Shown here one piece after another: positions 1-64,000 of a stretch of 64,000 nucleotides of DNA. The stretch is from Streptomonospora alba. GTDB taxonomy: Bacteria; Actinomycetota; Actinomycetes; Streptosporangiales; Streptosporangiaceae. The notes beneath the pieces were generated by a model. That model ran no database searches. It was not told the DNA's origin and saw only the letters and a program-made list of their open reading frames with translations. The position numbers and the translations under genes are program-made. How positions within the stretch are numbered: position 1 is the stretch's first letter; every line of letters begins with the position of its first letter. Location of the stretch: the NCBI RefSeq assembly GCF_000826685.1, contig NZ_JROO01000016.1, positions 1 through 64,000 on the forward strand, given 5' to 3'.

Positions 1-82
1 GTGGACCGTCCGCCGCCACCGGCGCGACGATGCGATGGTGGCCACGTTGAGCTGTAGGAACGGTGAAGGCAGAGGTAAGGCG

Positions 83-757
83 ATGAACGAAGAACACAAG
101 ACGGACGGCGGCGACATGTCGCGCCGTATCGCTCAACGCCGGTCGGAGTTGGGGTTGACGCGAGACGAGGTGGCCGAGCACGCCGGCATGGACCCCGGCT
201 ACGTGCGATACCTGGAGGAGCACCCGGCGCGCTTGAGCCGGGAATCGCTGTACCGGCTGTCGCAGGCGCTGCGCACGTCCCCTGACCACCTGCTGGGCGC
301 CGACACCGACACCCCGCCCGGTGCCGCCTCCACCGCCGTGGCCGAACCGCAGCTCCGCACGCTCTCCGCCGACGAGTGCCGGGAGCTGATCGGTCCCGGC
401 GGCGTCGGCCGCGTGGCGTTCGCCGAGGCCGCCGGCGCCGCTCCGACCGTTCTTCCGGTCAACTACGGCCTCAGCGACGACGCGGTGGTCTTCCGCACCG
501 CCTCCCACGGGATCATCGCCCGCAACGCCTCCGGGCCGATGAGCTTCCAGGTCGACCGGCTCGACGACACCATGAGCGAGGGCTGGAGCGTACTCGTGGC
601 GGGGCGCGCCCGCATCGTCGAGGACGCGGCCGAACTGGCCGCCCTGCGCGAGCACCATTCCCTGCGCCCGTGGGCGGGCGGCGACCGCGAAGCCTGGGTC
701 CGCATCGAGGCCGAACAGATCACCGGCCGCCGCGTCGGCGGACGCACCTCCGGCTGA
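83..757 (+). CDS. XRE-type HTH fused to a PPOX-like FMN-binding domain
   Basis: The 224-residue product has an XRE-like helix-turn-helix at about residues 12-70 (SRRIAQRRSELGLTRDEVAE onward) and, after a short linker, a pyridoxamine-5'-phosphate-oxidase-like split-barrel domain at about 85-215, which opens with LSADECRELI and GVGRVAF. Such HTH-PPOX fusions are common in actinomycetes; the barrel probably binds FMN or another flavin and the HTH suggests a redox or cofactor-responsive regulator. I chose ATG 83 over the in-frame ATG 35 because AGAGGTAAGG lies just upstream and the extra 16 residues are not HTH-like. It stands alone; a strong hairpin follows at 980. The role is inferred from domains only. 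Confidence 0.85.
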   Translation: MNEEHKTDGGDMSRRIAQRRSELGLTRDEVAEHAGMDPGYVRYLEEHPARLSRESLYRLSQALRTSPDHLLGADTDTPPGAASTAVAEPQLRTLSADECRELIGPGGVGRVAFAEAAGAAPTVLPVNYGLSDDAVVFRTASHGIIARNASGPMSFQVDRLDDTMSEGWSVLVAGRARIVEDAAELAALREHHSLRPWAGGDREAWVRIEAEQITGRRVGGRTSG

Positions 758-1314
758 TGTGGAGCGCCCTCCTGGCGCCGGTGAACAACCCGTCCATGGA
801 CGACCGCCTCATCATGGCGCTGACCACGGTCGGCCCCGCCCGCCCTGATCCACGCGGGCGACACCGCCGGCCCCGGCCGCGGGTGGGCCGACCTGGCCGC
901 CGTCCGCCGCCGCCCGGCCCTGCGCAAAGGCCGGATCCGCCGGGCGGAGGCTCCGTCCGCGTCCGTCCGGCACGCGCGAGCGGCCCCGCAATGCGCTTGC
1001 GGGGCCGCGGCGTGTCCGCACGATTCGCGCTGCCGGCCGGTATCCGCCATGACCGGTGTGCGGCCTGTGCCACGCCCTACCGGCACCCCGATCCGCCTGC
1101 GGCCGGCGCCGATCACATCGGCTCCATCGCTGCCGGCGGCCCGCACCCCGGTCCGAATGGGCCGCGGGCTTCGCAGGAGCGACGTCGTCGGCCGGAGAAG
1201 TCACGGGCTGCTCTCGGTGAACAGGTCCCGATCGCCGGTAGGGCGAAACAGCGCCGCCTGCCCACGACGGGAACAGGCGTTGCGTCCCCTACACGACGCG
1301 CCGACAATGCCGTC
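758..1314. other. Gene-poor stretch
   Basis: No convincing gene. Short G/C3-biased pieces around 797-970 could be remnants of a decayed gene but form no continuous frame. It holds one strong hairpin, listed separately. Confidence 0.5.
980..1008. terminator. Hairpin, 12-bp perfect stem
   Basis: GCGGCCCCGCAA (980-991) pairs exactly with TTGCGGGGCCGC (997-1008) around a 5-nt loop. There is no U-tract, as is usual for actinomycete terminators. It may end the HTH-PPOX transcript. Confidence 0.65.
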
Positions 1315-1905
1315 GTGGCCTCTCCTTCCCGCCCCCTCCTGGCGTTGCGCCTCGCCGCACTCGCCATCGACGGTGCCGTGATCTGCGGCTATGCCGCCGT
1401 CCTGTTCGCCACCACTATGGCGGTGTACCGCACCACTGCGGGCGGGGTCCCCGACCTCTTTTCCACCGTCGGTGTGGCGGGAGCCCACGGCCTCGCGTTC
1501 GCCACACTGACGGCCCCGGTCGGCCTCTACCTCTTCGGAACGGAGGCGGTACATCAGGCCACGGTCGGCAAACGTATAGCGGGCGTCGCGATCGCCTCAC
1601 ATACCGGGCGACGTGCCGGCGTAGGCGCCGTGGCCGTGCGAACCATCGCGAAGCTCGCACCCTGGGAGCTGGCTCACTGGGCGGTGTTCCGCACCGTCTA
1701 CCACGAGGAGCACCTGGGCCATTCGCCGCCCGGCATCGTTTTCGCGGCGCTGTGCGGGGCCAACATCCTTCTCGTGGCCTATGTGGCAGTGGTGCTACTC
1801 ACCCGGGGACGGCGGGGACCACACGACTATCTCGCCCGGACCGCGGTCGCGCGGGCCGCAGCCCCGCAAGCGCGTGGCACGACGTGCGCGACCGGCTTCG
1901 ACTGA
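1315..1905 (+). CDS. RDD family membrane protein
   Basis: The 196-residue product starts MASPSRPLLALRLAALAIDG, and the RLAALAIDG part matches the R-x(n)-D opening of the RDD family. Later features are VGKRIAGVAIAS and LTRGRRGPHDYLARTAVA, both typical of RDD proteins. About four hydrophobic segments are visible (residues ~12-35, 55-75, 118-135, 142-165). RDD proteins are membrane proteins of mostly unknown, sometimes ion-transport-related, function. The frame is open far upstream but the upstream translation is low-complexity Arg/Pro, so I start at GTG 1315; no clear ribosome binding site is visible and the start is uncertain. Confidence 0.75.
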   Translation: MASPSRPLLALRLAALAIDGAVICGYAAVLFATTMAVYRTTAGGVPDLFSTVGVAGAHGLAFATLTAPVGLYLFGTEAVHQATVGKRIAGVAIASHTGRRAGVGAVAVRTIAKLAPWELAHWAVFRTVYHEEHLGHSPPGIVFAALCGANILLVAYVAVVLLTRGRRGPHDYLARTAVARAAAPQARGTTCATGFD

Positions 1906-2113
1906 GTCGGATTCGTGGTCTCGCGACACATCGCGCGGTCAGGTCGAGGCCGCCGACTCCGAAACGGGAGATGCCCCGGCCTCCCTTCCGCATCCTCGCC
2001 GGAGCGATCATGCTCGGCCGGGTCGTGCCGACTGTGGGCGGCCACCTCTCGACCGCGCTGGGCCTACCCATGTCCCTCGCGCCGGCCCCGATGGCCGCTT
2101 GCAGCTGGGCACG

Positions 2114-2290
2114 ATGAAGCGGGCGGTGAATCCGCAGTCCCTGATCGCCGCGGCCGGGACGGCCGCAGCGCTGGTGCCCATGGAGGTGTGGGCGCTGCGG
2201 GCCGAGCGACCGGCAGCTGCTCTTACTCGGCCTGGTCGCGCTCGGTGTCGCGCTGGGGCCGTTCGCCGCCCGCAAGGGGCGGACCCCAGC
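2114..2290 (+). pseudogene. Possible frameshifted small membrane protein gene
   Basis: From ATG 2114 the frame reads MKRAVNPQSLIAAAGTAAAL and VPMEVWALRAER, a plausible first membrane segment, and then turns into Arg/Pro-rich noise. One extra base near 2208-2211 would join it to the frame reading RQLLLLGLVALGVALGPFAA followed by RKGR, a second membrane segment with strong G/C3 bias. The second frame then runs on antisense to the MerR-like gene, so the true 3' end is unknown. This may be a decayed gene, a sequencing error or chance. Confidence 0.25.
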
Positions 2291-2393
2291 CCCTGCGTCG
2301 GCCCTGATCCGCGCGCCGATCCGGGAACCGGCGTCCGACCGCCCATGTCCGGACCTGGAGCACCGCCCGCCTGCACCCGGCCGCGGCGGGGTC

Positions 2394-2714
2394 TCACTCC
2401 GGCGGGTCGGTTCCCCGCATCTCCTCGTTGATCCGCCGGGCCTCCTCCAACTGGTCCTGCAGGATCACGATCTTGCATGCCGCCTCGACCGGCGTGCCCT
2501 CATCGACCAACTCCCGCGCCCGGGCCGCGATGCGCAGCTGATACCGGGAGAAGCGCCGGTGCCCGCCCGCCGAGCGCAGCGGCTCGATCAGCCCGGCCTC
2601 GCCCAGGGCGCGCAGGAACGCCGGCGTCGTGCCGACCAGCTCCGCGGCCCGGCCCATGGTGTAGGCGGGAAAGTCGTCGTCATCAAGCCGGTCATCGGCG
2701 TCGGAACCGGTCAC
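2394..2714 (-). CDS. Small MerR-type HTH regulator
   Basis: The 106-residue product has a MerR-like winged helix at about residues 17-70 (YTMGRAAELVGTTPAFLRAL, then GLIEPLRSAGGHRRFSRYQL) followed by a short helical tail (VILQDQLEEARRINEEMRG) likely used for dimerisation. It lacks any effector-binding domain, like the short MerR-like regulators common in Streptomyces and relatives. Start GTG 2714 follows GACGAGG. The long upstream region contains a 73-bp direct repeat rich in GTAC that could hold its targets; that link is only a guess. Confidence 0.8.
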   Translation of the reverse strand: MTGSDADDRLDDDDFPAYTMGRAAELVGTTPAFLRALGEAGLIEPLRSAGGHRRFSRYQLRIAARARELVDEGTPVEAACKIVILQDQLEEARRINEEMRGTDPPE

Positions 2715-3005
2715 AGCACCTCGTCAACGTCTCTGTGAGCACGTCGAGGGCCCCGGCGCCGCTGCGGCGCCGGGGCCCGAGAGTTCAACACCATCTACGT
2801 ACCGGCCCCAGCAGGGCCGATCTGCCGATTCCCGTCGAACCTACTGCACCGGGAATGCGGGGATCGCGGTTGTCTGACCGTGGACCACCTTCTTTCGAAC
2901 CAGGGTCCTGCGGTACCCGCGCGGCGACGTTCCTCACGCGGGCGATCCTGATGGCATCTGCTCCTCTCGTCCTCACAACCTGCAACTACATCTACTGCAC
3001 TGCTA

Positions 3006-3078
3006 TGTACCGCGTACTGCTGTACTACCGGCCCCCGGCGCCTTACCGCACGTGCGCGCCGGTCGAGCCGACCTGCTC
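3006..3078 (+). repeat. 73-bp direct repeat, copy 1
   Basis: Bases 3006-3078 recur at 3269-3341 with a single mismatch (G at 3019 versus T at 3282). The unit begins TGTACCGCGTAC and ends GAGCCGACCTGCTC. The sequence just before each copy is also similar (TACTGCACTGC versus TACTGCAACTGC). The copies are 263 bp apart in the same orientation. Confidence 0.95.
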
Positions 3079-3268
3079 TTCCTGCTGCGGCCTCCCCCTA
3101 CAGGGCGGGACGCCGGTGGTGCACCTGCACTTCGTTCATTCCACCTGAGGTGGTCCTGCCAGGCGGCCTCCGGACGCGTTCTCGATACCTCATCCAGCGC
3201 CGGGACGCCCTTGTGCACTGCTGCTCCCCCCGTGGCGGCGGGAAGCCTCCTTCGGTACTGCAACTGCG

Positions 3269-3341
3269 TGTACCGCGTACTTCTGTACTACCGGCCCCCG
3301 GCGCCTTACCGCACGTGCGCGCCGGTCGAGCCGACCTGCTC
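3269..3341 (+). repeat. 73-bp direct repeat, copy 2
   Basis: Second copy of the unit at 3006-3078, 72 of 73 bases identical. Confidence 0.95.
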
Positions 3342-3613
3342 CGCCGGTTCCTACCGGCGGGTCCTCTGCAGCCCGTCTGCTCGGCTACGACAGAAAAATT
3401 AGCAGCAACTCCCACTCATGTCTACTCCGGCCACTACAGCTTTTCGCGTGTCGCGCGGCCATGAACCCTCTCCTGCCGCAGACCGGCGTATCAACCCGCC
3501 CGGACCAGTCCCGGGTCCCGGCGAGGTGGAGGGACGCGAGTCCGCCGCCGGCTTCCACGTCCGCGCTGCCTGTTGTCCTGCCGTCGCCGTGCGAGCGGCC
3601 GTCTCGGGCGAGT

Positions 3614-4627
3614 TCAGCCGTCGGATCGGGAGCGGGCGATCTGGGCGTTCAACTCGGCCCCGAGCAACACCGCCAGTGCGGTCACATACAGGAACAACAA
3701 GGCCGCGGCAGGCGCCGCCAATACGCCATAAGCGGCGTTGCCCGCGATCACCAGCGACATGAACAACCGCAGCGCCATGCTGCCACCCAGCCACAGCAGC
3801 ATCGCGAGCACCGCACCGGGCACCTCGCGCCGCCAGCGGGCGCGTACCGGGGTCGCAGCACGGTAGAGGGCGACCAGCAGCCCTGTGCAGAGCACGATCA
3901 GAACGGGCCAGTAGCCCACACTGACCAGCGGCCCGACGACCGGACGGGCGTCTGCGGGTGTGGCGGCGAGGATCCAGTCCGGAGTCGCGACCAGCAGCGG
4001 CAGCACGAGCGCTCCGGCGCCCAGCGCTCCCAGGTAGAGGGCGAAGGCCAGCGCCCGCGCTCGAAGCGCCGGGCGGAGATCGTGCATCCCATACGCGATG
4101 GTGATGGCGTTGACGTAGGTGTTCATCGCCGCCGAACCGCTCCACAGCGCGAGCAGGAAGCCGGCCGAGACGATCTCGCCGCGTCCGTGGCGCAGCACAT
4201 CGGCCAGGACCGGGTCGATGACCTCCTCAACGGCGGAGGGCGCAAGGACATGCCCGGCCACCGTCAGGATCCAGGCCTCGACCTCGCTCACCGTACCCGC
4301 GCCGAACAGCGGGGGCAGATACCCGATGGCGGCCACCAACACCAGCAGCAAGGGGGTCAGCGAAAGCAGCGCCCAGAACCCGGCCTCGGCCGCCAGCCCG
4401 AGAACCCGGTCCGCCCAAGCCCGGCCGAGGGTCCCGGCAGCCAACTGCCGCACCCGACGCGCCGCCTCGCCCAACAGGCGAGCGGCTCCGTGGCCGGAGC
4501 GCTTCCCGGCGGCCGCCATGGGTGCGGTGCCATCCGGCTGCGCACGGGGCGTCGGCAGGGGCGGTGCCGTGGCGGGTCCTTCGCCGTCACCTGGGCCGTG
4601 GTGGTTGAACCAACGCAGATTCGGCAT
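3614..4627 (-). CDS. YihY/BrkB-type inner membrane protein
   Basis: The 337-residue product belongs to the YihY/virulence-factor-BrkB family. After a polar N-terminus of about 65 residues come the family hallmarks: DRVLGLAAEAGFWALLSLTP near 70, then about six membrane segments, the GSAAMNTYVNAITIAYGMHD region near 160-185, and the C-terminal AAPAAALLFLYVTALAVLLG AELNAQIA segment. These proteins are integral membrane proteins of unclear function; some were once mislabelled as ribonuclease BN. The frame is open far upstream, but ATG 4627 (MPNLRWFNHHG) is the first start where the translation looks like protein. It stands alone. Confidence 0.85.
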   Translation of the reverse strand: MPNLRWFNHHGPGDGEGPATAPPLPTPRAQPDGTAPMAAAGKRSGHGAARLLGEAARRVRQLAAGTLGRAWADRVLGLAAEAGFWALLSLTPLLLVLVAAIGYLPPLFGAGTVSEVEAWILTVAGHVLAPSAVEEVIDPVLADVLRHGRGEIVSAGFLLALWSGSAAMNTYVNAITIAYGMHDLRPALRARALAFALYLGALGAGALVLPLLVATPDWILAATPADARPVVGPLVSVGYWPVLIVLCTGLLVALYRAATPVRARWRREVPGAVLAMLLWLGGSMALRLFMSLVIAGNAAYGVLAAPAAALLFLYVTALAVLLGAELNAQIARSRSDG

Positions 4628-5343
4628 GGCGTAGTCCCTGACGGAAGCCGGCGTGGCGGGGCACCTCGGGTCGGGGATGTCGTCGGTACCGGGTAACCGC
4701 GATTCTACGCCGTGGCGATCGCCCCGGCATGACCGCGAACCACAGCGCCCTCGCGGCCGGAAGCGCGGTCCGCGGGGAGCGCCCCGGCCCTGCAGCCGCA
4801 TCACGCGCTTCCCCGGATTCGGAATCTGCAGGCGGAGTGATCCCTGGACTCGGGCAAAGGCCTGCATGCGCCCTGCCCCCGCATCGCGCGGGCAGGGCGC
4901 ATGTCGCGTGGTCACACCGTGATCAACCCGAGGCACGGCCTCGACCTCTCCACCGCCCCCGTGCCCGACCGCGACACGTAGTCGCAGCTCAGCACGGCTC
5001 CAGCGGCCATACGTGCCATGCGAATTCTGCTGGACCTCGGTTGTCGGCGCGGTCAGCCCGGCGTGGCGCACTGACCGCGCCGCCGAAGGTCGCAGCAAGG
5101 CACCGCAGCCCGAGGTGATCCCTGTTTTGAGACCCCGGTGCGCGCGGGCCTGACGGCGCCGGGTGTGGTTCGGTTCACCGATTTCGCCCAGGCCCCGGTC
5201 CACGGCAACGATCGTGCAACCGGTCTCCGTCGGATGCAGGACCCTTCACGAACCGATCAGGTCACATACGGATCCGAGCGGACGCGCGTTCTGAGGGCGG
5301 GTACGTGGAACGGAGACTGCCGTTTCCACGCGGGTACGTCGGA
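4628..5343. other. Gene-free stretch
   Basis: No convincing gene on either strand between the start of the YihY/BrkB gene and the end of the ice-binding-like gene. Short G/C3-biased pieces (for example 4918-4980) may be remnants. It contains one strong hairpin at 4866-4902. Confidence 0.5.
4866..4902. terminator. Hairpin, 13-bp perfect stem
   Basis: ATGCGCCCTGCCC (4866-4878) pairs with GGGCAGGGCGCAT (4890-4902) around an 11-nt loop. It lies about 440 bases past the stop of the ice-binding-like gene, so it may terminate that transcript or belong to a lost gene. Confidence 0.6.
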
Positions 5344-6249
5344 TTAATAGCCATCCCTGTGGCCATAACCGCCGTTCCCGTATCCGTCGCCGTTACCGTC
5401 GCCGTTACCGTCGCCGTTCCCGTTACCGTTACCGTTACCGTCGCCGTTCCCGTTCCCGTTCCCGTCGCCGTTCCCGTTCCCGTTCCCGTCGCCGTTCCCG
5501 TTCCCGTCGTCGTCGCAGTCAGCCCTCTGGATCACATTGTTGTCGAGCGTGACTTCACCGTTGCGCGCCAGCAGACGACCGTCGACCGTGGCACCGGTGT
5601 TCGCGCTGATCGAGGTCAGGGCGAGGACGTTGCCCACGAATGTGGAGTTCGTTCCCAGTGTCGCCGAACTCCCGACTTGCCAGAAGACATTGCATGCCTG
5701 GGCACCGTTGATCAGGTTGACGTCACTGGCCGACCCGGTGATGAGTGTGGAGCCGATCTGGAAAATGAAGGCGGCGTCGGGGTCCCCCTGGGCGTCAAGC
5801 GTCACCGTTCCGGTCAGTCCGAGCGACGAACTCGCTTCGTAGACCCCGGGAGTCAACGTCTGCCCCCCGAGATCACCGGAGACGCTCGCGGTGGCGGGAC
5901 GCCCAGCGGCGTCGTTGTACGCCGTGGTCAGATCGGACTGGGCCTGGAGAGCGACGGCGTCCGCGATGTGCGTCGATCCGGTGACGGTGCCCGGAGGAAA
6001 CCCGGTCACAGCGGTACCGGGGTGGACTCCCAGATCTCCCGCGACGGTGCTGGGCCCGGTGTTGGTGACGGCTTGACCGGCCAGGACCGCGAAACTGTCC
6101 GCGGTACCGAGGTCTACCGGTGCCGGTTGCGCTCGTGCGCCGGTCGAACCGAGGCCCAGCGTAGCCAGGACCAGCATGAGGACGAATCCGGCTGCCACCA
6201 AGGGAGAAGAGGGCGACAATCGAAAGGCAGGCGCAAAGACAGGTCTCAT
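5344..6249 (-). CDS. Secreted ice-binding-like protein (DUF3494) with Gly-Asn/Asp repeat tail
   Basis: The 301-residue product starts with a signal peptide (about 1-40, hydrophobic core LVAAGFVLMLVLATLGLG, probable cleavage after ARA). Residues about 45-240 match the DUF3494 ice-binding beta-solenoid: LGTADSFAVLAGQAVTNTGP, GDLGVHPGTAVTGFPPGTV, LGGQTLTPGVYEASSSLGLT, DAAFIFQIGSTLITGSASDV and WQVGSSATLGTNSTFVGNVL. The last ~60 residues are Gly-Asn/Gly-Asp repeats ending in GYGNGGYGHRDGY, with no sortase motif. Start ATG 6249 follows AGAGGA. Known members bind ice or act as adhesins; many homologues in mesophiles have no tested ice activity. The tail is an acidic, possibly calcium-binding, low-complexity spacer (inference). 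Confidence 0.9.
   Translation of the reverse strand: MRPVFAPAFRLSPSSPLVAAGFVLMLVLATLGLGSTGARAQPAPVDLGTADSFAVLAGQAVTNTGPSTVAGDLGVHPGTAVTGFPPGTVTGSTHIADAVALQAQSDLTTAYNDAAGRPATASVSGDLGGQTLTPGVYEASSSLGLTGTVTLDAQGDPDAAFIFQIGSTLITGSASDVNLINGAQACNVFWQVGSSATLGTNSTFVGNVLALTSISANTGATVDGRLLARNGEVTLDNNVIQRADCDDDGNGNGDGNGNGNGDGNGNGNGDGNGNGNGNGDGNGDGNGDGYGNGGYGHRDGY
5374..5515. repeat. Hexamer tandem array coding for the Gly-Asn/Asp tail
   Basis: On the + strand this is a run of GTTCCC, GTTACC and GTCGCC hexamers. Read on the - strand these encode Gly-Asn and Gly-Asp pairs. Such arrays change length by slippage, so the tail is likely to vary among strains. Confidence 0.9.
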
Positions 6250-7235
6250 ACGGGGACATCCTCTCTAAATTTGACATACGACCGGAAAACGGGAATCAAC
6301 ATGGACCGCCCCCGGTCATCCATTATCGGTCCTTCGGTAACGCCAGGACAGATCAGAGCCCCGGGACGGAGCCGCAGAGCTGTCCACAAGAAGGGACCGT
6401 ACACAGCCAACCGGAGAAATCCGATCCGAACCGCCGAGGCGATCCAATGAGAACCGCGCGCCCCGCACCTGTTTTGTCAATGATCATCAATGTGTGAATC
6501 TGGGGCGGTTTGGGTCGACCCACCATGAAATCGTGGGATCAGCGCCTGAGCGACGCCCTACGGATTTCGGACCATGCTTTGCGCTGCGGAAACGCGGGAA
6601 CCGCTCGGGCGACCCGGTCCGCCGGTCATTACGGCTGTCGGCTCTGCCGGGCCGCCCGAGTCGAGGTCGAACCCGACCGCATCACCGGCCTCGATCCGGT
6701 CGCGGCGCCGTGGTCTCCCTCGTACCCCGAAGCGATACAGGTCCGTGCCTTCGTTCTTCCGCGACGAGAGCCGCTTCATCGCCTTCCCGGAAACGGCCGC
6801 GCCCCGGCTCGACGGCCGCCCCGCGGCCACCGTGGTGGACGTGGTCGGCGCGCTCCCACTCGGCCGACGCCTCTCCTCCCCGCTGACGCACCGGCCCGGC
6901 GGCTCCTGCTGTGACCCCGGCACCGCCGGCGCCCGCCCGGTCGACCGGGATCCCCAGCGCCCCCGGCGACGAGGACGAGGGCGGCAACGTTCGACTCGCC
7001 GCCCCGCTGGACGCTGGGCACGTCGAGCGGCGATGGGATGCACATCCGCCCTTGACCTCCACTCGGCTCCAATTTAGTTTGACCCGAGCACAAAGTATTA
7101 CCTGCGTCACAATGCCAGTGCTCCGCGTCGCCGGAGCAACCCGTGTGCGCGAACCGGCGCCCCTCCTCGGCCGCACCCAGTCCACCGATACGTCCGACGA
7201 ACGACGGTACGACGCCACGAGCACGAAGGGCACCC
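6250..7235. other. Gene-poor stretch with promoter for the sugar ABC operon
   Basis: Nearly 1 kb without a convincing gene. A frame at about 6740-6900 (+) is strongly G/C3-biased (SVPSFFRDESRFIAFPE and onward) but has no recognisable start or family, and may be a gene remnant. 6470-6500 is A/T-rich (TTTTGTCAATGATCATCAAT). A good promoter sits at 7052-7080. Confidence 0.5.
7052..7080 (+). promoter_or_regulatory. Predicted vegetative promoter
   Basis: TTGACC (7052-7057), a 17-bp spacer and TAGTTT (7075-7080). The spacing is ideal for a HrdB-type sigma factor. It lies 155 bp before the solute-binding lipoprotein gene and should drive the ABC/GH5 operon. Confidence 0.55.
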
Positions 7236-8531
7236 ATGGCAAGGGAACTCTCCCGCCGCGGCCTGTTCTCCGCAGGATCGGCCGCTTCGCTCTCCCTGCT
7301 GCTGTCCGGTTGCGGGTTCGGCATCGGCAGCTCCCGGACGAGCACAGGAGCCACGATCTGGGACATCTCCACCGGTAGCGAGCAGCAGCTTCTCAACCAG
7401 ATCGCCAAACGGTTCAACGCCCGCGACGGCGGCCCGTCCGTGACCGTCCAGTACTTCCAGAACGACCCCTACAAGAACCGGCTGCGCACCTCGATGATCT
7501 CGGGGACGCCGCCTGAGGTGTTCTACAACTGGGGCGGCGGGCAGCTCAAGGCGTTCGTCGACGCCGGCGAGGCCGCGGCCATCCCTCCGTCGGTCGGCAC
7601 CGACCGCTACTTTCCGTCGGTCATGGACGCGGTCACCTTCGACGGGCGGATCTACAGCGTCCCCAAGTCGGGTACCGCGCCGAAGGTCTTCTTCTACAAC
7701 AAGGACCTCTTCGCCGAGCACGGCCTCAGCCCGCCGACCACCTGGAGCGATCTGCTCGAGGTCGTCGGTGTCCTGTCCGAGGCGGGGGTGACTCCCATCT
7801 CGCTGGCGGGGCAGAACCTGTGGACGAACATGATGTACCTGGAGTACCTCGTCAACCGTGTGGGCGGCCGGGAGCCCTTCAGGGGTATCACCGCCGGCGA
7901 GCCCGACGCCTGGTCGCACCCGGCCATCAGGCAGGCGGTCGCCATGATCCAGGAGCTCGTGGCCTCCGACGCCTTCCCGGACGGGTTCGCGGCGCTCGAT
8001 GCGGACACCAACAGGGATACCCAGCTGGTGTACTCGGGGCAGGCGGGCATGCTGCTCCAGGGCGCGTGGAACTACCAACGGTTCGTCACCGACGCCCCCG
8101 AGTTCGCTGAAGACCGCCTGGGCTGGTTCCCGTTCCCCCGTGTCGAGGGCGCGGGCGGCGACCCGGATGCGGTGGCCGGAAACCTCACCAACTTCTACGG
8201 CCTGACCAGTGCCTCGCGGAACCGGGGCCACGCGGTGGCGTTCCTCGACGAGGCGGTCATGAACGACTACATGGTCGACCGGTTGATCGGTATGGGGCTG
8301 GCGCCCCCCGTAACCGGCATCGAGGACCGGCTGGCCGAAAGCGACCGCTCCGACTGGCTGCTGTTCGTCTACCGGCTGGTCGAGGGCGCCTCCTACTTCG
8401 ACCTCTCCTGGGACCAGGCCCTGCCACCCGAAGCGGCCCAGGTGCTGCTGACGAACATGGGGCGCGTGTTCTCCCGGAACATCACTCCCGAGCAGTTCTC
8501 GCAGAACATGAACCAGACCCTGGAGCGCTGA
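7236..8531 (+). CDS. Carbohydrate ABC transporter substrate-binding lipoprotein
   Basis: The 431-residue product is a family-1 (MalE/UgpB-like) extracellular solute-binding protein. The N-terminus has SRRGLFSAG, a twin-Arg-like start, then a hydrophobic run and the lipobox LSGC with Cys26. The mature part shows the family pattern: TIWDISTGSEQQLLNQIAKR, PPEVFYNWGGGQLKAFVDAG, GRIYSVPKSGTAPKVFFYNK and YSGQAGMLLQGAWN. It binds a sugar outside the membrane and delivers it to the two permeases that follow. ATG 7236 follows GAAGGG; the frame is open further upstream but only this start gives a signal peptide. No ATPase gene is nearby, so a shared MsiK-type ATPase probably powers the importer (inference). 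The GH5 gene downstream hints at a beta-glucoside or beta-glucan oligosaccharide. Confidence 0.9.
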   Translation: MARELSRRGLFSAGSAASLSLLLSGCGFGIGSSRTSTGATIWDISTGSEQQLLNQIAKRFNARDGGPSVTVQYFQNDPYKNRLRTSMISGTPPEVFYNWGGGQLKAFVDAGEAAAIPPSVGTDRYFPSVMDAVTFDGRIYSVPKSGTAPKVFFYNKDLFAEHGLSPPTTWSDLLEVVGVLSEAGVTPISLAGQNLWTNMMYLEYLVNRVGGREPFRGITAGEPDAWSHPAIRQAVAMIQELVASDAFPDGFAALDADTNRDTQLVYSGQAGMLLQGAWNYQRFVTDAPEFAEDRLGWFPFPRVEGAGGDPDAVAGNLTNFYGLTSASRNRGHAVAFLDEAVMNDYMVDRLIGMGLAPPVTGIEDRLAESDRSDWLLFVYRLVEGASYFDLSWDQALPPEAAQVLLTNMGRVFSRNITPEQFSQNMNQTLER

Positions 8532-8595
8532 GCGCGCCCGCCCTTGCCCGGGACGGCGAGGTCCCACGCCCCTACCCCGACACAGGGGAGAGCTC

Positions 8596-9483
8596 GTGTC
8601 TGTACGACGTGACTGGCGAGCGTCGCTGCTGCTGATGCCGGCGATGCTGTTCTTCACCGTTTTCGCCCTGGGACCGCTGATCGCGGCCCTGTGCCTCAGC
8701 TTCCTGCAGTGGAACGGGATAACCCCGCCGCAGTGGAGCGGACTGGAGAACTGGGGCCGAGCGTTCACCGACCCGGCGACCTTGGACTCCATCAAGTTGA
8801 CGCTGCTGGTGATCGCCCTGTCCTGGCTGATCCAGACCCCGGCGAGCATCCTTCTGGGGGCCTTCCTGGCCGGCTACCAGCGTTACCGGGCCCTCCTGGG
8901 AGTCTTCTACTTCCTGCCGCTGCTGTTCTCAGCCGTGGCGGTAGGGCTCATCTGGCAGGCGATCCTCAGCCCCCAGGGCGCGCTGAACTCGTTGCTGCGC
9001 GCGGCGGGCGCCGACGCGATCACCCAGCCCTGGCTGGGCAGCTCCAGTACCGCGATCTACGCGGTGATCATCGTGATCGCCTGGCAGTTCATCCCGCTGC
9101 ACACCCTGCTCTACCAGGCGGCCGTGCGCCAGATCCCCCAGCAGTTCTACGAGGCCGCACGCATCGACGGGGCGGGAAAGATCCGCCAGTTCGTCTCCGT
9201 CACCCTGCCGCAGCTCAAGTACACCCTCATCACGTCCTCAATCCTCATCGTGAACGGCTCGATCACCTACTTCGACATCGTCTTCGTCCTCACCGGCGGA
9301 GGCCCCGAAGGCTCCACCCGGATCCTGCCGCTGCACATGTACATCACCGCTTTCCAGGAGACCCAGATCGGATACGGAAGTGCGATCGCGATCCTGATGG
9401 TCGTGCTCGGACTCGCCTTGTCCCTCGTCCTGCTCAGGATCTCGGGTTTCTCGCGCATGGAGAGCCAGGCGGAGGGAGCGTAA
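8596..9483 (+). CDS. Carbohydrate ABC transporter permease (MalF/UgpA type)
   Basis: The 295-residue product has six membrane segments and the cytoplasmic EAA loop (EAARIDGAGKIRQFVSVTLP) that docks the ATPase, near residues 190-215. It is the first of two permeases of a CUT1-type sugar importer. GTG 8596 follows GGGGAG and lies 64 bp past the lipoprotein gene. The second permease starts 3 bp after the stop. Confidence 0.92.
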   Translation: MSVRRDWRASLLLMPAMLFFTVFALGPLIAALCLSFLQWNGITPPQWSGLENWGRAFTDPATLDSIKLTLLVIALSWLIQTPASILLGAFLAGYQRYRALLGVFYFLPLLFSAVAVGLIWQAILSPQGALNSLLRAAGADAITQPWLGSSSTAIYAVIIVIAWQFIPLHTLLYQAAVRQIPQQFYEAARIDGAGKIRQFVSVTLPQLKYTLITSSILIVNGSITYFDIVFVLTGGGPEGSTRILPLHMYITAFQETQIGYGSAIAILMVVLGLALSLVLLRISGFSRMESQAEGA

Positions 9484-9486
9484 GCC

Positions 9487-10371
9487 TTGGTACGCACACA
9501 CGGCGGTTCCGCCGCACCGTCCGACGCCTCCGGGCGGCGGGACCCCGGGCGCGGCTCGCGGCGGTCCTTCCCGCTGGTACCGCTGCTGGGGATCGTCTGG
9601 TTCGCGGCGGCGTTCTATCCCGTCTACTACATGTTCATCAGCAGCCTGCGAGAGCGGAGCGACTACCTCGAAGGCAGTCCGTGGCTCCCGCCGCTGCAGC
9701 CGGTGCTGGGCAACTACGCCGAGGTCCTCGGCAGCGGGCTCGCCCTCTACTTCCTCAACAGCCTCTTCGTGGTCACGTTGTCGGTGGCCCTGATCGTCTT
9801 CGTCGGCTTTTTGGCCGCCTACGTGATTGCGCGCATCCCCAGCCGGGCGATACGCGGAGTCTTCACCACCTTTCTGATGGGGCTGGCGATCCCTCTGCAG
9901 GCGGCGATCATCCCCGTCTACCTGCTGATCGTGGAGATGGGGCTCTACGACACCCTTTACGCTCTCATCCCGCCCCAGGTGGCCTTCGGCATCCCGCTGA
10001 CGGTGCTGATCCTGGTGAACTTCATCCGCGACATCCCCAACGAGCTCTTCGACGCGATAAAGCTCGACGGCGGCGGGCATCGGCGGACCCTGCGCAGCCT
10101 GGTCCTGCCGCTTTCGCGGCCGGCTCTGGTCACCGTGGTCATCTACAACGCGCTGCAAGCGTGGAACAACTTCCTGTTCCCGCTGGTCCTGACGCAGAGT
10201 TCGAACGTGCGGACGATCCCGTTGGCCCTGCAGCAGTTCCAGGGCCAGTACGGCGTCGACGTCCCCGGGCTGATGGCCGCGGTGCTCCTGTCCACATTGC
10301 CGATCATCGTCCTCTACATCGTCGCCCGCAGGCAGCTCCTCGGGGGGCTGGCTGCGGGCTTCGGCAGGTGA
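9487..10371 (+). CDS. Carbohydrate ABC transporter permease (MalG/UgpE type)
   Basis: The 294-residue product has a polar N-terminus of about 30 residues, six membrane segments and the EAA-like loop NELFDAIKLDGGGHRRTLRS followed by LVLPLSRPAL. It pairs with the preceding permease. The start is TTG 9487, only 3 bp past the previous stop, with GGAGGGAG at a suitable distance; no ATG or GTG gives a full-length protein with as good a ribosome binding site. No ATPase gene follows, which fits the MsiK-dependent importers of actinomycetes. Confidence 0.9.
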   Translation: MVRTHGGSAAPSDASGRRDPGRGSRRSFPLVPLLGIVWFAAAFYPVYYMFISSLRERSDYLEGSPWLPPLQPVLGNYAEVLGSGLALYFLNSLFVVTLSVALIVFVGFLAAYVIARIPSRAIRGVFTTFLMGLAIPLQAAIIPVYLLIVEMGLYDTLYALIPPQVAFGIPLTVLILVNFIRDIPNELFDAIKLDGGGHRRTLRSLVLPLSRPALVTVVIYNALQAWNNFLFPLVLTQSSNVRTIPLALQQFQGQYGVDVPGLMAAVLLSTLPIIVLYIVARRQLLGGLAAGFGR

Positions 10372-10440
10372 TTCGAACGGGCGGTGCGCCACGGGAACCC
10401 ACGCCCGCGGCGGTCGGCCCACGGTTGAGAGGAGTCGGAT

Positions 10441-11844
10441 TTGACTGGCGACGCCCTGCTGTCCGTCCGCGGATCGACGCTCGTGGACCGCAACGGCGCG
10501 ACTGTCCTCCTGCGCGGCTTCGGCCTCGGCGGGTGGATGAACATGGAGAACTTCATCACCGGATACCCGGCGAACGAGGAGGCGCATCGCGGCTCCATCC
10601 GGCGGGTCCTGGGCGAGGAGAGGTACCGGCTGTTCTTCGAGCGCTTCCTGGAGTACTTCTTCACCGAGGAGGACGCGCGCTACATCGCCTCTCTGGGGCT
10701 CAACCTCGTCCGGCTGCCGATCAACTACCGGCACTTCGAAGACGACATGCGCCCCTTCGAGATCGACGAGACGGGATTTCGCCACTTGGACCGGGTCATC
10801 GACCTGTGCGCCCGCCACGGCGTCTACACGATCATCGACCTGCACGCGCTGCCCGGGTACCAGAACCAGCATTGGCACTCCGACAACCCCACGCACCGAG
10901 CACTGCTGTGGCAGCACAAGCATTTCCAGGACCGCACGGTGCACCTGTGGGAGGCCATCGCCCGCCGCTACCGCGGCAATCCGTGGGTGGCCGGCTACAA
11001 CCCGATCAACGAGCCGGCCGACCCCAGCGAAGAGATGATCATGCCGTTCTACGCGCGGCTGTACGAGGCGATCCGGGCCCAGGATCCCGACCACATCGTC
11101 TTCCTCGAAGGCAACCGCTACTCCCAGGACTTCCACATGTTCGGCGACCCCTGGGAGAACGTCGTCTACACCAACCACGACTACGCGCTCCCGGGCTTCG
11201 TCGACGGCGGCCCCTACCCCGGGGTGAGCCGCGGCACCTACGTCGACCGCGAGGTGCTGGAGCAGACCTTCCGACGGCGCAGCGCCTACATGCTGGAGCG
11301 CGGCCTGCACGTGTGGGTGGGCGAGTTCGGACCCGTCTACACCGGCGATCCCGAGGCCGACGCGATGCGCTACCGCGTACTGCGGGACCAGTTGGAGATC
11401 TACGACCGCTACGGGGCGAGCTGGGCCATCTGGCTCTACAAGGACATCGGGCTCCACGGAGTCGCCTACGCCGCACCCGACTCCCCGTGGATGCGCCGGG
11501 TCGCTCCGATGGTGGAGAAGAAGGCGCGGCTGGGCGCCGACGCCTGGGGCAGCACCGAGCAGGGCGTCACGCAGGTCATGCAGCCGATCCGGGAGCTGTT
11601 CGCACGGGAGTTCCCCGAGTACGCGCCGTTCCCCTTCGGTGCCTCGCGCGACATCCAGGAGCTGGTACGGCACATCCTGCTGTCGGAGCCGATGGTGGAC
11701 GAGTTCGCGGAGCTCTTCCGCGGGGTCACCGAAGAGGAGATCGACATGCTGATGCGCTCTTTCCTGTTCGAGAACTGCCGCCTACGCACCCCGCTGGCCG
11801 AGGTCCTGTCCGAGCACGCGGGAACCGCCGCGCACAGCGGGTAG
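10441..11844 (+). CDS. Intracellular GH5 glycoside hydrolase
   Basis: The 467-residue product is a glycoside hydrolase family 5 (cellulase-fold) enzyme. It opens with RGFGLGGWMNMENFI, the usual strand-1 motif, then LVRLPINYRHFE. The acid/base is Glu191 in YNPINEPAD and the nucleophile is Glu295 in WVGEFGP, the two family catalytic positions. There is no signal peptide, so it acts in the cytoplasm on sugars brought in by the ABC importer encoded just upstream. The C-terminal ~100 residues (LFAREFPEYAPFPFGASRDI onward) are extra to a bare GH5 barrel. TTG 10441 follows GAGAGGAG. Exo-beta-glucanase, beta-glucosidase or a related activity is possible; the exact substrate is not decided by the sequence. 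Confidence 0.88.
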   Translation: MTGDALLSVRGSTLVDRNGATVLLRGFGLGGWMNMENFITGYPANEEAHRGSIRRVLGEERYRLFFERFLEYFFTEEDARYIASLGLNLVRLPINYRHFEDDMRPFEIDETGFRHLDRVIDLCARHGVYTIIDLHALPGYQNQHWHSDNPTHRALLWQHKHFQDRTVHLWEAIARRYRGNPWVAGYNPINEPADPSEEMIMPFYARLYEAIRAQDPDHIVFLEGNRYSQDFHMFGDPWENVVYTNHDYALPGFVDGGPYPGVSRGTYVDREVLEQTFRRRSAYMLERGLHVWVGEFGPVYTGDPEADAMRYRVLRDQLEIYDRYGASWAIWLYKDIGLHGVAYAAPDSPWMRRVAPMVEKKARLGADAWGSTEQGVTQVMQPIRELFAREFPEYAPFPFGASRDIQELVRHILLSEPMVDEFAELFRGVTEEEIDMLMRSFLFENCRLRTPLAEVLSEHAGTAAHSG

Positions 11845-12079
11845 GCCGCGGGCGGCTCCCGGCGATCGCGGCGCTTCTCGGGCCTGTCCGGTATCGGCAC
11901 GTCGCCAGGTCGGGCAGCCACCGCATCCGAGGGCTCGCCACGTGGTCACTGCCGCTCATCCTCGGGCCGCCGCTCGGCGTGATCACCGCGCTGCTCGGCA
12001 CCCCCGTGTTCGTCGTCCGTTCAGCGGATGGGGGCCGACTCCGTCGCCCCAGGCACCGGTGCTCCACTATCCTTCCATC

Positions 12080-12094
12080 CGAAAACGGTTATCA
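12080..12094. promoter_or_regulatory. Possible Zur-like operator overlapping the start region
   Basis: CGAAAACGGTTATCA (12080-12094); its complement TGATAACCGTTTTCG departs from the palindrome TGAAAAC-N-GTTTTCA at two positions. That palindrome resembles actinobacterial zinc-uptake-regulator boxes. TTATCATT here could also be the -10 of a near-leaderless promoter. Assignment rests on resemblance only. Confidence 0.35.
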
Positions 12095-12101
12095 TTGCAC
12101 A

Positions 12102-12938
12102 ATGTCTGATACGCGAGAAGACGGCGACTCCATCGCGCGAGGGTTCGACGCCGCCGCGGCCGAATTCACCTCGTTGGGCGAGCACCTGTGGGGGCCCATC
12201 GGAGAGGCGCTGGTCGCGGTGGCCTCTCCCCAACCTGGCGAACGCGTCCTGGACGCATGCTGCGGAACCGGCGCCTCGGCCGTTCCCGCGGCACAGCGGG
12301 TAGGCCCCGACGGGGTCGTGGACGCTGTCGACGTCTCCGCTCCGATGATCACCGAACTCCGTGCACGCGCGGCGCACCTGCCCCAACTACGCACCCACCG
12401 CCTCGACATCACCGCCTGGGACGGCGGTGGCCCTCCCGGATACGACGTCGTGCAGTCCGGCCTGGGGATCTTCTTCCTTCCGGATATGACGGCCGGAACC
12501 GAGGGCTTGATCGCGATGGCGCGTCCGGGAGGACGAGTCGCGTTCGCCATCTGGCGAGGAGACGCGATGGCGGCCGCCGGACGCCAACTGAACCGTGCGG
12601 TGGCCGCGGTCACCGGGGGTGAGGAGGCTCCGCCGAGGAAGCCGTACCTGATCGACCGCATCAACCAGCCCGAGTGCTTCGCCCAGTGGCTGGGCCGGCG
12701 TGGTCTGAGCGATGTGAACGTCGCCGTCAACGAGCGCAGCCTGACGATGGACCCCGACCTCGCCTGGTTGGTGATCCTCGGCTCCGGGTTCCGCAGGGCG
12801 CTGGCGCAGCTCCCGGACGACGCCGTCGCATCGGTGCGTGAACGCTACCTCTCGTTGCTCGACGAGGAAGGCATCGACGCCCTGGACGCCACCACGCTGA
12901 TCGGATCGGGCACCACACCCGCAGCCCCGAACCCGTGA
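12102..12938 (+). CDS. Class I SAM-dependent methyltransferase
   Basis: The 278-residue product has a UbiE-like Rossmann methyltransferase domain at about residues 20-190. Motif I is VLDACCGTGASAVPAA near 48-63, an acidic end of strand 2 is at DAVDVS, and GYDVVQSGLGIFFLPD followed by RPGGRVAFAIWRG are typical later motifs. It is cytoplasmic; the substrate is unknown. ATG 12102 lies about ten bases past a TATCAT-like -10 with no ribosome binding site, so the mRNA may be leaderless. The A/T-rich site just upstream resembles a Zur box. Confidence 0.85.
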   Translation: MSDTREDGDSIARGFDAAAAEFTSLGEHLWGPIGEALVAVASPQPGERVLDACCGTGASAVPAAQRVGPDGVVDAVDVSAPMITELRARAAHLPQLRTHRLDITAWDGGGPPGYDVVQSGLGIFFLPDMTAGTEGLIAMARPGGRVAFAIWRGDAMAAAGRQLNRAVAAVTGGEEAPPRKPYLIDRINQPECFAQWLGRRGLSDVNVAVNERSLTMDPDLAWLVILGSGFRRALAQLPDDAVASVRERYLSLLDEEGIDALDATTLIGSGTTPAAPNP

Positions 12939-12967
12939 GAAGCGCCGGTCGGCCGAGGGCCGGGCGG

Positions 12968-13312
12968 TTATGCGCCACCGGTGGCGGGCGCGCCCTCGTC
13001 GGCGACCTCGAACTCCAACTCCAGCAGCGCCGAACTCAGGCTCTTGCCGTGGGCGTCAAGGAACAGGGAGGTGGTGACCGTGTCGTCGGCTGCCCGGGGG
13101 CAGACGAAGATCAGCGCCGGGAGGTTGTCCAGCCGGTGGCGGACCACGTCGCCCGCGATGCGCTCCGCCAGGTGATCGGCGACCCGCTCCGGGGTCAGCG
13201 CAGAACACAGCAGCGGGTACCGGGCAGGCTCGTAGGGGATCACCGCGACGGTGATCAGGTTGCCCTTGTCCCCCGCCCGGGCGTGGGCGAGGTCGTACAG
13301 CCGGATGTTCAT
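12968..13312 (-). CDS. AtuA-like C-terminal domain protein
   Basis: The 114-residue product starts MNIRLYDLAHARAGDKGNLI and matches the ferredoxin-fold domain (DUF4387-like) that is usually encoded next to, or fused to the C-terminus of, AtuA/DUF1446 proteins. LYDLAHARAGDKGN is the recognisable core. Its ATG overlaps the AtuA stop by 4 bp (ATGA), so the two are translationally coupled and probably form one complex. It ends 30 bp from the convergent methyltransferase gene. Confidence 0.85.
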   Translation of the reverse strand: MNIRLYDLAHARAGDKGNLITVAVIPYEPARYPLLCSALTPERVADHLAERIAGDVVRHRLDNLPALIFVCPRAADDTVTTSLFLDAHGKSLSSALLELEFEVADEGAPATGGA

Positions 13313-14646
13313 TCCGCAGCGTTCCCCTCGAAGACGACGACGCCTGTCTCCACCCGCTCGCGCGGAACGGTCGTGGAGAGCACACCCACCACCTCGGTGG
13401 TGCCCACACGCAGCCCGCCGCCGCCCGCGGGACCGGAGGTGTACAGGGCGCTCACCTCCTCCCCCACCGCCTCGGCCGCCGCCTGGCTGCCCGCCAGTCC
13501 CGCGACGCGCAGGCGGCACTCGTAGGGTTGGGCGCCCTCGGCCAGCGCTTCGCCGTGCAGCGCGCTGTGCCCGACGACGTCGGCCCGCAGCCGCGGCAGC
13601 GCATCGCCGAGCCGCTCGCGCACGATCTCGGCGGCCAGCCGGGCCCGGTCGAGCGCGCCGCGGCCGGCGTAGGAGATCTCCCCTTCGCCGCGGAAACCCG
13701 CCCGGTAGCCGACGCTGACTTTCAGCTCCTGGGGACGGTTCCGGCCGCGCGCGCCGCGTACGGCGACCCGGTCGCCCCCATGGTCACTCACCTCCACCGC
13801 ACTGATGTCCAGCGACACGTCGGGCGTCAGGTAGGCGCGCGGATCGGTGACCTCGTAGGTGAGCTGCTCGGCCACGGTCATCCGGTCCACCCGGCCCCCG
13901 GTGCCGGGCGGCTTGGTGATGACGGCGCCGCCCTGCCGGCCCACTTCGGCGATCGGATAGCCCAGCCGCGCCAGGCCGGGCACCGGTTTGCGCCCCGGGT
14001 CGGCGAAGTAGCCCCCGGTGACCTGCCCGGCGCATTCCAGCAGGTGACCCACGAGTGTGCCCGCGGCCATCCGCTCCCAGTCGTCGGCCTCCCAATCCAG
14101 GAGGTGGGCCAGCGGCGCCAGGAACAGGGAGGGGTCGGCCGCCCGTCCGGCGATCACCACGGGCGCCGGCCCCCGCAGCGCCGGAAGCAGCGCATCGGCG
14201 CCGATGTAGGCGTTGGCCGAGACGATCTCGCCGTGGGACTCCAGCGGCGCACCGTCCTCCCAGGCCGGGGCCGACAGGTCGACGCGGTCCAGCACGTCGT
14301 CGCCGGTGACCGCCGCGGCCGTGGTGGGCACGCCCAGTTCCGCGCCCAGAGCCCGCACCATGCGGGCGGCCTCGACGGGGTCGGCGGCGCCGGCGTTGGT
14401 GACCAGGCGGGTGCCGGTGCGGTTCAGCGGTTCCAGCAGCGCCGACATGCGCTTGCGCAGCATGGGGTCGTAGCCGCCGCGCGGGTCCGACAGTTTGCGC
14501 AGCGCGGCCAGCGAGACGGTGCGCTCGCCCAGGCACTCCAGGGCGATGACGTCCAGTCCCCCGCGGTCGACCAGGTCGACCGCGGGTTCGATCCGGTCGG
14601 CGGCGAACCCCGCGCCGCAGCCGATCCGGGCTTGTGTGCTGCTCAC
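13309..14646 (-). CDS. AtuA family protein (DUF1446)
   Basis: The 445-residue product is an AtuA/DUF1446 protein: IGCGAGFAADRIEPAVDLVD at the start, LGERTVSLAALRKL, TRLVTNAGAADPVEAARMVR, GEIVSANAYIGADALLPALR, VVIAGRAADPSLFLAPL and LLECAGQVTGGYFADPG. AtuA was named in Pseudomonas acyclic terpene utilisation, but the biochemical role is not settled and many homologues sit with carboxylate transporters, as here. GTG 14646 is preceded by GGGGGAA. The CitMHS gene lies 94 bp upstream on the same strand, and the AtuA-like partner overlaps downstream. Together they suggest uptake and breakdown of a di- or tricarboxylic or hydroxy acid (inference). Confidence 0.88.
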   Translation of the reverse strand: MSSTQARIGCGAGFAADRIEPAVDLVDRGGLDVIALECLGERTVSLAALRKLSDPRGGYDPMLRKRMSALLEPLNRTGTRLVTNAGAADPVEAARMVRALGAELGVPTTAAAVTGDDVLDRVDLSAPAWEDGAPLESHGEIVSANAYIGADALLPALRGPAPVVIAGRAADPSLFLAPLAHLLDWEADDWERMAAGTLVGHLLECAGQVTGGYFADPGRKPVPGLARLGYPIAEVGRQGGAVITKPPGTGGRVDRMTVAEQLTYEVTDPRAYLTPDVSLDISAVEVSDHGGDRVAVRGARGRNRPQELKVSVGYRAGFRGEGEISYAGRGALDRARLAAEIVRERLGDALPRLRADVVGHSALHGEALAEGAQPYECRLRVAGLAGSQAAAEAVGEEVSALYTSGPAGGGGLRVGTTEVVGVLSTTVPRERVETGVVVFEGNAAE

Positions 14647-14740
14647 GTGTCCGTGTTCCCCCGTCGGTCGTCGTGGTGGTGGGCCGCCGCCTGCCGTTGC
14701 GGTGCCGAAGCCGGCTCCGCTGCCGGGTTTCGCGTCGGTG

Positions 14741-16159
14741 TCACCCCGTCCACAGCGGGATGGCGCCGGTCAGCGCGGCGGCGGCCAGCACGATGATGCC
14801 CACCAGCCACGCCCAGGGCAGCAGGAAGCGGATGTGGCGGCCGATCGAGACACCCGCCAGTCCCGTGAGGAGGTAGAAGGACCCGGTGAGCGGGCTGATG
14901 GGAAAGCCGACCGTCTCCTCGCCCGTGATGGAGGCCTGGGCGATGGCGCTCGCGGGCACGCCGAAGGTGTCGCCGACGGCGGTGAGCACCGGCATCACCG
15001 CGAAGTAGTAGGCGTCGGGGCCGAAGAGCAGGCTCAGCGGCACGGCGAACACTCCGACCACCAGTGGGAGCGCCGGACCGACGGCGTCGGGCATGGCGCC
15101 GGTGAGCGCCGTGGCCATCGCGTCGATCATGCCGCTTTCCTCCATGACGCCGAGGAAGACCCCCGCCGCCAGCAGCGTGCTGGCCATCAGGACGGCGCCT
15201 TGGGCGTGGGCGTTGATGCGGTCGGTCTGGGCCTTGAGGCCGGTGTAGTTCAGCGGCAGCGCGAGCACCAGGGCGAGCATGAACACCAGCTCGGGCGGCA
15301 GCAGACCGGAGATCAGCACCGCGACGGTGGCCGCGGTGAGGGTGACGTTGATCCAGAACAGCCGCGGGCGGCGCAGCGCGGCCTCTTCGGCGGAGAGTTC
15401 TCCACCGCTGTCGGCGGGCGCGGCGGCTTCGTCGCTGTCCTGCTCGCCGGCCGCGGCCGGGTCGGTGTCGCGGGTGCCGTCCGCTGCCTCTTCGCCGGAG
15501 CCTCCGGCGGGCGCCTTCGCGGGCCGGCGGTCCGCCGGGGCCGAGGCGAGGCGGGTCTTCTCCCTGCGTCCCAGCAGATAGGCGACGGCCAGGCAGGCGG
15601 CGATCCCCGTCAGCTGGGCCGGGATGAGCGGGGCCCACAGGGCGTTGGCGTCGATTCCGGTCGCCGAGGCGGCGCGGGCGGTGGGGCCGCCCCAGGGCAT
15701 CATGTTCATGATCCCCGCGCCCAGGCCGGTCAGCGCCGCCAGCACCAGTCGGCGCATCCCCAGGGCGTCGTAAAGCGGCAGCATGGCCGGGACCGTGATG
15801 AGGAAGGTGGTCGCGCCGGCGCCGTCGAGGTGCGTGAGCATAGCGAGCACCACGGTGGCAAGCGCGATGGTCACCGGGTTGCGGCCGGCGAAGCCCAGGA
15901 CGCGACGCACCACGGGGTCGAAGAGCCCGGCGTCGCGCATCACGCCGAAATAGAGGATGGCGAAGACGAACATCGCGGTGGTGCCGGCGACGCCGGAGAT
16001 CCCGGTCGCGGCGAACTCGCCGATCTCGGCCGGGGAGAAGCCGGCGATCAGTGCCGCGGCCACCGGCGCCCCGACGAGCGCGACGACGGCCGAGACGCGG
16101 TTGGACAAAAGGAGTGCCAGTACGGTCGCGATGGCCGCGAACCCCGTTGCGGTGAGCAT
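14741..16159 (-). CDS. CitMHS family carboxylate transporter
   Basis: The 472-residue product starts MLTATGFAAIATVLALLLSN and has about 11-12 membrane segments with family motifs GISGVAGTTAMFVFAILYFG, THLDGAGATTFLITVPAMLP and NMMPWGGPTARAASATG. A hydrophilic loop of about 70 residues near 195-265, rich in Ala, Pro and acidic residues, separates the two halves. CitMHS proteins move citrate or related acids, often as metal complexes, with protons. The frame is open 21 codons further upstream, but ATG 16159 follows AAAGGATC and begins directly with a membrane segment. It is divergent from the LysR gene. Confidence 0.9.
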   Translation of the reverse strand: MLTATGFAAIATVLALLLSNRVSAVVALVGAPVAAALIAGFSPAEIGEFAATGISGVAGTTAMFVFAILYFGVMRDAGLFDPVVRRVLGFAGRNPVTIALATVVLAMLTHLDGAGATTFLITVPAMLPLYDALGMRRLVLAALTGLGAGIMNMMPWGGPTARAASATGIDANALWAPLIPAQLTGIAACLAVAYLLGRREKTRLASAPADRRPAKAPAGGSGEEAADGTRDTDPAAAGEQDSDEAAAPADSGGELSAEEAALRRPRLFWINVTLTAATVAVLISGLLPPELVFMLALVLALPLNYTGLKAQTDRINAHAQGAVLMASTLLAAGVFLGVMEESGMIDAMATALTGAMPDAVGPALPLVVGVFAVPLSLLFGPDAYYFAVMPVLTAVGDTFGVPASAIAQASITGEETVGFPISPLTGSFYLLTGLAGVSIGRHIRFLLPWAWLVGIIVLAAAALTGAIPLWTG

Positions 16160-16284
16160 GTGGACGATCCTTTGCGCAGGCGGCCGGGGGGTGAAGTGCC
16201 TCACGTGGCGCTGGCCGCTCATGCTTTCAACGTCTGCGGTTGCGCGTCCAACATCGATCCGGCAAGGATCTATGCTCGGGGTGC

Positions 16285-17211
16285 ATGGATCTGACCTTTC
16301 GTCAACTGCGCGTCTACGCCGCCGTGGCCCGCGCGGAGAGCTTCACCGCCGCTGCGACGGAGCTGCGGGTGGCGCAATCGTCGCTCAGCCGCACCGTGCT
16401 GGAGCTGGAACGCACCTTGGGCGTGCGGCTGTTCGACCGCACCACCCGGCGGATGCGCCGCACGCCCGAGGGCGAGCAGCTGCTGGAGTCGGCCGAACGC
16501 GTTCTGGCCGCTCACCGCGCGGAGATGGCCGCGCTGGAGCACTACCTGGCGGGCGAGCGCGGCGTGGTGACCATCGCGACGCTGCCCTCGGTCGCCGCGG
16601 CGCTGCTGCCGCCGGTCATCGCACGGTTCCGCGAGCAGCGGCCCGACATCGCGGTGCGCATCCTCGACGGGATGTCGGAGACCGCCCTGGAGAGGCTCGC
16701 CTCGGGCGAGGCCGATCTGGCCATCACGGCCGCACAAGGGCTGCCCGAGGGTCTGCGCGCCCGTCCTCTGGCCGAGGACCGATTCTTCGCGGTGCTGCCT
16801 CCCGCCCACGCGCTGGCCGGAGAGGCCGAACTGGGCTGGGCCGACTTCAGTGGCGAGCAGTTCATCGCCGTGGGCGCCGACTCCAGTGTGCGGGCCGGCA
16901 CCGACCGCGCCTTCGCCGAGGCGGCCGTGCGTCCCGCGGGCGTCACCGAGGCGGGCAACGTCTCCACGGTGGGCGGCCTGCTGGCGGCGGGCCTGGGCGT
17001 CTCGGCGATGCCGGCGCTGGTCGAGGTGCTGATGAGCTTCGCCGACTACGTTCGCCTCCCGCTGGTCCGTCCGGTTCTGGACCGGCGGCTCAGCGTGGTG
17101 CTGCCGCGCGAACGCCGCGTACCCCCGCCCGCCCGCGGCTTTCTGGACTGCCTGCGCGGCCTGCGCGAGGAGCACCACCCGCTTCCGGCCGACGTGCGCT
17201 GGGTGGGCTGA
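16285..17211 (+). CDS. LysR family transcriptional regulator
   Basis: The 308-residue product has the LysR winged HTH at residues 1-60 (MDLTFRQLRVYAAVARAESF, AATELRVAQSSLSRTVLELE, LGVRLFDRTTRRM) and a periplasmic-binding-protein-like effector domain from about 90 (GVVTIATLPSVAAALLPPVI). It is divergent from the CitMHS/AtuA genes with 125 bp between starts, the classic LysR arrangement, so it probably controls them in response to the transported acid. ATG 16285 is 8 bp past a TATGCT-like -10, so the mRNA may be nearly leaderless. A hairpin follows the stop. Confidence 0.92.
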   Translation: MDLTFRQLRVYAAVARAESFTAAATELRVAQSSLSRTVLELERTLGVRLFDRTTRRMRRTPEGEQLLESAERVLAAHRAEMAALEHYLAGERGVVTIATLPSVAAALLPPVIARFREQRPDIAVRILDGMSETALERLASGEADLAITAAQGLPEGLRARPLAEDRFFAVLPPAHALAGEAELGWADFSGEQFIAVGADSSVRAGTDRAFAEAAVRPAGVTEAGNVSTVGGLLAAGLGVSAMPALVEVLMSFADYVRLPLVRPVLDRRLSVVLPRERRVPPPARGFLDCLRGLREEHHPLPADVRWVG

Positions 17212-17228
17212 GCCCTTCGCGCAGGCGC

Positions 17229-17252
17229 GCCCCGCTCGCCTGGGAGCGGGGC
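17229..17252. terminator. Hairpin after the LysR gene
   Basis: GCCCCGCTC (17229-17237) pairs with GAGCGGGGC (17244-17252) around a 6-nt loop, 18 bases past the LysR stop. Confidence 0.7.
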
Positions 17253-17424
17253 CGCGGGACCGGAGGCGCAAGCGTCGCTGAGCGCAGCGGAGGGCGGCGG
17301 AGGGCGCCGGAGGCAACGCCCTCGGCGGACGGGTACACGGACCGGCACGGACCACGCGGGGGCGGACCCGCTGCGGCGAGGGCCCGGCAGGTCATAGGCC
17401 CGCGCCGCAGCGGTCACACGGACC

Positions 17425-17691
17425 TCACCGGGCGTGGAACCGCACCACGTTGTCGTCGCGGTCGAACACGCCGTAGAAGGCCCAGTTGCGGTATCCGCCG
17501 TCGCCCTTGCGCACGAATTCGCCGGAGCCGCTGAACACGACCCCAAAATGGAGCGGATCCTAAAACCCCACGTCGCCGTTGGCAACCCGCGGAGAATCGA
17601 TTCCTTGTGTGTCGGCGGTCACCGCCCGCCCCATCGCTTTTCCGACACCGAAGGCCGCTGGAATCGCATCGACCCAGCGCACGCCGATTCA
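17425..17691 (-). pseudogene. Broken gene with in-frame stops
   Basis: On the - strand one frame reads IGVRWVDAIPAAFGVGKAMG, RAVTADTQGIDSPRVANGDV, then GF, a TAG at 17560-17562, and then DPLHFGVVFSGSGEFVRKGD, GGYRNWAFYGVFDRDDNVVR, FHAR and a TGA at 17425-17427. The text after the TAG looks like a genuine C-terminus of a small enzyme or stress-type protein and has coding-like codon use. A TGA at 17689-17691 blocks the frame upstream. I read this as the 3' part of a decayed gene; the family is not recognised. Confidence 0.55.
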
Positions 17692-17952
17692 ACGGGAGAA
17701 CCGCAGCAGATCCACGCCGCCATGCATTCTCATGAACTCCTGTGAAACGGCATCCAGCCCCATTGATTGCACCGAGGGCCGTGTCCAGCGAAAAGGTGGT
17801 GACGGTGCGACGGCAGTGTCCGATCAGTACCGACCACCGCTTCTAGGTCGTAGGGTGACTGTTCGGATACATCGTGCGGCGGCCTCGGACACCCCCGGGA
17901 CCGCGGCCGCGCCGGTCTCCCCTGTTCGCCCCTCGCCTGCTGAGAAGGACCG

Positions 17953-18774
17953 ATGAACGCCGACACCCCCTCGCCGGAACCCGAGCGCGGGCCCGCCCCC
18001 ACCTCCATCGACACGTCCGTCCCCCACTCCGCCCGCGTCTGGAACTACTGGCTGGGCGGCAAGGACAACTACGCCGCCGACCGCGAAGCCGGCGACCAGT
18101 TCCTGCAGAACTTCCCCGAGGTGCCCGCCTTCGCCCGCCAAGGCCGCGGATTCCTCATGCGCGCGATCACCTACCTCGTCCGCGACGCCGGCATCCGGCA
18201 GTTCCTGGACCTGGGCACCGGCATGCCCACAGCCGACAACACCCACGAGGTGGCCCAGGCCCATGCGCCGGAGTGCACCGTCGTCTACGTCGACAACGAC
18301 CCGCTGGTCCTGACCCACGCCCACGCTCTGCTGGTCGGCACCCCCGAAGGCACGACCGACTACATCCACGCCGACATCCGCGACCCCGAAACGATCATCG
18401 CCGCCGCCCGCGAGCGCCTCGACTTCGACCGGCCCCTCGCCCTCGTCCTCATGGGCGTCCTGGGCCACATCGACGCCGAGGAGGTCCCCCGTATCGTCCG
18501 CACCCTCGTGGACGCGCTGCCCAGCGGCAGCTACCTGGCGATGTGGGACGGCACCGACACCGACCCCGGCGTCATGGCCGCCCTGGAGGAGTACAACACC
18601 AACGCGCCGCTGCCCTACCGGCACCGGAGCCCCGAGTGGATCACGGCCCTGTTCGACGGCCTCGAAATCGTCGACCCCGGCCTGGTCCCCTGCCCCCGTT
18701 GGCGTCCCAACTCCCCGGAGGTGGGCACCTGGGCTGATGCCCCCTCCCTCGCCGGAGTCGCCCGCAAACCCTAG
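17953..18774 (+). CDS. SAM-dependent methyltransferase, PF04672 (DUF574) type
   Basis: The 273-residue product has the actinomycete-specific S-adenosyl methyltransferase fold: SVPHSARVWNYWLGGKDNYA near 22-41, FLDLGTGMPTADNTHEVAQA (motif I) near 92-110, VVYVDNDPLVLTHAHALL and ALVLMGVLGHI. These are the standard landmarks of PF04672, whose members occur in many copies in Streptomyces and Nocardiopsis and have unknown small-molecule or tRNA-like substrates. ATG 17953 follows GAGAAGGA. It converges on the ABC importer and is separated from it by a 42-bp palindrome. Confidence 0.9.
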   Translation: MNADTPSPEPERGPAPTSIDTSVPHSARVWNYWLGGKDNYAADREAGDQFLQNFPEVPAFARQGRGFLMRAITYLVRDAGIRQFLDLGTGMPTADNTHEVAQAHAPECTVVYVDNDPLVLTHAHALLVGTPEGTTDYIHADIRDPETIIAAARERLDFDRPLALVLMGVLGHIDAEEVPRIVRTLVDALPSGSYLAMWDGTDTDPGVMAALEEYNTNAPLPYRHRSPEWITALFDGLEIVDPGLVPCPRWRPNSPEVGTWADAPSLAGVARKP

Positions 18775-18783
18775 GAACACGCG

Positions 18784-18825
18784 CCCCGGCCGTCGTTCCG
18801 CCCCGGGGCGGAACGACGGCCGGGG
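18784..18825. terminator. 42-bp perfect palindrome, bidirectional terminator
   Basis: CCCCGGCCGTCGTTCCGCCC(C) at 18784-18804 is followed at once by its exact complement at 18805-18825, a 21-bp arm with no unpaired centre. It lies 10 bp past the methyltransferase stop and about 85 bp past the ATPase stop on the other strand, so it probably ends both transcripts. Confidence 0.8.
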
Positions 18826-18911
18826 ACGGGACGCGACGCAGGACCGGCGCCGCTCCGCACACGTCCGCTCACGAATCCGCCCGCGTGCCGCCGATCACCA
18901 CCCGCGCCGCA

Positions 18912-19715
18912 TCACCGCCGCGGCCGTGGGAGCACGATCGGAGTCCCGGTGAGCGGATCGCTGATCACCACGCACGGCAGCGAGAACACCGACTCCACGG
19001 TCTCGGCGGTGACGACCTCCGAAGGCGGTCCCTGCGCGGCGATCGCGCCGTCCTTCATGACGACGAGGTGGTCGGCGTAGCGGCCGGCGAGGTCGAGATC
19101 GTGCAGGACGAGCACGATCGTGCGGCCGGATCGCGTGTCGACGTCGGTGAGCAGTTCCAGCACGTCGATCTGGTGGGCCAGGTCCAAGTAGGTCGTCGGC
19201 TCGTCGAGGAGCATCACGTCGGGGTCCTGCGCGAGCGCCAATGCGATCCACGCCCGCTGCCGCTGGCCTCCCGAGAGCTCGTCGAGCGGCCGGTCGGCGA
19301 GCTCGGTCACGCCGGTCGCGGCCATCGCCGCGGAGACCGCCTCGGCGTCGGCGTCGCTGAACTGGCGGAACCACCGCTGGTGCGGGTGGCGCCCTCGCGC
19401 GATGAGGTCGGCGGCGGTGATTCCGTCCGGGGCCACGGGTTGCTGCGGAAGCATTCCCAGCTGCCGGGCCAGGCTTCTGGCGGGCAAGCGTGAGACGTCG
19501 GTGCCCGCCAGCAGCACGGCACCGCCTCGGGGCCGCAGCAGACGGGCGAGCCCACGCAGCAGAGTCGTCTTCCCGCACCCGTTCGGCCCGACGATCGCCG
19601 TGACCCTCTCCGGCGGCAGAGCCACCGATACCTCGTCGACGACCAGCCCCGTTCGGTAGCCGAGGCTGAGGTCGGCGGCGGTCAGCGTGGGCGTCGCTGC
19701 TGGAGCGCGGGTCAT
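18912..19715 (-). CDS. ABC transporter ATPase of a FecCD-type importer (BtuD-like)
   Basis: The 267-residue product has Walker A GPNGCGKTT near residue 45, the signature LSGGQRQR near 150, Walker B DVMLLDEPTTYLD and the switch His in VLVLHDLDLA. Its pattern (DVSRLPARSLARQLGMLPQQ) is that of ATPases for siderophore, haem and B12 importers. ATG 19715 overlaps the permease stop by 4 bp. The cobalamin riboswitch at the head of the operon makes a corrinoid the likely cargo, although sequence alone would also allow an iron chelate. Confidence 0.92.
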   Translation of the reverse strand: MTRAPAATPTLTAADLSLGYRTGLVVDEVSVALPPERVTAIVGPNGCGKTTLLRGLARLLRPRGGAVLLAGTDVSRLPARSLARQLGMLPQQPVAPDGITAADLIARGRHPHQRWFRQFSDADAEAVSAAMAATGVTELADRPLDELSGGQRQRAWIALALAQDPDVMLLDEPTTYLDLAHQIDVLELLTDVDTRSGRTIVLVLHDLDLAGRYADHLVVMKDGAIAAQGPPSEVVTAETVESVFSLPCVVISDPLTGTPIVLPRPRR

Positions 19716-20767
19716 CCTGTATGTCCGATCCGGTTGGCGCGGGCGAGAAGGTACAGCAGCACCGGTGCTCCGAGTACCCCGGTCATCACTCCTACGGGCA
19801 GCTCCGCCGGGGTGAACAGCAGCCGGGCGGCGAGGTCGCAGACGACGACGAGCAGGGCGCCGAGCGCCGCGGTGGGCGCGAGGGCGGCACCGTGGCCCGG
19901 CAGCAGCCTGCGGACGATCTGCGGCGCCACGAGTGCGACGAATCCGATGGGACCGGCCGCCGCCGTCGCCATCGCGGCAAGCACCACGGCGACGGCCACC
20001 AGGGCCAGCCTGCTGCCGGCCGCGTTCCTGGACAGCATCGTGGCGAGTTCGTCGCCGAGTTCGAGCAGCCGCACCTGGCGGGCCAGTACGACCAGTACGG
20101 GCACGGCGACCGCGAGCGTGGTGGCGATGACCGCGACATGCAGTCCGTCGCGGTTGGCGAGGCTTCCGGTGAGCCACGCGGCCGCGGCAAGCACGCGATG
20201 GTAGTCCGCCCGGGTCAGCAGGAAGGACACGGCCGAGGTCAGCATGGCCGCGACGCCGATACCGACCAGCACGAGCCGGTAGCCGCTCAGTCCGCGCTTG
20301 GCGGACAGCGCGAAGATCGCCGCGGCGGTCGCCGCGGCCCCCACCAGCGCGCCGACGACGGTGTGCAGTCCCGTCCCGCCGAACACGGTGATAACCGTCA
20401 GGGCACCGAGGGCGGCTCCGGAGTTGACGCCGATCACGTCCGGGCTGACGAGGGGGTTGGCGGCGATCCGCTGCAGGATCGCCCCCGAGAGCGCGAAGGC
20501 CGCTCCGACCCCGAGGCCGGTGACGGCACGCGGCAGCCGGTTCCGCACGACCACGTCGTACTCGATGAGCGTGCCGCCCTCGCCCAGCACCCGCAGCACG
20601 CCGGTGACCCCGATGTCGAACTGGCCCAGGGTCAGCGACAGCACGGCCGCGCCGCCGGCGAGCAGCCAGGTGATCGCCGACAGGACCGTCGACCTGCGCC
20701 CGAGCCGGAACACGACGGCGGCCCGCGGGCTCCGCAGGAGGAGCGCGTCGCGGCCTGCGGGGATCAC
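19712..20767 (-). CDS. FecCD-type ABC permease
   Basis: The 351-residue product has about ten membrane segments and the FecCD family marks GAAFALSGAILQRIAANPLV SPDVIGVNSGAALGAL and GPIGFVALVAPQIVRRLLP, with PVGVMTGVLGAPVLLYLLAR at the end. It forms the channel with the other permease of this operon. GTG 20767 overlaps the upstream permease stop (GTGA), and its own stop overlaps the ATPase start. Confidence 0.92.
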   Translation of the reverse strand: MIPAGRDALLLRSPRAAVVFRLGRRSTVLSAITWLLAGGAAVLSLTLGQFDIGVTGVLRVLGEGGTLIEYDVVVRNRLPRAVTGLGVGAAFALSGAILQRIAANPLVSPDVIGVNSGAALGALTVITVFGGTGLHTVVGALVGAAATAAAIFALSAKRGLSGYRLVLVGIGVAAMLTSAVSFLLTRADYHRVLAAAAWLTGSLANRDGLHVAVIATTLAVAVPVLVVLARQVRLLELGDELATMLSRNAAGSRLALVAVAVVLAAMATAAAGPIGFVALVAPQIVRRLLPGHGAALAPTAALGALLVVVCDLAARLLFTPAELPVGVMTGVLGAPVLLYLLARANRIGHTG

Positions 20768-21843
20768 AGTCGGGCCACCTTCCGCTTGCGGACCAGGTGG
20801 ATGAAGAACGGGGCGCCGAGCAACCCCGTGACGATGCCCACCTGCAGCTGCTCGGGGCGGATGAGCACCCTGCCCAGCACGTCGGCCAGTACGAGCACGG
20901 TCGGCGCCAGCACAGCGCACCAGGGCATGATCCACCGGTAGTCCGGTCCCGTCAGCGCTCGCGCGATGTGGGGGACCACGAGACCGACGAAGGAGATCGG
21001 ACCGGCGATCGCCGTGGCGGCTCCCGCCAGCAGCACCACCGCGAGGACGGCCAGCACCCGTGTCGCCGTCAGCCGTGTGCCGAGGCTGCGGGCCATGTCC
21101 TCGCCGAGGGCGACCGTGTTCAGGTCGCGGCCGACCATCGCCGCCAGGCAGAGGCCGAACAGCGTAGCGGGGGCGACGGCGGCCAGGTCGCCGGTGTCGG
21201 CGCGGGTGAGCGAACCGACGGTCCAGAAGCGGAAGTCGTTGAGCGCGGAGGTGTCGAGGAGGGTCACGGCCGTGGTCGCGGACCCGACCATGGCGCTGAG
21301 CGCGGCACCGGCCAATGCGAGCTTGACCGGCGTCGCGCCGCCGGCGCCCAGCGAACCGAGGGTGTAGACGAAGGCCGCCGCCAGTGCGGCTCCGGCGAAG
21401 GAGAACCACAGGTAACCGGTCAGGGAGGTGACGTGGAGGACCGACATGGCCACCACGACCGCGAACGCCGCCCCGGCGTTGACGCCGAGGATCCCCGGTC
21501 CCGCCAGGGGGTTGCGTGTCAGTCCCTGCATGACAGCGCCCGCGACGCCGAGCCCGATCCCGGCCAGCACCCCGGTGGCGGTTCTGGGCACGCGTACGTG
21601 CCACACGATCCGGTCGGCTTCACCGCCGGCAGGCGCGGTCAGGGCGGAAACCGTGTCGGCGAGGGACACGGCGTAGTTGCCCGCGAGAATCGACAGCGCG
21701 CACGCGGCCGCCAGCAGCAGACCGGCGAGGGCCAAACCGGCCGTTCTTCCGGCTCCGCCGGAGAACAGGCCCCCGCCGGTCTCGGTGCGCGGGATGCGGC
21801 CGGTCCTGCGCTCGGTCCGGAGAAGGGCTGTCGCACCGGCCAC
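20764..21843 (-). CDS. FecCD-type ABC permease
   Basis: The 359-residue product has about ten membrane segments with GIGLGVAGAVMQGLTRNPLA GPGILGVNAGAAFAVV and GPISFVGLVVPHIARALTGP, the family marks, and ends with IVTGLLGAPFFIHLVRKRK. GTG 21843 begins 2 bp past the binding-protein stop. With the following permease it should make a BtuC/FecC-like heterodimer. Confidence 0.92.
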   Translation of the reverse strand: MAGATALLRTERRTGRIPRTETGGGLFSGGAGRTAGLALAGLLLAAACALSILAGNYAVSLADTVSALTAPAGGEADRIVWHVRVPRTATGVLAGIGLGVAGAVMQGLTRNPLAGPGILGVNAGAAFAVVVAMSVLHVTSLTGYLWFSFAGAALAAAFVYTLGSLGAGGATPVKLALAGAALSAMVGSATTAVTLLDTSALNDFRFWTVGSLTRADTGDLAAVAPATLFGLCLAAMVGRDLNTVALGEDMARSLGTRLTATRVLAVLAVVLLAGAATAIAGPISFVGLVVPHIARALTGPDYRWIMPWCAVLAPTVLVLADVLGRVLIRPEQLQVGIVTGLLGAPFFIHLVRKRKVARL

Positions 21844-21845
21844 GG

Positions 21846-22901
21846 CTAATGCTCGACCAGGTCCGGATGGATCCGGGAGGCCACGAGCTCGATGCTGTGC
21901 GCCGCCCGGACCCCGGCCGCCCGGTCGGCGAACAGGAACGGGTGGACATCGCCCTGGGCGACGGCCGTGACACCCTCCAGCGCCGGATTCGAGGTGATCG
22001 CCTCCACGTCGCTCCGGGCGTCCTGCTCGGTCATCCCGGCGTCGCAGCAGGTGCTGGTGAGGATGACATCGGGATCGCGTTCGACGATCTCCTCCACCCC
22101 GACCTCGATGTTGCGCTTCCCGGTCAGGTCCGCGAAGGCGTTGGTGCCGCCCGCGTGCTCGATGACCCGCGTACTGAAGTCGATTCCGCCCGCCACCCGG
22201 AAGCCGCCGTCGTCGTCGGGGGCCACGATCGCCACGGTCGGCCGCTCGGCCCCCTCCACCTGTGCCTCCACGGCGGCGATGCGCTCCCGCATGTCGCCGA
22301 TCACCTGTTCGGCCCTGTCCTGGGCGCCGAAGAGCGCGCCGAGGTCGCGCAGGTCCCGGTAGACGCTGTCGACCGTGACCGATGCCGGGTCGATCGCCCG
22401 GTCGGTCAGCCCGTCCTCACTGGGGCACAGCGGGCTCAGGATCCAGCTCCGCACGCCGAGTTCGCGCAGGCTCGCGCGGGTGCCGACCGAGCGGTCGGAG
22501 CTGTTCTCGGCGAAGAACCCGTTGAATCCGGAGATCACGAAGTCGGGCTCGGTCTCCAGCAGACCCTCCCTGCTCGGGAGGGTGGGCACGTAGTCGGCCT
22601 CGGCCTGCTCGTCGGCGTACGCGGGCAGCACCTCGGCGTCCAGGAACGCGGTACCCACCAGGCGGTCGCTGAGGCCGAGGGCGTGGGCGACCTCGATACC
22701 GGGCTGGTACGCGGCGTAGACGCGCTCGGGCGGCTCCTCGACGGCGACGTCGATGCCGCAGTTGGTGCGGGTGACGGCGTCCTCCCCCGCCGGTCGCTCG
22801 GGGGCGGGAGCGCCGCAGCCGGCGAGCAGGAAGACGCCGGCGAGCGCGAACGCGGTGCGGGGCGAGCATGATGACGCGCGGGTCATGGGCGAGACCGCCA
22901 T
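21846..22901 (-). CDS. Substrate-binding lipoprotein of the riboswitch-controlled importer (BtuF-like)
   Basis: The 351-residue product is a cluster A-II (FepB/BtuF-like) binding protein: signal peptide with lipobox LLAGC, then NCGIDVAVEEPPERVYAAYQ, HALGLSDRLVGTAFLD, LLETEPDFVISGFNGFF, RPTVAIVAPDD and EEIVERDPDVILTSTCC. It captures the cargo outside the membrane. I chose ATG 22901 (MAVSPMTRASS) with GAGGA about 12 bp upstream; the frame is open upstream into the riboswitch, and ATG 22886 is an alternative. Because a cobalamin riboswitch ends about 30 bp upstream, cobalamin or cobinamide is the likely ligand. Confidence 0.88.
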   Translation of the reverse strand: MAVSPMTRASSCSPRTAFALAGVFLLAGCGAPAPERPAGEDAVTRTNCGIDVAVEEPPERVYAAYQPGIEVAHALGLSDRLVGTAFLDAEVLPAYADEQAEADYVPTLPSREGLLETEPDFVISGFNGFFAENSSDRSVGTRASLRELGVRSWILSPLCPSEDGLTDRAIDPASVTVDSVYRDLRDLGALFGAQDRAEQVIGDMRERIAAVEAQVEGAERPTVAIVAPDDDGGFRVAGGIDFSTRVIEHAGGTNAFADLTGKRNIEVGVEEIVERDPDVILTSTCCDAGMTEQDARSDVEAITSNPALEGVTAVAQGDVHPFLFADRAAGVRAAHSIELVASRIHPDLVEH

Positions 22902-22931
22902 TTCCAGGTCCTCGTGGAATCGGGTCGTGCA

Positions 22932-23096
22932 GTGCCGTGGCCGGTCTCCTGGCTGACGGGTCAAAAACGCGCCGTGTCCTGCCTTCCCAGGGCTTCGGCC
23001 CCAGTGGCTCGTTCACCGAACGAACGACACAGCGCTCCCGATCACAGTGGCGAGGGCCGCACCGGTTTCACACCGGATTCCCGCACACCACGGCAC
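22932..23096 (-). ncRNA. Cobalamin riboswitch
   Basis: Read on the - strand, GTGCCGTGG (23096-23088) opens stem P1 and CCACGGCAC (22940-22932) closes it exactly. Between them lie the conserved core GGGAATCCGGTG, then AAACCGGTGCGG, then GCCACTGTGA, and near the 3' end the B12-box end GCCAGGAGACC. These are the diagnostic conserved elements of the cobalamin (AdoCbl) riboswitch in the expected order. It should lower expression of the binding-protein/permease/ATPase operon when cobalamin is plentiful. In high-GC actinomycetes control is often at translation initiation. Confidence 0.95.
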
Positions 23097-23130
23097 CGTC
23101 GACGCTAGCACGGGCCTGGACGCCGTCATC

Positions 23131-23162
23131 GCCGGGGACCGCTCCGCGCTACGGTCCCCGGC
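23131..23162. terminator. Hairpin after the SSS symporter gene
   Basis: GCCGGGGACCG (23131-23141) pairs with CGGTCCCCGGC (23152-23162) around a 10-nt loop, just past the symporter stop and before the riboswitch. It should insulate the riboswitch operon from upstream transcription. Confidence 0.7.
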
Positions 23163-23180
23163 GTCCGCCGCGGCGTCGGC

Positions 23181-24767
23181 TCAGACGAACGGAAGCACGG
23201 AGCCGACGGTGGCCAGACCCAGCAGCAGGGCGAGCACGCGGTAGTTCTTGTACCAGGGCGTGCCGGCGAGTTCGGCGGACTCGCGGTGCCAGGTCTCCCG
23301 GCTCCAGGTGAGCTCGGCGGTCTTCGCCGGTGGCGGGTCGGTGGCCAGAGTGATGACCACGAACACGACGAGGCTGAGGGCGAACATGATCCCGGTGGCG
23401 TAGAGGAACTGGATGTCGAACAGCCCGAAGACCTCGCCGGCGAAGAAAGCCGCCAGCCCGAACGGGACGACGGCCAGGGTCCAGAAGCCCGCCGCTGTGG
23501 AGGCGCGCCTCCAGAAAAGGCCGCCCAGCAGCACCACGACCAGCGGCATCGTCACGTATCCCAGGAACGACTGGAAGTAGGCGACGATGCCGCTGAAGGT
23601 CGTGATCACCGGTGCCCACAGGGCCGCGACCACCATGAAGACACCGACGAGCATCCGCCCGATGCCCAGCAGCTGCCGTTCGGTGAATTCGCGTTTGCTC
23701 TGCTTGATGAAGTCGTTGACGACGAGGCTGGCGGCACCGTTGAGCACCGAGTCCAGGGTGGACATCAGCGCGAACACCAGGGCCGCGAACACCACGCCGC
23801 GCACTCCCACGGGCAGGTACTCGAATACCAGCGCCGGCCAGATCATGTCGGTGTTGGGGATCTCGCCCTGGTCGTAGATGCCGCGGCCGAGGACTCCGGG
23901 AAAGATCAAGAGGACCAGCACGGGCAGTTGCAGCGTACCGGCGAACAGTGCTCCCCAGCGCCCGTGGTCGATGTTCTTGGCCGCGAGGACCCGCTGGACG
24001 ACGATGTGGTTGGTGACCCACACGTAGAACGACAGCCAGATCGCGCCGGTGAAGATGCCCGGCCAGGGCAGGAAATCGTCGTCGGCGGGCGGCGCCACCG
24101 TGAATCCGCCCTCAGGCGCCAGTTCGGGCAGCGCCGCCCAGTCGAACCCGAACTCCGCGAAGACGGCCGTGAAGACCACACCGCCGGCGATGAACAGCAC
24201 GACACCTTGGATGGTGTCGGTGACCATGACCGATTTCAGCCCGCCGACCAGGACATATCCGCCGCCCAGCAGCGCGATCAGCGCGATGTGCACGCCCAGC
24301 GGAACCTGGGGGAACAGCAGCGACAGGACCAGCGATCCGGCGAACATCGCACCGGCGCTGTCCAGGAGCATGGTCGTGACGACGGTGAAGGCCGAGAACG
24401 CGTATCGGGCCCGCCGGTCGTAGCGCCGTTCGAGGAACTCCGGAACGGTGGTGATCTTCGATTGCAGGTAGAAGGGCAGGATCAGCAGGGCGAAGACGAG
24501 CAGCACAAGCGTGGCCACCCACTCGAAGTTCCACACGGAGATTCCCGTCTGGAACCCGGCCCCCGCCAGCCCCAGGTACTGGGTGCCGCTGAACTGTGTT
24601 GCGAAGAGCGAGAATCCCACGACCGGCCACACCATCGTGCGCCCGGCGAGGAAGTAGCTCTCGGTACCCTTCTGCTTGCGTCCGACCCAGATGGCGATGC
24701 CCACCATGGCGATCACGAACGTCACAATGACGAGCACATCGATCGGGCCGAGCTGAAAATCCGGCAT
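23181..24767 (-). CDS. Sodium:solute symporter (SSS family)
   Basis: The 528-residue product has about 13 membrane segments and SSS landmarks: SYFLAGRTMVWPVVGFSLFA, TQFSGTQYLGLAGAGFQTGI, TTVPEFLERRYDRRARY and GGLKSVMVTDTIQGVVLFIA. These symporters couple sodium entry to uptake of sugars, amino acids, carboxylates or vitamins; the cargo cannot be read from sequence. ATG 24767 follows AGGAG. The universal stress gene lies 9 bp upstream on the same strand, so the two are probably co-transcribed, as is often seen for SSS transporters and UspA proteins. Confidence 0.9.
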   Translation of the reverse strand: MPDFQLGPIDVLVIVTFVIAMVGIAIWVGRKQKGTESYFLAGRTMVWPVVGFSLFATQFSGTQYLGLAGAGFQTGISVWNFEWVATLVLLVFALLILPFYLQSKITTVPEFLERRYDRRARYAFSAFTVVTTMLLDSAGAMFAGSLVLSLLFPQVPLGVHIALIALLGGGYVLVGGLKSVMVTDTIQGVVLFIAGGVVFTAVFAEFGFDWAALPELAPEGGFTVAPPADDDFLPWPGIFTGAIWLSFYVWVTNHIVVQRVLAAKNIDHGRWGALFAGTLQLPVLVLLIFPGVLGRGIYDQGEIPNTDMIWPALVFEYLPVGVRGVVFAALVFALMSTLDSVLNGAASLVVNDFIKQSKREFTERQLLGIGRMLVGVFMVVAALWAPVITTFSGIVAYFQSFLGYVTMPLVVVLLGGLFWRRASTAAGFWTLAVVPFGLAAFFAGEVFGLFDIQFLYATGIMFALSLVVFVVITLATDPPPAKTAELTWSRETWHRESAELAGTPWYKNYRVLALLLGLATVGSVLPFV

Positions 24768-24776
24768 CCCTGGCTC

Positions 24777-25271
24777 CTACCGCTGGTCGCCGTGTCCCGG
24801 GGCACTGGTGGTTCGCACCTGTGGTCGGGCTTGTTCCGAGTGGATTATCAGCACCGAGCACGGCGCGTCGCGCGCGAGTGACACGGACAGATCACCCAGT
24901 GCGTAGCGCTGGCTGGGACTTCGCCCGCGAGCGCCGACCACCAGCAGGCCGGCGCCGAGTTCCGCTGCGGCTTCGATGACCGTCGCTTCGACCCGCCGGC
25001 CCATCCGCACCCATGCCTGATCGAGATCCAGGCCTTTGGCTGACGCTTCCCGGACGCGGCGGTCGACGAGCGACTGCCCTTCGGTGCGCAGCCGCTCGAT
25101 ATGGGGTGTGGAGACCGTGGTGCCGACCACACTGGGTTGCAACGACTTGGAGTGCACGAGCGACAACGAGCTTTCGGTCGCCCGCGCCAATTCCACGGCC
25201 GCTTCCATCGCCCGGTCCGATTCGGGTGAACCGTCGTCGGCGACGAGGATCGCTGTGGGAAACGAAGCCAT
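24777..25271 (-). CDS. Universal stress protein (UspA family)
   Basis: The 164-residue product has the UspA fold: TAILVADDGSPESDRAMEAA at the start and, near residues 125-145, GARGRSPSQRYALGDLSVSL, which fits the ATP-binding G-2X-G-9X-G pattern except that Asp replaces the final Ser/Thr. It may bind ATP and modulate the neighbouring symporter or act in stress survival (inference). ATG 25271 follows GGGAGG; the open frame upstream of it is not protein-like. It is first in a two-gene operon with the SSS symporter. Confidence 0.88.
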   Translation of the reverse strand: MASFPTAILVADDGSPESDRAMEAAVELARATESSLSLVHSKSLQPSVVGTTVSTPHIERLRTEGQSLVDRRVREASAKGLDLDQAWVRMGRRVEATVIEAAAELGAGLLVVGARGRSPSQRYALGDLSVSLARDAPCSVLIIHSEQARPQVRTTSAPGHGDQR

Positions 25272-26125
25272 CGGGGAACCTCCCATCCTGGGCACGGCAA
25301 CCGGTTGGCACAGTCGCGGCGCTGGACACGCGGGGCGCTGAGTCGGCTGTTCGGGTCCTTCGGTGCCGTCCGGCGACACGAGCACGGACCGGGCCCGTTC
25401 CGCCGTCCGGCCGACCGGGGCCGCTGCCGTATGCGGTGGCGCAGCGGCCGACGGCGGCGACCGGACGCGGTCCAGCCCGGCGCCCCGGCTTCAGAAGCCG
25501 ACCGTGCACCGCGCCGGTACCCGCCCTTGCTGTTCGCCGGCGCCGGCCCGCGGTCGCTTCTGTGGCCGTGGCTGTGGATTTGAACGAACTGCCGCGCGCA
25601 TGGCGTCCACTCCGCATCCCCCTGTCCCCGGCGTAGCCGGCGCCCTGGTCCGCACAGGCAACGTGCCGACGATGACTCGCTGTTCTGGAGGCGCTATCCG
25701 ACCGGCCTCCGGCGAAACAGGCCGATTCCCGTTTTCCCGGAGCCCCACGAATTCCACGGTTCCCGATGGTCGACTCTGATTCGCCCGGATCCGCCTGCCC
25801 TCGCCCGCGGAATCCCGCACGGCGGTCCCGACCACGGCTGGAGCCGGCGGCGGCCCCGCGGACGCGCGGATACCGCGCGGAGCCGGTCGAGGGCGCCGAA
25901 GCCGGGCGGCCTCCGATCCACACCCTCCCGGAGGGTTCCGCACAGTACGGGTGACCGGCGCTCCGCAGGACACGAGGTGGTCCGCACGGTCAGGACCCTG
26001 GAGCCGTCCGGCCGGGCAACCGCCGGAGGCCGTCGCCGCCCCGGAGTCCACGGCGCCGCGTTCCAATCGAGCGGCCGCGGCGGGCGCGGACTCCCGCCCC
26101 CGTTCGGCCCTGGCACACTGACCGC
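25272..26125. other. Gene-free divergent region
   Basis: About 850 bases between the universal stress gene (-) and the SnoaL-like gene (+). Open frames exist on both strands but all look like low-complexity Arg/Pro/Ala shadows without starts or families. I see no clear site in it. Confidence 0.5.
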
Positions 26126-26539
26126 ATGGGAGAAGCCGACTTCACCGCAGCGTGCGCCGAGGTCGAGCGTCTGCACCGGGTCCTGCAGGGGTGGCTGTCG
26201 GGCACCGTCCCCCACTCCGCCGAGGAGTTCGCGGCGTTCTCCGACTCCCACTCGCCGGAGTTCACGCTGATCACCGGTGACGGTGCGGAGCTGACACGCG
26301 ACCGGGTCATGGGCGCCGTGCGCAGTTCGCACGGGTCCGCGGCGCGACTGCGGATCCGGACACACGGCACCCGGCTCGTGGCCGCGGACGCACGCCTGCT
26401 CGTGGCAGCGTTCAGCGAACAGCACAGCGGCACCCCGGATGCGTGTTCACGCCGCTGCACCGCCGTGTTGGAGCGCGACCCGAGCGCGCCGCACGGACCG
26501 CGGTGGCGACACCTCCAGGAGACCTGCGTTCAGGATTGA
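26126..26539 (+). CDS. SnoaL/DUF4440-like small protein
   Basis: The 137-residue product looks like an NTF2-fold protein: CAEVERLHRVLQGWLSGTVP, FAAFSDSHSPEFTLITGDGA, then TRDRVMGAVRSSHGSA and RLLVAAFSEQHSG. Similar proteins are often encoded beside siderophore-interacting proteins in actinomycetes, and here one converges 119 bp downstream. No clear ribosome binding site precedes ATG 26126, so the message may be leaderless. The function is unknown. Confidence 0.7.
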   Translation: MGEADFTAACAEVERLHRVLQGWLSGTVPHSAEEFAAFSDSHSPEFTLITGDGAELTRDRVMGAVRSSHGSAARLRIRTHGTRLVAADARLLVAAFSEQHSGTPDACSRRCTAVLERDPSAPHGPRWRHLQETCVQD

Positions 26540-26658
26540 GGCCGCCCGTCGGCATCGGCGGCCCCGTGCGCGGCGACGGCCGCCGCTACCGCACAGCGGA
26601 CGGTCGAACCGCATGCATCGCCGCGCCCGGCGCCCCAGGTGCGGCCCGGCCCGGCCGC

Positions 26659-27504
26659 TCAGCCCACGGCGGCTTCCTGTTCGGCTTCGACCTCGCGGTT
26701 CCATTCGCGCTTGGCGGACTGCCACCCGTCCTCGTTCAGGCCCAGGCGCCAATAACCCGAGACGGACAACCGCTCGCGGTCGACTCCCCGCTCGGTGCGC
26801 AGCAGCCGCCGCAGCTCCTTGACGAAGCCCGCCTCACCGTGCACGAACGCCTGGACGTCGCCGGGCGGGAACTCCAGCCCCGCCACCGCGCGCACCAGTG
26901 GCGCGCCCACGCCCTCGGAGCCCCGGTGCAGCCAGGTGATCGAGGCGTCGGCGGCGGTCTCCAGCGTCTGCTCCTCCTGCGGCCCGGCGACTTCGACGAA
27001 CGCATGCGCCCGCGCGCCGCGCGGCAGGTGCTCCAGCGCGGCCGCGATCGCCGGCAGCGCGCTCTCGTCACCGGCCAGCAGGTGCCAGTCCGCCGAGGGG
27101 TCGGGTGCGTAGCCCCCGCCGGGCCCGGAGAAATACAGGTCGTCGCCCGGCCGGGCGGCCGCGGCCCACGGTCCCGCGATCCCCTTGTCGCCGTGGTAGA
27201 CGAAGTCGAGGCTCAGCTCGCACTCGTGGGGGTCCCAGCGGCGCACGGTGTAGGTGCGCATGACCGGCCATCGCTCGCGCGGCTGCTCCTCGCGGATGCG
27301 CTGCGGGTCGAAGGGCTCGGGGTAGGCGCCTCCGTCGGGAGGGAACAGCAGCTTGACGTAGTGGTCGGTACAGCCGCCCAGGGCGAAGTCCTCAAGACCC
27401 GGCCCGCCCAGAACGATCCGGATCATGTGCGGGGTGAGCGGTTCGACCCGCCGCACCTGGGCGCGCCGGGCGCGGGGGTTCTTGCGGCCAGGGCGTTCTG
27501 CCAT
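26659..27504 (-). CDS. Siderophore-interacting FAD reductase (SIP family)
   Basis: The 281-residue product has the SIP ferredoxin-reductase-like fold: RVEPLTPHMIRIVLGGPGLE, the FAD motif MRTYTVRRWD near 90, LDFVYHGDKGIAGPWAAAA, LLAGDESALPAIAAALEHLP and the C-terminal SVSGYWRLGLNEDGW (GYWR is the family mark). Such enzymes reduce ferric siderophores in the cytoplasm with NAD(P)H to release iron. ATG 27504 follows AGGAAGGA. No iron box is visible upstream. It converges with the SnoaL-like gene. Confidence 0.92.
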   Translation of the reverse strand: MAERPGRKNPRARRAQVRRVEPLTPHMIRIVLGGPGLEDFALGGCTDHYVKLLFPPDGGAYPEPFDPQRIREEQPRERWPVMRTYTVRRWDPHECELSLDFVYHGDKGIAGPWAAAARPGDDLYFSGPGGGYAPDPSADWHLLAGDESALPAIAAALEHLPRGARAHAFVEVAGPQEEQTLETAADASITWLHRGSEGVGAPLVRAVAGLEFPPGDVQAFVHGEAGFVKELRRLLRTERGVDRERLSVSGYWRLGLNEDGWQSAKREWNREVEAEQEAAVG

Positions 27505-27858
27505 GGTGGTTCCTTCCTCGCCGTTGCTGCCGAAGCGGCCCCGCGCGTGCCGACGCGGGCCGGGGCTCTCGGCTGAGTCGATGGGGTCAAGCGTCCCAGA
27601 CCAGGACCGCGCCCCCGCGCCCGCGGTCGGCGGCAGCGCCACACCCGGCCGCTCGGCGGCGGCGGTGACGTCGCCCCCCACCTCGGTCTCCGCGCCGCGT
27701 CCGCCGGTTCCCGCCCCGGCACCGCGGCCGGGCCGCTGATCCGACGCACGTGGCGCAGACCACATACGAGCCGGGGATCCATGCGATGAGTTCTCCGGCG
27801 GCTCCCGGTCTCCCCTGCGACGAACACACGTTCGTCGGCCACCACGGAGGGACCCGAC
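27505..27858. other. Divergent intergenic region
   Basis: About 350 bases between the SIP gene (-) and the DHA2 exporter gene (+). No gene and no recognisable iron box or palindrome; it should contain both promoters. Confidence 0.5.
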
Positions 27859-29466
27859 ATGGACACCACCGCAGCGACCGGAACGGCACTACGGGCCGGA
27901 CGGCGGGAATGGCTGGGGCTGGCGGTGCTCGCGCTGCCGACGCTGCTCCTCTCGCTCGACATGAGCGTGCTGCACCTGGCCCTGCCGCACCTCGCGGCCG
28001 ACCTGCGCCCGAGCAGCAGCGAACTGCTGTGGATCATGGACGTCTACGGATTCATGATCGCCGGGTTCCTGATCACCATGGGCACGGTCGGCGACCGTAT
28101 CGGGCGTCGGCGGCTGCTGCTGATCGGCGCTGCGGCCTTCGGCGTCGCCTCGATCGCCGCCGCATACTCGACGACCCCGGCCATGCTCATCGCCACCCGC
28201 ACCGTGCTCGGCGTCGCCGGCGCCACCCTGATGCCCTCGACTCTGGCGCTGATCAGCAACATGTTCCACGACCCGCGCCAGCGGGCGAGCGCGATCGCGG
28301 TGTGGGCGAGCTGCTTCATGGGCGGCACCGCCGTCGGCCCGGTCGTGGGGGGCCTGATGCTGGAGTGGTTCTGGTGGGGATCGGTGTTCCTGCTCGGCGT
28401 GCCCGTCATGGTGCTGCTGCTGATCACCGCGCCGCTGCTGCTTCCCGAACACCGCGATCCCGGCGCCGGGCGCCTGGACCTGTTCAGCGTCGCGCTCTCT
28501 CTGGCGGCGATCCTGCCCGTCGTCTACGGGCTCAAGGAGGTCGCCGCAGACGGCCCGAGCCCGATCGCGTTCGCGGCGATCGCGGCGGGTGCCGTGATCG
28601 GTGCGGTCTTCGCGCACCGGCAGCTGCGCATGGCCGATCCGCTCCTGGACCTGCGCCTGTTCGCCGACCGCGGTTTCACCACCGGGCTGGGCGTGATGAT
28701 GCTCAGCGGGGTGGCGATGGGCGGCATGTTCCTGCTCATGTCGCAGTACCTGCAGCTCGTCGCGGGCCTCACCGCGCTGAAGGCCGGGCTGTGGCTGGTG
28801 CCGCCGTCCGTCCTGATGATCACCGGCACCATGCTGGGGCCCTGGGCGGCCCGCAAGGTCGGCAGCGGAAACGTCATCGGCGGCGGCATGGTACTGGCCG
28901 CCGCCGGGCTCCTCCTGCTGACACAGGTCGGCACCGCGGACGGTACGGCGCTGATGCTCGCGGGCCTGGCGGCGGCGTCCTTGGGACTGGGGCCGGGCGC
29001 GGCTCTGGTGACCGACGTGGTCGTCGGCGCGGCACCGCCGGAGAAGGCCGGATCGGCGGCGTCGATGTCCGAGACCAGCGGAGAGTTCGGCATCGCCATG
29101 GGGGTGGCGCTGCTGGGCAGCCTGAGCACCGCCGTCTACCGCGCCGGTGTCGCGGTTCCCGACGGCGTGCCGGCCGAGGCCGCGGCGGCCTCGCGCGACA
29201 GCCTGGCGTCGGCGGTCGCCGCCGCTGCGGAGCTGCCCGCCGACACCGCCGCCCGACTGCTCGTGCCCGCGCGCGAGGCCTTCGTCCTGGGACTGAACTC
29301 CGCTGCGGTCGTGGGCGCCGTCGTCATGGGCGTCTTCGGCGCGGTGGCGATCGTGCTGCTGCGCCCCGGACGCTCGGCCGCCCCCGAATCCGTCGGGACA
29401 ACCGAAGCCCCGGCCGCTCGACCCGACCCGCGCACCCCTGTCGACGAGGCCGCATCGACCACGTGA
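27859..29466 (+). CDS. MFS multidrug exporter, DHA2 (14-TM) family
   Basis: The 535-residue product has about 14 membrane segments and the DHA2 motifs: LSLDMSVLHLALPHLAADLR (motif D1), GTVGDRIGRRRLLLIGAAAF (motif A), IATRTVLGVAGATLMPSTLA (motif B) and GTAVGPVVGGLMLEWFWWGS (motif C). This is the pattern of LfrA/SmvA/QacA-type proton-driven exporters of cationic drugs and dyes. ATG 27859 follows ACGGAGGGA. The C-terminus carries a polar tail of about 40 residues. It is divergent from the SIP gene, so siderophore export is possible, but drug export is the default reading. Confidence 0.9.
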   Translation: MDTTAATGTALRAGRREWLGLAVLALPTLLLSLDMSVLHLALPHLAADLRPSSSELLWIMDVYGFMIAGFLITMGTVGDRIGRRRLLLIGAAAFGVASIAAAYSTTPAMLIATRTVLGVAGATLMPSTLALISNMFHDPRQRASAIAVWASCFMGGTAVGPVVGGLMLEWFWWGSVFLLGVPVMVLLLITAPLLLPEHRDPGAGRLDLFSVALSLAAILPVVYGLKEVAADGPSPIAFAAIAAGAVIGAVFAHRQLRMADPLLDLRLFADRGFTTGLGVMMLSGVAMGGMFLLMSQYLQLVAGLTALKAGLWLVPPSVLMITGTMLGPWAARKVGSGNVIGGGMVLAAAGLLLLTQVGTADGTALMLAGLAAASLGLGPGAALVTDVVVGAAPPEKAGSAASMSETSGEFGIAMGVALLGSLSTAVYRAGVAVPDGVPAEAAAASRDSLASAVAAAAELPADTAARLLVPAREAFVLGLNSAAVVGAVVMGVFGAVAIVLLRPGRSAAPESVGTTEAPAARPDPRTPVDEAASTT

Positions 29467-29755
29467 CTCGGGCGGCCGTCCCCGTCGGGGCCTGATCGTT
29501 GTCGGGACACTCCTCCGCTTCCGGCCGACCGGCCGGGTCCGCGCGCGGCGCACCGGGGAGCCGACGGCACGTGGACACCGGCCGGTCGATCGGGACGTCT
29601 CCGGTACCGCTCTCGGCTCGCAGCTCGGACGGCGCGTCGCTCGCCCGGCCGATGCGCTGCTCCCGGTCGCACGCCACGCGGGTCGCCTCGACGTCGAACG
29701 CCGCGGTTAACGTGGTGCCTTCGGCTGCCTTGCGATGTGACCGGGAGATCCTGAC

Positions 29756-30142
29756 ATGACCAGTAAGTTCACCGAGCTTGCGATCGACTGTGCCGATCCC
29801 GGCGCTTTAGCCCGGTTCTGGTGCGCGGTCCTGGACTACGAGGTGCGAGAAGAGGACGACGGGATCGTCATGATCGGTTCCCCGGCGGTGCCTGAAGGCA
29901 AGGACCGCCGCGGCCCGGTGCCGCCGATGCTGACCTTCGCGCGCGTACCCGAGGGCAAGAGCGCCAAGAACAGGCTCCACATCGACGTCAACCCGACCGA
30001 CAGGGAGCAGGACGAAGAGGTCCGCCGCCTGCTCGACCTGGGCGCTCGGCACGCCGACGTCGGCGAAGGCGATGAAAGCTGGGTGGTACTCGCCGACCCG
30101 GAGGGCAACGAGTTCTGCGTCCTCGCGAGCCGCCACCCCTGA
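29756..30142 (+). CDS. VOC (glyoxalase-like) family protein
   Basis: The 128-residue product has a vicinal-oxygen-chelate fold: ELAIDCADPGALARFWCAVL at the start, MLTFARVPEGKSAKNRLHID in the middle and WVVLADPEGNEFCVLA at the end. This is the Glyoxalase_6-like subgroup common in actinomycetes, most of unknown function. ATG 29756 follows GGGAGA. It stands alone, with a hairpin about 110 bp downstream. Confidence 0.85.
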   Translation: MTSKFTELAIDCADPGALARFWCAVLDYEVREEDDGIVMIGSPAVPEGKDRRGPVPPMLTFARVPEGKSAKNRLHIDVNPTDREQDEEVRRLLDLGARHADVGEGDESWVVLADPEGNEFCVLASRHP

Positions 30143-30473
30143 TCGACACCGCACACCCCGCCGGGCCCACGTCCGATCGCCTACACCGCCGATCCGCGTC
30201 CGGCGTGTTCCTCGACGCCGATTCACCGGGTGGGATCCCTCACATCCCGGCCTCGCGTGCCGGCGGACGCCGGCACGCTCCCGTCCCCTACAGGGGCACG
30301 TCGGCTCGGGTGCACGTGGACGGCCGGTGACGCGTCGGTGACTCGTCACCGAAGCCCGCCGCACCTCCCGCACGCCGCCGAACGCCTTCGGCCACACTGG
30401 GCGTGGTGCTCCTGTGGCGCCGCCCATCCCGAGCGGCCGACATCTCGGCACACCGGACTCCTGGGGGTTACCT
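30143..30473. other. Intergenic region with a terminator
   Basis: About 330 bases between the VOC and FkbM genes. It contains one clear hairpin at 30255-30278 and no gene. Confidence 0.5.
30255..30278. terminator. Hairpin, 10-bp perfect stem
   Basis: GCGTGCCGGC (30255-30264) pairs with GCCGGCACGC (30269-30278) around a 4-nt loop, downstream of the VOC gene. Confidence 0.65.
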
Positions 30474-31499
30474 GTGGTTGCGAACCGACTGCGCGGCTTC
30501 GTGCGGCGCCATCCGACGGCCCGCAAGGCGGCGCGGAGACTCCGCGCCTTCCTTGCGCCAGGCCTCGGCGGGACCGGCCGGCCCCAGCCGCCACCGCCGC
30601 CCCCCGCACCGGCACCGGCCCCTCCGCCGACGCGCACCTTCGAACTGGCCCTCCCCCACCACGGCAACACACCGCCCGGCGCCCCGGCGACCCTGTCCTT
30701 CTCCACCCCCGCCCGACTCTGGGTACCGCGCAAACTCCAAAAACACGGCCTCGCCGGCTTCGAACCCGACACCCTCGCCTGCTTCCTCGCCGCCCTGGAG
30801 CACGCCCGCCCCGGAGCCGTCCTCGACATCGGCGCCAACGTCGGCCTGTACGGCCTCCTCGCCGCCGCGCACTCCCCCCGTCCCGTCTACGCCTTCGAAC
30901 CCACCCCCCACGTCGCCGCCGCCGCCCGCAGCCTCGCAGCGGCCAACCACCTGCCCGTGAACGTGGTGGAACTCGCGCTGGCCGACCGCACCGGCAGCGC
31001 CGAACTGTCGCTGTCCACCAAGTCCGACGCCTCCAACTCCCTCGCCGCGGGCTTCCGCCCCGGATCCGACCGCATCCAGGTCCAGGCCGACACCCTCACG
31101 CACTGGTGCGAGCACACCGCCACAGCACCGGCCGTCGTCAAAATCGACACCGAGACCACCGAACCCGACGTCGTCGCCGGCGGACTCGACGTGCTGCGCG
31201 CCTCCCGCCCGTGGATCCTCTGCGAAGTCCTGCCCGGCCACGGCGTCGACACGCGCCTGACCGAGCTGCTGCGGCCCCTCGACTACACCTGGCACCACCT
31301 GAACGGAGAACTGCCCGCACCGGCACACCCCGCCATCGACGGCCACGGCGCCGCCCCCCACCAGCGCATGTGGCTCTTCGCCCCGCACCCGCCGACCGAG
31401 GCCCTCTGGCAACGCGCCCGCGAATGGCGCCACGCCCTACGCCACTGCACACCAGCCGGCGAAGAGGCCCCGCAGAGCCACCCTCACCCCGAGACCTGA
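30474..31499 (+). CDS. FkbM family methyltransferase
   Basis: The 341-residue product has an FkbM-type SAM methyltransferase domain at about residues 95-300: AVLDIGANVGLYGLLAAAHS (motif I), PVYAFEPTPHVAAAARSLAA, VVELALADRTGSAELSLS, APAVVKIDTETTEPDVVAGG (the family VKIDTEG-like motif) and PWILCEVLPGHG. Before it lies a Pro/Ala-rich linker at about 35-60. FkbM enzymes usually O-methylate hydroxyl groups on polyketides or glycans. GTG 30474 follows a GGGGG stretch and gives the basic start VANRLRGFVRRHPTARKAAR. It stands alone; no biosynthetic cluster is nearby. Confidence 0.85.
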   Translation: MVANRLRGFVRRHPTARKAARRLRAFLAPGLGGTGRPQPPPPPPAPAPAPPPTRTFELALPHHGNTPPGAPATLSFSTPARLWVPRKLQKHGLAGFEPDTLACFLAALEHARPGAVLDIGANVGLYGLLAAAHSPRPVYAFEPTPHVAAAARSLAAANHLPVNVVELALADRTGSAELSLSTKSDASNSLAAGFRPGSDRIQVQADTLTHWCEHTATAPAVVKIDTETTEPDVVAGGLDVLRASRPWILCEVLPGHGVDTRLTELLRPLDYTWHHLNGELPAPAHPAIDGHGAAPHQRMWLFAPHPPTEALWQRAREWRHALRHCTPAGEEAPQSHPHPET

Positions 31500-31703
31500 C
31501 CCCGGTGGCAACCCGTGCCCGGTGCCGGTCAGCGCCCCGCATGGCCGCGGTCGGCCATCGGCGGCTTGCGGACACGGATTCCGCACGCACGAGGCCCGCA
31601 TCTACGATGGCGCCCGGCGATGAGCGTCGCGTACCCGCCCTCCGGGACGATGCGGCCCTCTCCGCCCCTGAGGTCCGCCTAGCCCGTCGGAAGCGGGGTG
31701 CCG

Positions 31704-32918
31704 ATGGCCGCCCGCGCGTTGCCGTCTTCGTTCCGCTGACTGCTGGGCGGAAGCGCGCTGGTCAAGCTGGGGGGCGGTATCCAGGCGGCGGCACTGCCGC
31801 TGCTGGCCGCCGCCACGACCGCCGACCCGGGCCTGGTGGCCGGGGTGACCGCGGCTGGGCTGCTGCCGTGGCTGCTGGTGGGCATCCCAGCGGGGGCCTT
31901 GGTGGACCGCCTCAACCGCGGTGTCCTCATCGTGGTCTGCGACCTCGCCCGACTCGGCCTTCTTTCCGCCCTCGGTACGGCGGTGGCGTTCGGCCACGCC
32001 ACGATCTGGCTGGTTTATACCGTGGCCTTCCTCGGCGGGGTCGGCCAGACGTTCCGCGACACAGCCGCATCCACGCTCGTTCCCGAGTTGGTCGAACCCC
32101 AGCAGCGCGATCGGGCCAACGGCTGGCTGACCAATGTCCGCAACGCGGGCGACGAACTGGTCGGGCCCCCGCTCGGCGGTTACCTGTTCGGTGTGGCCGC
32201 CGCCCTGCCCTTCGTACTCAACGCCGGGCTGCTCGCGGCGGGCACGGCCCTGATCTGCACGCTGCCGCTGCTGTTCAGGCCACGCCCGGGAAAACGGCGT
32301 CGACGCCGCCTGCGCGCCGACATCGCGACCGGTGTGGGCTGGCTGGCACGGCACCGCCGCCTGCGTGCGGTGGTCGCGCTCGGCGGGGTGCTGGCCTTCA
32401 CCGACGCCGCATGGTTCGCGGTCCTCGTCCTCTACGTCCGCGACACGCTGGGCCTGCCGGAGGCGGCCTTCGGTGTGCTGCTGAGTGTGGGCGCCGTCGG
32501 CGGGCTGCTCGGCGGCTTCGGCGCGGAGTTCGTCGCCCGGCGGGTGGGAGCGGGCCCCGCTCTCCTCGGGGCTGCGGGCGTGGCCGCCGCCTGCCAGCTC
32601 GCGTTGGGGCTGACCGCGTCGTCAGCGGTCGCCGCTGCGTGTCTGGCTGTGAGCAGTTGCGTGTTCAGCATCTTCCTGGTCGTCAGCGCGACGCTCCTGC
32701 AGACGCTGACACCGGACCGGCTCTACGGACGGATCGTCAGCGCCAACCGCACCCTGGTTTCGGGTATGGAACCGCTGGGGGCGCTGTCCGGAGGTCTCGC
32801 GGCCTCCGCGTGGGGGCTTCGCGCGCCGTTTCTGCTGGGCGTCCCCCTGGTGTGTCTCGCCCTCGTACTCAGCGTCCGGGTACTGGGCTCCGCGGGAACG
32901 CCACCCGCCGACCGGTGA
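31704..32918 (+). pseudogene. MFS exporter (EntS-like) gene with premature TGA at codon 12
   Basis: From ATG 31704 (after GGAAGCGGGG) the frame reads MAARALPSSFR, a TGA at 31737-31739, then LLGGSALVKLGGGIQAAALP and on for 393 more codons as a good MFS_3 transporter (WLLVGIPAGALVDRLNRGVL, TLVPELVEPQQRDRANGWLT, NVRNAGDELVGPPLGGYLFG). Relatives of the EntS type usually have Trp or another residue at this point, so TGG to TGA is the simplest event. The rest of the frame is intact, so the change is recent or an error. A protein starting at GTG 31836 would lack the first membrane segment. If functional it would export a siderophore or drug. Confidence 0.75.
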
Positions 32919-32992
32919 AGCGCCCCCGGCATAGGGATGCCGTTCCGCCCTGACGTCGGCCGCGCATCACCGTCTCGGCTGCCACGCCCCGG

Positions 32993-34186
32993 CTACTTCG
33001 GAGGGGTCCAGCTCATGATGGAGCCACCGGCTCCTTTGGCGGCGAGGGCGCCGGGGATGAGGCGCAGGGCGGTGTTGCGGGCGGACTGGCGCCATCCGCC
33101 GCCCAGGTCGGCACCGAAGCGGGCGAGCTGCACGGCTCGGCGGGCGATGGCCCGGCACCGGGGCCTGCGCGTCCGATCGTAGGCGGCCATTGCGGGGGCC
33201 ATCGCACCGCCCGCTGCGACCGGAGCCGCGACCAGCCGCCCGACGCATATGCCGTCCTCCAGCGCGGTCGCCGCGCCCTGGCCCACGGTCGGCAGCGCGG
33301 CGTGGGCCGCATCTCCCACCATCACGACGCGCCCGACGGTGTACGTGGGCAGCCCACCCGGCAGGTGGTAGACGTCGTGGCGCATCAACCGGTCGGCGGC
33401 GGTCGCATCGATCATGGCCGGAACGCGCGGGGCCCAGTCCCCGAAGCGCTGCAGCGCGGCGTCCTTCTCATCGGCGAAGGAAGCGCCCTCGGGATGCTGG
33501 AAATAGCCGTACCAGTAGACCTCGGTATCGCTGACGCGCAGCGCGCCGAACTCCGCGCTCGGGCCCCACATCTCCGCGAGTCCGCCGTCCGTGGTCGTGT
33601 CGGGGACGACCGCGCGCCAACTGGTGGCGCCGCTGTAGCGCGGGTGCACATCGGGGAACAGCCCGTTGCGGACAGCGCTCCAGATCCCGTCCGCGCCCAC
33701 CACCAGGTCCGACGCGGCGCTGTGCGTAGTGCCGCCCGATTCCCAGGTCACCTCGGCGGGTCCGCCGTCCGCGGCGCCCGGTCGGACTCCGGTGACCGCC
33801 GCGCCGGTGAGGAGTTCGGCGCCCACCGTCTCGGCGGCCCCGCGCAGGGCGGCGTGCAAGCGCTTTCGATGCGATCCCAGGATCGTGGTCACCGAGCGGA
33901 CGTCGTCCCGTTCGCCGGGCACCCGCAGCAGCCATCGGCCGTGCATGTCCTGCAGGCCGGTGGCCGGCGTCTCGTAGCCGAGCGCGTCGACGGCGTGGTC
34001 GTCGAAGCCCAGGGCCTTGAAGGCGGCCACCCCGTTGCGCGTGAGGGCCACGCCCGCTCCGACCTCGCCGAAGGCCGACGCCCGCTCCAGAACCCGGGTG
34101 CGCCATCCCGCCTGCTCCAGTGCCACGGCGGCGGCGAGTCCCGCGATCCCTCCGCCGACCACCGTCGCCGTCAGACGCTCTGCCAT
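32993..34186 (-). CDS. FAD-dependent monooxygenase (group A)
   Basis: The 397-residue product has the FAD-binding GxGxxG motif in ATVVGGGIAGLAAAVALEQA at the start, DLVVGADGIWSAVRNGLF (DG motif) near 170 and RVVMVGDAAHAALPTVGQGA (GD motif) near 290. These mark a single-component NAD(P)H aromatic hydroxylase of the salicylate or 3-hydroxybenzoate hydroxylase type. ATG 34186 follows AGAGGGGG; the open frame upstream is not protein-like. Other roles such as antibiotic tailoring are possible. A strong terminator separates it from the MocR gene. Confidence 0.88.
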   Translation of the reverse strand: MAERLTATVVGGGIAGLAAAVALEQAGWRTRVLERASAFGEVGAGVALTRNGVAAFKALGFDDHAVDALGYETPATGLQDMHGRWLLRVPGERDDVRSVTTILGSHRKRLHAALRGAAETVGAELLTGAAVTGVRPGAADGGPAEVTWESGGTTHSAASDLVVGADGIWSAVRNGLFPDVHPRYSGATSWRAVVPDTTTDGGLAEMWGPSAEFGALRVSDTEVYWYGYFQHPEGASFADEKDAALQRFGDWAPRVPAMIDATAADRLMRHDVYHLPGGLPTYTVGRVVMVGDAAHAALPTVGQGAATALEDGICVGRLVAAPVAAGGAMAPAMAAYDRTRRPRCRAIARRAVQLARFGADLGGGWRQSARNTALRLIPGALAAKGAGGSIMSWTPPK

Positions 34187-34231
34187 CGCCCCCTCTTCCC
34201 GTCGATCACGGTCCCGGCACGTGCCAGTATC

Positions 34232-34267
34232 CGCCCGCCCCGGCCGAGCCCTCGGCCGGGGCGGGCG
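34232..34267. terminator. Hairpin, 17-bp stem
   Basis: CGCCCGCCCCGGCCGAG (34232-34248) pairs with CTCGGCCGGGGCGGGCG (34251-34267). It lies between the MocR gene stop and the monooxygenase start, both on the - strand, and probably ends the MocR transcript. Confidence 0.75.
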
Positions 34268-34471
34268 AACCGGGACCTCGGCAGGCGGGGCGTGCGCGCC
34301 GGCGTCCTGACGGCGGGTGTCCCGCAGCGCTCCGCCGGAGCCGCACCCGGCCGCGGTGACGGAGGGCCGCGGTAGGACCGGGACGACGCCGACTCCCACC
34401 TCGGCGGCGTTGCGGCGGCCCGGGAGTCCGGCCGGTGACGCGTTCTCCGGTTCTCCGGCGCTTCCGGCGGA

Positions 34472-35818
34472 TCAGGTGCCGCGCCCGGCGGTTTCGGGAC
34501 GGAGGGACGCGGCGACGTCCGCGGCGAGCGAGGGCGCCTCGGCGGGGTCGAGCGCCGCGGTGGTGATCCGCATCCCCGGCCGACCGGAGATGCGGAACCG
34601 GGCGCCGGGAGCCACGGCCCAGCCGCGGTCCTGCAGCCGGCTCACCACTCCGGTCTCCTCGGGGACAGGGACCCACACGTTCAACCCGCTGGCGCCGTGT
34701 GCGGGCACCGCGTGCCGGGCGAGGGCGTCGATCAGGGCCTGCCGGCGCTCGTCGTAGCGGGCCGCGACGTGCCGCGGCGTGTCCGCCGCCTCCCGCCACA
34801 GCCGTGCCGCGGTGCGCTGCAGCGTGTGCGAGACCCACCCCTGGGTGACTCGCTGGCGGGTCCGAACACCTTCCACGGTCTGGGGGTCCCCGACCAGCAC
34901 TGCTGTGCGCAGGTCAGGGCCGAGGAACTTCGAAACCGACCGCACCAGCATCCAGTCCCGTGCCGCCGGGGCCAGGCTGTGGAACGGCGACGAGGTGAAC
35001 GCGAACCCGTGGTCGTCCTCGATCAGCAGCGCCTGGGGGTGAGCCGCCATCACTTCGCGCAGCGCCTCGGCCCGCCGCCCGCTCAGCGCGGATCCGAACG
35101 GGTTCTGCGCCCGCGAGGTCACCACCACGGCCCGAGCCCCGGCGCCCAGGGCGCTCGCGAACGCGTCGGGCAGCGGGCCCTGGTCGTCCACGGGCACGCC
35201 GTGCGGTTCCAGCCCGAGCAGTCCGAGCAGGTCGAGCAGAGCGTGCCACCCGGGATCCTCCACGGCGACCCGGTCGCCCGGGCGGAGCCGGCTGAGCAGC
35301 GCCTTCTCCACCGCGTCCAGGGCGCCGCAGGCGACGGCCACCGTCCCCTCGGGAACGCCGTCGGCGCCGAACGACTCGGTGGCCACCCGCCGCAGTCCGT
35401 CGTCCTCGGCGGGCCATCCGTAGAGGACGGGCTCGGCATCCGGGTTCGCATCGCCGAGCGGCCCGCCGGGCGCGGGCAGCAGGCGGGGGTCGGGGTTTCC
35501 GCCGGCCAGGTCGTGCGAGCCCGCGGCGACGGGGACCGCGATGTCCTCGCGCAGAGCCGAGCCGAGACGGGGGCGGACCCGCGTGCCGCGGCGGCCCGCG
35601 GTTTCGACCACGCCCCGGCGGCGCAGCGTCCGATAGGCGGCGGAGACCGTGTTCGGGTTCACGCCGAGTTCGCCCGCCAAGCCCCGGATCGGGGGGAGGG
35701 TGCAGCCGGCGGTGAGCACGCCGGCGTCCACCGCGCGCTCCACTCCCGCGGCGATCCCTGTGGCGCTGCGGCGGTCGGTTATGTAGGCTTCCCACCAACA
35801 ATCATCTAGCACAAACAT
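34472..35818 (-). CDS. MocR-type regulator (GntR HTH plus PLP aminotransferase domain)
   Basis: The 448-residue product has a GntR winged HTH at residues 15-80 (LPPIRGLAGELGVNPNTVSA, AYRTLRRRGVVETAGRRGTR) fused to a fold-type-I aminotransferase-like domain (FASALGAGARAVVVTSRAQN PFGSALS, LIEDDHGFAF, and the PLP lysine region LVRSVSKFLGPDLR). MocR proteins sense pyridoxal phosphate or related ligands. It is divergent from a PPOX-family gene 29 bp away, with an inverted repeat between them, which suggests that it controls that gene. ATG 35818 is the first start. Confidence 0.9.
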   Translation of the reverse strand: MFVLDDCWWEAYITDRRSATGIAAGVERAVDAGVLTAGCTLPPIRGLAGELGVNPNTVSAAYRTLRRRGVVETAGRRGTRVRPRLGSALREDIAVPVAAGSHDLAGGNPDPRLLPAPGGPLGDANPDAEPVLYGWPAEDDGLRRVATESFGADGVPEGTVAVACGALDAVEKALLSRLRPGDRVAVEDPGWHALLDLLGLLGLEPHGVPVDDQGPLPDAFASALGAGARAVVVTSRAQNPFGSALSGRRAEALREVMAAHPQALLIEDDHGFAFTSSPFHSLAPAARDWMLVRSVSKFLGPDLRTAVLVGDPQTVEGVRTRQRVTQGWVSHTLQRTAARLWREAADTPRHVAARYDERRQALIDALARHAVPAHGASGLNVWVPVPEETGVVSRLQDRGWAVAPGARFRISGRPGMRITTAALDPAEAPSLAADVAASLRPETAGRGT

Positions 35819-35831
35819 TATTATGTACTAG
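35806..35831. promoter_or_regulatory. Inverted repeat between divergent MocR and PPOX genes
   Basis: CTAGCACA (35806-35813), a 10-base A/T-rich centre and TGTACTAG (35824-35831): 8-bp arms with one mismatch. It spans the MocR start codon and the probable promoters of both genes, and TATTATG/TACTAG give -10-like words. Probably the MocR operator. Confidence 0.55.
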
Positions 35832-35847
35832 TTCAAAGGGGAGTGCA

Positions 35848-36513
35848 ATGCCCGTCGCCCCCGACCGCTACGCCCCGACCCCCCGCACCACCCCCACACG
35901 CGACAACGGCCGGGTGACCTACGACCGCGAGCTGGTCCACGGGATCCTGGACTCCGAGTACCTGTGCCATGTGGGTTTCGTCGCCGACACGGCGCCGGTG
36001 GTGCTGCCCACGCTGTACGCCCGCGTGGAGGACCGCCTCTATCTCCACGGCTCAAGCGGCAGCCGACTGATGCTCCTGGCCCGTGAGGGGGTAGCGGTGT
36101 GCGTAACGGTCACCTGCCTGGACGGTCTGGTGCTGGCCCGCTCGGCACGGCACCACTCGGCGAACTACCGCTCGGTGGTCGTGCACGGGACGGCCCACCG
36201 CGTCAGCGAAGAACGCGAGGCCCGGCTCGCTGTGGACCGCATCGTGGACCATGCGGTGCCGGGCCGGGCCGCGGACATCCGGCCGCCCTCGGCCAAGGAA
36301 CTCGCCGCCACCGGGGTGTTGCGCCTCGACATCGCCGAGGTGTCCGCGAAGGTCCGCAGCGGCGGGGTGAACGAGGAACCCGAGGACCTGGACCTGCCGC
36401 ACTGGGCCGGGGTGCTCCCCCTCCGGCGGTCGGTCGGCGCACCCCGACCCGACCCGAAGATGCCGGACGACGTCGCGCTGCCCGCCTACCTGGAGCACTA
36501 CACCACGGGGTAG
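35848..36513 (+). CDS. PPOX-like FMN-binding family protein
   Basis: The 221-residue product belongs to the split-barrel pyridoxamine-phosphate-oxidase-like proteins of PF12900 type: VHGILDSEYLCHVGFVADTA near 30, VVLPTLYARVEDRLYLHGSS, REGVAVCVTVTCLDGLVLAR and YRSVVVHGTAHRVS. Homologues are common FMN- or haem-binding proteins of unclear role. ATG 35848 follows AGGGGAG. Pairing with a divergent MocR regulator points to vitamin B6 or to a small-molecule response. Confidence 0.88.
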   Translation: MPVAPDRYAPTPRTTPTRDNGRVTYDRELVHGILDSEYLCHVGFVADTAPVVLPTLYARVEDRLYLHGSSGSRLMLLAREGVAVCVTVTCLDGLVLARSARHHSANYRSVVVHGTAHRVSEEREARLAVDRIVDHAVPGRAADIRPPSAKELAATGVLRLDIAEVSAKVRSGGVNEEPEDLDLPHWAGVLPLRRSVGAPRPDPKMPDDVALPAYLEHYTTG

Positions 36514-36597
36514 CCCCGGGGGCCGACGCCACCCGTCGCCGCTACGCCCGCTCGACGAGTCGGCGCAGGAGCGTCCGCGCCGACCAGCCGGTGCGGA

Positions 36598-37494
36598 CTA
36601 CACGCGAAGCTCCACATCGTCGCGTGTGTCGGGATCGGCCGGATCGGCCCCGTCGGCCACCACCCGCTCATAGCGGCGCAGGGCCGCCTCGTCCAACCGC
36701 GTGCTGTCCAGTCCGGACTTCCAATAGGCCGCGGAATGCAGGTCGGTGCGCGCGACGCCCAACTCGCCCAGGAGGAAGCGGCGCAGCTCCCGCATCACGC
36801 CCGCTTCGGCGGCGAGCCAGGCCTGGATGCGCCCGCCGGGCCGCTCACCTGCGCGCACGGCCTGTTCCAGCAGGGACCCGGCTCCGGTCGGCGAACCGCC
36901 CACCACGCGATGCACGGTGACATGCTCGCGCCGCGGAAGCAGACGCATGTCGGAGTCGTGCTCGGCGGCGACATAGACGGTGGCCGGGACCTCTGAAAGC
37001 GATTCGATGATCCCCGCGATCGCGGGCAGAGCACTGGAGTCCCCGATCAGCAGGTGGCGGTCCGCACCGGCGTCCTGGTGGAATTCGCAGCGCATCCCGG
37101 CCAGGCCGATCGTGTCGCCGACGGAGGCCCGCCGCAGCCACCGCCGGGTGAACCCCTCGTGCCGAAGGGCGTCGAAGGTGATTCGGCACCGGAGGCGGTC
37201 GAAGTGCCGGACGGTGAACGCGCGGAACACCGGCGGGCGGGTCTCCCGCGGCCGGGACGCCGGTCCGCCCTCGCCCCGCTGCGGCAACGCCGGGGTGCCG
37301 CGGCCGCCCGCGGGCAGAAGGAGCTTGAACGCGTCGGCCGGCCGCTCGTCGCGGTAAGCGGCCAATTCCTCACCGGCGACCACGACCCGCGTGAAACCGT
37401 CGGAGACCGCGGCCATCGACTCGATCCGCACCTGGCAGTCGAGTCGTCGGCCCTGCTTGCTGAGCCGCCGGATCTCCTCACGGACTGAGGCCAT
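36598..37494 (-). CDS. Siderophore-interacting FAD reductase (SIP family), iron-box controlled
   Basis: The 298-residue product is a SIP reductase: FRAFTVRHFDRLRCRITFDA near 95-115 (AFT in place of the usual TYT in the FAD motif), LIGDSSALPAIAGIIESLSE, AWLAAEAGVMRELRRFLLGE and SAAYWKSGLDSTRLDE, where AYWK replaces the more common GYWR. It should reduce ferric siderophores in the cytoplasm. I start at ATG 37494 because GGAGGGT sits 6 bp upstream; the longer frame from ATG 37521 would begin inside the iron box. It is divergent from the siderophore-binding lipoprotein gene, and the box at 37521-37539 shows it is repressed when iron is plentiful. Confidence 0.9.
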   Translation of the reverse strand: MASVREEIRRLSKQGRRLDCQVRIESMAAVSDGFTRVVVAGEELAAYRDERPADAFKLLLPAGGRGTPALPQRGEGGPASRPRETRPPVFRAFTVRHFDRLRCRITFDALRHEGFTRRWLRRASVGDTIGLAGMRCEFHQDAGADRHLLIGDSSALPAIAGIIESLSEVPATVYVAAEHDSDMRLLPRREHVTVHRVVGGSPTGAGSLLEQAVRAGERPGGRIQAWLAAEAGVMRELRRFLLGELGVARTDLHSAAYWKSGLDSTRLDEAALRRYERVVADGADPADPDTRDDVELRV

Positions 37495-37520
37495 GGCCAG
37501 ACCCTCCACGCTGTCGATCA

Positions 37521-37539
37521 TTAGGTTAGGCGAACCTAA
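37521..37539. promoter_or_regulatory. Iron box (IdeR/DmdR operator) for the SIP gene
   Basis: TTAGGTTAGGCGAACCTAA differs at one position from the 19-bp consensus TTAGGTTAGGCTAACCTAA. It lies 27 bp upstream of the SIP start. Confidence 0.93.
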
Positions 37540-37649
37540 ACTATTTCTCGACCGCTTTCAAGTGGCGCGAACCCCGAGGACACCGCCGCACAGCGGGCCG
37601 CCGCACCCGACTCCCACCACCCACCCCACCCGTTTACACCCGGAGGCCC

Positions 37650-37668
37650 TAAGGTTAGCCTCACCTCA
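37650..37668. promoter_or_regulatory. Iron box (IdeR/DmdR operator) for the siderophore-binding lipoprotein gene
   Basis: TAAGGTTAGCCTCACCTCA matches the 19-bp consensus at 15 positions. Its last base is the A of the start codon, and TAAGGT inside it can serve as the -10, so bound repressor would block the promoter directly. Confidence 0.8.
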
Positions 37669-38648
37669 TGAATCTCGTTCGTCGCTTGATCCCCCCGGGC
37701 GCCCTCGCCGCCGCGCTCGTCCTCACCGTCGCCGCATGCGGCGCCCCTGACACCGAGCCCACCGCCGACGGCCCCTCCCTGGCCGAACCGGTGACGGTGG
37801 AGCACCGGTTCGGCACCACCACCATCGAGGCGCTTCCTGAGCGCGTCGTCTCCGTCGACCTGCAGTGGACCGACGTACTGCTCTCCATGGGCGTCGATCC
37901 GGTGGGCTATGCGACCGACTCGGCGATGCCCGAGTCCGGAGTGCCCTGGCAGGACCTCCCCGAGGACGCCGAGCCGCTCTCGGTCGCGGACGGGCTGCCG
38001 ATCGAGCGGATCGCCGAACTGGAACCCGACCTCATCGTCGGCACCTACTCGATCGCCGACAAGAACACCTACGACCTGCTCTCCGGCATCGCACCCACCG
38101 TCGCCTCGCTCGACGACCGCGAGGTCATGCCCTGGGCGGACCTCGTCCGCGTATCCGGCGGGTTCCTCGACGAACGCCCGCGTGCCGACGAGGTCGTCGA
38201 CTCCGTCGACGACGAGGTGGCGACGGCAGCGGCGGACCTGCCCGGACTGGACGGCGGCACCTTCGCTCTGGCCCAGTACGTCGTCGGCGACAAGATCTAC
38301 ATCGTCGCCGACGAGCAGGACGGATCCAGTGTCTTCTTCCAGGACCTGGGCATGACGATGCACCCGCCGGTCAAACGCAAGGGCGAGGAGACCGGGGAGC
38401 CGCGGATCGGCGTCAGCACCGAGCGCGCCGACCTGCTGAGGGCCGACTTCGTGGCCTTCCTCGTCAACGGCGGCGACGAAGGCCGCCTCGCCGACATCCC
38501 CGGATTCGACGAACTCCCCGGCACGGTCGCCGTGCTCGACTACCCGACGATCGTCGCGCTCAACACCCCGACGCCGCTGTCGATCCCCCATGCGCTGGAC
38601 ACCTTGGATCCGCACCTCCGAAAGGCGGCGGACGAGTCCGCGTCCTGA
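37668..38648 (+). CDS. Ferric-siderophore-binding lipoprotein
   Basis: The 326-residue product is a FepB/FhuD-like binding protein: signal peptide with lipobox VAAC (Cys24), then FGTTTIEALPERVVSVDLQW, LSMGVDPVGYATDS, ELEPDLIVGTYS, VASLDDREVMPWADLVR and LVNGGDEGRLADIPGF. It captures iron-loaded siderophores outside the membrane. No ribosome binding site precedes ATG 37668 and the -10-like TAAGGT is only 12 bp upstream of the codon, so the mRNA is probably leaderless. No permease or ATPase gene follows; it must use transporter parts encoded elsewhere. It is divergent from the SIP gene with two iron boxes between. Confidence 0.92.
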   Translation: MNLVRRLIPPGALAAALVLTVAACGAPDTEPTADGPSLAEPVTVEHRFGTTTIEALPERVVSVDLQWTDVLLSMGVDPVGYATDSAMPESGVPWQDLPEDAEPLSVADGLPIERIAELEPDLIVGTYSIADKNTYDLLSGIAPTVASLDDREVMPWADLVRVSGGFLDERPRADEVVDSVDDEVATAAADLPGLDGGTFALAQYVVGDKIYIVADEQDGSSVFFQDLGMTMHPPVKRKGEETGEPRIGVSTERADLLRADFVAFLVNGGDEGRLADIPGFDELPGTVAVLDYPTIVALNTPTPLSIPHALDTLDPHLRKAADESAS

Positions 38649-38825
38649 CCCGGGCACCGGGGCGGCGTCCCGCAGATCTGTCAGCCGCAGACCAGGGAAG
38701 GGGGGAGCCGACGCCGATCGGGGGTGAAGGCTCCCCGCCACCGCGCCGGAGCGCTGGCGGCGGCGTTCGCCCGGCCGCACGCCTCCCGCCACCGCCTCGA
38801 CGCTCCGGTGCTTCCCACGGCCGAA

Positions 38826-39620
38826 CTAGGTGCCCGAGCCGGGTTCGGCCATGCGGCGGTGGGTCTGGGCCTTGCGAGAGTCGGGCAGGACCTTGTTCGC
38901 GGCCTCTTGGGCCTTGGTCTTCGCCGAGCCGGCCACGACCCTTCCGCTACCTCGCATGAGCGCGGCGAACCCCTGCTCGGCCACCTGCGCAGGGTCGTCC
39001 TTGTCCGATCGGCCGATCCGCGTGTCCCCCATGCCGGCGCGCTCGAAGAACTCCGTCTCCGTCGGGCCGGGCATGAGCGAGGTGACCGTGACGCCGGTGT
39101 CCTTGAGCTCGTTGCCGACCGCCGCGGCGGACGACTGCAGGAAGGACTTCGAGGCGTTGTAGACCGCTTGGAAGGACCCCGGCATGGTCGCGGCGATCGA
39201 CGACGTGATCAGCACGCGGCCCTTGCCGCGCTCGACCATGTCCGGAAGCATGCGCTTGGCCAGGCGGACGGTCGAGGTGATGTTGAGGTCGATCACCGCC
39301 TGCTCGTCGGCGAGGTCGGTGTCGACGAACGCGCCGCCCTGGCCGACTCCGGCGTTGAGTGCGGCGGCGTCCACCGGGCGCCCGGTGGCGCTGATCGCGT
39401 CGTAGAGCCGGTCCACTCCCCCGCTGCCGCTCAGATCCGCCCGCACGGCGGTGACGGAGCCGTCGCCGACCGCGCTCAGCTGCTCGGCCGCGGCGTCGAG
39501 TTCGCGGTCCTCGGCGCAGATCAGCAGGTCGAACCCGTTCTCGGCGAACTTTCTGGCCAGTTCGAAGCCGATGCCGCTGGAGGCACCGGTGACGACGGCC
39601 AGTTCACGTGTCTCATCCAT
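38826..39620 (-). CDS. Short-chain dehydrogenase/reductase (SDR)
   Basis: The 264-residue product has the classical SDR motifs: LAVVTGASSGIGFELARKFA (TGxxxGIG cofactor loop), LNAGVGQGG (NAG), VLITSSIAATMPGSFQAVYN ASKSF (Ser and YxxxK catalytic residues) and MPGPTETEFFERAG. The N-terminal loop and following DRE suggest NADP use but this is not certain. ATG 39620 follows GGGAG. The substrate is unknown. It is transcribed away from the aromatic catabolic island and is probably not part of it. Confidence 0.88.
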   Translation of the reverse strand: MDETRELAVVTGASSGIGFELARKFAENGFDLLICAEDRELDAAAEQLSAVGDGSVTAVRADLSGSGGVDRLYDAISATGRPVDAAALNAGVGQGGAFVDTDLADEQAVIDLNITSTVRLAKRMLPDMVERGKGRVLITSSIAATMPGSFQAVYNASKSFLQSSAAAVGNELKDTGVTVTSLMPGPTETEFFERAGMGDTRIGRSDKDDPAQVAEQGFAALMRGSGRVVAGSAKTKAQEAANKVLPDSRKAQTHRRMAEPGSGT

Positions 39621-39941
39621 GGGCTCCCGCTACCCGGCACGGCTGCCGCCAGACGCCGAGACCGCCGCCGTCATCGGCCTGTGCCGCCCCTGCGGGTCCC
39701 TCCGGGCGCGACGCGGAGCGCCCCGGCCTCGCCCGTCGCCCGCCCGCGGTCGGCACGCCCGCCGGAAACTACCCGAAAGGGTAACGCGGCAGGCAGCACC
39801 ATTTCCTTAGGGTTTGGACACCGACATCCGGAAATCCACCGCTCCGTAACTCCGGACCGAGGGGCCGCAACGATAAACCCGCCGGCCGGGGCGGCCTCGA
39901 CGTCGACGAGAAGCCACCAGAGGAATGAGGAAGGTGAGCCG
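39621..39941. other. Divergent region heading the catabolic island
   Basis: About 320 bases between the SDR (-) and the extradiol dioxygenase small-subunit gene (+). It holds the 17-bp operator-like motif at 39770-39786 and a probable promoter around 39807. No gene. Confidence 0.6.
39770..39786 (+). promoter_or_regulatory. Shared catabolic-island operator motif, copy 1
   Basis: TACCCGAAAGGGTAACG, with perfect arms TACCC and GGGTA around GAAA. The same motif with two changes lies upstream of the TRAP transporter gene. A -10-like TTAGGG/TAGGGT begins 20-21 bp past the motif, so it sits where a class II activator would bind over the -35. Confidence 0.6.
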
Positions 39942-40193
39942 GTGTACAGCCTCCACAAACTGCTGTGGGACATTCGCAAGGACCCGGACCTGGCCGAGCG
40001 GTACCTCGCTGATCCGGACCCCGTACTCGATTCCTACGGCATCGGAGGCGAGGACCGCGCCGCTATGCGCGAACTCGACTTCAAAACCATGTACGAGCGC
40101 GGGTTCAACCCCTATCTGATCTACTTCTGCGCCATCCAGCTGAAGGTCGACCGTGCTGACTACTATGCCCGGATACGGGGGGAGAAGAACTGA
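39942..40193 (+). CDS. Extradiol dioxygenase small (alpha, LigA-like) subunit
   Basis: The 83-residue product matches the LigA fold of class III extradiol dioxygenases: YSLHKLLWDIRKDPDLAERY, SYGIGGEDRAAMRELDFKTM and GFNPYLIYFCAIQL. LigA of protocatechuate 4,5-dioxygenase is about 139 residues, so this is a shortened form lacking the N-terminal part. It caps the active site of the catalytic subunit encoded next. GTG 39942 follows GAGGAAGG. The stop overlaps the next start (TGATG), which means coupled translation and equal amounts of both subunits. Confidence 0.88.
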   Translation: MYSLHKLLWDIRKDPDLAERYLADPDPVLDSYGIGGEDRAAMRELDFKTMYERGFNPYLIYFCAIQLKVDRADYYARIRGEKN

Positions 40194-41038
40194 TGGCTGA
40201 CACCGCAGGACGGGTCGTGGGCGCCTTTACCGCTTCGCACTCGCCCGGAATCACGGCATGGCCCGAACGCGCGGAACCCGCGAAGCGCGCGGCCGTGGAA
40301 TCCGCTTTCGCCGACGCGCGGAGCCGAATCGACGCGCTCGAACCGGACGCGATCGTCGCCGTTTCCGTGGAGCACTTCACCAATTTCCACCTGGGCAATC
40401 TGCCGGCGTTCGCCGTCGCGACGAGCGACTCGTATCTGGGGCCGGTCACCGAGGAAATGGGAGACTTCCTCAACGTGGAACAGCGCCGGTACCCCGGGCA
40501 CTCCCGGCTCGGCCGGCACCTCTACGGGTTCGCGCTGGAATCGGAGTTCGACCCCGCCCTGGTCGAAGGCGGCCTGGAGTTCGACGAGAACTTCTGCGTC
40601 CCCTTCAAGCACCTCGACCCCGAGTCGAAGTACCCCCTCGTTCCCGTCATCGTCAACGGCGTCAACCCGCCCTGGCCGACCGTGCGGCGCTGCTACGACT
40701 TCGGGCGGATGATCCGCCGCGCGATCGAGGCGCAGACCGAGGTCCAGCGCGTGGTCGTCGTCGGGACGGGCGGTCTGTCCCACTGGGTCGGGCTGCCGGA
40801 GTCGGGCCGGGTCAACACGGAGTTCGACCGCGACTTCATCGACCGCTTCGAGAGCGGTGACACGGACCGCCTCCTCTCCTACACCGCAGAGGAGATCGAC
40901 GCCGCCGGAAACGGCGCGCACGAGATCCGGACCTGGCTCGTCGCGGCCGGCTCGGTCCAGGTGCCGTTCGACGTCCTGGCCTACGAGCCGGTCCCGGAGT
41001 GGCTCACAGGCACGGCCGTCGCGGCGGCCCGGACCTGA
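40193..41038 (+). CDS. Extradiol ring-cleavage dioxygenase catalytic (beta, LigB-like) subunit
   Basis: The 281-residue product is a class III (LigB) extradiol dioxygenase that splits a catechol-type ring next to the two hydroxyls using Fe(II). His16 in FTASHSPG, His61 in VSVEHFTNFH and Glu244 in GAHEIRTW fall at the positions of the LigB iron ligands His12, His61 and Glu242. VVVVGTGGLSHWVG carries the second-shell catalytic His. It pairs with the small subunit encoded just upstream. The natural substrate is unknown; relatives act on protocatechuate, dihydroxybiphenyls and PAH diols. Confidence 0.92.
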   Translation: MADTAGRVVGAFTASHSPGITAWPERAEPAKRAAVESAFADARSRIDALEPDAIVAVSVEHFTNFHLGNLPAFAVATSDSYLGPVTEEMGDFLNVEQRRYPGHSRLGRHLYGFALESEFDPALVEGGLEFDENFCVPFKHLDPESKYPLVPVIVNGVNPPWPTVRRCYDFGRMIRRAIEAQTEVQRVVVVGTGGLSHWVGLPESGRVNTEFDRDFIDRFESGDTDRLLSYTAEEIDAAGNGAHEIRTWLVAAGSVQVPFDVLAYEPVPEWLTGTAVAAART

Positions 41039-41097
41039 ACCCGGCCGCCGACCCCCGCGAACGCTCCCGCTCAACCCCGAGAAGAAGGTAGGACCCG

Positions 41098-42144
41098 ATG
41101 AGCAGCAAACTTCCCAAGGTGACCGGTCGCGACATGCGCGGCGTGATGGCCTATCCCCCGACCCCGGCGCTTCCGGGAGCCGACCGGGTCGACGCCGAGA
41201 ACACGATCGACCTCGCGGAGACCGAGCGCATGATCCGGTCCCTGATCCGTGACGGCGTGGACGCGATCGCCACCAACGGCACCCTGGGCGAGATGCACAC
41301 GCTGACGCTGGAGGAGTGGAAGGCCTACGCCTCCTGCGTGGCCGAGACCGCACGGTCGGAGGACCCCGACTTCCCCGTCTTCGTCGGCGCCACCACCCTC
41401 AACACCCGCGACACCGTCGCGCGGATGCGGTTCCTGGCCGACATCGGCGTCACCGGGACCCTGCTGGGCCGTCCCATGTGGGGCGACATGGTCGCGCCGA
41501 TCATGGAGAGGTTCTACCGGGACGTCGCCGAGGCCGTGCCCGAGCTGGCCATCGTCGTCTACGACAACACCGCCGCCTTCGGCGGGGTCATCCCGCGCTC
41601 CGTCTACCGCACCCTCGTGGACCTGCCCCAGGTCGTGGCGGTCAAGTACGCGGGCGGCGCGTCGGTCGGCTTCCGGTACCACAACGACATGGCCCACACG
41701 GGGACCGGCTTCCCGCTGATGCCGATCGAGACCGACTGGTTCCCGGCCTGGGAGATGTACGGCGAGGAGCTCGTCGGGATGGCGTGGTCCTCGACCACCG
41801 CCATGGGGCCCGCGCCCGTCCTCGCGCTGCGCGACGCCCTGCGCGAGGGGCGCACCGAGGACGCGCGCTGGCTGACCGAGCGCCTTCGGTGGGCCCACGA
41901 GCCCTTCATCGTCGGCCAGGACTTCTTCGAGTTCGCCAAGTACAACGTCCCCCTGGAGAAGATCCGCGTGAACGCCGCCGGCTACATGAACGTCGGCAAG
42001 AGCCGGGTGCCCTACACCGAGGACCTGCTTCCCGAGGTCCACCGCACGACCACGCTCGAGCACGTCGAGCGCTACAAGCAGATCACCGCCGAGATCGACG
42101 AGCGGCTGGGCTCGGCATCGTCCCGGGCCGCCGAGAAGGTCTGA
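41098..42144 (+). CDS. Hydratase-aldolase of the NahE/PhdJ type (DapA superfamily)
   Basis: The 348-residue product is a class I aldolase of the trans-o-hydroxybenzylidenepyruvate hydratase-aldolase group. Lys183 in VVAVKYAGG is the Schiff-base lysine and Tyr155 in IVVYDNTAAF the partner tyrosine, the same numbering as in NahE. ATNGTLGEMHTLTLEEW is the group version of the pyruvate-binding loop. These enzymes add water to an aromatic-ylidene pyruvate and split it into pyruvate and an aromatic aldehyde, the step after ring cleavage in naphthalene and phenanthrene pathways. ATG 41098 follows GAAGAAGG. It lies 3 bp upstream of the ring-hydroxylating dioxygenase gene. Confidence 0.92.
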   Translation: MSSKLPKVTGRDMRGVMAYPPTPALPGADRVDAENTIDLAETERMIRSLIRDGVDAIATNGTLGEMHTLTLEEWKAYASCVAETARSEDPDFPVFVGATTLNTRDTVARMRFLADIGVTGTLLGRPMWGDMVAPIMERFYRDVAEAVPELAIVVYDNTAAFGGVIPRSVYRTLVDLPQVVAVKYAGGASVGFRYHNDMAHTGTGFPLMPIETDWFPAWEMYGEELVGMAWSSTTAMGPAPVLALRDALREGRTEDARWLTERLRWAHEPFIVGQDFFEFAKYNVPLEKIRVNAAGYMNVGKSRVPYTEDLLPEVHRTTTLEHVERYKQITAEIDERLGSASSRAAEKV

Positions 42145-42147
42145 GCC

Positions 42148-43464
42148 ATGGCGACCGACCCCGTGAGTCCCGGTGCCGAAGCGGCCCTCGAAAGCATCAG
42201 GGACGGTATCGCGAAAGGGCGTTTCCCGGCTCACGTCTTCAACGACCGGCAGATCTTCGACATCGAGCGGCAGCGGGTCTTCTCCAAGGCCTGGTGCTTC
42301 CTGGCACACGAGTCCGAGATCCCCGACCGCGGGGACTACGTCACGCGCTACATAGCCGACAACAACCTCATCGTCGCCCGCGCCGAGTCCGGGGACATCC
42401 ACGCCAGCCTCAACATGTGCCGCCACCGCGGAAACATGATGTGCAAGTCCGAGATGGGCAACGCCTCGCACTTCCGCTGCTCCTACCACGGATGGGTGTA
42501 CAAGAACTCCGGTGAGCTCGTCGGGGTGCCCTACATGAAGGAGGGCTACGAGGGCAGGATCGACAAGCGCGACTGGGGCCTGGTCAAGGTCCGGACGCAG
42601 ACCTACGCGGGCCTGGTGTTCGGCACGATCGACCCGGACGCGCCGCCGCTTGAGGAGTACCTCGGCGACTTCCGGTTCTACCTGGACCTCTACCTCAAGC
42701 AGGGAAGCTCGGGAAGCGAGGTGCACGGCCCCCCGGACCACTGGGTGACCGACACCGACTGGAAGATCGCCGCCGAGAACTTCGCCGGCGACGGGTACCA
42801 CACCCCTGTCGCCCACCAGTTCGGGTTCAACCTGGGCTACTTCGCCTCGTCGGGATCGACCCACAGCCAGGGCTGGGCCGCGAGCATCCCCGGCAAGGGG
42901 CACGGCATCGGGCTCGGCCACACTCCGGGCTTCCCGCCCTTCGCGGGGTTCCCGGAGGAACTGGCCGACGAGATGCGCCGCAGCCTGTCGCCCGAACAGG
43001 TCGAGGTCTTCTCCCAGACCCGGACCGCGGTGGGCACGGTGTTTCCCAACCTGTCCTTCTTGATGCAGCCGTTCAGCATCGTCCCGGGCGAGGCGGGCGT
43101 GCGGTTCGTGACCATGCGCCTGTACCACCCGATCGGGCCGGGCAGGACCGAGATGTACTCCTGGTGCCTGGTGCCCAAGGACGCCTCCGAGCAGTACAAA
43201 CGGGAGGCGTACCGCGCCTACACCCTGGCCTTCGCCCAGGCGGGGACCTTCGAGCAGGACGACCTGGAGAACTGGGCCCGCGTGACCCGTTCGGCCGGCT
43301 CGACCATGGCCAGGGACATCGAGTTCCCCTACGTCATGGGGATGGACAGCGTCCGCGATCCCGACTTCCCCGGCCCCGGGCACGTGGTCACGCCCTACGT
43401 CAACGACTCCAACTTCCGGAACCTGTGGTCCCGGTGGTCCGACTACATGACCGGACAGGTGTGA
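42148..43464 (+). CDS. Aromatic ring-hydroxylating dioxygenase alpha subunit
   Basis: The 438-residue product is the catalytic subunit of a Rieske non-haem iron oxygenase. The [2Fe-2S] ligands are Cys91 and His93 (CRH) and Cys111 and His114 (CSYH). The mononuclear iron site is in ENFAGDGYHTPVAHQ with His218 and His223, Asp215 as bridge, and Asp371 or Asp372 (EQDDLENW) as the likely third ligand. It would form a cis-dihydrodiol on an aromatic ring with O2. ATG 42148 starts 3 bp past the aldolase stop. Electrons probably come from the [3Fe-4S] ferredoxin and reductase encoded at 52.1-53.5 kb, as in the phenanthrene dioxygenase of Nocardioides. Confidence 0.93.
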   Translation: MATDPVSPGAEAALESIRDGIAKGRFPAHVFNDRQIFDIERQRVFSKAWCFLAHESEIPDRGDYVTRYIADNNLIVARAESGDIHASLNMCRHRGNMMCKSEMGNASHFRCSYHGWVYKNSGELVGVPYMKEGYEGRIDKRDWGLVKVRTQTYAGLVFGTIDPDAPPLEEYLGDFRFYLDLYLKQGSSGSEVHGPPDHWVTDTDWKIAAENFAGDGYHTPVAHQFGFNLGYFASSGSTHSQGWAASIPGKGHGIGLGHTPGFPPFAGFPEELADEMRRSLSPEQVEVFSQTRTAVGTVFPNLSFLMQPFSIVPGEAGVRFVTMRLYHPIGPGRTEMYSWCLVPKDASEQYKREAYRAYTLAFAQAGTFEQDDLENWARVTRSAGSTMARDIEFPYVMGMDSVRDPDFPGPGHVVTPYVNDSNFRNLWSRWSDYMTGQV

Positions 43465-43985
43465 TCGGCGTGGCAGATCCGAAGCCGGACCGGGACACGG
43501 TCTTCGACGTCACCGACTTCCTCCACCGCGAAGCCCTGGCACTGGACGAACGCAGGTTCCGGGACTGGCTCGACCACCTGACCGACGACGTCGCCTATGT
43601 CGTGCCGCTCCGCGTCACCCGGGAGGGCCAGGCCGGCTGGGAGGTCTCGCCCACGTCGCGGATCTTCGACGACGACAAGCAGACGCTCACGCTGCGGATC
43701 GAGCGGCTCGAGACGGACTTCGCCTGGGCGGAGCAACCGCCGTCACGCACGCGCCACTACGTCACCAACGTCGTGGCCGACCCGGGCGAGCGGGAGGACG
43801 AACTCCTCGTGTCGTCGAACTGCCTCATCTACCGGAGCCGGGGCGACAGCATCGAGCCGAACCTCTACTCGATCGCCCGCAAGGACACGGTCCGGCGCGT
43901 GGACGGCCGGCTCCTGCTGGCTCGGCGCTACGCGGTGCTCGACCAGTCCGTCATCAACGGGCACAACCTGTCGATCCTCTTCTGA
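43461..43985 (+). CDS. Aromatic ring-hydroxylating dioxygenase beta subunit
   Basis: The 174-residue product has the NTF2-like fold of dioxygenase beta subunits: FLHREALALDERRFRDWLDH, VAYVVPLRVTREG, RLETDFAWAEQPPSRTRHYV TNVVADPGE and LLLARRYAVLDQ, all typical. It has a structural role in the alpha3-beta3 enzyme. The GTG at 43461 overlaps the alpha stop (GTGA); GTG 43470 is an alternative start giving a product three residues shorter. Confidence 0.92.
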   Translation: MIGVADPKPDRDTVFDVTDFLHREALALDERRFRDWLDHLTDDVAYVVPLRVTREGQAGWEVSPTSRIFDDDKQTLTLRIERLETDFAWAEQPPSRTRHYVTNVVADPGEREDELLVSSNCLIYRSRGDSIEPNLYSIARKDTVRRVDGRLLLARRYAVLDQSVINGHNLSILF

Positions 43986-44006
43986 TCCGACCGAAGGAGC
44001 CCATCC

Positions 44007-44285
44007 ATGAATGAGGCCGTTCCCGTCCCGGCGGCGGAGAACCCCGACGACGGCGAGGTCCTCGCCTACCCGCGGGACGGAGGCAACGAGGGGCCCATCG
44101 TCGTCGCCAACGAGTTCGTCGACGTCGTCGTACGCAAGGTCGACACCCGCAACGGTGTGCGGCTGGAGATCTGGTCGCCCAGGCACAACACGTGCGTGCG
44201 CTTCGACGCGGTCGCGCTGGACTGCCTGAGCTATCAGGAACCGGAGTTCATCACGTCCCTGCTGGCGAGGAAGCCGGGACCGTGA
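44007..44285 (+). CDS. Small protein of the dioxygenase cluster, unrecognised
   Basis: The 92-residue product reads VVANEFVDVVVRKVDTRNGV, RLEIWSPRHNTCVRFDAVAL and DCLSYQEPEFITSLLARKPG. It has no membrane segment and only two Cys, so it is not a ferredoxin. ATG 44007 follows GAAGGAG, an excellent site, and the stop overlaps the next gene by 4 bp, so it is surely translated. Its place between the oxygenase and the diol dehydrogenase suggests an accessory or assembly subunit. I do not recognise the family. Confidence 0.8.
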   Translation: MNEAVPVPAAENPDDGEVLAYPRDGGNEGPIVVANEFVDVVVRKVDTRNGVRLEIWSPRHNTCVRFDAVALDCLSYQEPEFITSLLARKPGP

Positions 44286-45070
44286 GCGGGGGCCTGGACG
44301 GACTGAGCATGCTGGTCACCGGGGGCGGATCGGGTATCGGGCAGGCTGTCTGCAACCGCTACCTCGCCCTCGGCGCCCGGGTCACCGTGCTCGAGCGATC
44401 ACCCGAGCACGCCGACGCGCTGCGCCGCGGCGCCGGCGACCGCCTCCGGGTGGTGGTAGGCGACGCCACGGACAGCGCGGCCCTGGCCGAGGCGCTGGCC
44501 GAGGCGCGCGACGACGACGGCGGCCTCGACCACCTCACCAGCTGTGTCGGGGTGTTCGACCACTACGTGTCCATCCGCGAGCTCACCCCGGCGCAGCTGG
44601 AATCGGCGGGCGAGGAGATGTGGCACACCAACGTCCTCAGCTGCTTGAAGGCGGTCAACGTGTGCTACGAGGCTCTGAGCGCGGCCCGCGGCTCGGTGAC
44701 GCTGACCCTGTCGGAGTCGGCGTTTCACCCCCGCGGCGGCGGCGTACTCTACGGCAGTTCGAAGTGGGCGCTCCGCGGGGCCGTGGACCACCTCTCGGCC
44801 GACCTCGCGCCGCGGGTCCGGGTCAACGGCGTCGCACCGGGCGGAACCGGTGGCACACGCTTCGGCGGGTTGGCGTCGCTGGGCCAGACGCTGACCGCCG
44901 ACCGGTCCGAGGGGCGCGACGAACGCCTCGCCCGCAGCAACGTCCTCGGGGTCACTCCGCGGCCGGAGGACCACAGCGGCGCCTACGCCTATCTCGCCGA
45001 TCCGGGCGCCGCCCGGATCGTCACCGGGATCGTCATCAACACCGACGCCGGGAGTGGGACATGGACGTGA
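44282..45070 (+). CDS. SDR, probable cis-dihydrodiol dehydrogenase
   Basis: The 262-residue product is a short-chain dehydrogenase: SMLVTGGGSGIGQAVCNRYL (cofactor loop), VTVLERSPEHADAL (acidic residue fits NAD preference), SCVGVFDHY, TLTLSESAFHPRGGGVLYGS SKWAL (catalytic Ser and YxxxK) and VNGVAPGGTGGTRFGGLASL. The last segment resembles the cis-dihydrodiol dehydrogenases of biphenyl and naphthalene pathways (BphB/NahB type). It would re-aromatise the product of the oxygenase to a catechol. GTG 44282 overlaps the previous stop. Confidence 0.88.
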   Translation: MSGGLDGLSMLVTGGGSGIGQAVCNRYLALGARVTVLERSPEHADALRRGAGDRLRVVVGDATDSAALAEALAEARDDDGGLDHLTSCVGVFDHYVSIRELTPAQLESAGEEMWHTNVLSCLKAVNVCYEALSAARGSVTLTLSESAFHPRGGGVLYGSSKWALRGAVDHLSADLAPRVRVNGVAPGGTGGTRFGGLASLGQTLTADRSEGRDERLARSNVLGVTPRPEDHSGAYAYLADPGAARIVTGIVINTDAGSGTWT

Positions 45071-46704
45071 CCGGAAGCGCCCCCGACGGGGCCCAGGCGG
45101 TCGGGGCGACGCTCGCCGCCTGCGGGATCGACACCGTCTTCGGGGTCGTGGGCAGCGGCAACTTCGTCGCCACCGACGCGCTCGTCCGCGGCGGGGCGCG
45201 CTTCGTCGGCGCCCGCCACGAAGCCGGCGCCCTGGCCATGGCCGACGCCCACTGGCGGACCACGGGGCGCATCGCCGCCTGCAGCGTCCACCAGGGACCG
45301 GGCCTGACCAACACCGTCACGGCACTCGCGGAGGCCGCCAAGAGCCGAAGCCCGATCGTGGTCCTCGCGGGGGCGACGTCGGCCGGTATGACCCGCTCCA
45401 ACTTCTACCTCGACCAGGCGGCGCTGGTCACCGCCGCGGGAGGGATCGCCGAGCACCTCCACCGACCCGGCACCGTCGCCGCCGACACGGTCCGCGCCTG
45501 CCGCCGGGCGCTCGACGAGCACCGTCCCGTCGTGCTCAACATGCCGCTGGACGTGCAGGCCTCCACCGCCACCGCACCCCCCGACGGGGTCTCGATCCTG
45601 CGACCGGGGGGACGTCCTCGGCCGGCGGCCGATGTCGTGGCCGAGCTGGCCCAGGAGCTGCTCCGTGCCCGCCGTCCCGTGCTCCTCGCCGGCCGCGGCG
45701 CGTGGCTGTCGGGAGCCCGGGACTCCACCGCCGCGCTCGCCGAGAGAATCGGGGCCCGCCTCGCGACCACCGCGGTCGTCAAGGGGATGTTCACCGGACA
45801 TCCCCGAGACGTCGGCATCGCGGGAGGGTTCTCCACCTCCACCGCGGTGGAGACCCTGGAGTCCGCCGACCTGATCCTCGCGCTGGGAGCCACGCTCACG
45901 ACGTGGACGACGCGCGACGACACGATCTTCCGCGAGAAGACCGCGGTGGTCCACGTCGACTGGGACCCCACCGCACTGGGCCGCAACGCCCACGTCGGCG
46001 TCGGCATCGCCGCCGACGTCGACGCCACGGTGCGCGCTCTGCTGACCGAGGTCGGCGACCGCCGATCCACGAGCGAGTTCGGCCCCCTGGAGCGTTCGGC
46101 CGCCCCCACCGTGCCCCCGCCTTCGGCCGAGGGCACATGCCATCCCGCCGACATCACCGCCCGATTGGAGGAGTTGCTGCCCGCCGAGCGCTCCGTCGTG
46201 GTGGACGGCGGCCACTTCATCGGCTGGCCGGCGATGGGCTGGTCCGTGCCCGACCCCGCCGGCTTCGTCTTCACCAGCGCGGGGTTCCAGTCGATCGGGC
46301 TGGGCCTGGGCGCGGCCGTGGGTGCGGCCGTCGCCAGGCCCGACCGGCTCACCGTCCTGGCCACCGGCGACGGCGGGTTCCTCATGGCGGTCTCCGAACT
46401 CGAAACCCTCGTCCGCCTGAACCTGGACGCCCTTGTCGTGGTCTACGACGACCGGGCCTACGGCGCCGAGGTCCACCACTTCCTCCACTACGGCTCGGGG
46501 CTGGACCTCGTGCGGTTCCCCCAGACCGACATCGCGGGTCTCGCCCGGGGCGCCGGTGCGCGGGCGGTCACCGTCCGGGACCGCTCCGACCTCGCCCAGG
46601 CCGCCGACTGGTTCGCCGAACCCAGCGGCGTGCTCGTCCTCGACGTCCGAATCGATCCGACCGTGGTCGGGCCCTGGGCCGAACAGGACTTCGCCGGGCA
46701 CTGA
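45061..46704 (+). CDS. Thiamine-diphosphate-dependent enzyme
   Basis: The 547-residue product has the three domains of the acetolactate-synthase/benzoylformate-decarboxylase superfamily. Glu54 (ARHEAGALAMAD) is the conserved cofactor-activating glutamate. The ThDP/Mg motif starts at Gly436-Asp437-Gly438 (ATGDGGFLMAVSELETL) and continues to VVVYDDRAYGAEVHHF, where YDD replaces the more common NN. It may decarboxylate or carboligate a 2-oxo acid produced by the pathway. Its start overlaps the SDR stop by 10 bp. The exact reaction cannot be read from sequence. Confidence 0.88.
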   Translation: MDVTGSAPDGAQAVGATLAACGIDTVFGVVGSGNFVATDALVRGGARFVGARHEAGALAMADAHWRTTGRIAACSVHQGPGLTNTVTALAEAAKSRSPIVVLAGATSAGMTRSNFYLDQAALVTAAGGIAEHLHRPGTVAADTVRACRRALDEHRPVVLNMPLDVQASTATAPPDGVSILRPGGRPRPAADVVAELAQELLRARRPVLLAGRGAWLSGARDSTAALAERIGARLATTAVVKGMFTGHPRDVGIAGGFSTSTAVETLESADLILALGATLTTWTTRDDTIFREKTAVVHVDWDPTALGRNAHVGVGIAADVDATVRALLTEVGDRRSTSEFGPLERSAAPTVPPPSAEGTCHPADITARLEELLPAERSVVVDGGHFIGWPAMGWSVPDPAGFVFTSAGFQSIGLGLGAAVGAAVARPDRLTVLATGDGGFLMAVSELETLVRLNLDALVVVYDDRAYGAEVHHFLHYGSGLDLVRFPQTDIAGLARGAGARAVTVRDRSDLAQAADWFAEPSGVLVLDVRIDPTVVGPWAEQDFAGH

Positions 46705-47124
46705 CCCCACCGCCTGCCCGCCCCGGATCGACGGGCGGCGGGCCCTGAAGCCGACCGGTGCCCGGCGCACCCGGCCACCACTGCGGGCGCGACCGCAGCA
46801 GGCGCCCGATCCACAGCGACGCCCGCCTTCCTCGTACCGGAAGCGGGCCGGTACGCGCTCCCGTTCGAGCGGCCCCGCGGAGGTAGCCGGGGCCGACGCC
46901 CCCACCGCCGCCGCGCCGCGCCGGCGGCCCCCGCCGCGCCGGGGACCCGTTCCCGTCGCCGAGTACCGGCCGGTGATTCCGGCCGCACTTTGTACCCGAA
47001 CGGGTCACGACCAGCAACTGAGCAATGAGTAATGTCCCTGCACACGCTCGCTGCGGACCCGGGAACCGCCACCGCTTCCCGCTCACTCCCGCCGCTTGTC
47101 GCTAACCAAGACCTGGAGATCGAG
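46705..47124. other. Intergenic region before the TRAP transporter
   Basis: About 420 bases. The first 280 show nothing definite. The last 130 contain the shared operator motif at 46993-47009 and a TAATGT -10-like word at 47030-47035. No gene. Confidence 0.6.
46993..47009 (+). promoter_or_regulatory. Shared catabolic-island operator motif, copy 2
   Basis: TACCCGAACGGGTCACG matches copy 1 (39770-39786) at 15 of 17 positions. A TAATGT -10-like word starts exactly 20 bp past it. The core ACCCG-AA-CGGGT is an inverted repeat. Confidence 0.6.
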
Positions 47125-48186
47125 ATGTCTCGAATGAACCGTTCTATCGCGGCAATCACCGCGTCGGGCACCGTGCTCATGCTCTCCGCGTGCATGGGCG
47201 GAGGGGGCGGTGCCGGCTCCGACGACGAGATCGAGCTCAGCTACGCGTTCTTCGCGCCGGCCGAGTCGTTCCCGGGAGTCCAGATGGAGGAGTGGGCCGA
47301 CCGGCTCGCCGAGGAGACCGACGGGCAGGTGACGGTCCAGACCTACCCCGGCGGAACCCTGATGGGGGCGGGCGACATCTACGACGGGGTGTCCGAGGGG
47401 GCGGTGGACGTCGGCCTGGACTCCCCGGCCTACGACAGCAGCCGTTTCCCGTTCTCCTCGGTGATCAACCAGCCGGTCGGGATCGAGAACGCGCAGGTCG
47501 CCAGCGCCACGTTCCTCGACCTGCTGCTGGAGTACGAGCCCGCGGAGTTCGAGGACTACCAGATCATCACCGCGTTCACCACGGAACCGGCCTACCTGCA
47601 GACTCAGGAACCGGTCCAGGACACGGCCGACCTCGAAGGGCAGGACCTGCGCGGTTCCGGCGCGTCGCTGCCCATGCTGGAGTCCCTCGGGGCGGCGCCG
47701 GTGAGCCTGTCCATGGCCGAGGTCGCCGAGAACCTCGAGATCGGCACCATCAACGGCTACGTCTCCTCGCGCGAGGTGCTGCGCGACTTCTCGCTCGCCG
47801 AGCAGGTCGGACACGTCACCGACTACCCCTTCGGCGTTTCGAACAGCTTCGTGGCCGTCATGGACAAGGAGGACTTCGACGCCCTCCCCGAGGACGTCCA
47901 GAAATCCATCCTCGACCTGCGCGAGGAGATGACGACCTTCGCCTCGGAGTACCACGACGACACCAACGTCGGCGAGGCCCTCGACTGGGCGAAGAGCGAG
48001 CACGGCGTGCAGACGCACGAACTCGACCCCCAGGTCCGCGACGAGCTGGACCAGCAGATGGAGCAGCTCTCGAAGGACTGGGTCGCCGACCACTCCGACG
48101 CCGGCTTCGACGCCCGGGAGGTGCTGGACCGCATGAGTGAGCTGGCCGACCAGCACGCCGAGGGGCTCGCCGCCGAGGACTCGTGA
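47125..48186 (+). CDS. TRAP transporter substrate-binding lipoprotein (DctP)
   Basis: The 353-residue product is a DctP-family binding protein with signal peptide and lipobox LSAC (Cys23). Family marks: SYAFFAPAESFPGVQMEEWA, VTVQTYPGGTLMGAGDIYDG, LEGQDLRGSGASLPMLESLG and YVSSREVLRDFSLAEQ. The usual substrate-carboxylate arginine motif around LRGSG is present, so an organic or aromatic carboxylate is the likely cargo. ATG 47125 follows GGAGATCGAG; the frame is open upstream but only this start gives a signal peptide. It heads the TRAP operon inside the catabolic island. Confidence 0.92.
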   Translation: MSRMNRSIAAITASGTVLMLSACMGGGGGAGSDDEIELSYAFFAPAESFPGVQMEEWADRLAEETDGQVTVQTYPGGTLMGAGDIYDGVSEGAVDVGLDSPAYDSSRFPFSSVINQPVGIENAQVASATFLDLLLEYEPAEFEDYQIITAFTTEPAYLQTQEPVQDTADLEGQDLRGSGASLPMLESLGAAPVSLSMAEVAENLEIGTINGYVSSREVLRDFSLAEQVGHVTDYPFGVSNSFVAVMDKEDFDALPEDVQKSILDLREEMTTFASEYHDDTNVGEALDWAKSEHGVQTHELDPQVRDELDQQMEQLSKDWVADHSDAGFDAREVLDRMSELADQHAEGLAAEDS

Positions 48187-48692
48187 TGAGCGTCCTGGTC
48201 GCCGCGACGGACCGGTTCGCGCGGCTCCTCGCCCACATCGGCGGTGCGGCGCTGGTCGCCATGATGCTGGTGCTGGTCGCCAACATCGTGCTGCGGACCT
48301 TCACCGCACCGATCCCGAGCACCTTCGAGCTGGTGTCGATGGCGGCCGTCGTGGTCAGCGCGATGGCGCTCGGCGAGGCGCAGGTCCACAAGGCGCACGT
48401 CTCCGTCGACATCGTCACCAGCCGGCTGGGCAGGCGCCTCCGCCTCGCCATAGGGGCCGTCGTGACGGTCGCCTCGTTCGCGCTGTTCGTCCAACTGGGG
48501 CTCAGCCTGCTCGGCTACGGCCTCACCGAGTACGCGACGGGTTCGGCCACCGAGGCCCTGCGCGTTCCGCACTGGCCTCTGGTGTTCCTGCTGCTCGCCG
48601 GTGTGGTCGGGCTGCTGGTCGCCTTCCTCGGCGATCTCGGCCGCATCGTCCGGTCATGGCGTCGGCCGTCGTCGGAAGCCGACATCTGGTGA
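48186..48692 (+). CDS. TRAP transporter small permease (DctQ)
   Basis: The 168-residue product has four membrane segments and the DctQ pattern: NIVLRTFTAPIPSTFELVSM, ALGEAQVHKAHVSVDIVTSR and ALRVPHWPLVFLLLAGVVGL. It is the small membrane subunit of the importer. ATG 48186 overlaps the DctP stop (TGATG); the GTG at 48183 is an alternative. Confidence 0.92.
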   Translation: MSVLVAATDRFARLLAHIGGAALVAMMLVLVANIVLRTFTAPIPSTFELVSMAAVVVSAMALGEAQVHKAHVSVDIVTSRLGRRLRLAIGAVVTVASFALFVQLGLSLLGYGLTEYATGSATEALRVPHWPLVFLLLAGVVGLLVAFLGDLGRIVRSWRRPSSEADIW

Positions 48693-48753
48693 CCGGCTCC
48701 CCCACCGCTCGCCGGCGCCGATCGCCGCCCCCTCGCGCTGAACGGAGCACCTT

Positions 48754-50046
48754 GTGACCCCGACACTCGTGGCGGTCCTCGGGATCGCCATCATGCTGGG
48801 CATCCTCTTCCTGCAGATGCCGGTGTCCTTCGCCATGCTCGGTGTCGGCTTTCTCGGTGCCGTGCTCGTCAGCGACGTCGACTCGGCGCTGCACCTGATG
48901 GCCTCCGACGTCTACGGGCAGTTCTCCAGCTACACGATGGCGGTCGTCCCGCTGTTCATCCTCATGGGACAGATCGTCTTCCGTACGGGGATGAGCGCAC
49001 GGCTCTTCGGGGCCGCCTATACGTGGATCGGACACCTTCCCGGGGGAGTCGCCGCGACGACCGTCGCCGCCAGCATCGGTTTCTCGGCCGTATCGGGATC
49101 GAACTCGGCGTCGACCGCGACCATCGGCGCGGTGGCGCTGCCGGAGATGAAGAAGTACGGATACAGCCAGCGGCTCGCGGGCGGAGCGGTCGCGGTCGGC
49201 GGGACGCTGGGGATCCTCATTCCGCCCTCGACCGCGCTCATCATCATCGCCGTCCAGTCCCAGCAGTCCATCACCAAGCTTTTCCAGGCCGCGCTGGCCC
49301 CGGGGCTGCTCGTCGGCGTGCTTCTGCTGGCGACCGTGTTCGTCATGTGCTGGTTCCAGCCGAGGCTCGGCCCGCCGGGGCCGAAGGCGACCTGGAGGCA
49401 GCGGTTCACCTCGCTGGGCGGTGTGCTCCAGGTCGGCGTGCTCTTCCTCGTCGTCATCGGCGGAATCTTCGCGGGCCTGTTCACGCCGACGGAGGCGGCC
49501 GCGGTCGGCGCGCTCGGAGCCGTCGTCATCGGCGTCGCGGGGCGAAACCTGACCTGGGCCGTGTTCTGGACCTCGGTCATCGAGACGCTGCGGATCTCGG
49601 CGATGGTGATCCTGCTGGTGGCCGGCGCCGTCGTCTTCGGCCGGTTCCTCACGCTCAGCCGGCTGCCGTTCGAACTGGCCGCCTGGGTGGCCGACCTGCC
49701 GGTCGCACCGATCGTCATCGTGCTCGCGGTGTTGGCGATCTACCTGGTCGGCGGCGCGATCATGGACGCCCTGGGGTTCCTCGTCATCAGCATCCCGCTG
49801 CTGTTCCCGCTGATCACCGGGCTGGGATACGACATCGTGTGGTTCACGGTCATCGTCGTGCTGATCACCACGATCGGAGCGATCACCCCGCCGGTGGGCG
49901 TCAACGCCTTCATCGCCGCCGGCCTGGACAGATCCCTGGACGTCGTGACGGTGTTCCGCGGCAGCATCCCCTTCCTGATCCCGTTCGCCGCGGCGATGGC
50001 GATCTTCATCGCCTGGCCCGGGACGATCCTCTTCGCGGTCGACTGA
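48754..50046 (+). CDS. TRAP transporter large permease (DctM)
   Basis: The 430-residue product has about 12 membrane segments and DctM motifs: MASDVYGQFSSYTMAVVPLF, PGGVAATTVAASIGFSAVSG SNSASTATIGAVALPEMKKY, GTLGILIPPSTALIIIAVQS, GLFTPTEAAAVGALGAVVIG and GAITPPVGVNAFIAAG. It is the sodium-coupled channel subunit. GTG 48754 follows CGGAG, 61 bp past DctQ. Confidence 0.93.
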   Translation: MTPTLVAVLGIAIMLGILFLQMPVSFAMLGVGFLGAVLVSDVDSALHLMASDVYGQFSSYTMAVVPLFILMGQIVFRTGMSARLFGAAYTWIGHLPGGVAATTVAASIGFSAVSGSNSASTATIGAVALPEMKKYGYSQRLAGGAVAVGGTLGILIPPSTALIIIAVQSQQSITKLFQAALAPGLLVGVLLLATVFVMCWFQPRLGPPGPKATWRQRFTSLGGVLQVGVLFLVVIGGIFAGLFTPTEAAAVGALGAVVIGVAGRNLTWAVFWTSVIETLRISAMVILLVAGAVVFGRFLTLSRLPFELAAWVADLPVAPIVIVLAVLAIYLVGGAIMDALGFLVISIPLLFPLITGLGYDIVWFTVIVVLITTIGAITPPVGVNAFIAAGLDRSLDVVTVFRGSIPFLIPFAAAMAIFIAWPGTILFAVD

Positions 50047-50264
50047 GCCCGCGGTCCCCTACACCCGAGCCGGGGCGGCGGAGCGTCCGCCGCCCCCGGC
50101 TCCCGCACGCCCTCAGCATGCCCTCGTGGCGCCGCCTGCCGCAGGTCCCGGATCTACCCGACCGGGTGATGCCGGCGGGGGCCGAAGCCGCCGTAGCGTC
50201 GCCACCAATCGCAGGAGCCGGTCCTGACGAACCCGGCGAACACCATGGAGAAGGAGGAGGGCCC

Positions 50265-50852
50265 GTGGCCGACTCGCCGCTTGAGGTCCGCAAGACCTTC
50301 GCACAGGCCGAGACGATCCGCTCGTCGGCAGGCAGATCGGACGGGGAGGAACTGCGCAAGGTCGCCGTCTGCGCGGTCGTCCGCAACCCCTACGCGGGGC
50401 GGGGCTACGTCGACGACCTTTCCGGAATCATCGACGCCTCCGACGAACTGGGACGCTCCCTGGGGCTTGAGGCCGTCCGCCTCCTCGGGCAGCCGGTGGA
50501 GAGCTACGGCAAGGGCGGCCTCGTGGGCTCGGACGGCGAGCAGGAGCACGTCAACGCCGCTCTGACCGCGGTCTTCGGCGACGCCTTCCGTGCGGCCGTC
50601 GGAGGCGGGAAGGCCTGGATCACGTCCATGACCAAGCCCGCGGTCGCCGGCGAGGTCATCGACGTGCCCACCGCCTACAAGGACGACATCTGGGTGCGCA
50701 GCCACTACGACGGCGTGACGATCCGCGTTCCCGACGCGCCCCGCCCTGAGGAGCTCGTCGTCATCGGCGTGGTGACCAACCGCGGCCGACTCAACGCGCG
50801 GGTCGGCGGCAGAAGCGTCGCCGAGGCCCGCGAGAAGGGCGGAAAGCAGTGA
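50265..50852 (+). CDS. PF06684 (amino-acid-synthesis/DUF1185) family protein
   Basis: The 195-residue product matches the PF06684 family: KVAVCAVVRNPYAGRGYVDD, YGKGGLVGSDGEQEHVNAAL and GGKAWITSMTKPAVAGEVID VPTAYKDD. The family was named for a putative amino-acid role but its biochemistry is not established; members recur in catabolic operons with amidohydrolases and TRAP or ABC transporters. GTG 50265 follows AAGGAGGAGG, a very strong site. Its stop overlaps the amidohydrolase start, so the two probably act together. Confidence 0.85.
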   Translation: MADSPLEVRKTFAQAETIRSSAGRSDGEELRKVAVCAVVRNPYAGRGYVDDLSGIIDASDELGRSLGLEAVRLLGQPVESYGKGGLVGSDGEQEHVNAALTAVFGDAFRAAVGGGKAWITSMTKPAVAGEVIDVPTAYKDDIWVRSHYDGVTIRVPDAPRPEELVVIGVVTNRGRLNARVGGRSVAEAREKGGKQ

Positions 50853-52048
50853 ACACGCTCGCCGTCACCGGGGCCGGCACGGTCTTCTCGGGCGACATCG
50901 AAGCGCCCGTCGTCGAGGGCGCGGACACCGTCATCGTCACCGACGGCACGATCAGCGACGTCGGCGACGCTCAGGAGCTGAGGGCCGCGATCGCCGGCGC
51001 CGACACCGTCGTGGACGCCCGGGGCTCGACCGTCGCGCCGGGACTCGTCGACTCCCACTGCCACGTGGTGCTCGGCGACTACACGCCGAGGCAGAAGACC
51101 GTCGACTTCCTCGCCAGCTACGTCCACGGCGGGATCACCAGCGTCGTGAGCCCCGGAGAGATCCACGCTCCGGGCCGGCCCAGCACCGCGGTCGGGGTGA
51201 AGTCGCTGGCCATCGCCGCCCGTTCGTGTTTCGAGAACTTCCATCCCGGCGGGATGACCGTCCACGCCGGTTCCGTGGTGCTGGAGCCGACGCTCCGAGA
51301 GCGCGACTTCGCCGATCTCCAGGAGGCCGGTGTCGTCCTGGCGAAGTTCGGCTTCGGGCGCTACACCGACCCCGCCGAGGGGGTCGACCAGGTCAGGTGG
51401 GCCCAGCAGCACGGCATCACGGTGATGTGCCACTCCGGCGGAGCGAGCATCCCGGGCAGCAAACCGATCACACCCGAGCACCTGCTGGCGCTGGCACCGG
51501 ACGTCTGCGGCCACATCAACGGCGGCCCGACGTCGCTGGATCCCGCCGGGGTCGACACGATCATGGACGAGACCGGGATGGCGCTCCAACTGGTCCAGGC
51601 CGGCAACCTCAGCTCGTCCGTGCGCATCCTCGAGCGTGCGGTGCGGCAGGGCGCCCTGCACCGGATCGTCATCGGCTCGGACACGCCCACCGGCACCGGA
51701 GTCATGCCCCTGGGAGTGATCAAGACCGTCGCCGAACTCGCGTCGCTGACCGGACTCGATCCCGCGCTGGTGTGGGCGGCCGCCTCGGGCAACAACGCCC
51801 GGACGTGGAGCCTTCCGGCCGGCCTGGTCACGCCGGGCCGAGCGGGCGATCTCGTGGTCATGGACGCGCCGTGGGGATCGACCCGTGAGAGCGCGCGCGC
51901 GGCGCTCGCCGTCGGCGACATCCCCGGAATCTCCGCGGTCGTCACCGCGGGCCGCGTTCGCGCCTTGAAAAGCCGGAACACACCCGCTTCCGCACGCAGC
52001 GCACACGCCGAGCCGCCGATCCCCCACCTGGAGTCGAGCGCTCACTGA
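50849..52048 (+). CDS. Amidohydrolase (enamidase/dihydroorotase-like)
   Basis: The 399-residue product has the metal-dependent amidohydrolase fold. The first metal motif is VDSHCHVV with His70 and His72; VMCHSGGASIPGS, GHINGGPT and VIGSDTP (His, His and the final Asp) supply further ligands. It resembles enamidase and other cyclic-amide hydrolases, which open lactam or ene-amide rings. GTG 50849 overlaps the PF06684 stop (GTGA). Its presence hints that a C-N bond is cut in the pathway, but other amidohydrolase reactions are possible. Confidence 0.85.
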   Translation: MNTLAVTGAGTVFSGDIEAPVVEGADTVIVTDGTISDVGDAQELRAAIAGADTVVDARGSTVAPGLVDSHCHVVLGDYTPRQKTVDFLASYVHGGITSVVSPGEIHAPGRPSTAVGVKSLAIAARSCFENFHPGGMTVHAGSVVLEPTLRERDFADLQEAGVVLAKFGFGRYTDPAEGVDQVRWAQQHGITVMCHSGGASIPGSKPITPEHLLALAPDVCGHINGGPTSLDPAGVDTIMDETGMALQLVQAGNLSSSVRILERAVRQGALHRIVIGSDTPTGTGVMPLGVIKTVAELASLTGLDPALVWAAASGNNARTWSLPAGLVTPGRAGDLVVMDAPWGSTRESARAALAVGDIPGISAVVTAGRVRALKSRNTPASARSAHAEPPIPHLESSAH

Positions 52049-52079
52049 GTCTCGAAGGACGTCACGGAGGTGACAGGAC

Positions 52080-52283
52080 ATGGGAATGAAGCTGGTCCTC
52101 GACCTGGACGCGTGCCAGGGGTACGCGAACTGCCTGATCGAGAGCCCCGGACTGTTCGACCTTGACGATCGAACCGACAAGGCCGTGCTGCTGGACGAGA
52201 CCCCCGCGGAGGACCGTCGTGCCGAGGCCGAAGCGGCGGTACGCGGATGCCCCGCACGCGCGATCTCCCTCGAGAGTTCCTGA
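52080..52283 (+). CDS. [3Fe-4S] ferredoxin
   Basis: The 67-residue product has LDACQGYANC with Cys12 and Cys18 (CX5C) and the third ligand in RGCPARAISL. This is the [3Fe-4S] type with the middle cysteine missing, as used by actinobacterial P450s and by ring-hydroxylating dioxygenases such as phenanthrene dioxygenase of Nocardioides and dibenzofuran dioxygenase of Terrabacter. It should carry electrons from the reductase encoded next to the Rieske oxygenase at 42.1-44.0 kb. ATG 52080 follows GGAGG; ATG 52086 is an alternative. Confidence 0.92.
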   Translation: MGMKLVLDLDACQGYANCLIESPGLFDLDDRTDKAVLLDETPAEDRRAEAEAAVRGCPARAISLESS

Positions 52284-52284
52284 C

Positions 52285-53478
52285 GTGCGGCGAATCGCCG
52301 TCGTCGGCGGGTCGCTGGCCGGGGTCCACGCCGCTGAGGCGCTGCGGGAGCACGGCTTCGACGGCGACGTCACGCTCATCTCGGCGGAGAACGAACTGCC
52401 CTACGACAGGCCGCCCCTGTCCAAGGAAGCGCTGCTCAACGGCATGCCGATGGAGAGGCTGAGCCTTCGCGCGCCCGAGTGGTACGAGGACAACGCCGTT
52501 ACGACCCGACTCGGCAACGCCGCCGTTCGGCTCGACACCGCGCGGCGCACGGTCCTGCTCGACGACGGCACGACCGTGGCCTACGACGGCCTCGTCATCG
52601 CCACGGGTTCGCGGGCGCGGCGCCTGTCCAGTACGGAGAACGCCCCGCCCGTGCAGATCCTGCGGTCGATCGAGGACAGTCTGCGGCTTCGCGAGCGCCT
52701 GCGCCCCGGCCAGCACCTCGTTCTCATCGGCGCCGGGTTCATCGGGCTGGAGATCGCCGCGACCGCCCGGCAGTTGGGTCTGGACGTGACGATCGTCGAG
52801 GTCGGGCGGGTTCCGCTGGGCCGTGCGCTGGGCGACGAGGTCGGCGCCTGGTTCCGCGCGCTGCACGCACGCAACGGGGTCGAGATCGTCTGCACGTGCA
52901 CTGTGGAGGCGATCGAGCGCCTGGGCGAGGGCGCTGTGCTGACCCTGAGCAACGGGCGCGTCTTCAACGCCGACGTCGTCGTCGCCGGGATCGGGGCGAG
53001 CCCGGTCACCGAATGGCTCGACGGAAGCGGCGTCCAGACGACCGACGGGGTGGTCTGCCGCTCCGACCTGTCGACCTCCGTGCCAGGCGTGGCGGCGGCC
53101 GGGGACGTCGCGCGCTGGTACAACCCGCTGTTCGACGAGGAGATCCGCGTCGAGCACTGGACGAACGCCGTCGAGCAGGGCAGACGCGCCGCGCACACCC
53201 TGCTGGGCCACGGGGAGGCGTTCAGCGCGGTCCCCTACTTCTGGACCGACCAGTACGACGCCCGTATGCGCTTCGTGGGACGCGCGTCCGCGGCGAGCGA
53301 AGTCGTCGTCAAGGAGTCCGGCGACGACAGGCTCGTGGCGCTGTACGGACGTGACGACCGGATACGGGGCGCGGTGTGCGTCAACGCGCCCAGAGAACTC
53401 GTCCGCTACCGCACCGCGATCCGCGACCAGGTCCGCTGGGGCGACGTCACGGAGACCCCCTCGGCCATCGGCGGCTGA
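52285..53478 (+). CDS. Ferredoxin reductase (glutathione-reductase-type FAD protein)
   Basis: The 397-residue product has two nucleotide-binding motifs: IAVVGGSLAGVHAAEALREH (FAD) at the start and LVLIGAGFIGLEIAATARQL (NADH) near 145. Further marks are ISAENELPYDRPPLSKEALL, YDGLVIATGSRARRL and VPGVAAAGDVARWYNPLFDE. This is the BphA4/ThcD type of reductase with a C-terminal dimerisation domain. It passes electrons from NADH to the ferredoxin. GTG 52285 starts 1 bp past the ferredoxin stop. Confidence 0.93.
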   Translation: MRRIAVVGGSLAGVHAAEALREHGFDGDVTLISAENELPYDRPPLSKEALLNGMPMERLSLRAPEWYEDNAVTTRLGNAAVRLDTARRTVLLDDGTTVAYDGLVIATGSRARRLSSTENAPPVQILRSIEDSLRLRERLRPGQHLVLIGAGFIGLEIAATARQLGLDVTIVEVGRVPLGRALGDEVGAWFRALHARNGVEIVCTCTVEAIERLGEGAVLTLSNGRVFNADVVVAGIGASPVTEWLDGSGVQTTDGVVCRSDLSTSVPGVAAAGDVARWYNPLFDEEIRVEHWTNAVEQGRRAAHTLLGHGEAFSAVPYFWTDQYDARMRFVGRASAASEVVVKESGDDRLVALYGRDDRIRGAVCVNAPRELVRYRTAIRDQVRWGDVTETPSAIGG

Positions 53479-53531
53479 GGCCCCACTCACCTTCCCAGAA
53501 CACTCTTCGCCAACGACCACAAGGAGTAGAC

Positions 53532-54677
53532 GTGACCGAAACCGAGACCACGCTCCAGGGCGACGCCCTGTCCGTCATCGAGTTGTTCCCCCAGCACGAG
53601 GACTGGTCGCTGCAGACGATGCGCCTGCTCGCCCAGGTCGCGGTCGGGGGCTCCGACCTGTTCGAGTGCGCGCGCACCGCCGCCCGCATCGGTGCCCGGA
53701 CCACCGACCCCGAGGTGTGGCAGCGCGAGTGGAGCCGGACCGCCAAGGAGACCGCGGAGGCCGGCCACGCCGCCCTGGAAGCGGGCAACGTCACGACGGG
53801 CCGCCGCGCCCTGTTCCGGTCGATGAGCTACTGGCGGCACTCCGAGTTCTTCCTTCCCCCCACGGACCCGCGCCGGAACGAGGCCTACACCGAGGGAACG
53901 CGGAACTTCCAGAAGGCGGCGGAGCTCACCGGCGGGCTCATCGAGCGGATCAGCGTCCCCTTCGAGGGCCAGACGATGGACGGTTACGTCGTCCGCCCCG
54001 ACGCCTCGGGCCAGAAGCGTCCCACGGTGCTCATGCTCGGCGGCGCCGACTCCTGGGCCGAGGAGCTGTACTTCCTGGGCGGCACCGAGTTCCCGGCCCG
54101 CGGAATGAACGTCGTCATGGTCGACACGCCCGGTCGCGGCAGTTCCCTGCGCTTCAAGCAGATGTACAGCCGCCATGACTACGAGGTCCCGGTGAAGGCC
54201 GTCCTCGACTTCCTGGCGCAGCGCGACGACGTCGACATGGACCGGCTCGGCCTGGCCGGAGTCAGTTTCGGCGGGTACTACGCGCCGCGCGCGGCGGCCT
54301 TCGAGCCGCGGGTCAAGGCCGTGGCGGCGTGGTGCGGCACGTGGAGCATCCTGACGGACTTCTACGAGTACTACCCGCCGCTGCAGCAGCAGCTCCAGTG
54401 GCTGTCGGGTTCGAAGGACGACGCCGACGCCCGCGAGAAGCTCGCCCGGTTCACCCTCGACGGCGTCGCCGAGAAGCTCGACATCCCCGTGTATGTCATG
54501 CACGGCGAGAACGACATCATCATGGACATCGAGGGGGCGCGCCGTTTCGAGGCGGCGCTGAGTGTCGAGGACGTGACCGTCGACTATTACGGCGGAGCGG
54601 GCTCGCTGCACTGCAACTACGACTACCTGGCGGTGGCCGCCGCAAGGCTGGCCGACTGGATGCTGCACAGAATCTGA
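53532..54677 (+). CDS. Alpha/beta hydrolase, C-C hydrolase-like (FrsA/DHPON hydrolase group)
   Basis: The 381-residue product has a helical N-terminal region of about 125 residues and then an alpha/beta-hydrolase domain. The probable triad is Ser245 (AGVSFGGYY), Asp328 (HGENDIIMD) and His360 (GSLHCNY). The layout resembles 2,6-dihydroxypseudooxynicotine hydrolase, an enzyme that breaks a C-C bond in nicotine degradation. It may cleave the ring-fission product or a side chain here. GTG 53532 follows AAGGAG. A terminator follows the stop, marking the end of the catabolic genes. Confidence 0.88.
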   Translation: MTETETTLQGDALSVIELFPQHEDWSLQTMRLLAQVAVGGSDLFECARTAARIGARTTDPEVWQREWSRTAKETAEAGHAALEAGNVTTGRRALFRSMSYWRHSEFFLPPTDPRRNEAYTEGTRNFQKAAELTGGLIERISVPFEGQTMDGYVVRPDASGQKRPTVLMLGGADSWAEELYFLGGTEFPARGMNVVMVDTPGRGSSLRFKQMYSRHDYEVPVKAVLDFLAQRDDVDMDRLGLAGVSFGGYYAPRAAAFEPRVKAVAAWCGTWSILTDFYEYYPPLQQQLQWLSGSKDDADAREKLARFTLDGVAEKLDIPVYVMHGENDIIMDIEGARRFEAALSVEDVTVDYYGGAGSLHCNYDYLAVAAARLADWMLHRI

Positions 54678-54712
54678 GTACCCGATTAACGGCGGCGGCG
54701 CCCGATGTCGCC

Positions 54713-54743
54713 GATCGCGGGCGGGAGCCTCCCGCCCGCGATC
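54713..54743. terminator. Hairpin ending the catabolic genes
   Basis: GATCGCGGGCGGGA (54713-54726) pairs exactly with TCCCGCCCGCGATC (54730-54743) around GCC, 36 bp past the hydrolase stop. Confidence 0.85.
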
Positions 54744-54826
54744 CCCTGCACCTTCGGAGAAGCAGGGTTATTCCCCGGTCCGGCATGCGCTGTGCGTAAC
54801 CGGACAAGAGTAATGTGCAGTTAACA

Positions 54827-54846
54827 TTCGTTTTCGAAACGTTAGC
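54827..54846. promoter_or_regulatory. Possible operator upstream of the LuxR-type regulator gene
   Basis: An A/T-rich island reading CATTCGTTTTCGAAACGTTA contains CGTTT and AAACG arms around TCG. It lies about 70 bp upstream of the regulator start and near -10-like TAATGT and TTAACA words. It could be its promoter or an autoregulatory site. Confidence 0.35.
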
Positions 54847-54916
54847 GTTCACTGCTCCGGGCCGGGTTACCATCTGGCCAGGAGATCCTAGCGGTCGGCA
54901 AATTGGGGGTGGTTCG

Positions 54917-55999
54917 GTGGGTGCGAAAGTCGACCTCGCGAACAACGGTTTCTTTAAATTCGCCCGCGAACTCAATCAGACGCAGACGGTCGATGAGGTC
55001 CGGGACGTCTACTTCGGGACCGTAGCCGAAGTACTGCCTGCCGACGGCATCGGTTTCTACCGTTTCACCGACGACATGAATCCGGTCCTGGAGCGGGCCT
55101 CGACCCTCAGCGACTTCTTCATGCACACGTATGAGGAGCAGGGGCGCCGCGACGACCCCGTGCTGGAGGCGGTTCTCGAATACGGCCTTCCCGCCGACTC
55201 CCATATGATGCTGAGCCCGTCGCGATGGCACTCCTCCGCCGCGAAGTCGGTGCTGCTCAGCGAGGGGCTCGCCTACTCCATGGAAGCACCCATCATCGAA
55301 TCGGGAAGTGTGGTCGGCACCGTCAACTTCGCCCGCGCGACCGATGGGCGGCCTTTCCACGAAGAGGACTTGAGCCTGGCGCGACTGATCAGCGAACACC
55401 TCAGTCTGGCGATCGAACGCGCCCGGAGGCTGGACGCACTGGGGGATCAGGCCACTCTGGTCCAGGGAGTGCTCGACCATTTCCCGCACGGCGTCGTCGT
55501 CAGCGACCTCAACGGGAAAAGGCTGTTCTCCAACCGGAACGCGAAACGCGTCATGGGATGCCTGGACCGGGCAGCGGGAAATTCCCGGTCCGCGACCCTC
55601 GAAGACCTCGTCGACAGTGTCGTTTCGGAATTCGCCGAGGACGGCCGGCAGACCGGAACGACAAGTGTGCGCGACGGCGCCTCGGGACGGAAGATCATCG
55701 TTCGGTCCTACCGTAAACACGGAAAGGAGTCGATCGTCAGCCTGCTGTACGAATGCGCCGACGAGCAGTCCTCAGAACTTCCGGTATGGGGCGTGCTTTC
55801 CCCTCGGGAGCAGGAGATAGCCACGCTCGTGAGCCAGGGGCACACCACCAAGGAGATCGCCCAGAAAGCATTCGTCAGTGAGAACACCGTGAAACAGCAC
55901 CTTAAACGGATCTTCGCCAAGACCAATGTGCACAACCGGGCGGAACTCGTCCAACTCATCTGGTCGTCCCGCGACCGGGAGGCGGTTCCCGGGCGGTAG
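54917..55999 (+). CDS. GAF-PAS-LuxR transcriptional regulator of the island
   Basis: The 360-residue product has a GAF-like sensor at about residues 10-150 (MEAPIIESGSVVGTVNFARA is its typical end), a PAS-like middle at about 170-270 (LDHFPHGVVVSDLNGKRLFS NRNAKRVM) and a LuxR/NarL HTH at about 290-350 (LSPREQEIATLVSQGHTTKE, IAQKAFVSENTVKQHLKRIF). It is probably a ligand-sensing activator. It follows the hydrolase gene after a terminator, so it has its own promoter. GTG 54917 follows GGGGGTGG. It is the only regulator next to the island and the best candidate to bind the shared 17-bp motifs. Confidence 0.9.
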   Translation: MGAKVDLANNGFFKFARELNQTQTVDEVRDVYFGTVAEVLPADGIGFYRFTDDMNPVLERASTLSDFFMHTYEEQGRRDDPVLEAVLEYGLPADSHMMLSPSRWHSSAAKSVLLSEGLAYSMEAPIIESGSVVGTVNFARATDGRPFHEEDLSLARLISEHLSLAIERARRLDALGDQATLVQGVLDHFPHGVVVSDLNGKRLFSNRNAKRVMGCLDRAAGNSRSATLEDLVDSVVSEFAEDGRQTGTTSVRDGASGRKIIVRSYRKHGKESIVSLLYECADEQSSELPVWGVLSPREQEIATLVSQGHTTKEIAQKAFVSENTVKQHLKRIFAKTNVHNRAELVQLIWSSRDREAVPGR

Positions 56000-56021
56000 G
56001 GCCGCCTGACCCCCCTGCGCG

Positions 56022-56052
56022 CCGGCGGCGCACGGCCGACGGCCGCCGCCGG
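56022..56052. terminator. Hairpin after the LuxR-type gene
   Basis: CCGGCGGCG (56022-56030) pairs with CGCCGCCGG (56044-56052) around a 13-nt loop, 23 bp past the stop. Confidence 0.5.
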
Positions 56053-56256
56053 TTCGTCCCGCCCGCGCAACCGGCGTTTCGTGCTGTCCTCCGGGAGGGG
56101 CGGCCTCCGACCTGCGACCGCGGAATCATCCCGGCCGACGGCCCGACCGGCGGCCGCGGCGCCCTCCCCCACCACGCACCACCGGGGCCGCGTACACCGC
56201 GTCCGGCCCTGGACCACCGCTTCTGCCCCGCCCTTGATCTCCGGAGGTTCTTCCCC

Positions 56257-57753
56257 GTGACCAGCCCTTCCCCGACACCTACGAGCCGTTCCGCACCGAG
56301 GCAGGACGGATCGAGGACACCGGTTCCTTTCTGGGTCGCGGGCACCCGGCGCGACAGCGCGCAATCCACACCCATCACCCACCCCTACGACAACACCCCC
56401 GTAGCCCGCGCCGCCGTCGCCGCGGAGGCCGACGTGGCCGACGCCGTCGCGGCCGCAACCGCCGCCGCCGAACCCCTCGCCCGCACCAGCGCAGCACACC
56501 GCTCCCGCGCCCTGGACCACGTCGCCCGACGCATCACCGAGCGCAGCGACGAGATCGCCGAACTGATCACCGCCGAGAACGGGAAACCGCTGCGCTGGGC
56601 CCGAGCCGAGGCCGGCCGCGCCGCCGCGGTGTTCCACTGGGCCGCCGAGGAAACCCGCCGCTTCGCAGGGCAATGGCACCGCCTGGACACCGACCCCCAG
56701 TCCCCCGGAGGAACCGCCTTCGTCGCCCGCCATCCCCGCGGGCCCGTCCTGGGCATCACCCCCTTCAATTTCCCCCTCAACCTCGTGGCCCACAAGGTCG
56801 CACCCGCCCTGGCCGTGGGCGCCCCCATCATCGTCAAGCCCGCCCCCGCCACGCCCCTGAGCGCGCTGCTGCTGGGCGACCTGCTCGCCGAAACCGCCCT
56901 GCCCCCCGGCTCCTGGTCGATCCTGCCCGTGCCCAACGACCGCATGCCCGCACTGGTCGCCGATGCGCGCCTGCCCGTCGTGTCCTTCACCGGGTCCGGG
57001 CCCGTCGGCCGATCCATCCGCGAAGCCGTCCCGCACAAGCACGTCACCCTGGAACTGGGCGGCAACGCCGCAGCGGTGGTCTGCGACGACTGGTCCAGCC
57101 CCGCCGACCTGGCCTGGGCCGCCGAGCGCATCGCGGTCTTCGCCACCTACCAAGCCGGCCAGTCCTGCATCGCGGTCCAGCGCGTCTTCGCCCACCGCAC
57201 GATCGCCGCCGACCTCACCGAGCGGATCGTGGAGCAGGTCGCCGCACTGGCCACCGGAGACCCGCGCGAGGAGCGCACCCAGGTCGGGCCCCTCATCGAC
57301 GAGGACGCCGCCCGCCGCGTGGAACGCTGGGTGGCCGAAGCCGCCGACACCGGCGCGCGCATCCGCACCGGCGGCCACCGCACCGGCGCCCAATACGCCC
57401 CCACCGTGCTCACCGGCGTGCCGCCCACCGCGAAACTGGCCTGCGAGGAGGCCTTCGGCCCGGTCCTGACCATCGACGAGGTCCAGGGGACCGCAGAAGC
57501 CTTCGACCGGGTCAACGACTCCCGATTCGGGCTGCAGACCGGCGTGTTCACCCACCGCAGCGACACCGCCTTCGCCGCACTCGCCGGGCTGCACGTGGGC
57601 GGCGTGGTCATCGGCGACGTGCCCAGCTTCCGCGCCGAACACCTGCCCTACGGCGGAGTCAAGGAATCGGGGGTGGGCCGCGAAGGGGTCATGGACGCCA
57701 TGGCCGACCTCACCGAACCCCGCGTCCTGGCCTTCCCCGGCGTAACGCTGTAG
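56257..57753 (+). CDS. NAD(P)-dependent aldehyde dehydrogenase
   Basis: The 498-residue product is a classical aldehyde dehydrogenase: GITPFNFPLNLVAHKVAPAL, VVSFTGSGPVGRSI, general base Glu266 in LELGGNAAAVV and catalytic Cys304 in QAGQSCIAVQRVF. CEEAFGPVLTIDEV and LPYGGVKESGVGREG complete the family pattern. It resembles the succinate-semialdehyde/lactaldehyde/phosphonoacetaldehyde group, which uses small aldehydes. GTG 56257 is the first start. It could oxidise an aldehyde released by the hydratase-aldolase of the neighbouring island, but it has its own transcript and that link is unproven. Confidence 0.92.
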   Translation: MTSPSPTPTSRSAPRQDGSRTPVPFWVAGTRRDSAQSTPITHPYDNTPVARAAVAAEADVADAVAAATAAAEPLARTSAAHRSRALDHVARRITERSDEIAELITAENGKPLRWARAEAGRAAAVFHWAAEETRRFAGQWHRLDTDPQSPGGTAFVARHPRGPVLGITPFNFPLNLVAHKVAPALAVGAPIIVKPAPATPLSALLLGDLLAETALPPGSWSILPVPNDRMPALVADARLPVVSFTGSGPVGRSIREAVPHKHVTLELGGNAAAVVCDDWSSPADLAWAAERIAVFATYQAGQSCIAVQRVFAHRTIAADLTERIVEQVAALATGDPREERTQVGPLIDEDAARRVERWVAEAADTGARIRTGGHRTGAQYAPTVLTGVPPTAKLACEEAFGPVLTIDEVQGTAEAFDRVNDSRFGLQTGVFTHRSDTAFAALAGLHVGGVVIGDVPSFRAEHLPYGGVKESGVGREGVMDAMADLTEPRVLAFPGVTL

Positions 57754-57780
57754 CGGCCCGACCGGCGTATCCCGGGGACC

Positions 57781-57816
57781 GGAGGCGCTGGAGGCGCTGG
57801 AGGCGCTGGAGGCGCC
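57781..57816 (+). repeat. Short tandem repeat, 9 bp x 4
   Basis: GGAGGCGCT repeated four times (the last unit ends in C), in non-coding DNA just past the aldehyde dehydrogenase gene. Confidence 0.9.
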
Positions 57817-57891
57817 ACGATGCGGGCGCGTGCCGCGTCCCGGGTCTGCACGGCGCAGCCGGCGACGACGGAGGGGACACACCCGTCACGC

Positions 57892-57934
57892 GCCGCATTC
57901 CCGGACCCGGGCCCGCCGGGTCCGGGAATGCGGC
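57892..57934. terminator. Hairpin, 19-bp perfect stem
   Basis: GCCGCATTCCCGGACCCGG (57892-57910) pairs exactly with CCGGGTCCGGGAATGCGGC (57916-57934) around a 5-nt loop. It lies between the convergent aldehyde dehydrogenase (+) and MerR (-) genes and probably serves both. Confidence 0.85.
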
Positions 57935-57966
57935 CCTTCACCTGCAGGGGTGTCCAGCGGCGCGGT

Positions 57967-58425
57967 TCAGGCGGAGGCAGGAGGATCCTGGGCGTCCTCC
58001 GGCACGGTGCACTCGGGTCCGTTGCGCCACAGCCCGTCGGCCGAGCCCGCGGCGAGATGCCGTGCGTACAGCGCGACCTTGGCTTCGATCACCTCGTGGG
58101 CCTGCTGCAACTCCTCCACCCGGCTCCGCACCTTCTGCTCGTGGTTGCGCAGGAGGGCGAACCGCTCCTCTTCGTTGCCGGGGCCCTCGCGGACCAACTC
58201 CACATAGCGCCGGATATCAGGCAGGGACATCCCCGTATCCCGGAACTTGGAGCAGACCCGCAGCCACTCGACCTCCTGGGAGGTGAACACACGCCGCCCC
58301 GCGCTGTTGCGCCGAACCGGCTGGACGAACAGCCCCTCCCGCTCATAAAAGCGCAGCGTGTACGCGGACAGTCCGGTGCGTGCGCTCACCTCGCTGATGC
58401 TCAGCGTTCTCTCGGCAACGGCCAT
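57967..58425 (-). CDS. MerR family transcriptional regulator
   Basis: The 152-residue product has the MerR winged helix at residues 5-75 (LSISEVSARTGLSAYTLRFY, EREGLFVQPVRRNSAGRRVF) and a coiled coil at about 85-125 (ALLRNHEQKVRSRVEELQQA). There is no cysteine metal-binding motif, so it is of the organic or redox type. It is divergent from an SDR gene whose promoter has the long 19-bp spacer that MerR proteins untwist. ATG 58425 is chosen because the longer frame overlaps that promoter. Confidence 0.9.
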   Translation of the reverse strand: MAVAERTLSISEVSARTGLSAYTLRFYEREGLFVQPVRRNSAGRRVFTSQEVEWLRVCSKFRDTGMSLPDIRRYVELVREGPGNEEERFALLRNHEQKVRSRVEELQQAHEVIEAKVALYARHLAAGSADGLWRNGPECTVPEDAQDPPASA

Positions 58426-58443
58426 GCACCGCAGCCTACGCCG

Positions 58444-58474
58444 TTGACTTCGAGTCGACTCCAATTCCTAGCGT
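58444..58474 (+). promoter_or_regulatory. MerR-type promoter with 19-bp spacer and central palindrome
   Basis: TTGACT (58444-58449), a 19-bp spacer and TAGCGT (58469-58474). The spacer contains the perfect palindrome GAGTCGACTC (58452-58461). This is the classic layout for activation by a MerR protein and lies between the divergent MerR and SDR genes. Confidence 0.75.
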
Positions 58475-58503
58475 TCCTTCGACAGCACACGAAAGGACGC
58501 TCT

Positions 58504-59349
58504 GTGAGCAAGACATGGTTCATCACCGGCGCCTCCTCGGGCATCGGACGGCTCGTCACCGAGCAGGCGCTCGAGCGTGGGGACCGGGTGGCCGCCACCC
58601 TTCGCAGGCCGGAGGCTCTGGAGGACCTGCGCGCCGAGCACGGCGACCGCCTCTGGACCGCCCGGCTCGACGTCGACGACGCCCGGCAGGTCGCCGCCGT
58701 CGTGGACGAGGCGTTCGCGAACTTCGGCAGGGTCGACGCCGTGGTCAACAACGCGGGATTCGGAGTGTTCGCCGCGGTGGAGGAGGCGACCGACGAGCAG
58801 ATCCGCCGCGTCGTCGAGACCAATCTGTTCGGCTCGATCCGGGTGGTCCGCGCCGCACTCCCCCATCTGCGCAGCCAGCGGCACGGGCGCATCCTGCAGG
58901 TCTCCACGGCAGGCGGCCAGACGACGTATCCCAACTTCTCCTATTACCACGCCTCGAAATGGGGGATCGAGGGGTTCTGCGAGACGGTGGCCCAGGAGAT
59001 CGCACCACTGGGCATCGGACTGACGATCGTCGAACCGGGGGCCACGCCCACCGGCTTCGGCGGTGCACTGGCCACGGCACCGGTGATGCCGGAGTACGAC
59101 GCCGGCCCCGCCGGCGACGTGCGCCGGGCCCTCGCCGGAGGCGCGTTCCCGTTGCCCAACGACCCGGCGAAGATCGCGCGGGCGATGATCGACTCCCTCG
59201 ACCTGGAACCGGCGCCGCTGCGGTTGCCGCTGGGCACCGACACCTACCATGACGTGCGGGCCTCCCTTGTGGCGCGACTCGACGAACTGGACGCCCGACG
59301 CGAACTCGCCCTCTCCGTCGCGGACGATCACCGTGCAGCCACCGCCTGA
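58504..59349 (+). CDS. SDR family oxidoreductase controlled by MerR
   Basis: The 281-residue product is a classical SDR: TWFITGASSGIGRLVTEQAL, VDAVVNNAGFGVFAAVEEAT, GRILQVSTAGGQTTYPNFSY YHASKWG (catalytic Ser/Thr region and YxxxK) and GLTIVEPGATPTGFGG. GDRVAATLRRPEAL fits NADP use. Homologues beside MerR genes are common in Streptomyces; the substrate is unknown. GTG 58504 follows AAAGGA. Confidence 0.9.
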   Translation: MSKTWFITGASSGIGRLVTEQALERGDRVAATLRRPEALEDLRAEHGDRLWTARLDVDDARQVAAVVDEAFANFGRVDAVVNNAGFGVFAAVEEATDEQIRRVVETNLFGSIRVVRAALPHLRSQRHGRILQVSTAGGQTTYPNFSYYHASKWGIEGFCETVAQEIAPLGIGLTIVEPGATPTGFGGALATAPVMPEYDAGPAGDVRRALAGGAFPLPNDPAKIARAMIDSLDLEPAPLRLPLGTDTYHDVRASLVARLDELDARRELALSVADDHRAATA

Positions 59350-59676
59350 CCGCCGAAAGCCGGGAAGCCACGCTCGGCGCTGAAGCACGCCGCTGCGGTG
59401 CAGGCCGCCGCACCGCGCTCCGGGAGCCGGGGACGGGCCACGGGCCGCGGCCAGAACCCGGCCGCGGCCCGTCCGGGGCGGCGCCCCGGACGGGCCGCGT
59501 CGGCTGTGAGCGGTTCGGCGCGTGCGGAGTGCGGCCCCCGCTTCCCCCGCGCCCCGCTCCGACCCCGATCACCGCGGAGGGCCATTTGCGGCGCCGGGTG
59601 GCGAAGACGCACCGTCGCGGGAGAGGCTCGTCCTCGGAGCCGATCAGTCCGACGAAGCGGTGAGGAAACGCTCAAT

Positions 59677-59850
59677 ATGGCTGCACGCAAGAACAAGAAG
59701 CGCCGGTCCCGGCCGGGCAAGGGCGCACAGGACATCCACCACGGCCCGACCCGCGATCCGGGGCCGACCGGCAACATCGGCTGCTACATCGTCCTGATCG
59801 CCGTGCTCGTCATCGGTGTCGCCATCGCCCTGATCGAGGTTTTCGGCTAG
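59677..59850 (+). CDS. 57-residue single-pass membrane protein
   Basis: The product begins AARKNKKRRSRPGKGAQDIH, a strongly basic cytoplasmic part, and ends with one membrane helix (CYIVLIAVLVIGVAIALIEV). ATG 59677 follows GAGGAAA. Its stop TAG overlaps the stop of the convergent BTAD regulator through a shared CTAG. The role is unknown. Confidence 0.65.
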   Translation: MAARKNKKRRSRPGKGAQDIHHGPTRDPGPTGNIGCYIVLIAVLVIGVAIALIEVFG

Positions 59851-62800
59851 GACGGGCCGGCGGCGGGGCCGGGCCCGCCGCTCAGCCCGCTCCGCTCGCC
59901 GTAGGCGAAGGCCGTGTCGAACGCCTCGTCTCCCATCGCCTTTCGGCACGCGGCCGAGATGCGGTCCACGTCGCCGCGCTCCGCGCTCGGCAGCGGCGCA
60001 CCGATCGACTCCCGGGCAGCGGCGGCCTCTCCCAGCAGCCGGGCAGCGCGGCGGTGACCGCCGGTGAGGGCCGCTGCGCCGGCGGTTCCCTCCAGGGCGA
60101 GCGCCACCGCCCGGGGATCGCCGGTCTCCCGTGCCACGGCCAGGCCTTCGGCGTGCAGCGCGGCGGCCGTGTCGGCGTCGCCCCGCTGCTCGGCGACGAA
60201 TCCCGACTCGGCCAGCATCAGCGCGATCCCGGGTTGGTAGCCGGTGCGGCGGTTCCAGTCGAGCAGCCGGCGCAGGTGCGCCTGTGCCGTGTCGAGCCGG
60301 CCTTGGCGCCGGGCCCCCAGCGCGAGCCCGGTCGCGGCGAACGCCTCCCCCGAGCCGTCGCCCTGCTCGGCTGCCAGCCGCCTCGCCTTCTCGTGCAGGT
60401 CCTCGGCTTCGGCGAAGTCACCCGACAGCAGAGCCAGCCGGCCGAGCGTGGCCGTCTGCACGGTCACCAGCGGCCACAGCTTCAGTTCTTCGGCCAGCCC
60501 CAGAACGCAGCGGTGCGCCCGCGCGGCCGCCCCGTAGTCGCCGGCGATCTCGGCCAGGGTGGCGCGGATGCGGGCGGCCTGGACCTGCCCCCACCGGTCC
60601 CCGAGCTCCGTGAACAGCGGCTCCGCGGCGTCGCTGTCGCACCGGGCAACGGCCAGGTCGCCCCGCGCCAGCGCGATCTCGGCCCGCGTACTCAGAGCCG
60701 CGGCCGTGCCCCACCGGTCGCCGCCGCCGCGGAAGGCGCTCAGCGCCTGTTCGACCAGGTCCTCGCTGGCCGCCAGGCCACCGGAGCCCTGACGGGCGAA
60801 AGCCAGCAGCCACTGGGCGTGCGCACGCCCCTCGGGAGCGTCGAGCCGCTCGTAGGACTCCAGCGCGGCCCGGGCCTGCTCCGCGGCCTCGGCGTCCCCG
60901 CGGGTGAGAAAGCCGATCGCGGCCAGCCAGGACAGCACAGCGGCCCGTGTGGTCCACGACGGCGCACCGGGCAGATCCAATGCCGCCCGGAGCGATTCGC
61001 GGGCCTCCGCGTAGCGGCCGCGGAGGATCCGGTACCAGGCCAGCGCGTCGACCAGGCGCAGCGCCACGGGCGCGTCGCCCAGGTCCACGGCGGTGTCCAG
61101 GGCCGCGCGCAGGTTGGCGGACTCGGCGTCCAGGCGCTCCAGCCACGCGTGCTGGCCGTGTCCGCGCAGGTAGGGCTGCGCGCGTTCGGCGAGGCGGGTG
61201 TAGTACTCGGCGTGCCGGCGCCGCACCGCTCCGGTCTCGCCCGCCTCCTCGGCGCGCTCCAGGCAGTAGGCGGCGACGGACTCCAGGAGCCGGTAACGGG
61301 GGCCGCTTCGGGAGGCGTCCTCGGGCCGAGCGCCTGACATCGCGCGGGTTCGGGGCACCGCGTTCTCGGCGGCCATGACCAGTGAGCGGTCCACCAGCCG
61401 GGAGAGGAGGTCGAGAACGTCTGCGGCGGCCACGTCGCCGCCGGCGCAGACCTCCTCGGCCGCCTCCAGGGTGCAGCCGTCGGCGTGCACGGCCAGTCGG
61501 CGCAGCACGGCCCTCTCGGGCTCGGGAAGCGGCTCCCAGCTCCAGTCGATCATTGCCCGCAGGGTTCGCTGCCGGGCAGGGGCGTCGCGACTGCCGGAGG
61601 TGAGCACCCGGAACCTGTCGTCCAGCCGCACGGCGAGCTCGCACACTCCCAGCGCCCGGACCCGGGCGGCCGCCAGCTCCAGTGCCAGCGGGATCCCGTC
61701 CAGCCGCCGGCAGATCGACGCCACGGCCGCGGCGTTGTCCGTGTCGAGAGCGAAGCCCGGTGCGGCCGCGGCGGCCCGCTCGACGAACAGCCGCACGGCG
61801 GGGGTCTGCGCCAGGTCCTCCACGCCGGCGTCCGGGGCGGGCAGCTCCAGCGGCTGCACCGGGTACAGCAGCTCGCCGGTGAGCCCCAGGGGTTCCTGCG
61901 CCGTGGCCAGGACGTGCACGCCGGGCGCGGTGGCCAAGAGGCCCCGCGTCAGCTCGGCGGCCGAATCGACCACGTGCTCGCAGTTGTCGAGGATGAGCAG
62001 CAGCCGTTCGGACCGCAGCGCCGCCGTGAGCCGCTCGACCGGTCCGGTGTGCTCCCGGCCGACCGCCGTACCCGGGCCCGCGTCCTCGCGGATCCCCAGC
62101 GCCGCCAGCACGGCCCCGGCCAGCGCCTCCACCGTGTCGGCCCGGTGCCGCGCGGCGAATTCCACGATCCAGGCGCCGCCCGAAAAGCCCTCGGCCGCCC
62201 AGGCCGCCGTCTCGACCGCCAGCCGGGTCTTGCCCACCCCGCCGGGCCCGACGAGCGTCACGAGCCGGCCGGTCGCCAAGCGGGAACACACCTCGGCCGC
62301 GTCGCCCTTCCGCCCCACCAGGCCGCCGCCTGCCAGCAGCGGAGCCGGCAGGTTGGTCCGGAGGCGCGCTGCGGCCTCAGGGGGCGGGTCCGGCCGGAGG
62401 GCGGGATCCTGCGCCAGGACCGCCTGCTGGATCCCTGCGAGTTCCGGCCCGGGGTCCAGACCCAGCTCCGTTCGCAGCAGGACGCGCAGTCGCTCGTAGC
62501 TCGCGAGGGCTTCGCCCTGGCGACCGGACAGGTAGAGGGCACGCACGTGCGCACCGCGCAGCCGCTCCCGCAGCGGGTACTCCTCCACCAGTGCGTCGAG
62601 TTCGCCGACCAGCGCCCGGTGCTCCCCCAGCTCCAGCCGCGCCTCGGCGAGGTCCTCCAGCGCCGTCACCCGCTGCTCCTCCAGGCGGGTGATCTCGGCT
62701 CGGGCGAACTCCTGGTCGGCGAAGTCGGCATAGGCAGGGCCGCGGAACAGCTCCAGCGCCTCGGTCAGCAGGGCGCTTCTGGCCCGGGGGGCGGCGCTGT

Positions 62801-63143
62801 CCCGTGCCTGTGCGGTGAGTCGCACGAGCCGCCCGGCGTCCACCTGCGGGCCGTCGACACGCAGCACGTAGCCGGGGGTACGCCATTCGACCAGCGCCCG
62901 GCCGCCCGGTTCGGCGTCCTCCAGGGCCCGCCTCAGCTGGGAGACCTTGGCCTGCAGTGCGCCCGCCGGGTTGCCCGGCGGCATCTCGCCCCACAGGTCG
63001 GCGACCAGCCGATCGGCCGAGACCGGCCGGCCCGCGTGCACGAGCAGATCCGCCAGCAGTGCCCGCACTTTCATTCCGGGCACCCGGACGGCGGTGCCGT
63101 CCGCCTCCCAGACCGCAAGCGGCCCGAGCACCCCGAATCGCAT
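59847..63143 (-). CDS. AfsR/SARP-like regulator (BTAD, NB-ARC, TPR)
   Basis: The 1098-residue product has an OmpR-like winged helix at about 1-90 (MRFGVLGPLAVWEADGTAVR, ALQAKVSQLRRAL), a BTAD domain at about 95-240, an NB-ARC ATPase with P-loop GPGGVGKTRLA (Lys305) and LLLILDNCEHVVDSAAELTR, and a long C-terminal TPR-like helical region from about 600. It is a large ATP-switched transcription factor of the type that controls secondary metabolism or stress genes. MRFGVLGPL is the usual start, so I use ATG 63143; no strong ribosome binding site is visible. It is divergent from the WrbA gene, which is a plausible target. Confidence 0.9.
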   Translation of the reverse strand: MRFGVLGPLAVWEADGTAVRVPGMKVRALLADLLVHAGRPVSADRLVADLWGEMPPGNPAGALQAKVSQLRRALEDAEPGGRALVEWRTPGYVLRVDGPQVDAGRLVRLTAQARDSAAPRARSALLTEALELFRGPAYADFADQEFARAEITRLEEQRVTALEDLAEARLELGEHRALVGELDALVEEYPLRERLRGAHVRALYLSGRQGEALASYERLRVLLRTELGLDPGPELAGIQQAVLAQDPALRPDPPPEAAARLRTNLPAPLLAGGGLVGRKGDAAEVCSRLATGRLVTLVGPGGVGKTRLAVETAAWAAEGFSGGAWIVEFAARHRADTVEALAGAVLAALGIREDAGPGTAVGREHTGPVERLTAALRSERLLLILDNCEHVVDSAAELTRGLLATAPGVHVLATAQEPLGLTGELLYPVQPLELPAPDAGVEDLAQTPAVRLFVERAAAAAPGFALDTDNAAAVASICRRLDGIPLALELAAARVRALGVCELAVRLDDRFRVLTSGSRDAPARQRTLRAMIDWSWEPLPEPERAVLRRLAVHADGCTLEAAEEVCAGGDVAAADVLDLLSRLVDRSLVMAAENAVPRTRAMSGARPEDASRSGPRYRLLESVAAYCLERAEEAGETGAVRRRHAEYYTRLAERAQPYLRGHGQHAWLERLDAESANLRAALDTAVDLGDAPVALRLVDALAWYRILRGRYAEARESLRAALDLPGAPSWTTRAAVLSWLAAIGFLTRGDAEAAEQARAALESYERLDAPEGRAHAQWLLAFARQGSGGLAASEDLVEQALSAFRGGGDRWGTAAALSTRAEIALARGDLAVARCDSDAAEPLFTELGDRWGQVQAARIRATLAEIAGDYGAAARAHRCVLGLAEELKLWPLVTVQTATLGRLALLSGDFAEAEDLHEKARRLAAEQGDGSGEAFAATGLALGARRQGRLDTAQAHLRRLLDWNRRTGYQPGIALMLAESGFVAEQRGDADTAAALHAEGLAVARETGDPRAVALALEGTAGAAALTGGHRRAARLLGEAAAARESIGAPLPSAERGDVDRISAACRKAMGDEAFDTAFAYGERSGLSGGPGPAAGPS
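59860..59881. terminator. Hairpin past the 57-residue protein gene
   Basis: GCGGCGGG (59860-59867) pairs with CCCGCCGC (59874-59881). It lies inside the 3' end of the convergent BTAD gene and could end the + strand transcript. Confidence 0.45.
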
Positions 63144-63260
63144 ATGCGCCACGCTAGCCGACCGCCGCGGGAGCAGCCGCCCGTAAGCCGGTGGGCAGCA
63201 GCCGGTAAGCGCGGGCGAGCACGGTGGGACCGCACCGAAACGACGAGAGGAACCATCGCA

Positions 63261-63893
63261 ATGAACGCCAACGACGCCCGGATCGCGGTCATCTACTACT
63301 CCTCCACCGGCAACATGCACCGCATCGCGGAGGCGTATGCCGAGGGCGCCGCCGACGCGGGGGCCGAAGTACGGCTGCGCAGGGCCGCGGAGCTGGCGCC
63401 GGATGCGGCCGTCGACTCCAACCCGGCCTGGCGCGCGCACCTGGACGCAACCGCGCACGTCCCCGAGGCCGGCCACGACGACCTCACCTGGGCCAACGGG
63501 TACGCCTTCGGCACGCCGACCCGCTTCGGCAACATGGCGTCCCAGCTGAGGCAGTTCCTGGACACGACCGCGTCGCTCTGGCAGGCGGGCGAGCTCGCCG
63601 ACAAGCCCGCCACCGGGTTCACCGGGGCCTACGAGGTCCACGGCGGCCAGGAGTCCACCCTTCTTTCGATGTACCAGACGATGTACCACTGGGGTGCGCT
63701 GGTGCTGGCGCCCGGCTACGTCGACTACGACGCCGTCCATGCGGCGGGCGGCAACCCCTACGGCGTCAGCCAGACCGAGTCGCTTGCGGCCGAAGACGCC
63801 GACCACGTCAAGGCGGTGCTGGTGGCCGCCCGCTCCCAGGGCGGGCGACTGGCCCGTGCGGCCGCGGCGCTGGCCGGCGCACCGGGCAGGTAG
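63261..63893 (+). CDS. NAD(P)H:quinone oxidoreductase (WrbA-like flavodoxin fold)
   Basis: The 210-residue product has the WrbA pattern: VIYYSSTGNMHRIAEAYAEG (FMN phosphate loop) at the start, YAFGTPTRFGNMASQLRQFL DTTASLW in the middle and MYHWGALVLAPGY near 145. It reduces quinones by two electrons and guards against redox cycling. ATG 63261 follows GAGAGGAA. It is divergent from the BTAD regulator gene. Confidence 0.93.
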   Translation: MNANDARIAVIYYSSTGNMHRIAEAYAEGAADAGAEVRLRRAAELAPDAAVDSNPAWRAHLDATAHVPEAGHDDLTWANGYAFGTPTRFGNMASQLRQFLDTTASLWQAGELADKPATGFTGAYEVHGGQESTLLSMYQTMYHWGALVLAPGYVDYDAVHAAGGNPYGVSQTESLAAEDADHVKAVLVAARSQGGRLARAAAALAGAPGR

Positions 63894-63916
63894 CGGTCAC
63901 GCACACAGCGCCCCTC

Positions 63917-63958
63917 GTACCGCGGACCGCGGACCGCGGACCGCGTACCGCGGACCGC
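63917..63958 (+). repeat. Heptamer tandem repeat x 6
   Basis: Six units of (T/G)ACCGCG in a row, 24 bp past the WrbA stop; the last unit ends in A. Non-coding. Confidence 0.9.
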
Positions 63959-64000
63959 AGCCGCAGGGTGCCCGCGAGCGCCGACGCCTCAGGCGCCTCG

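Follow-up and report, generated by a model that had tools for sequence, protein, structure and literature searches.

Gene content of the cluster

Which compound is consumed with the help of a large aromatic catabolic gene cluster in Streptomonospora alba? The cluster lies in the window, by which we mean the whole 64,000-nucleotide stretch of DNA analysed, and comprises 17 co-directional genes spanning 39942–55999, all on the + strand. The first-pass annotation had counted fifteen, its own list giving 16 names and lacking a conserved 92-aa ORF; every gene family that it named was found, on the + strand, and an operator-like palindrome starts at precisely the base, 39770, that it had set as the left edge. 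Its view that the island is self-contained, carrying an importer, an electron chain and a regulator of its own, is supported, and is strengthened by the presence of this palindrome before three gene blocks. As argued below from homology and gene linkage, the cluster is probably a regulon dedicated to one pathway, allowing growth on a benzo-fused N-heteroaromatic carboxylate; the likeliest substrate is kynurenate (4-hydroxyquinoline-2-carboxylate) or a quinolone acid close to it.

The TRAP transporter is complete, with Pfam matches for the solute-binding protein DctP (47125–48186; PF03480, E 2e-31; a second in-frame start lies at 47032), the small permease DctQ (48183–48692; PF04290, E 4.5e-16) and the large permease DctM (48754–50046; PF06808, E 3.3e-83). 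The electron chain consists of a ferredoxin with three cysteines, a count that fits a [3Fe-4S] cluster (52080–52283), and a reductase resembling HcaD/AndAa, with model scores below the cut-offs (52285–53478). A ThDP-dependent enzyme resembling acetolactate synthases and decarboxylases (45061–46704) appears to be accessory and did not appear in the parts that were read of loci L002, L004, L007, L051, L053 and L054; it does not fit clearly into the scheme proposed here.

Downstream of the cluster, an aldehyde dehydrogenase gene (56257–57753, + strand; PF00171) was considered as a core member and rejected, as its product is only about 31–33% identical to the aldehyde dehydrogenases of L002, L003, L004 and L008 and no palindrome precedes it. 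A close homologue (81–82%) follows the regulator gene in genomes G396 and G400, and the gene is possibly a genus-level accessory.

Conservation of the core

The same gene order recurs in other actinomycetes, where the first-pass annotation had suggested looking for it. A seven-gene core, ligA-ligB-aldolase-Rieske alpha-beta-92-aa ORF-SDR, is kept in 16 of the 19 clusters compared, all 16 from actinobacteria of several families, and this recurrence indicates that the cluster is more than a chance assembly. The order is broken in L006, which starts at a contig edge and retains only a fragment of the beta gene before CoxL, in L081, which is rearranged and carries insertion sequences, and in L082 (Thermomicrobium), which lacks LigAB. 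Loci L010–L019, with Rieske matches of 30–40% and no core, were left out of all cluster counts; the T. roseum and Rhodococcus sp. USK13 sequences come from plasmid records and are outside the 17 genomes discussed below. When 249 genomes from the family of G459 were surveyed, none matched at E 1e-150, which is a weak negative because G459 itself failed there, its gene being read in three pieces.

A shared palindrome and the regulator

The palindrome TACCC-N4-GGGT stands before three gene blocks on the + strand: upstream of ligA as TACCCGAAAGGGTAACG (39770–39786), upstream of the TRAP genes (46993–47009), and upstream of the PF06684 gene (50155–50171), where it has one mismatch to the extended pattern. 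The sequence TACCCGAAAGGGTAACG is nearly invariant across the window and four relatives, and three blocks are likewise preceded by the palindrome in G396, G400 and G423. The extended pattern has two sites in the whole 5.9 Mb genome, both in the cluster, and its reversed control none. Since the window and its four nearest relatives served to define the pattern before it was counted, the counts in these genomes are not an independent test. Over 15 genomes, TACCC-N4-GGGTMAC gave 19 sites versus 6 for the reversed control: all sites fall inside the cluster in G000, G396, G400, G423, G452 and G454, the sites lie outside the cluster stretches read in five genomes (G413, G450, G456, G458 and G226), and the remaining four (G023, G453, G455 and G459) have none.

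Of the 19 clusters, 12, of both the C-C hydrolase and the molybdenum types described below, have the palindrome in front of one or more core cluster genes, and it lies between a homologous regulator gene and dctP in L005, L009 and L070; the parts that were read of L002, L004, L006, L007 and L082 contain no site. A scan for sigma-70 promoters returned no sites. The gene set thus placed behind a common palindrome is apparently co-regulated, and the GAF-LuxR regulator encoded at the end of the cluster (54815–55999; GerE, E 1.7e-17, and GAF) is presumed to read this operator and would switch on the gene blocks through it.

Proposed hydroxylation and cleavage of a fused ring

The first genes encode the two subunits of an extradiol dioxygenase, LigA (small subunit, 39942–40193; PF07746, E 2.4e-10) and the catalytic LigB (40193–41038; PF02900, E 2.4e-35), in which H16, H61, H197 and E244 are invariant in a 17-row alignment. 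They are followed by a PhdJ/NahE-type hydratase-aldolase of the DHDPS family (41098–42144; PhdJ 6dan, E 1.5e-70), about 50% identical to DHDPS-family proteins on Rhodococcus plasmids, whose Schiff-base lysine K183 and Y155 are invariant in 19 rows. The nearest solved structure to the Rieske ring-hydroxylating dioxygenase alpha subunit (42148–43464) is a naphthalene dioxygenase (2b1x, E 1.4e-121), and both the CXH...CXXH cluster ligands (C91/H93/C111/H114) and the 2-His-1-Asp site (H218/H223/D371/D372) are invariant in 18 rows. The beta subunit (43470–43985; PF00866, E 1.3e-36) is followed by the 92-aa ORF (44007–44285), which has no Pfam match, is 54–85% identical in 8 relatives and gave a poor AlphaFold model (pLDDT 61.9), and by an SDR of the cis-dihydrodiol dehydrogenase type (44282–45070), which scores highest, though under cut-off throughout, against NCBIfam models of dihydrodiol dehydrogenases (PRK06200, HcaB, BphB).

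A PhdJ/NahE-type aldolase together with a naphthalene-type dioxygenase points to a fused bicyclic substrate. The Rieske alpha and beta subunits, SDR, extradiol enzyme and hydratase-aldolase are common to this cluster and to the actinobacterial upper pathway for naphthalene and phenanthrene (NarAaAb, NahE/PhdJ). However, the extradiol enzyme usual in that pathway is of the VOC type, which is found in T. roseum, whereas the cluster has LigAB; it also differs in that an N-ring module comes next and that many of the clusters include a TRAP importer.

Two candidate enzymes for one proposed step

The alpha/beta C-C hydrolase (53532–54677), a candidate deformylase, is nearest to 2,6-dihydroxypseudooxynicotine (DHPON) hydrolase of nicotine catabolism (2jbw, E 3.5e-26; the alignment covers 280 of 381 residues). 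DHPON hydrolase cuts the bond joining a dihydroxypyridine to its acyl group. The two proteins share alpha/beta hydrolase homology and an aligned, conserved nucleophile serine, S245 here, which is invariant in 12 rows; the leaving group proposed for the cluster enzyme is formate, unlike that of DHPON hydrolase.

Orthologues of the C-C hydrolase (at least 67% identity) are present in 11 of 17 genomes, and orthologues of the molybdenum hydroxylase subunit CoxL (at least 57%) in the other six, with no genome having both or neither. The queries came one from each group, the C-C hydrolase from G000 and CoxL from G458, and the identity gaps that define orthologues were chosen post hoc (at least 67% versus at most 39%, and at least 57% versus at most 47%); the CoxL orthologue of G457 is an 80% match over residues 376–739 only. 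On trees, two or three changes suffice for the exchange and well-supported branches force only one, so the 17 genomes are not 17 independent cases. This all-or-none exchange suggests that the C-C hydrolase and the molybdenum hydroxylase are alternative means of removing the same ring formyl group.

A somewhat unlikely alternative is that the molybdenum hydroxylase acts first, on the N-ring rather than on an aldehyde, with another quinoline or isoquinoline acid (quinaldate, 4-quinolone-3-carboxylate and others) as the substrate, as in the conversion of quinaldate to kynurenate. Molybdenum hydroxylases commonly hydroxylate beside a ring nitrogen, and CoxL is encoded directly after the SDR gene in L005, L007, L009, L052, L054 and L082. 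Such a role would nevertheless leave unexplained why the C-C hydrolase orthologue is absent from all six molybdenum-type genomes. The best models for CoxL are the glyceraldehyde dehydrogenase alpha subunit and CO dehydrogenase, both under cut-off, and a CMD-family protein adjoins CoxS in two of these six genomes (L069 and L070), which also argues against it.

An enamidase homologue and its PF06684 neighbour

The gene that the first-pass annotation listed as an amidohydrolase (50849–52048) encodes a binuclear-metal homologue of enamidase, matching 2VUN over residues 5–385 of 399 (365 bits, E 3e-108). Enamidase (EC 3.5.2.18) is the ring opener of nicotinate catabolism. The binuclear metal ligands of the family, which we take to be HxH, H, H and D with a bridging Glu or Lys, are kept: H70, H72, H195, H222 and D278 are invariant in 23 of 23 rows, and position 166 is Lys in 21 rows and Glu in the other 2. 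The homologue was found at E 1e-40 or better in 15 of the 17 cluster-bearing genomes, including those where it is distant (G226) or on a separate contig (G413), and not in G457 and G460; in this connection, L006 starts at a contig edge and L009 is from a MAG. Counting clusters or their genomes, the homologue is present in 17 of 19, and in 16 of these 17 the PF06684 gene lies next to it.

The PF06684 protein (DUF1185, 'amino acid synthesis'; 50265–50852) therefore has the enamidase homologue as its regular neighbour. Elsewhere, on two Sulfitobacter plasmids and one from Comamonadaceae, more distant enamidase homologues have paired PF06684 genes and an annotated 6-hydroxynicotinate reductase nearby. 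The reductive nicotinate pathway (2VUN; Eubacterium barkeri) thus has the same metal ligands, except for Lys instead of Glu at position 166 here, and the PF06684 neighbourhood resembles that of the proteobacterial plasmid clusters; in contrast, no 6-hydroxynicotinate reductase is found among the 17 genes, and the pyridone would arise here from a bicyclic ring by oxygenation. With regard to the PF06684 fold, the model (pLDDT 74) gave clear matches only to two DUF1185 structures (Z 19.6 and 17.9, also with Foldseek), the two solved structures of the family, both labelled uncharacterised. A Rid-like deaminase is not supported, as Rid-family, chorismate mutase and chorismatase chains reached only Z 5.6–7.3, which may mean a shared arrangement only, and neither is a ring-opening hydrolase, cyanuric acid hydrolase not being among the 50 matches listed.

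Proposed route and candidate substrates

Gene families, gene order, catalytic residues, palindrome placement and the all-or-none exchange are features of the sequence itself, and the route built on them is proposed from homology and gene linkage. The acid would be imported by the TRAP transporter, and the Rieske dioxygenase, with ferredoxin and reductase, would form a cis-dihydrodiol on the carbocycle, which the SDR would convert to a catechol. LigAB would cut this beside the ring fusion, on the N side, giving a pyridone with an oxo-propenyl chain, from which the hydratase-aldolase would release pyruvate and a ring aldehyde. The C-C hydrolase of the window would then take the formyl group off as formate, whereas in the sister clusters the molybdenum hydroxylase would oxidise it to a carboxylate that the CMD-family protein could remove. 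Finally, the enamidase homologue, with PF06684, would hydrolyse the dihydroxypyridine lactam that is left, releasing ammonia; in the case of kynurenate, this step would lead from 4,6-dihydroxypicolinate to 2,4-dioxoadipate.

The earlier suggestion of an aromatic, maybe N-containing, carboxylate is supported by inference, since the amidohydrolase is homologous to enamidase and DHPON hydrolase is the closest match to the C-C hydrolase. Kynurenate, a widespread tryptophan product, appears to be the best fit because its 7,8-dihydroxylation is old biochemistry (the kynurenate 7,8-dioxygenase pathway of Pseudomonas) for which no gene was found. That pathway, reportedly studied by Horibata in 1961, has the same order of chemistry, with cis-dihydrodiol formation, dihydrodiol dehydrogenation and extradiol cleavage at the ring fusion, and its three enzyme classes are present here, a match at the level of class only; its later steps are side-chain reduction and decarboxylation, whereas aldol cleavage is proposed for the cluster. 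To our knowledge, the route is so far known only as old biochemistry, and the three opening enzymes of bacterial kynurenate catabolism are listed without sequences. No genes or reference sequences for kynurenate or quinaldate degradation were found in the open-access literature searched, and no neighbouring gene names kynurenate or tryptophan. The known substrate of enamidase is a non-aromatic cyclic enamide with a hydrogen on the enamine carbon; 4,6-dihydroxypicolinate carries a carboxyl group there and would need its keto tautomer for the reaction. A lactam derived from an indole acid or from 4-quinolone-3-carboxylate would therefore fit equally.

An indole acid (indole-3-acetate or indole-3-carboxylate) handled by the same architecture is unlikely. 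It would undergo 6,7-dihydroxylation, C7-C7a cleavage, aldol cleavage and deformylation to a five-membered pyrrolinone, which the enamidase homologue would open to a formyl-dicarboxylate and ammonia; this pyrrolinone would resemble the known substrate of enamidase in being a cyclic enamide whose enamine carbon bears hydrogen. Side modules could supply an arylacetate: the aldehyde dehydrogenase of L003, with a palindrome 61 bp upstream, and an amino-acid permease and a class-III aminotransferase in L002 and L004. In Rhodococcus sp. USK13, a gene annotated as phenylacetaldoxime dehydratase has an operator-like site 136 bp upstream of it. However, we know of no biochemical precedent for bacterial benzo-ring 6,7-dihydroxylation of indole acids, whereas kynurenate 7,8-dihydroxylation has one, the nearest match to the C-C hydrolase is an enzyme of dihydroxypyridines, and the open-access literature search gave no matching cluster.

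It is still less probable that the pathway starts from a bicyclic acid free of nitrogen, resembling a naphthoate or a chromone, and that the enamidase homologue hydrolyses something else. The upper genes are of the naphthalene and phenanthrene type, and Burkholderia pyrrocinia has PF06684 in an aromatic-looking cluster with no enamidase homologue beside it; against this stand the recurrence of the enamidase homologue with its PF06684 neighbour and its full set of metal ligands. Furthermore, no salicylate, gentisate or catechol lower-pathway gene was recognised among the 17 genes, nor a salicylaldehyde dehydrogenase in 39942–55999, the class of the aldehyde dehydrogenase at 56257 being unassigned. 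An O2-dependent ring opening is very improbable: KpiC of 4-hydroxypyridine catabolism, an amidohydrolase-family protein 28% identical to enamidase, is reported as a 3,4-dihydroxypyridine dioxygenase and not a hydrolase (PMC7356986), but in a comparison made with enamidase the protein of the window aligns along almost its entire length and retains the hydrolase metal ligands.

Implications

The first-pass annotation knew of no described pathway with this combination of genes, which is consistent with the open-access literature searched, where searches for the combination and for enamidase or nicotinate clusters gave no described cluster. With kynurenate or a close quinolone acid as the preferred substrate, we tentatively propose, as a claim that may well not hold, that the cluster is the first genetic locus of kynurenate catabolism in bacteria, with two interchangeable formyl removals, by hydrolytic deformylation or by molybdenum-dependent oxidation and decarboxylation. 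The PF06684 family gains a concrete context from the cluster, and the natural swap between C-C hydrolase and molybdenum hydroxylase predicts the intermediate on which both would act. If the proposal is true, naphthalene-style ring stripping and nicotinate-style ring opening would be joined in one regulon, and the kynurenate catabolic route would have genes to test.

Gene content and conservation of the cluster

The cluster comprises 17 genes, all on the + strand (39942-55999 in the window), and 12 of the 16 junctions between them are overlapping or shorter than 65 bp. In order, and according to Pfam, the genes encode LigA, LigB, a DHDPS-type aldolase, the Rieske alpha and beta subunits, a 92-aa ORF without a Pfam match (44007-44285), an SDR, a ThDP enzyme, the TRAP proteins DctP, DctQ and DctM, a PF06684 protein, an Amidohydro_1 protein, a ferredoxin, a ferredoxin reductase, an FrsA-like alpha/beta hydrolase and a GAF-LuxR regulator. 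Wider intergenic gaps lie upstream of ligA, dctP (420 bp, to the start used), the PF06684 gene (218 bp) and the regulator gene (137 bp), and an aldehyde dehydrogenase (ALDH) gene begins downstream of the cluster, at 56257.

A genome-contig scan with the Rieske alpha subunit returned 19 relatives, nine of which (71-85% identical) lie in such a cluster and ten of which (loci L010-L019) do not. Whole-genome searches added the clusters of genomes G423, G396, G400, G023, G450, G413 and G226, and a plasmid collection added those of Rhodococcus sp. USK13 (L081) and Thermomicrobium roseum (L082), giving 19 clusters including that of the window. The first-pass annotation had described a self-contained catabolic island, and the same gene order does recur in other actinomycetes: ligA-ligB-aldolase-alpha-beta-92-aa ORF-SDR is kept in 16 of the 19 clusters, all of them actinobacterial. 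Among the other three, L006 starts at a contig edge, within the aldolase gene, and retains just a fragment of the beta gene ahead of that for the Mo hydroxylase CoxL; the USK13 cluster is rearranged and lies among insertion sequences; and the megaplasmid of T. roseum, a member of another phylum, carries instead of LigAB a VOC catechol-2,3-dioxygenase-type extradiol enzyme (1790-2686) adjoining the ThDP gene, together with an AMP-binding protein and two crotonases. Homologues of the 92-aa ORF (33-90% identity) occur in 18 of the 19 clusters, none being seen in L006. In Salinibacterium sp. PAMC 21357 (L008, 10001-11309), the Rieske alpha gene is in three pieces, through frameshifts or assembly errors.

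The cluster is a rare trait. In an even draw of the phylum, a Rieske alpha match of at least 65% was found in three of 396 genomes (G000, G023 and G226) and one with an E-value of 1e-100 or better in 16; among 60 relatives, seven have a match of at least 65%, the window's own genome counted.

Enzymes proposed for a fused ring and an N-heterocycle

The nearest matches of the Rieske alpha subunit are naphthalene dioxygenase (2b1x, E 1.4e-121) and also phthalate 3,4-dioxygenase, and that of the aldolase is PhdJ. Active-site residues, whose roles are presumed here, are unchanged over 17 to 19 alignment rows (12 rows for the C-C hydrolase discussed below). The product of the amidohydrolase gene matches the enamidase 2VUN (E 3e-108), the next match reaching only 1e-4; H70, H72, H195, H222 and D278 are kept in all 23 homologues, of which 21 have Lys and two have Glu at position 166. 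Naphthalene-type dioxygenases and PhdJ-type aldolases act on fused rings, so that, when the enamidase homologue is also considered, the substrate class is most naturally read as a benzo-fused N-heterocycle. Ring cleavage on the nitrogen side of the fusion would yield a lactam, a bond type that an enamidase might hydrolyse.

The enamidase homologue is present in 15 of the 17 cluster-bearing genomes, and the search found none in G457 and G460. In G226, it lies at 4.99 Mb and the dioxygenase gene at 0.79 Mb; in G413, it is on another contig. A PF06684 gene is its neighbour in 16 of the 17 clusters having one (15 genomes and two plasmids), the two being about 23 kb apart in USK13. Two Sulfitobacter plasmids and one Comamonadaceae plasmid carry enamidase homologues (39-41% identical) in whose neighbourhood (L087 10001-15106, L092 3427-10167 and L095 9001-14865) are two PF06684 genes, one for UPF0280 and one annotated as 6-hydroxynicotinate reductase, and the PF06684-amidohydrolase pair recurs in different settings in Mariluticola, Agrobacterium vitis, Mesorhizobium and Shinella. 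On account of these contexts, the pair is read as a putative N-heterocycle ring-opening module. To judge by the three plasmid loci, PF06684 may have gone unnoticed as a component of nicotinate-type catabolism. In Burkholderia pyrrocinia (L094, 4902-13984), PF06684 has no adjoining enamidase homologue; annotations there include acetolactate synthase, VOC, alpha/beta hydrolase, MhpA-like hydroxylase and SSADH.

Two alternative sets of enzymes

Type A clusters contain the alpha/beta hydrolase, a C-C hydrolase whose nearest match is DHPON hydrolase, and type B clusters contain CoxL. The CoxL gene lies downstream of the SDR gene in L005, L007, L009, L052, L054 and L082; CoxS, CoxM and a crotonase are found in L007, L054, L069 and L070; of the stretches read, only those of L069 and L070 show a CMD-family protein. 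In T. roseum, CoxL is accompanied by the two crotonases, and no CoxS, CoxM or CMD protein was seen in the stretch read. Genome-wide, with queries from G000 (C-C hydrolase) and G458 (CoxL), both among the 17 genomes searched, 11 have an orthologue of the C-C hydrolase, the other six one of CoxL, and none has both. On the dioxygenase tree the labels require three changes, and on the aldolase and enamidase trees two each; only one change is imposed by branches with good support. The type A genome G413 is placed apart from the main group of its type. The exchange therefore amounts to a few events and not 17.

The aldolase would leave a formyl group on the ring, to be removed by either the C-C hydrolase set or the Mo set, and formyl removal is the simplest reaction by which the two sets would be interchangeable. 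Alternatively, the Mo enzyme may hydroxylate a different starting compound.

A palindrome upstream of cluster genes

Upstream sequences from the window and four relatives, when aligned, showed a near-invariant palindrome ahead of ligA and a similar one ahead of dctP. TACCC-N4-GGGT occurs at 39770 (both strands), 46993 and 50155, a total of four hits in 64 kb where 0.24 would be expected, and the only two occurrences of TACCCGNNNGGGTNACG in the 5.9 Mb genome are in the cluster (control, 0). When 28 cluster-derived sequences were scanned, 15 contained the palindrome, with 29 sites in all. For 26 of these sites, a gene matching a cluster protein (ligA, CoxG, dctP, PF06684, cch, an ALDH or a regulator) starts within 240 bp; in L051, the sole such gene is a 28% match to a regulator, outside the core. 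Of the remaining three sites, two fall within cluster genes, and the third, in L081, is followed by no cluster gene. Within the stretches read, 12 of the 19 clusters have the palindrome at core genes, and none was found in L002, L004, L006, L007 and L082; in L005, L009 and L070, it lies between a divergent regulator and dctP. Large regulator genes (about 1050 aa), AfsR/BTAD-looking by sequence impression, lie near the cluster in L051 (15001-18165), L069 (7456-10593) and L070 (3458-6628), adjoining the reductase gene in the latter two.

The stricter TACCC-N4-GGGTMAC has 19 sites in 15 genomes, against six for the reversed control. All sites are in the cluster in six genomes (G000, G396, G400, G423, G452 and G454) and outside the stretches read in five (G413, G450, G456, G458 and G226), and the genome scan found none in the other four; the putative regulon thus stands out clearly in the lineage of the window and less clearly in other genomes. 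The GAF-LuxR protein is the putative binder.

Substrate and overall reading

It is fairly probable that the cluster strips a benzo-fused N-heteroaromatic acid in the manner of naphthalene, removes the formyl group and opens the nitrogen ring by means of the enamidase homologue. Kynurenate is tentatively put first as the substrate: its three opening steps have reportedly been characterised biochemically in Pseudomonas (one such paper dating from 1961), no genes for them were found in the literature searched, and the scheme for it ends in plain products. An indole acid is possible, as enamidase chemistry suits such compounds equally and an accessory aminotransferase, ALDH and annotated aldoxime dehydratase might supply an arylacetate. 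One ALDH subfamily (members 55-79% identical to each other) accompanies the cluster in four loci (L003 4118-5596, with a palindrome 61 bp upstream; L002 2785-4239; L004 about 4030-5488; L008 17528-18985), and an operator-like palindrome in USK13 (L081, 12099-12112), 136 bp before an annotated phenylacetaldoxime dehydratase gene (10893-11963), hints at an aldoxime or nitrile precursor. Another quinoline acid is also possible.

The cluster is real, conserved and apparently co-regulated, built from known enzyme families and, as far as searched, undescribed. Its interest lies in the prediction of one specific intermediate and of a substrate class, both within reach of a few assays.
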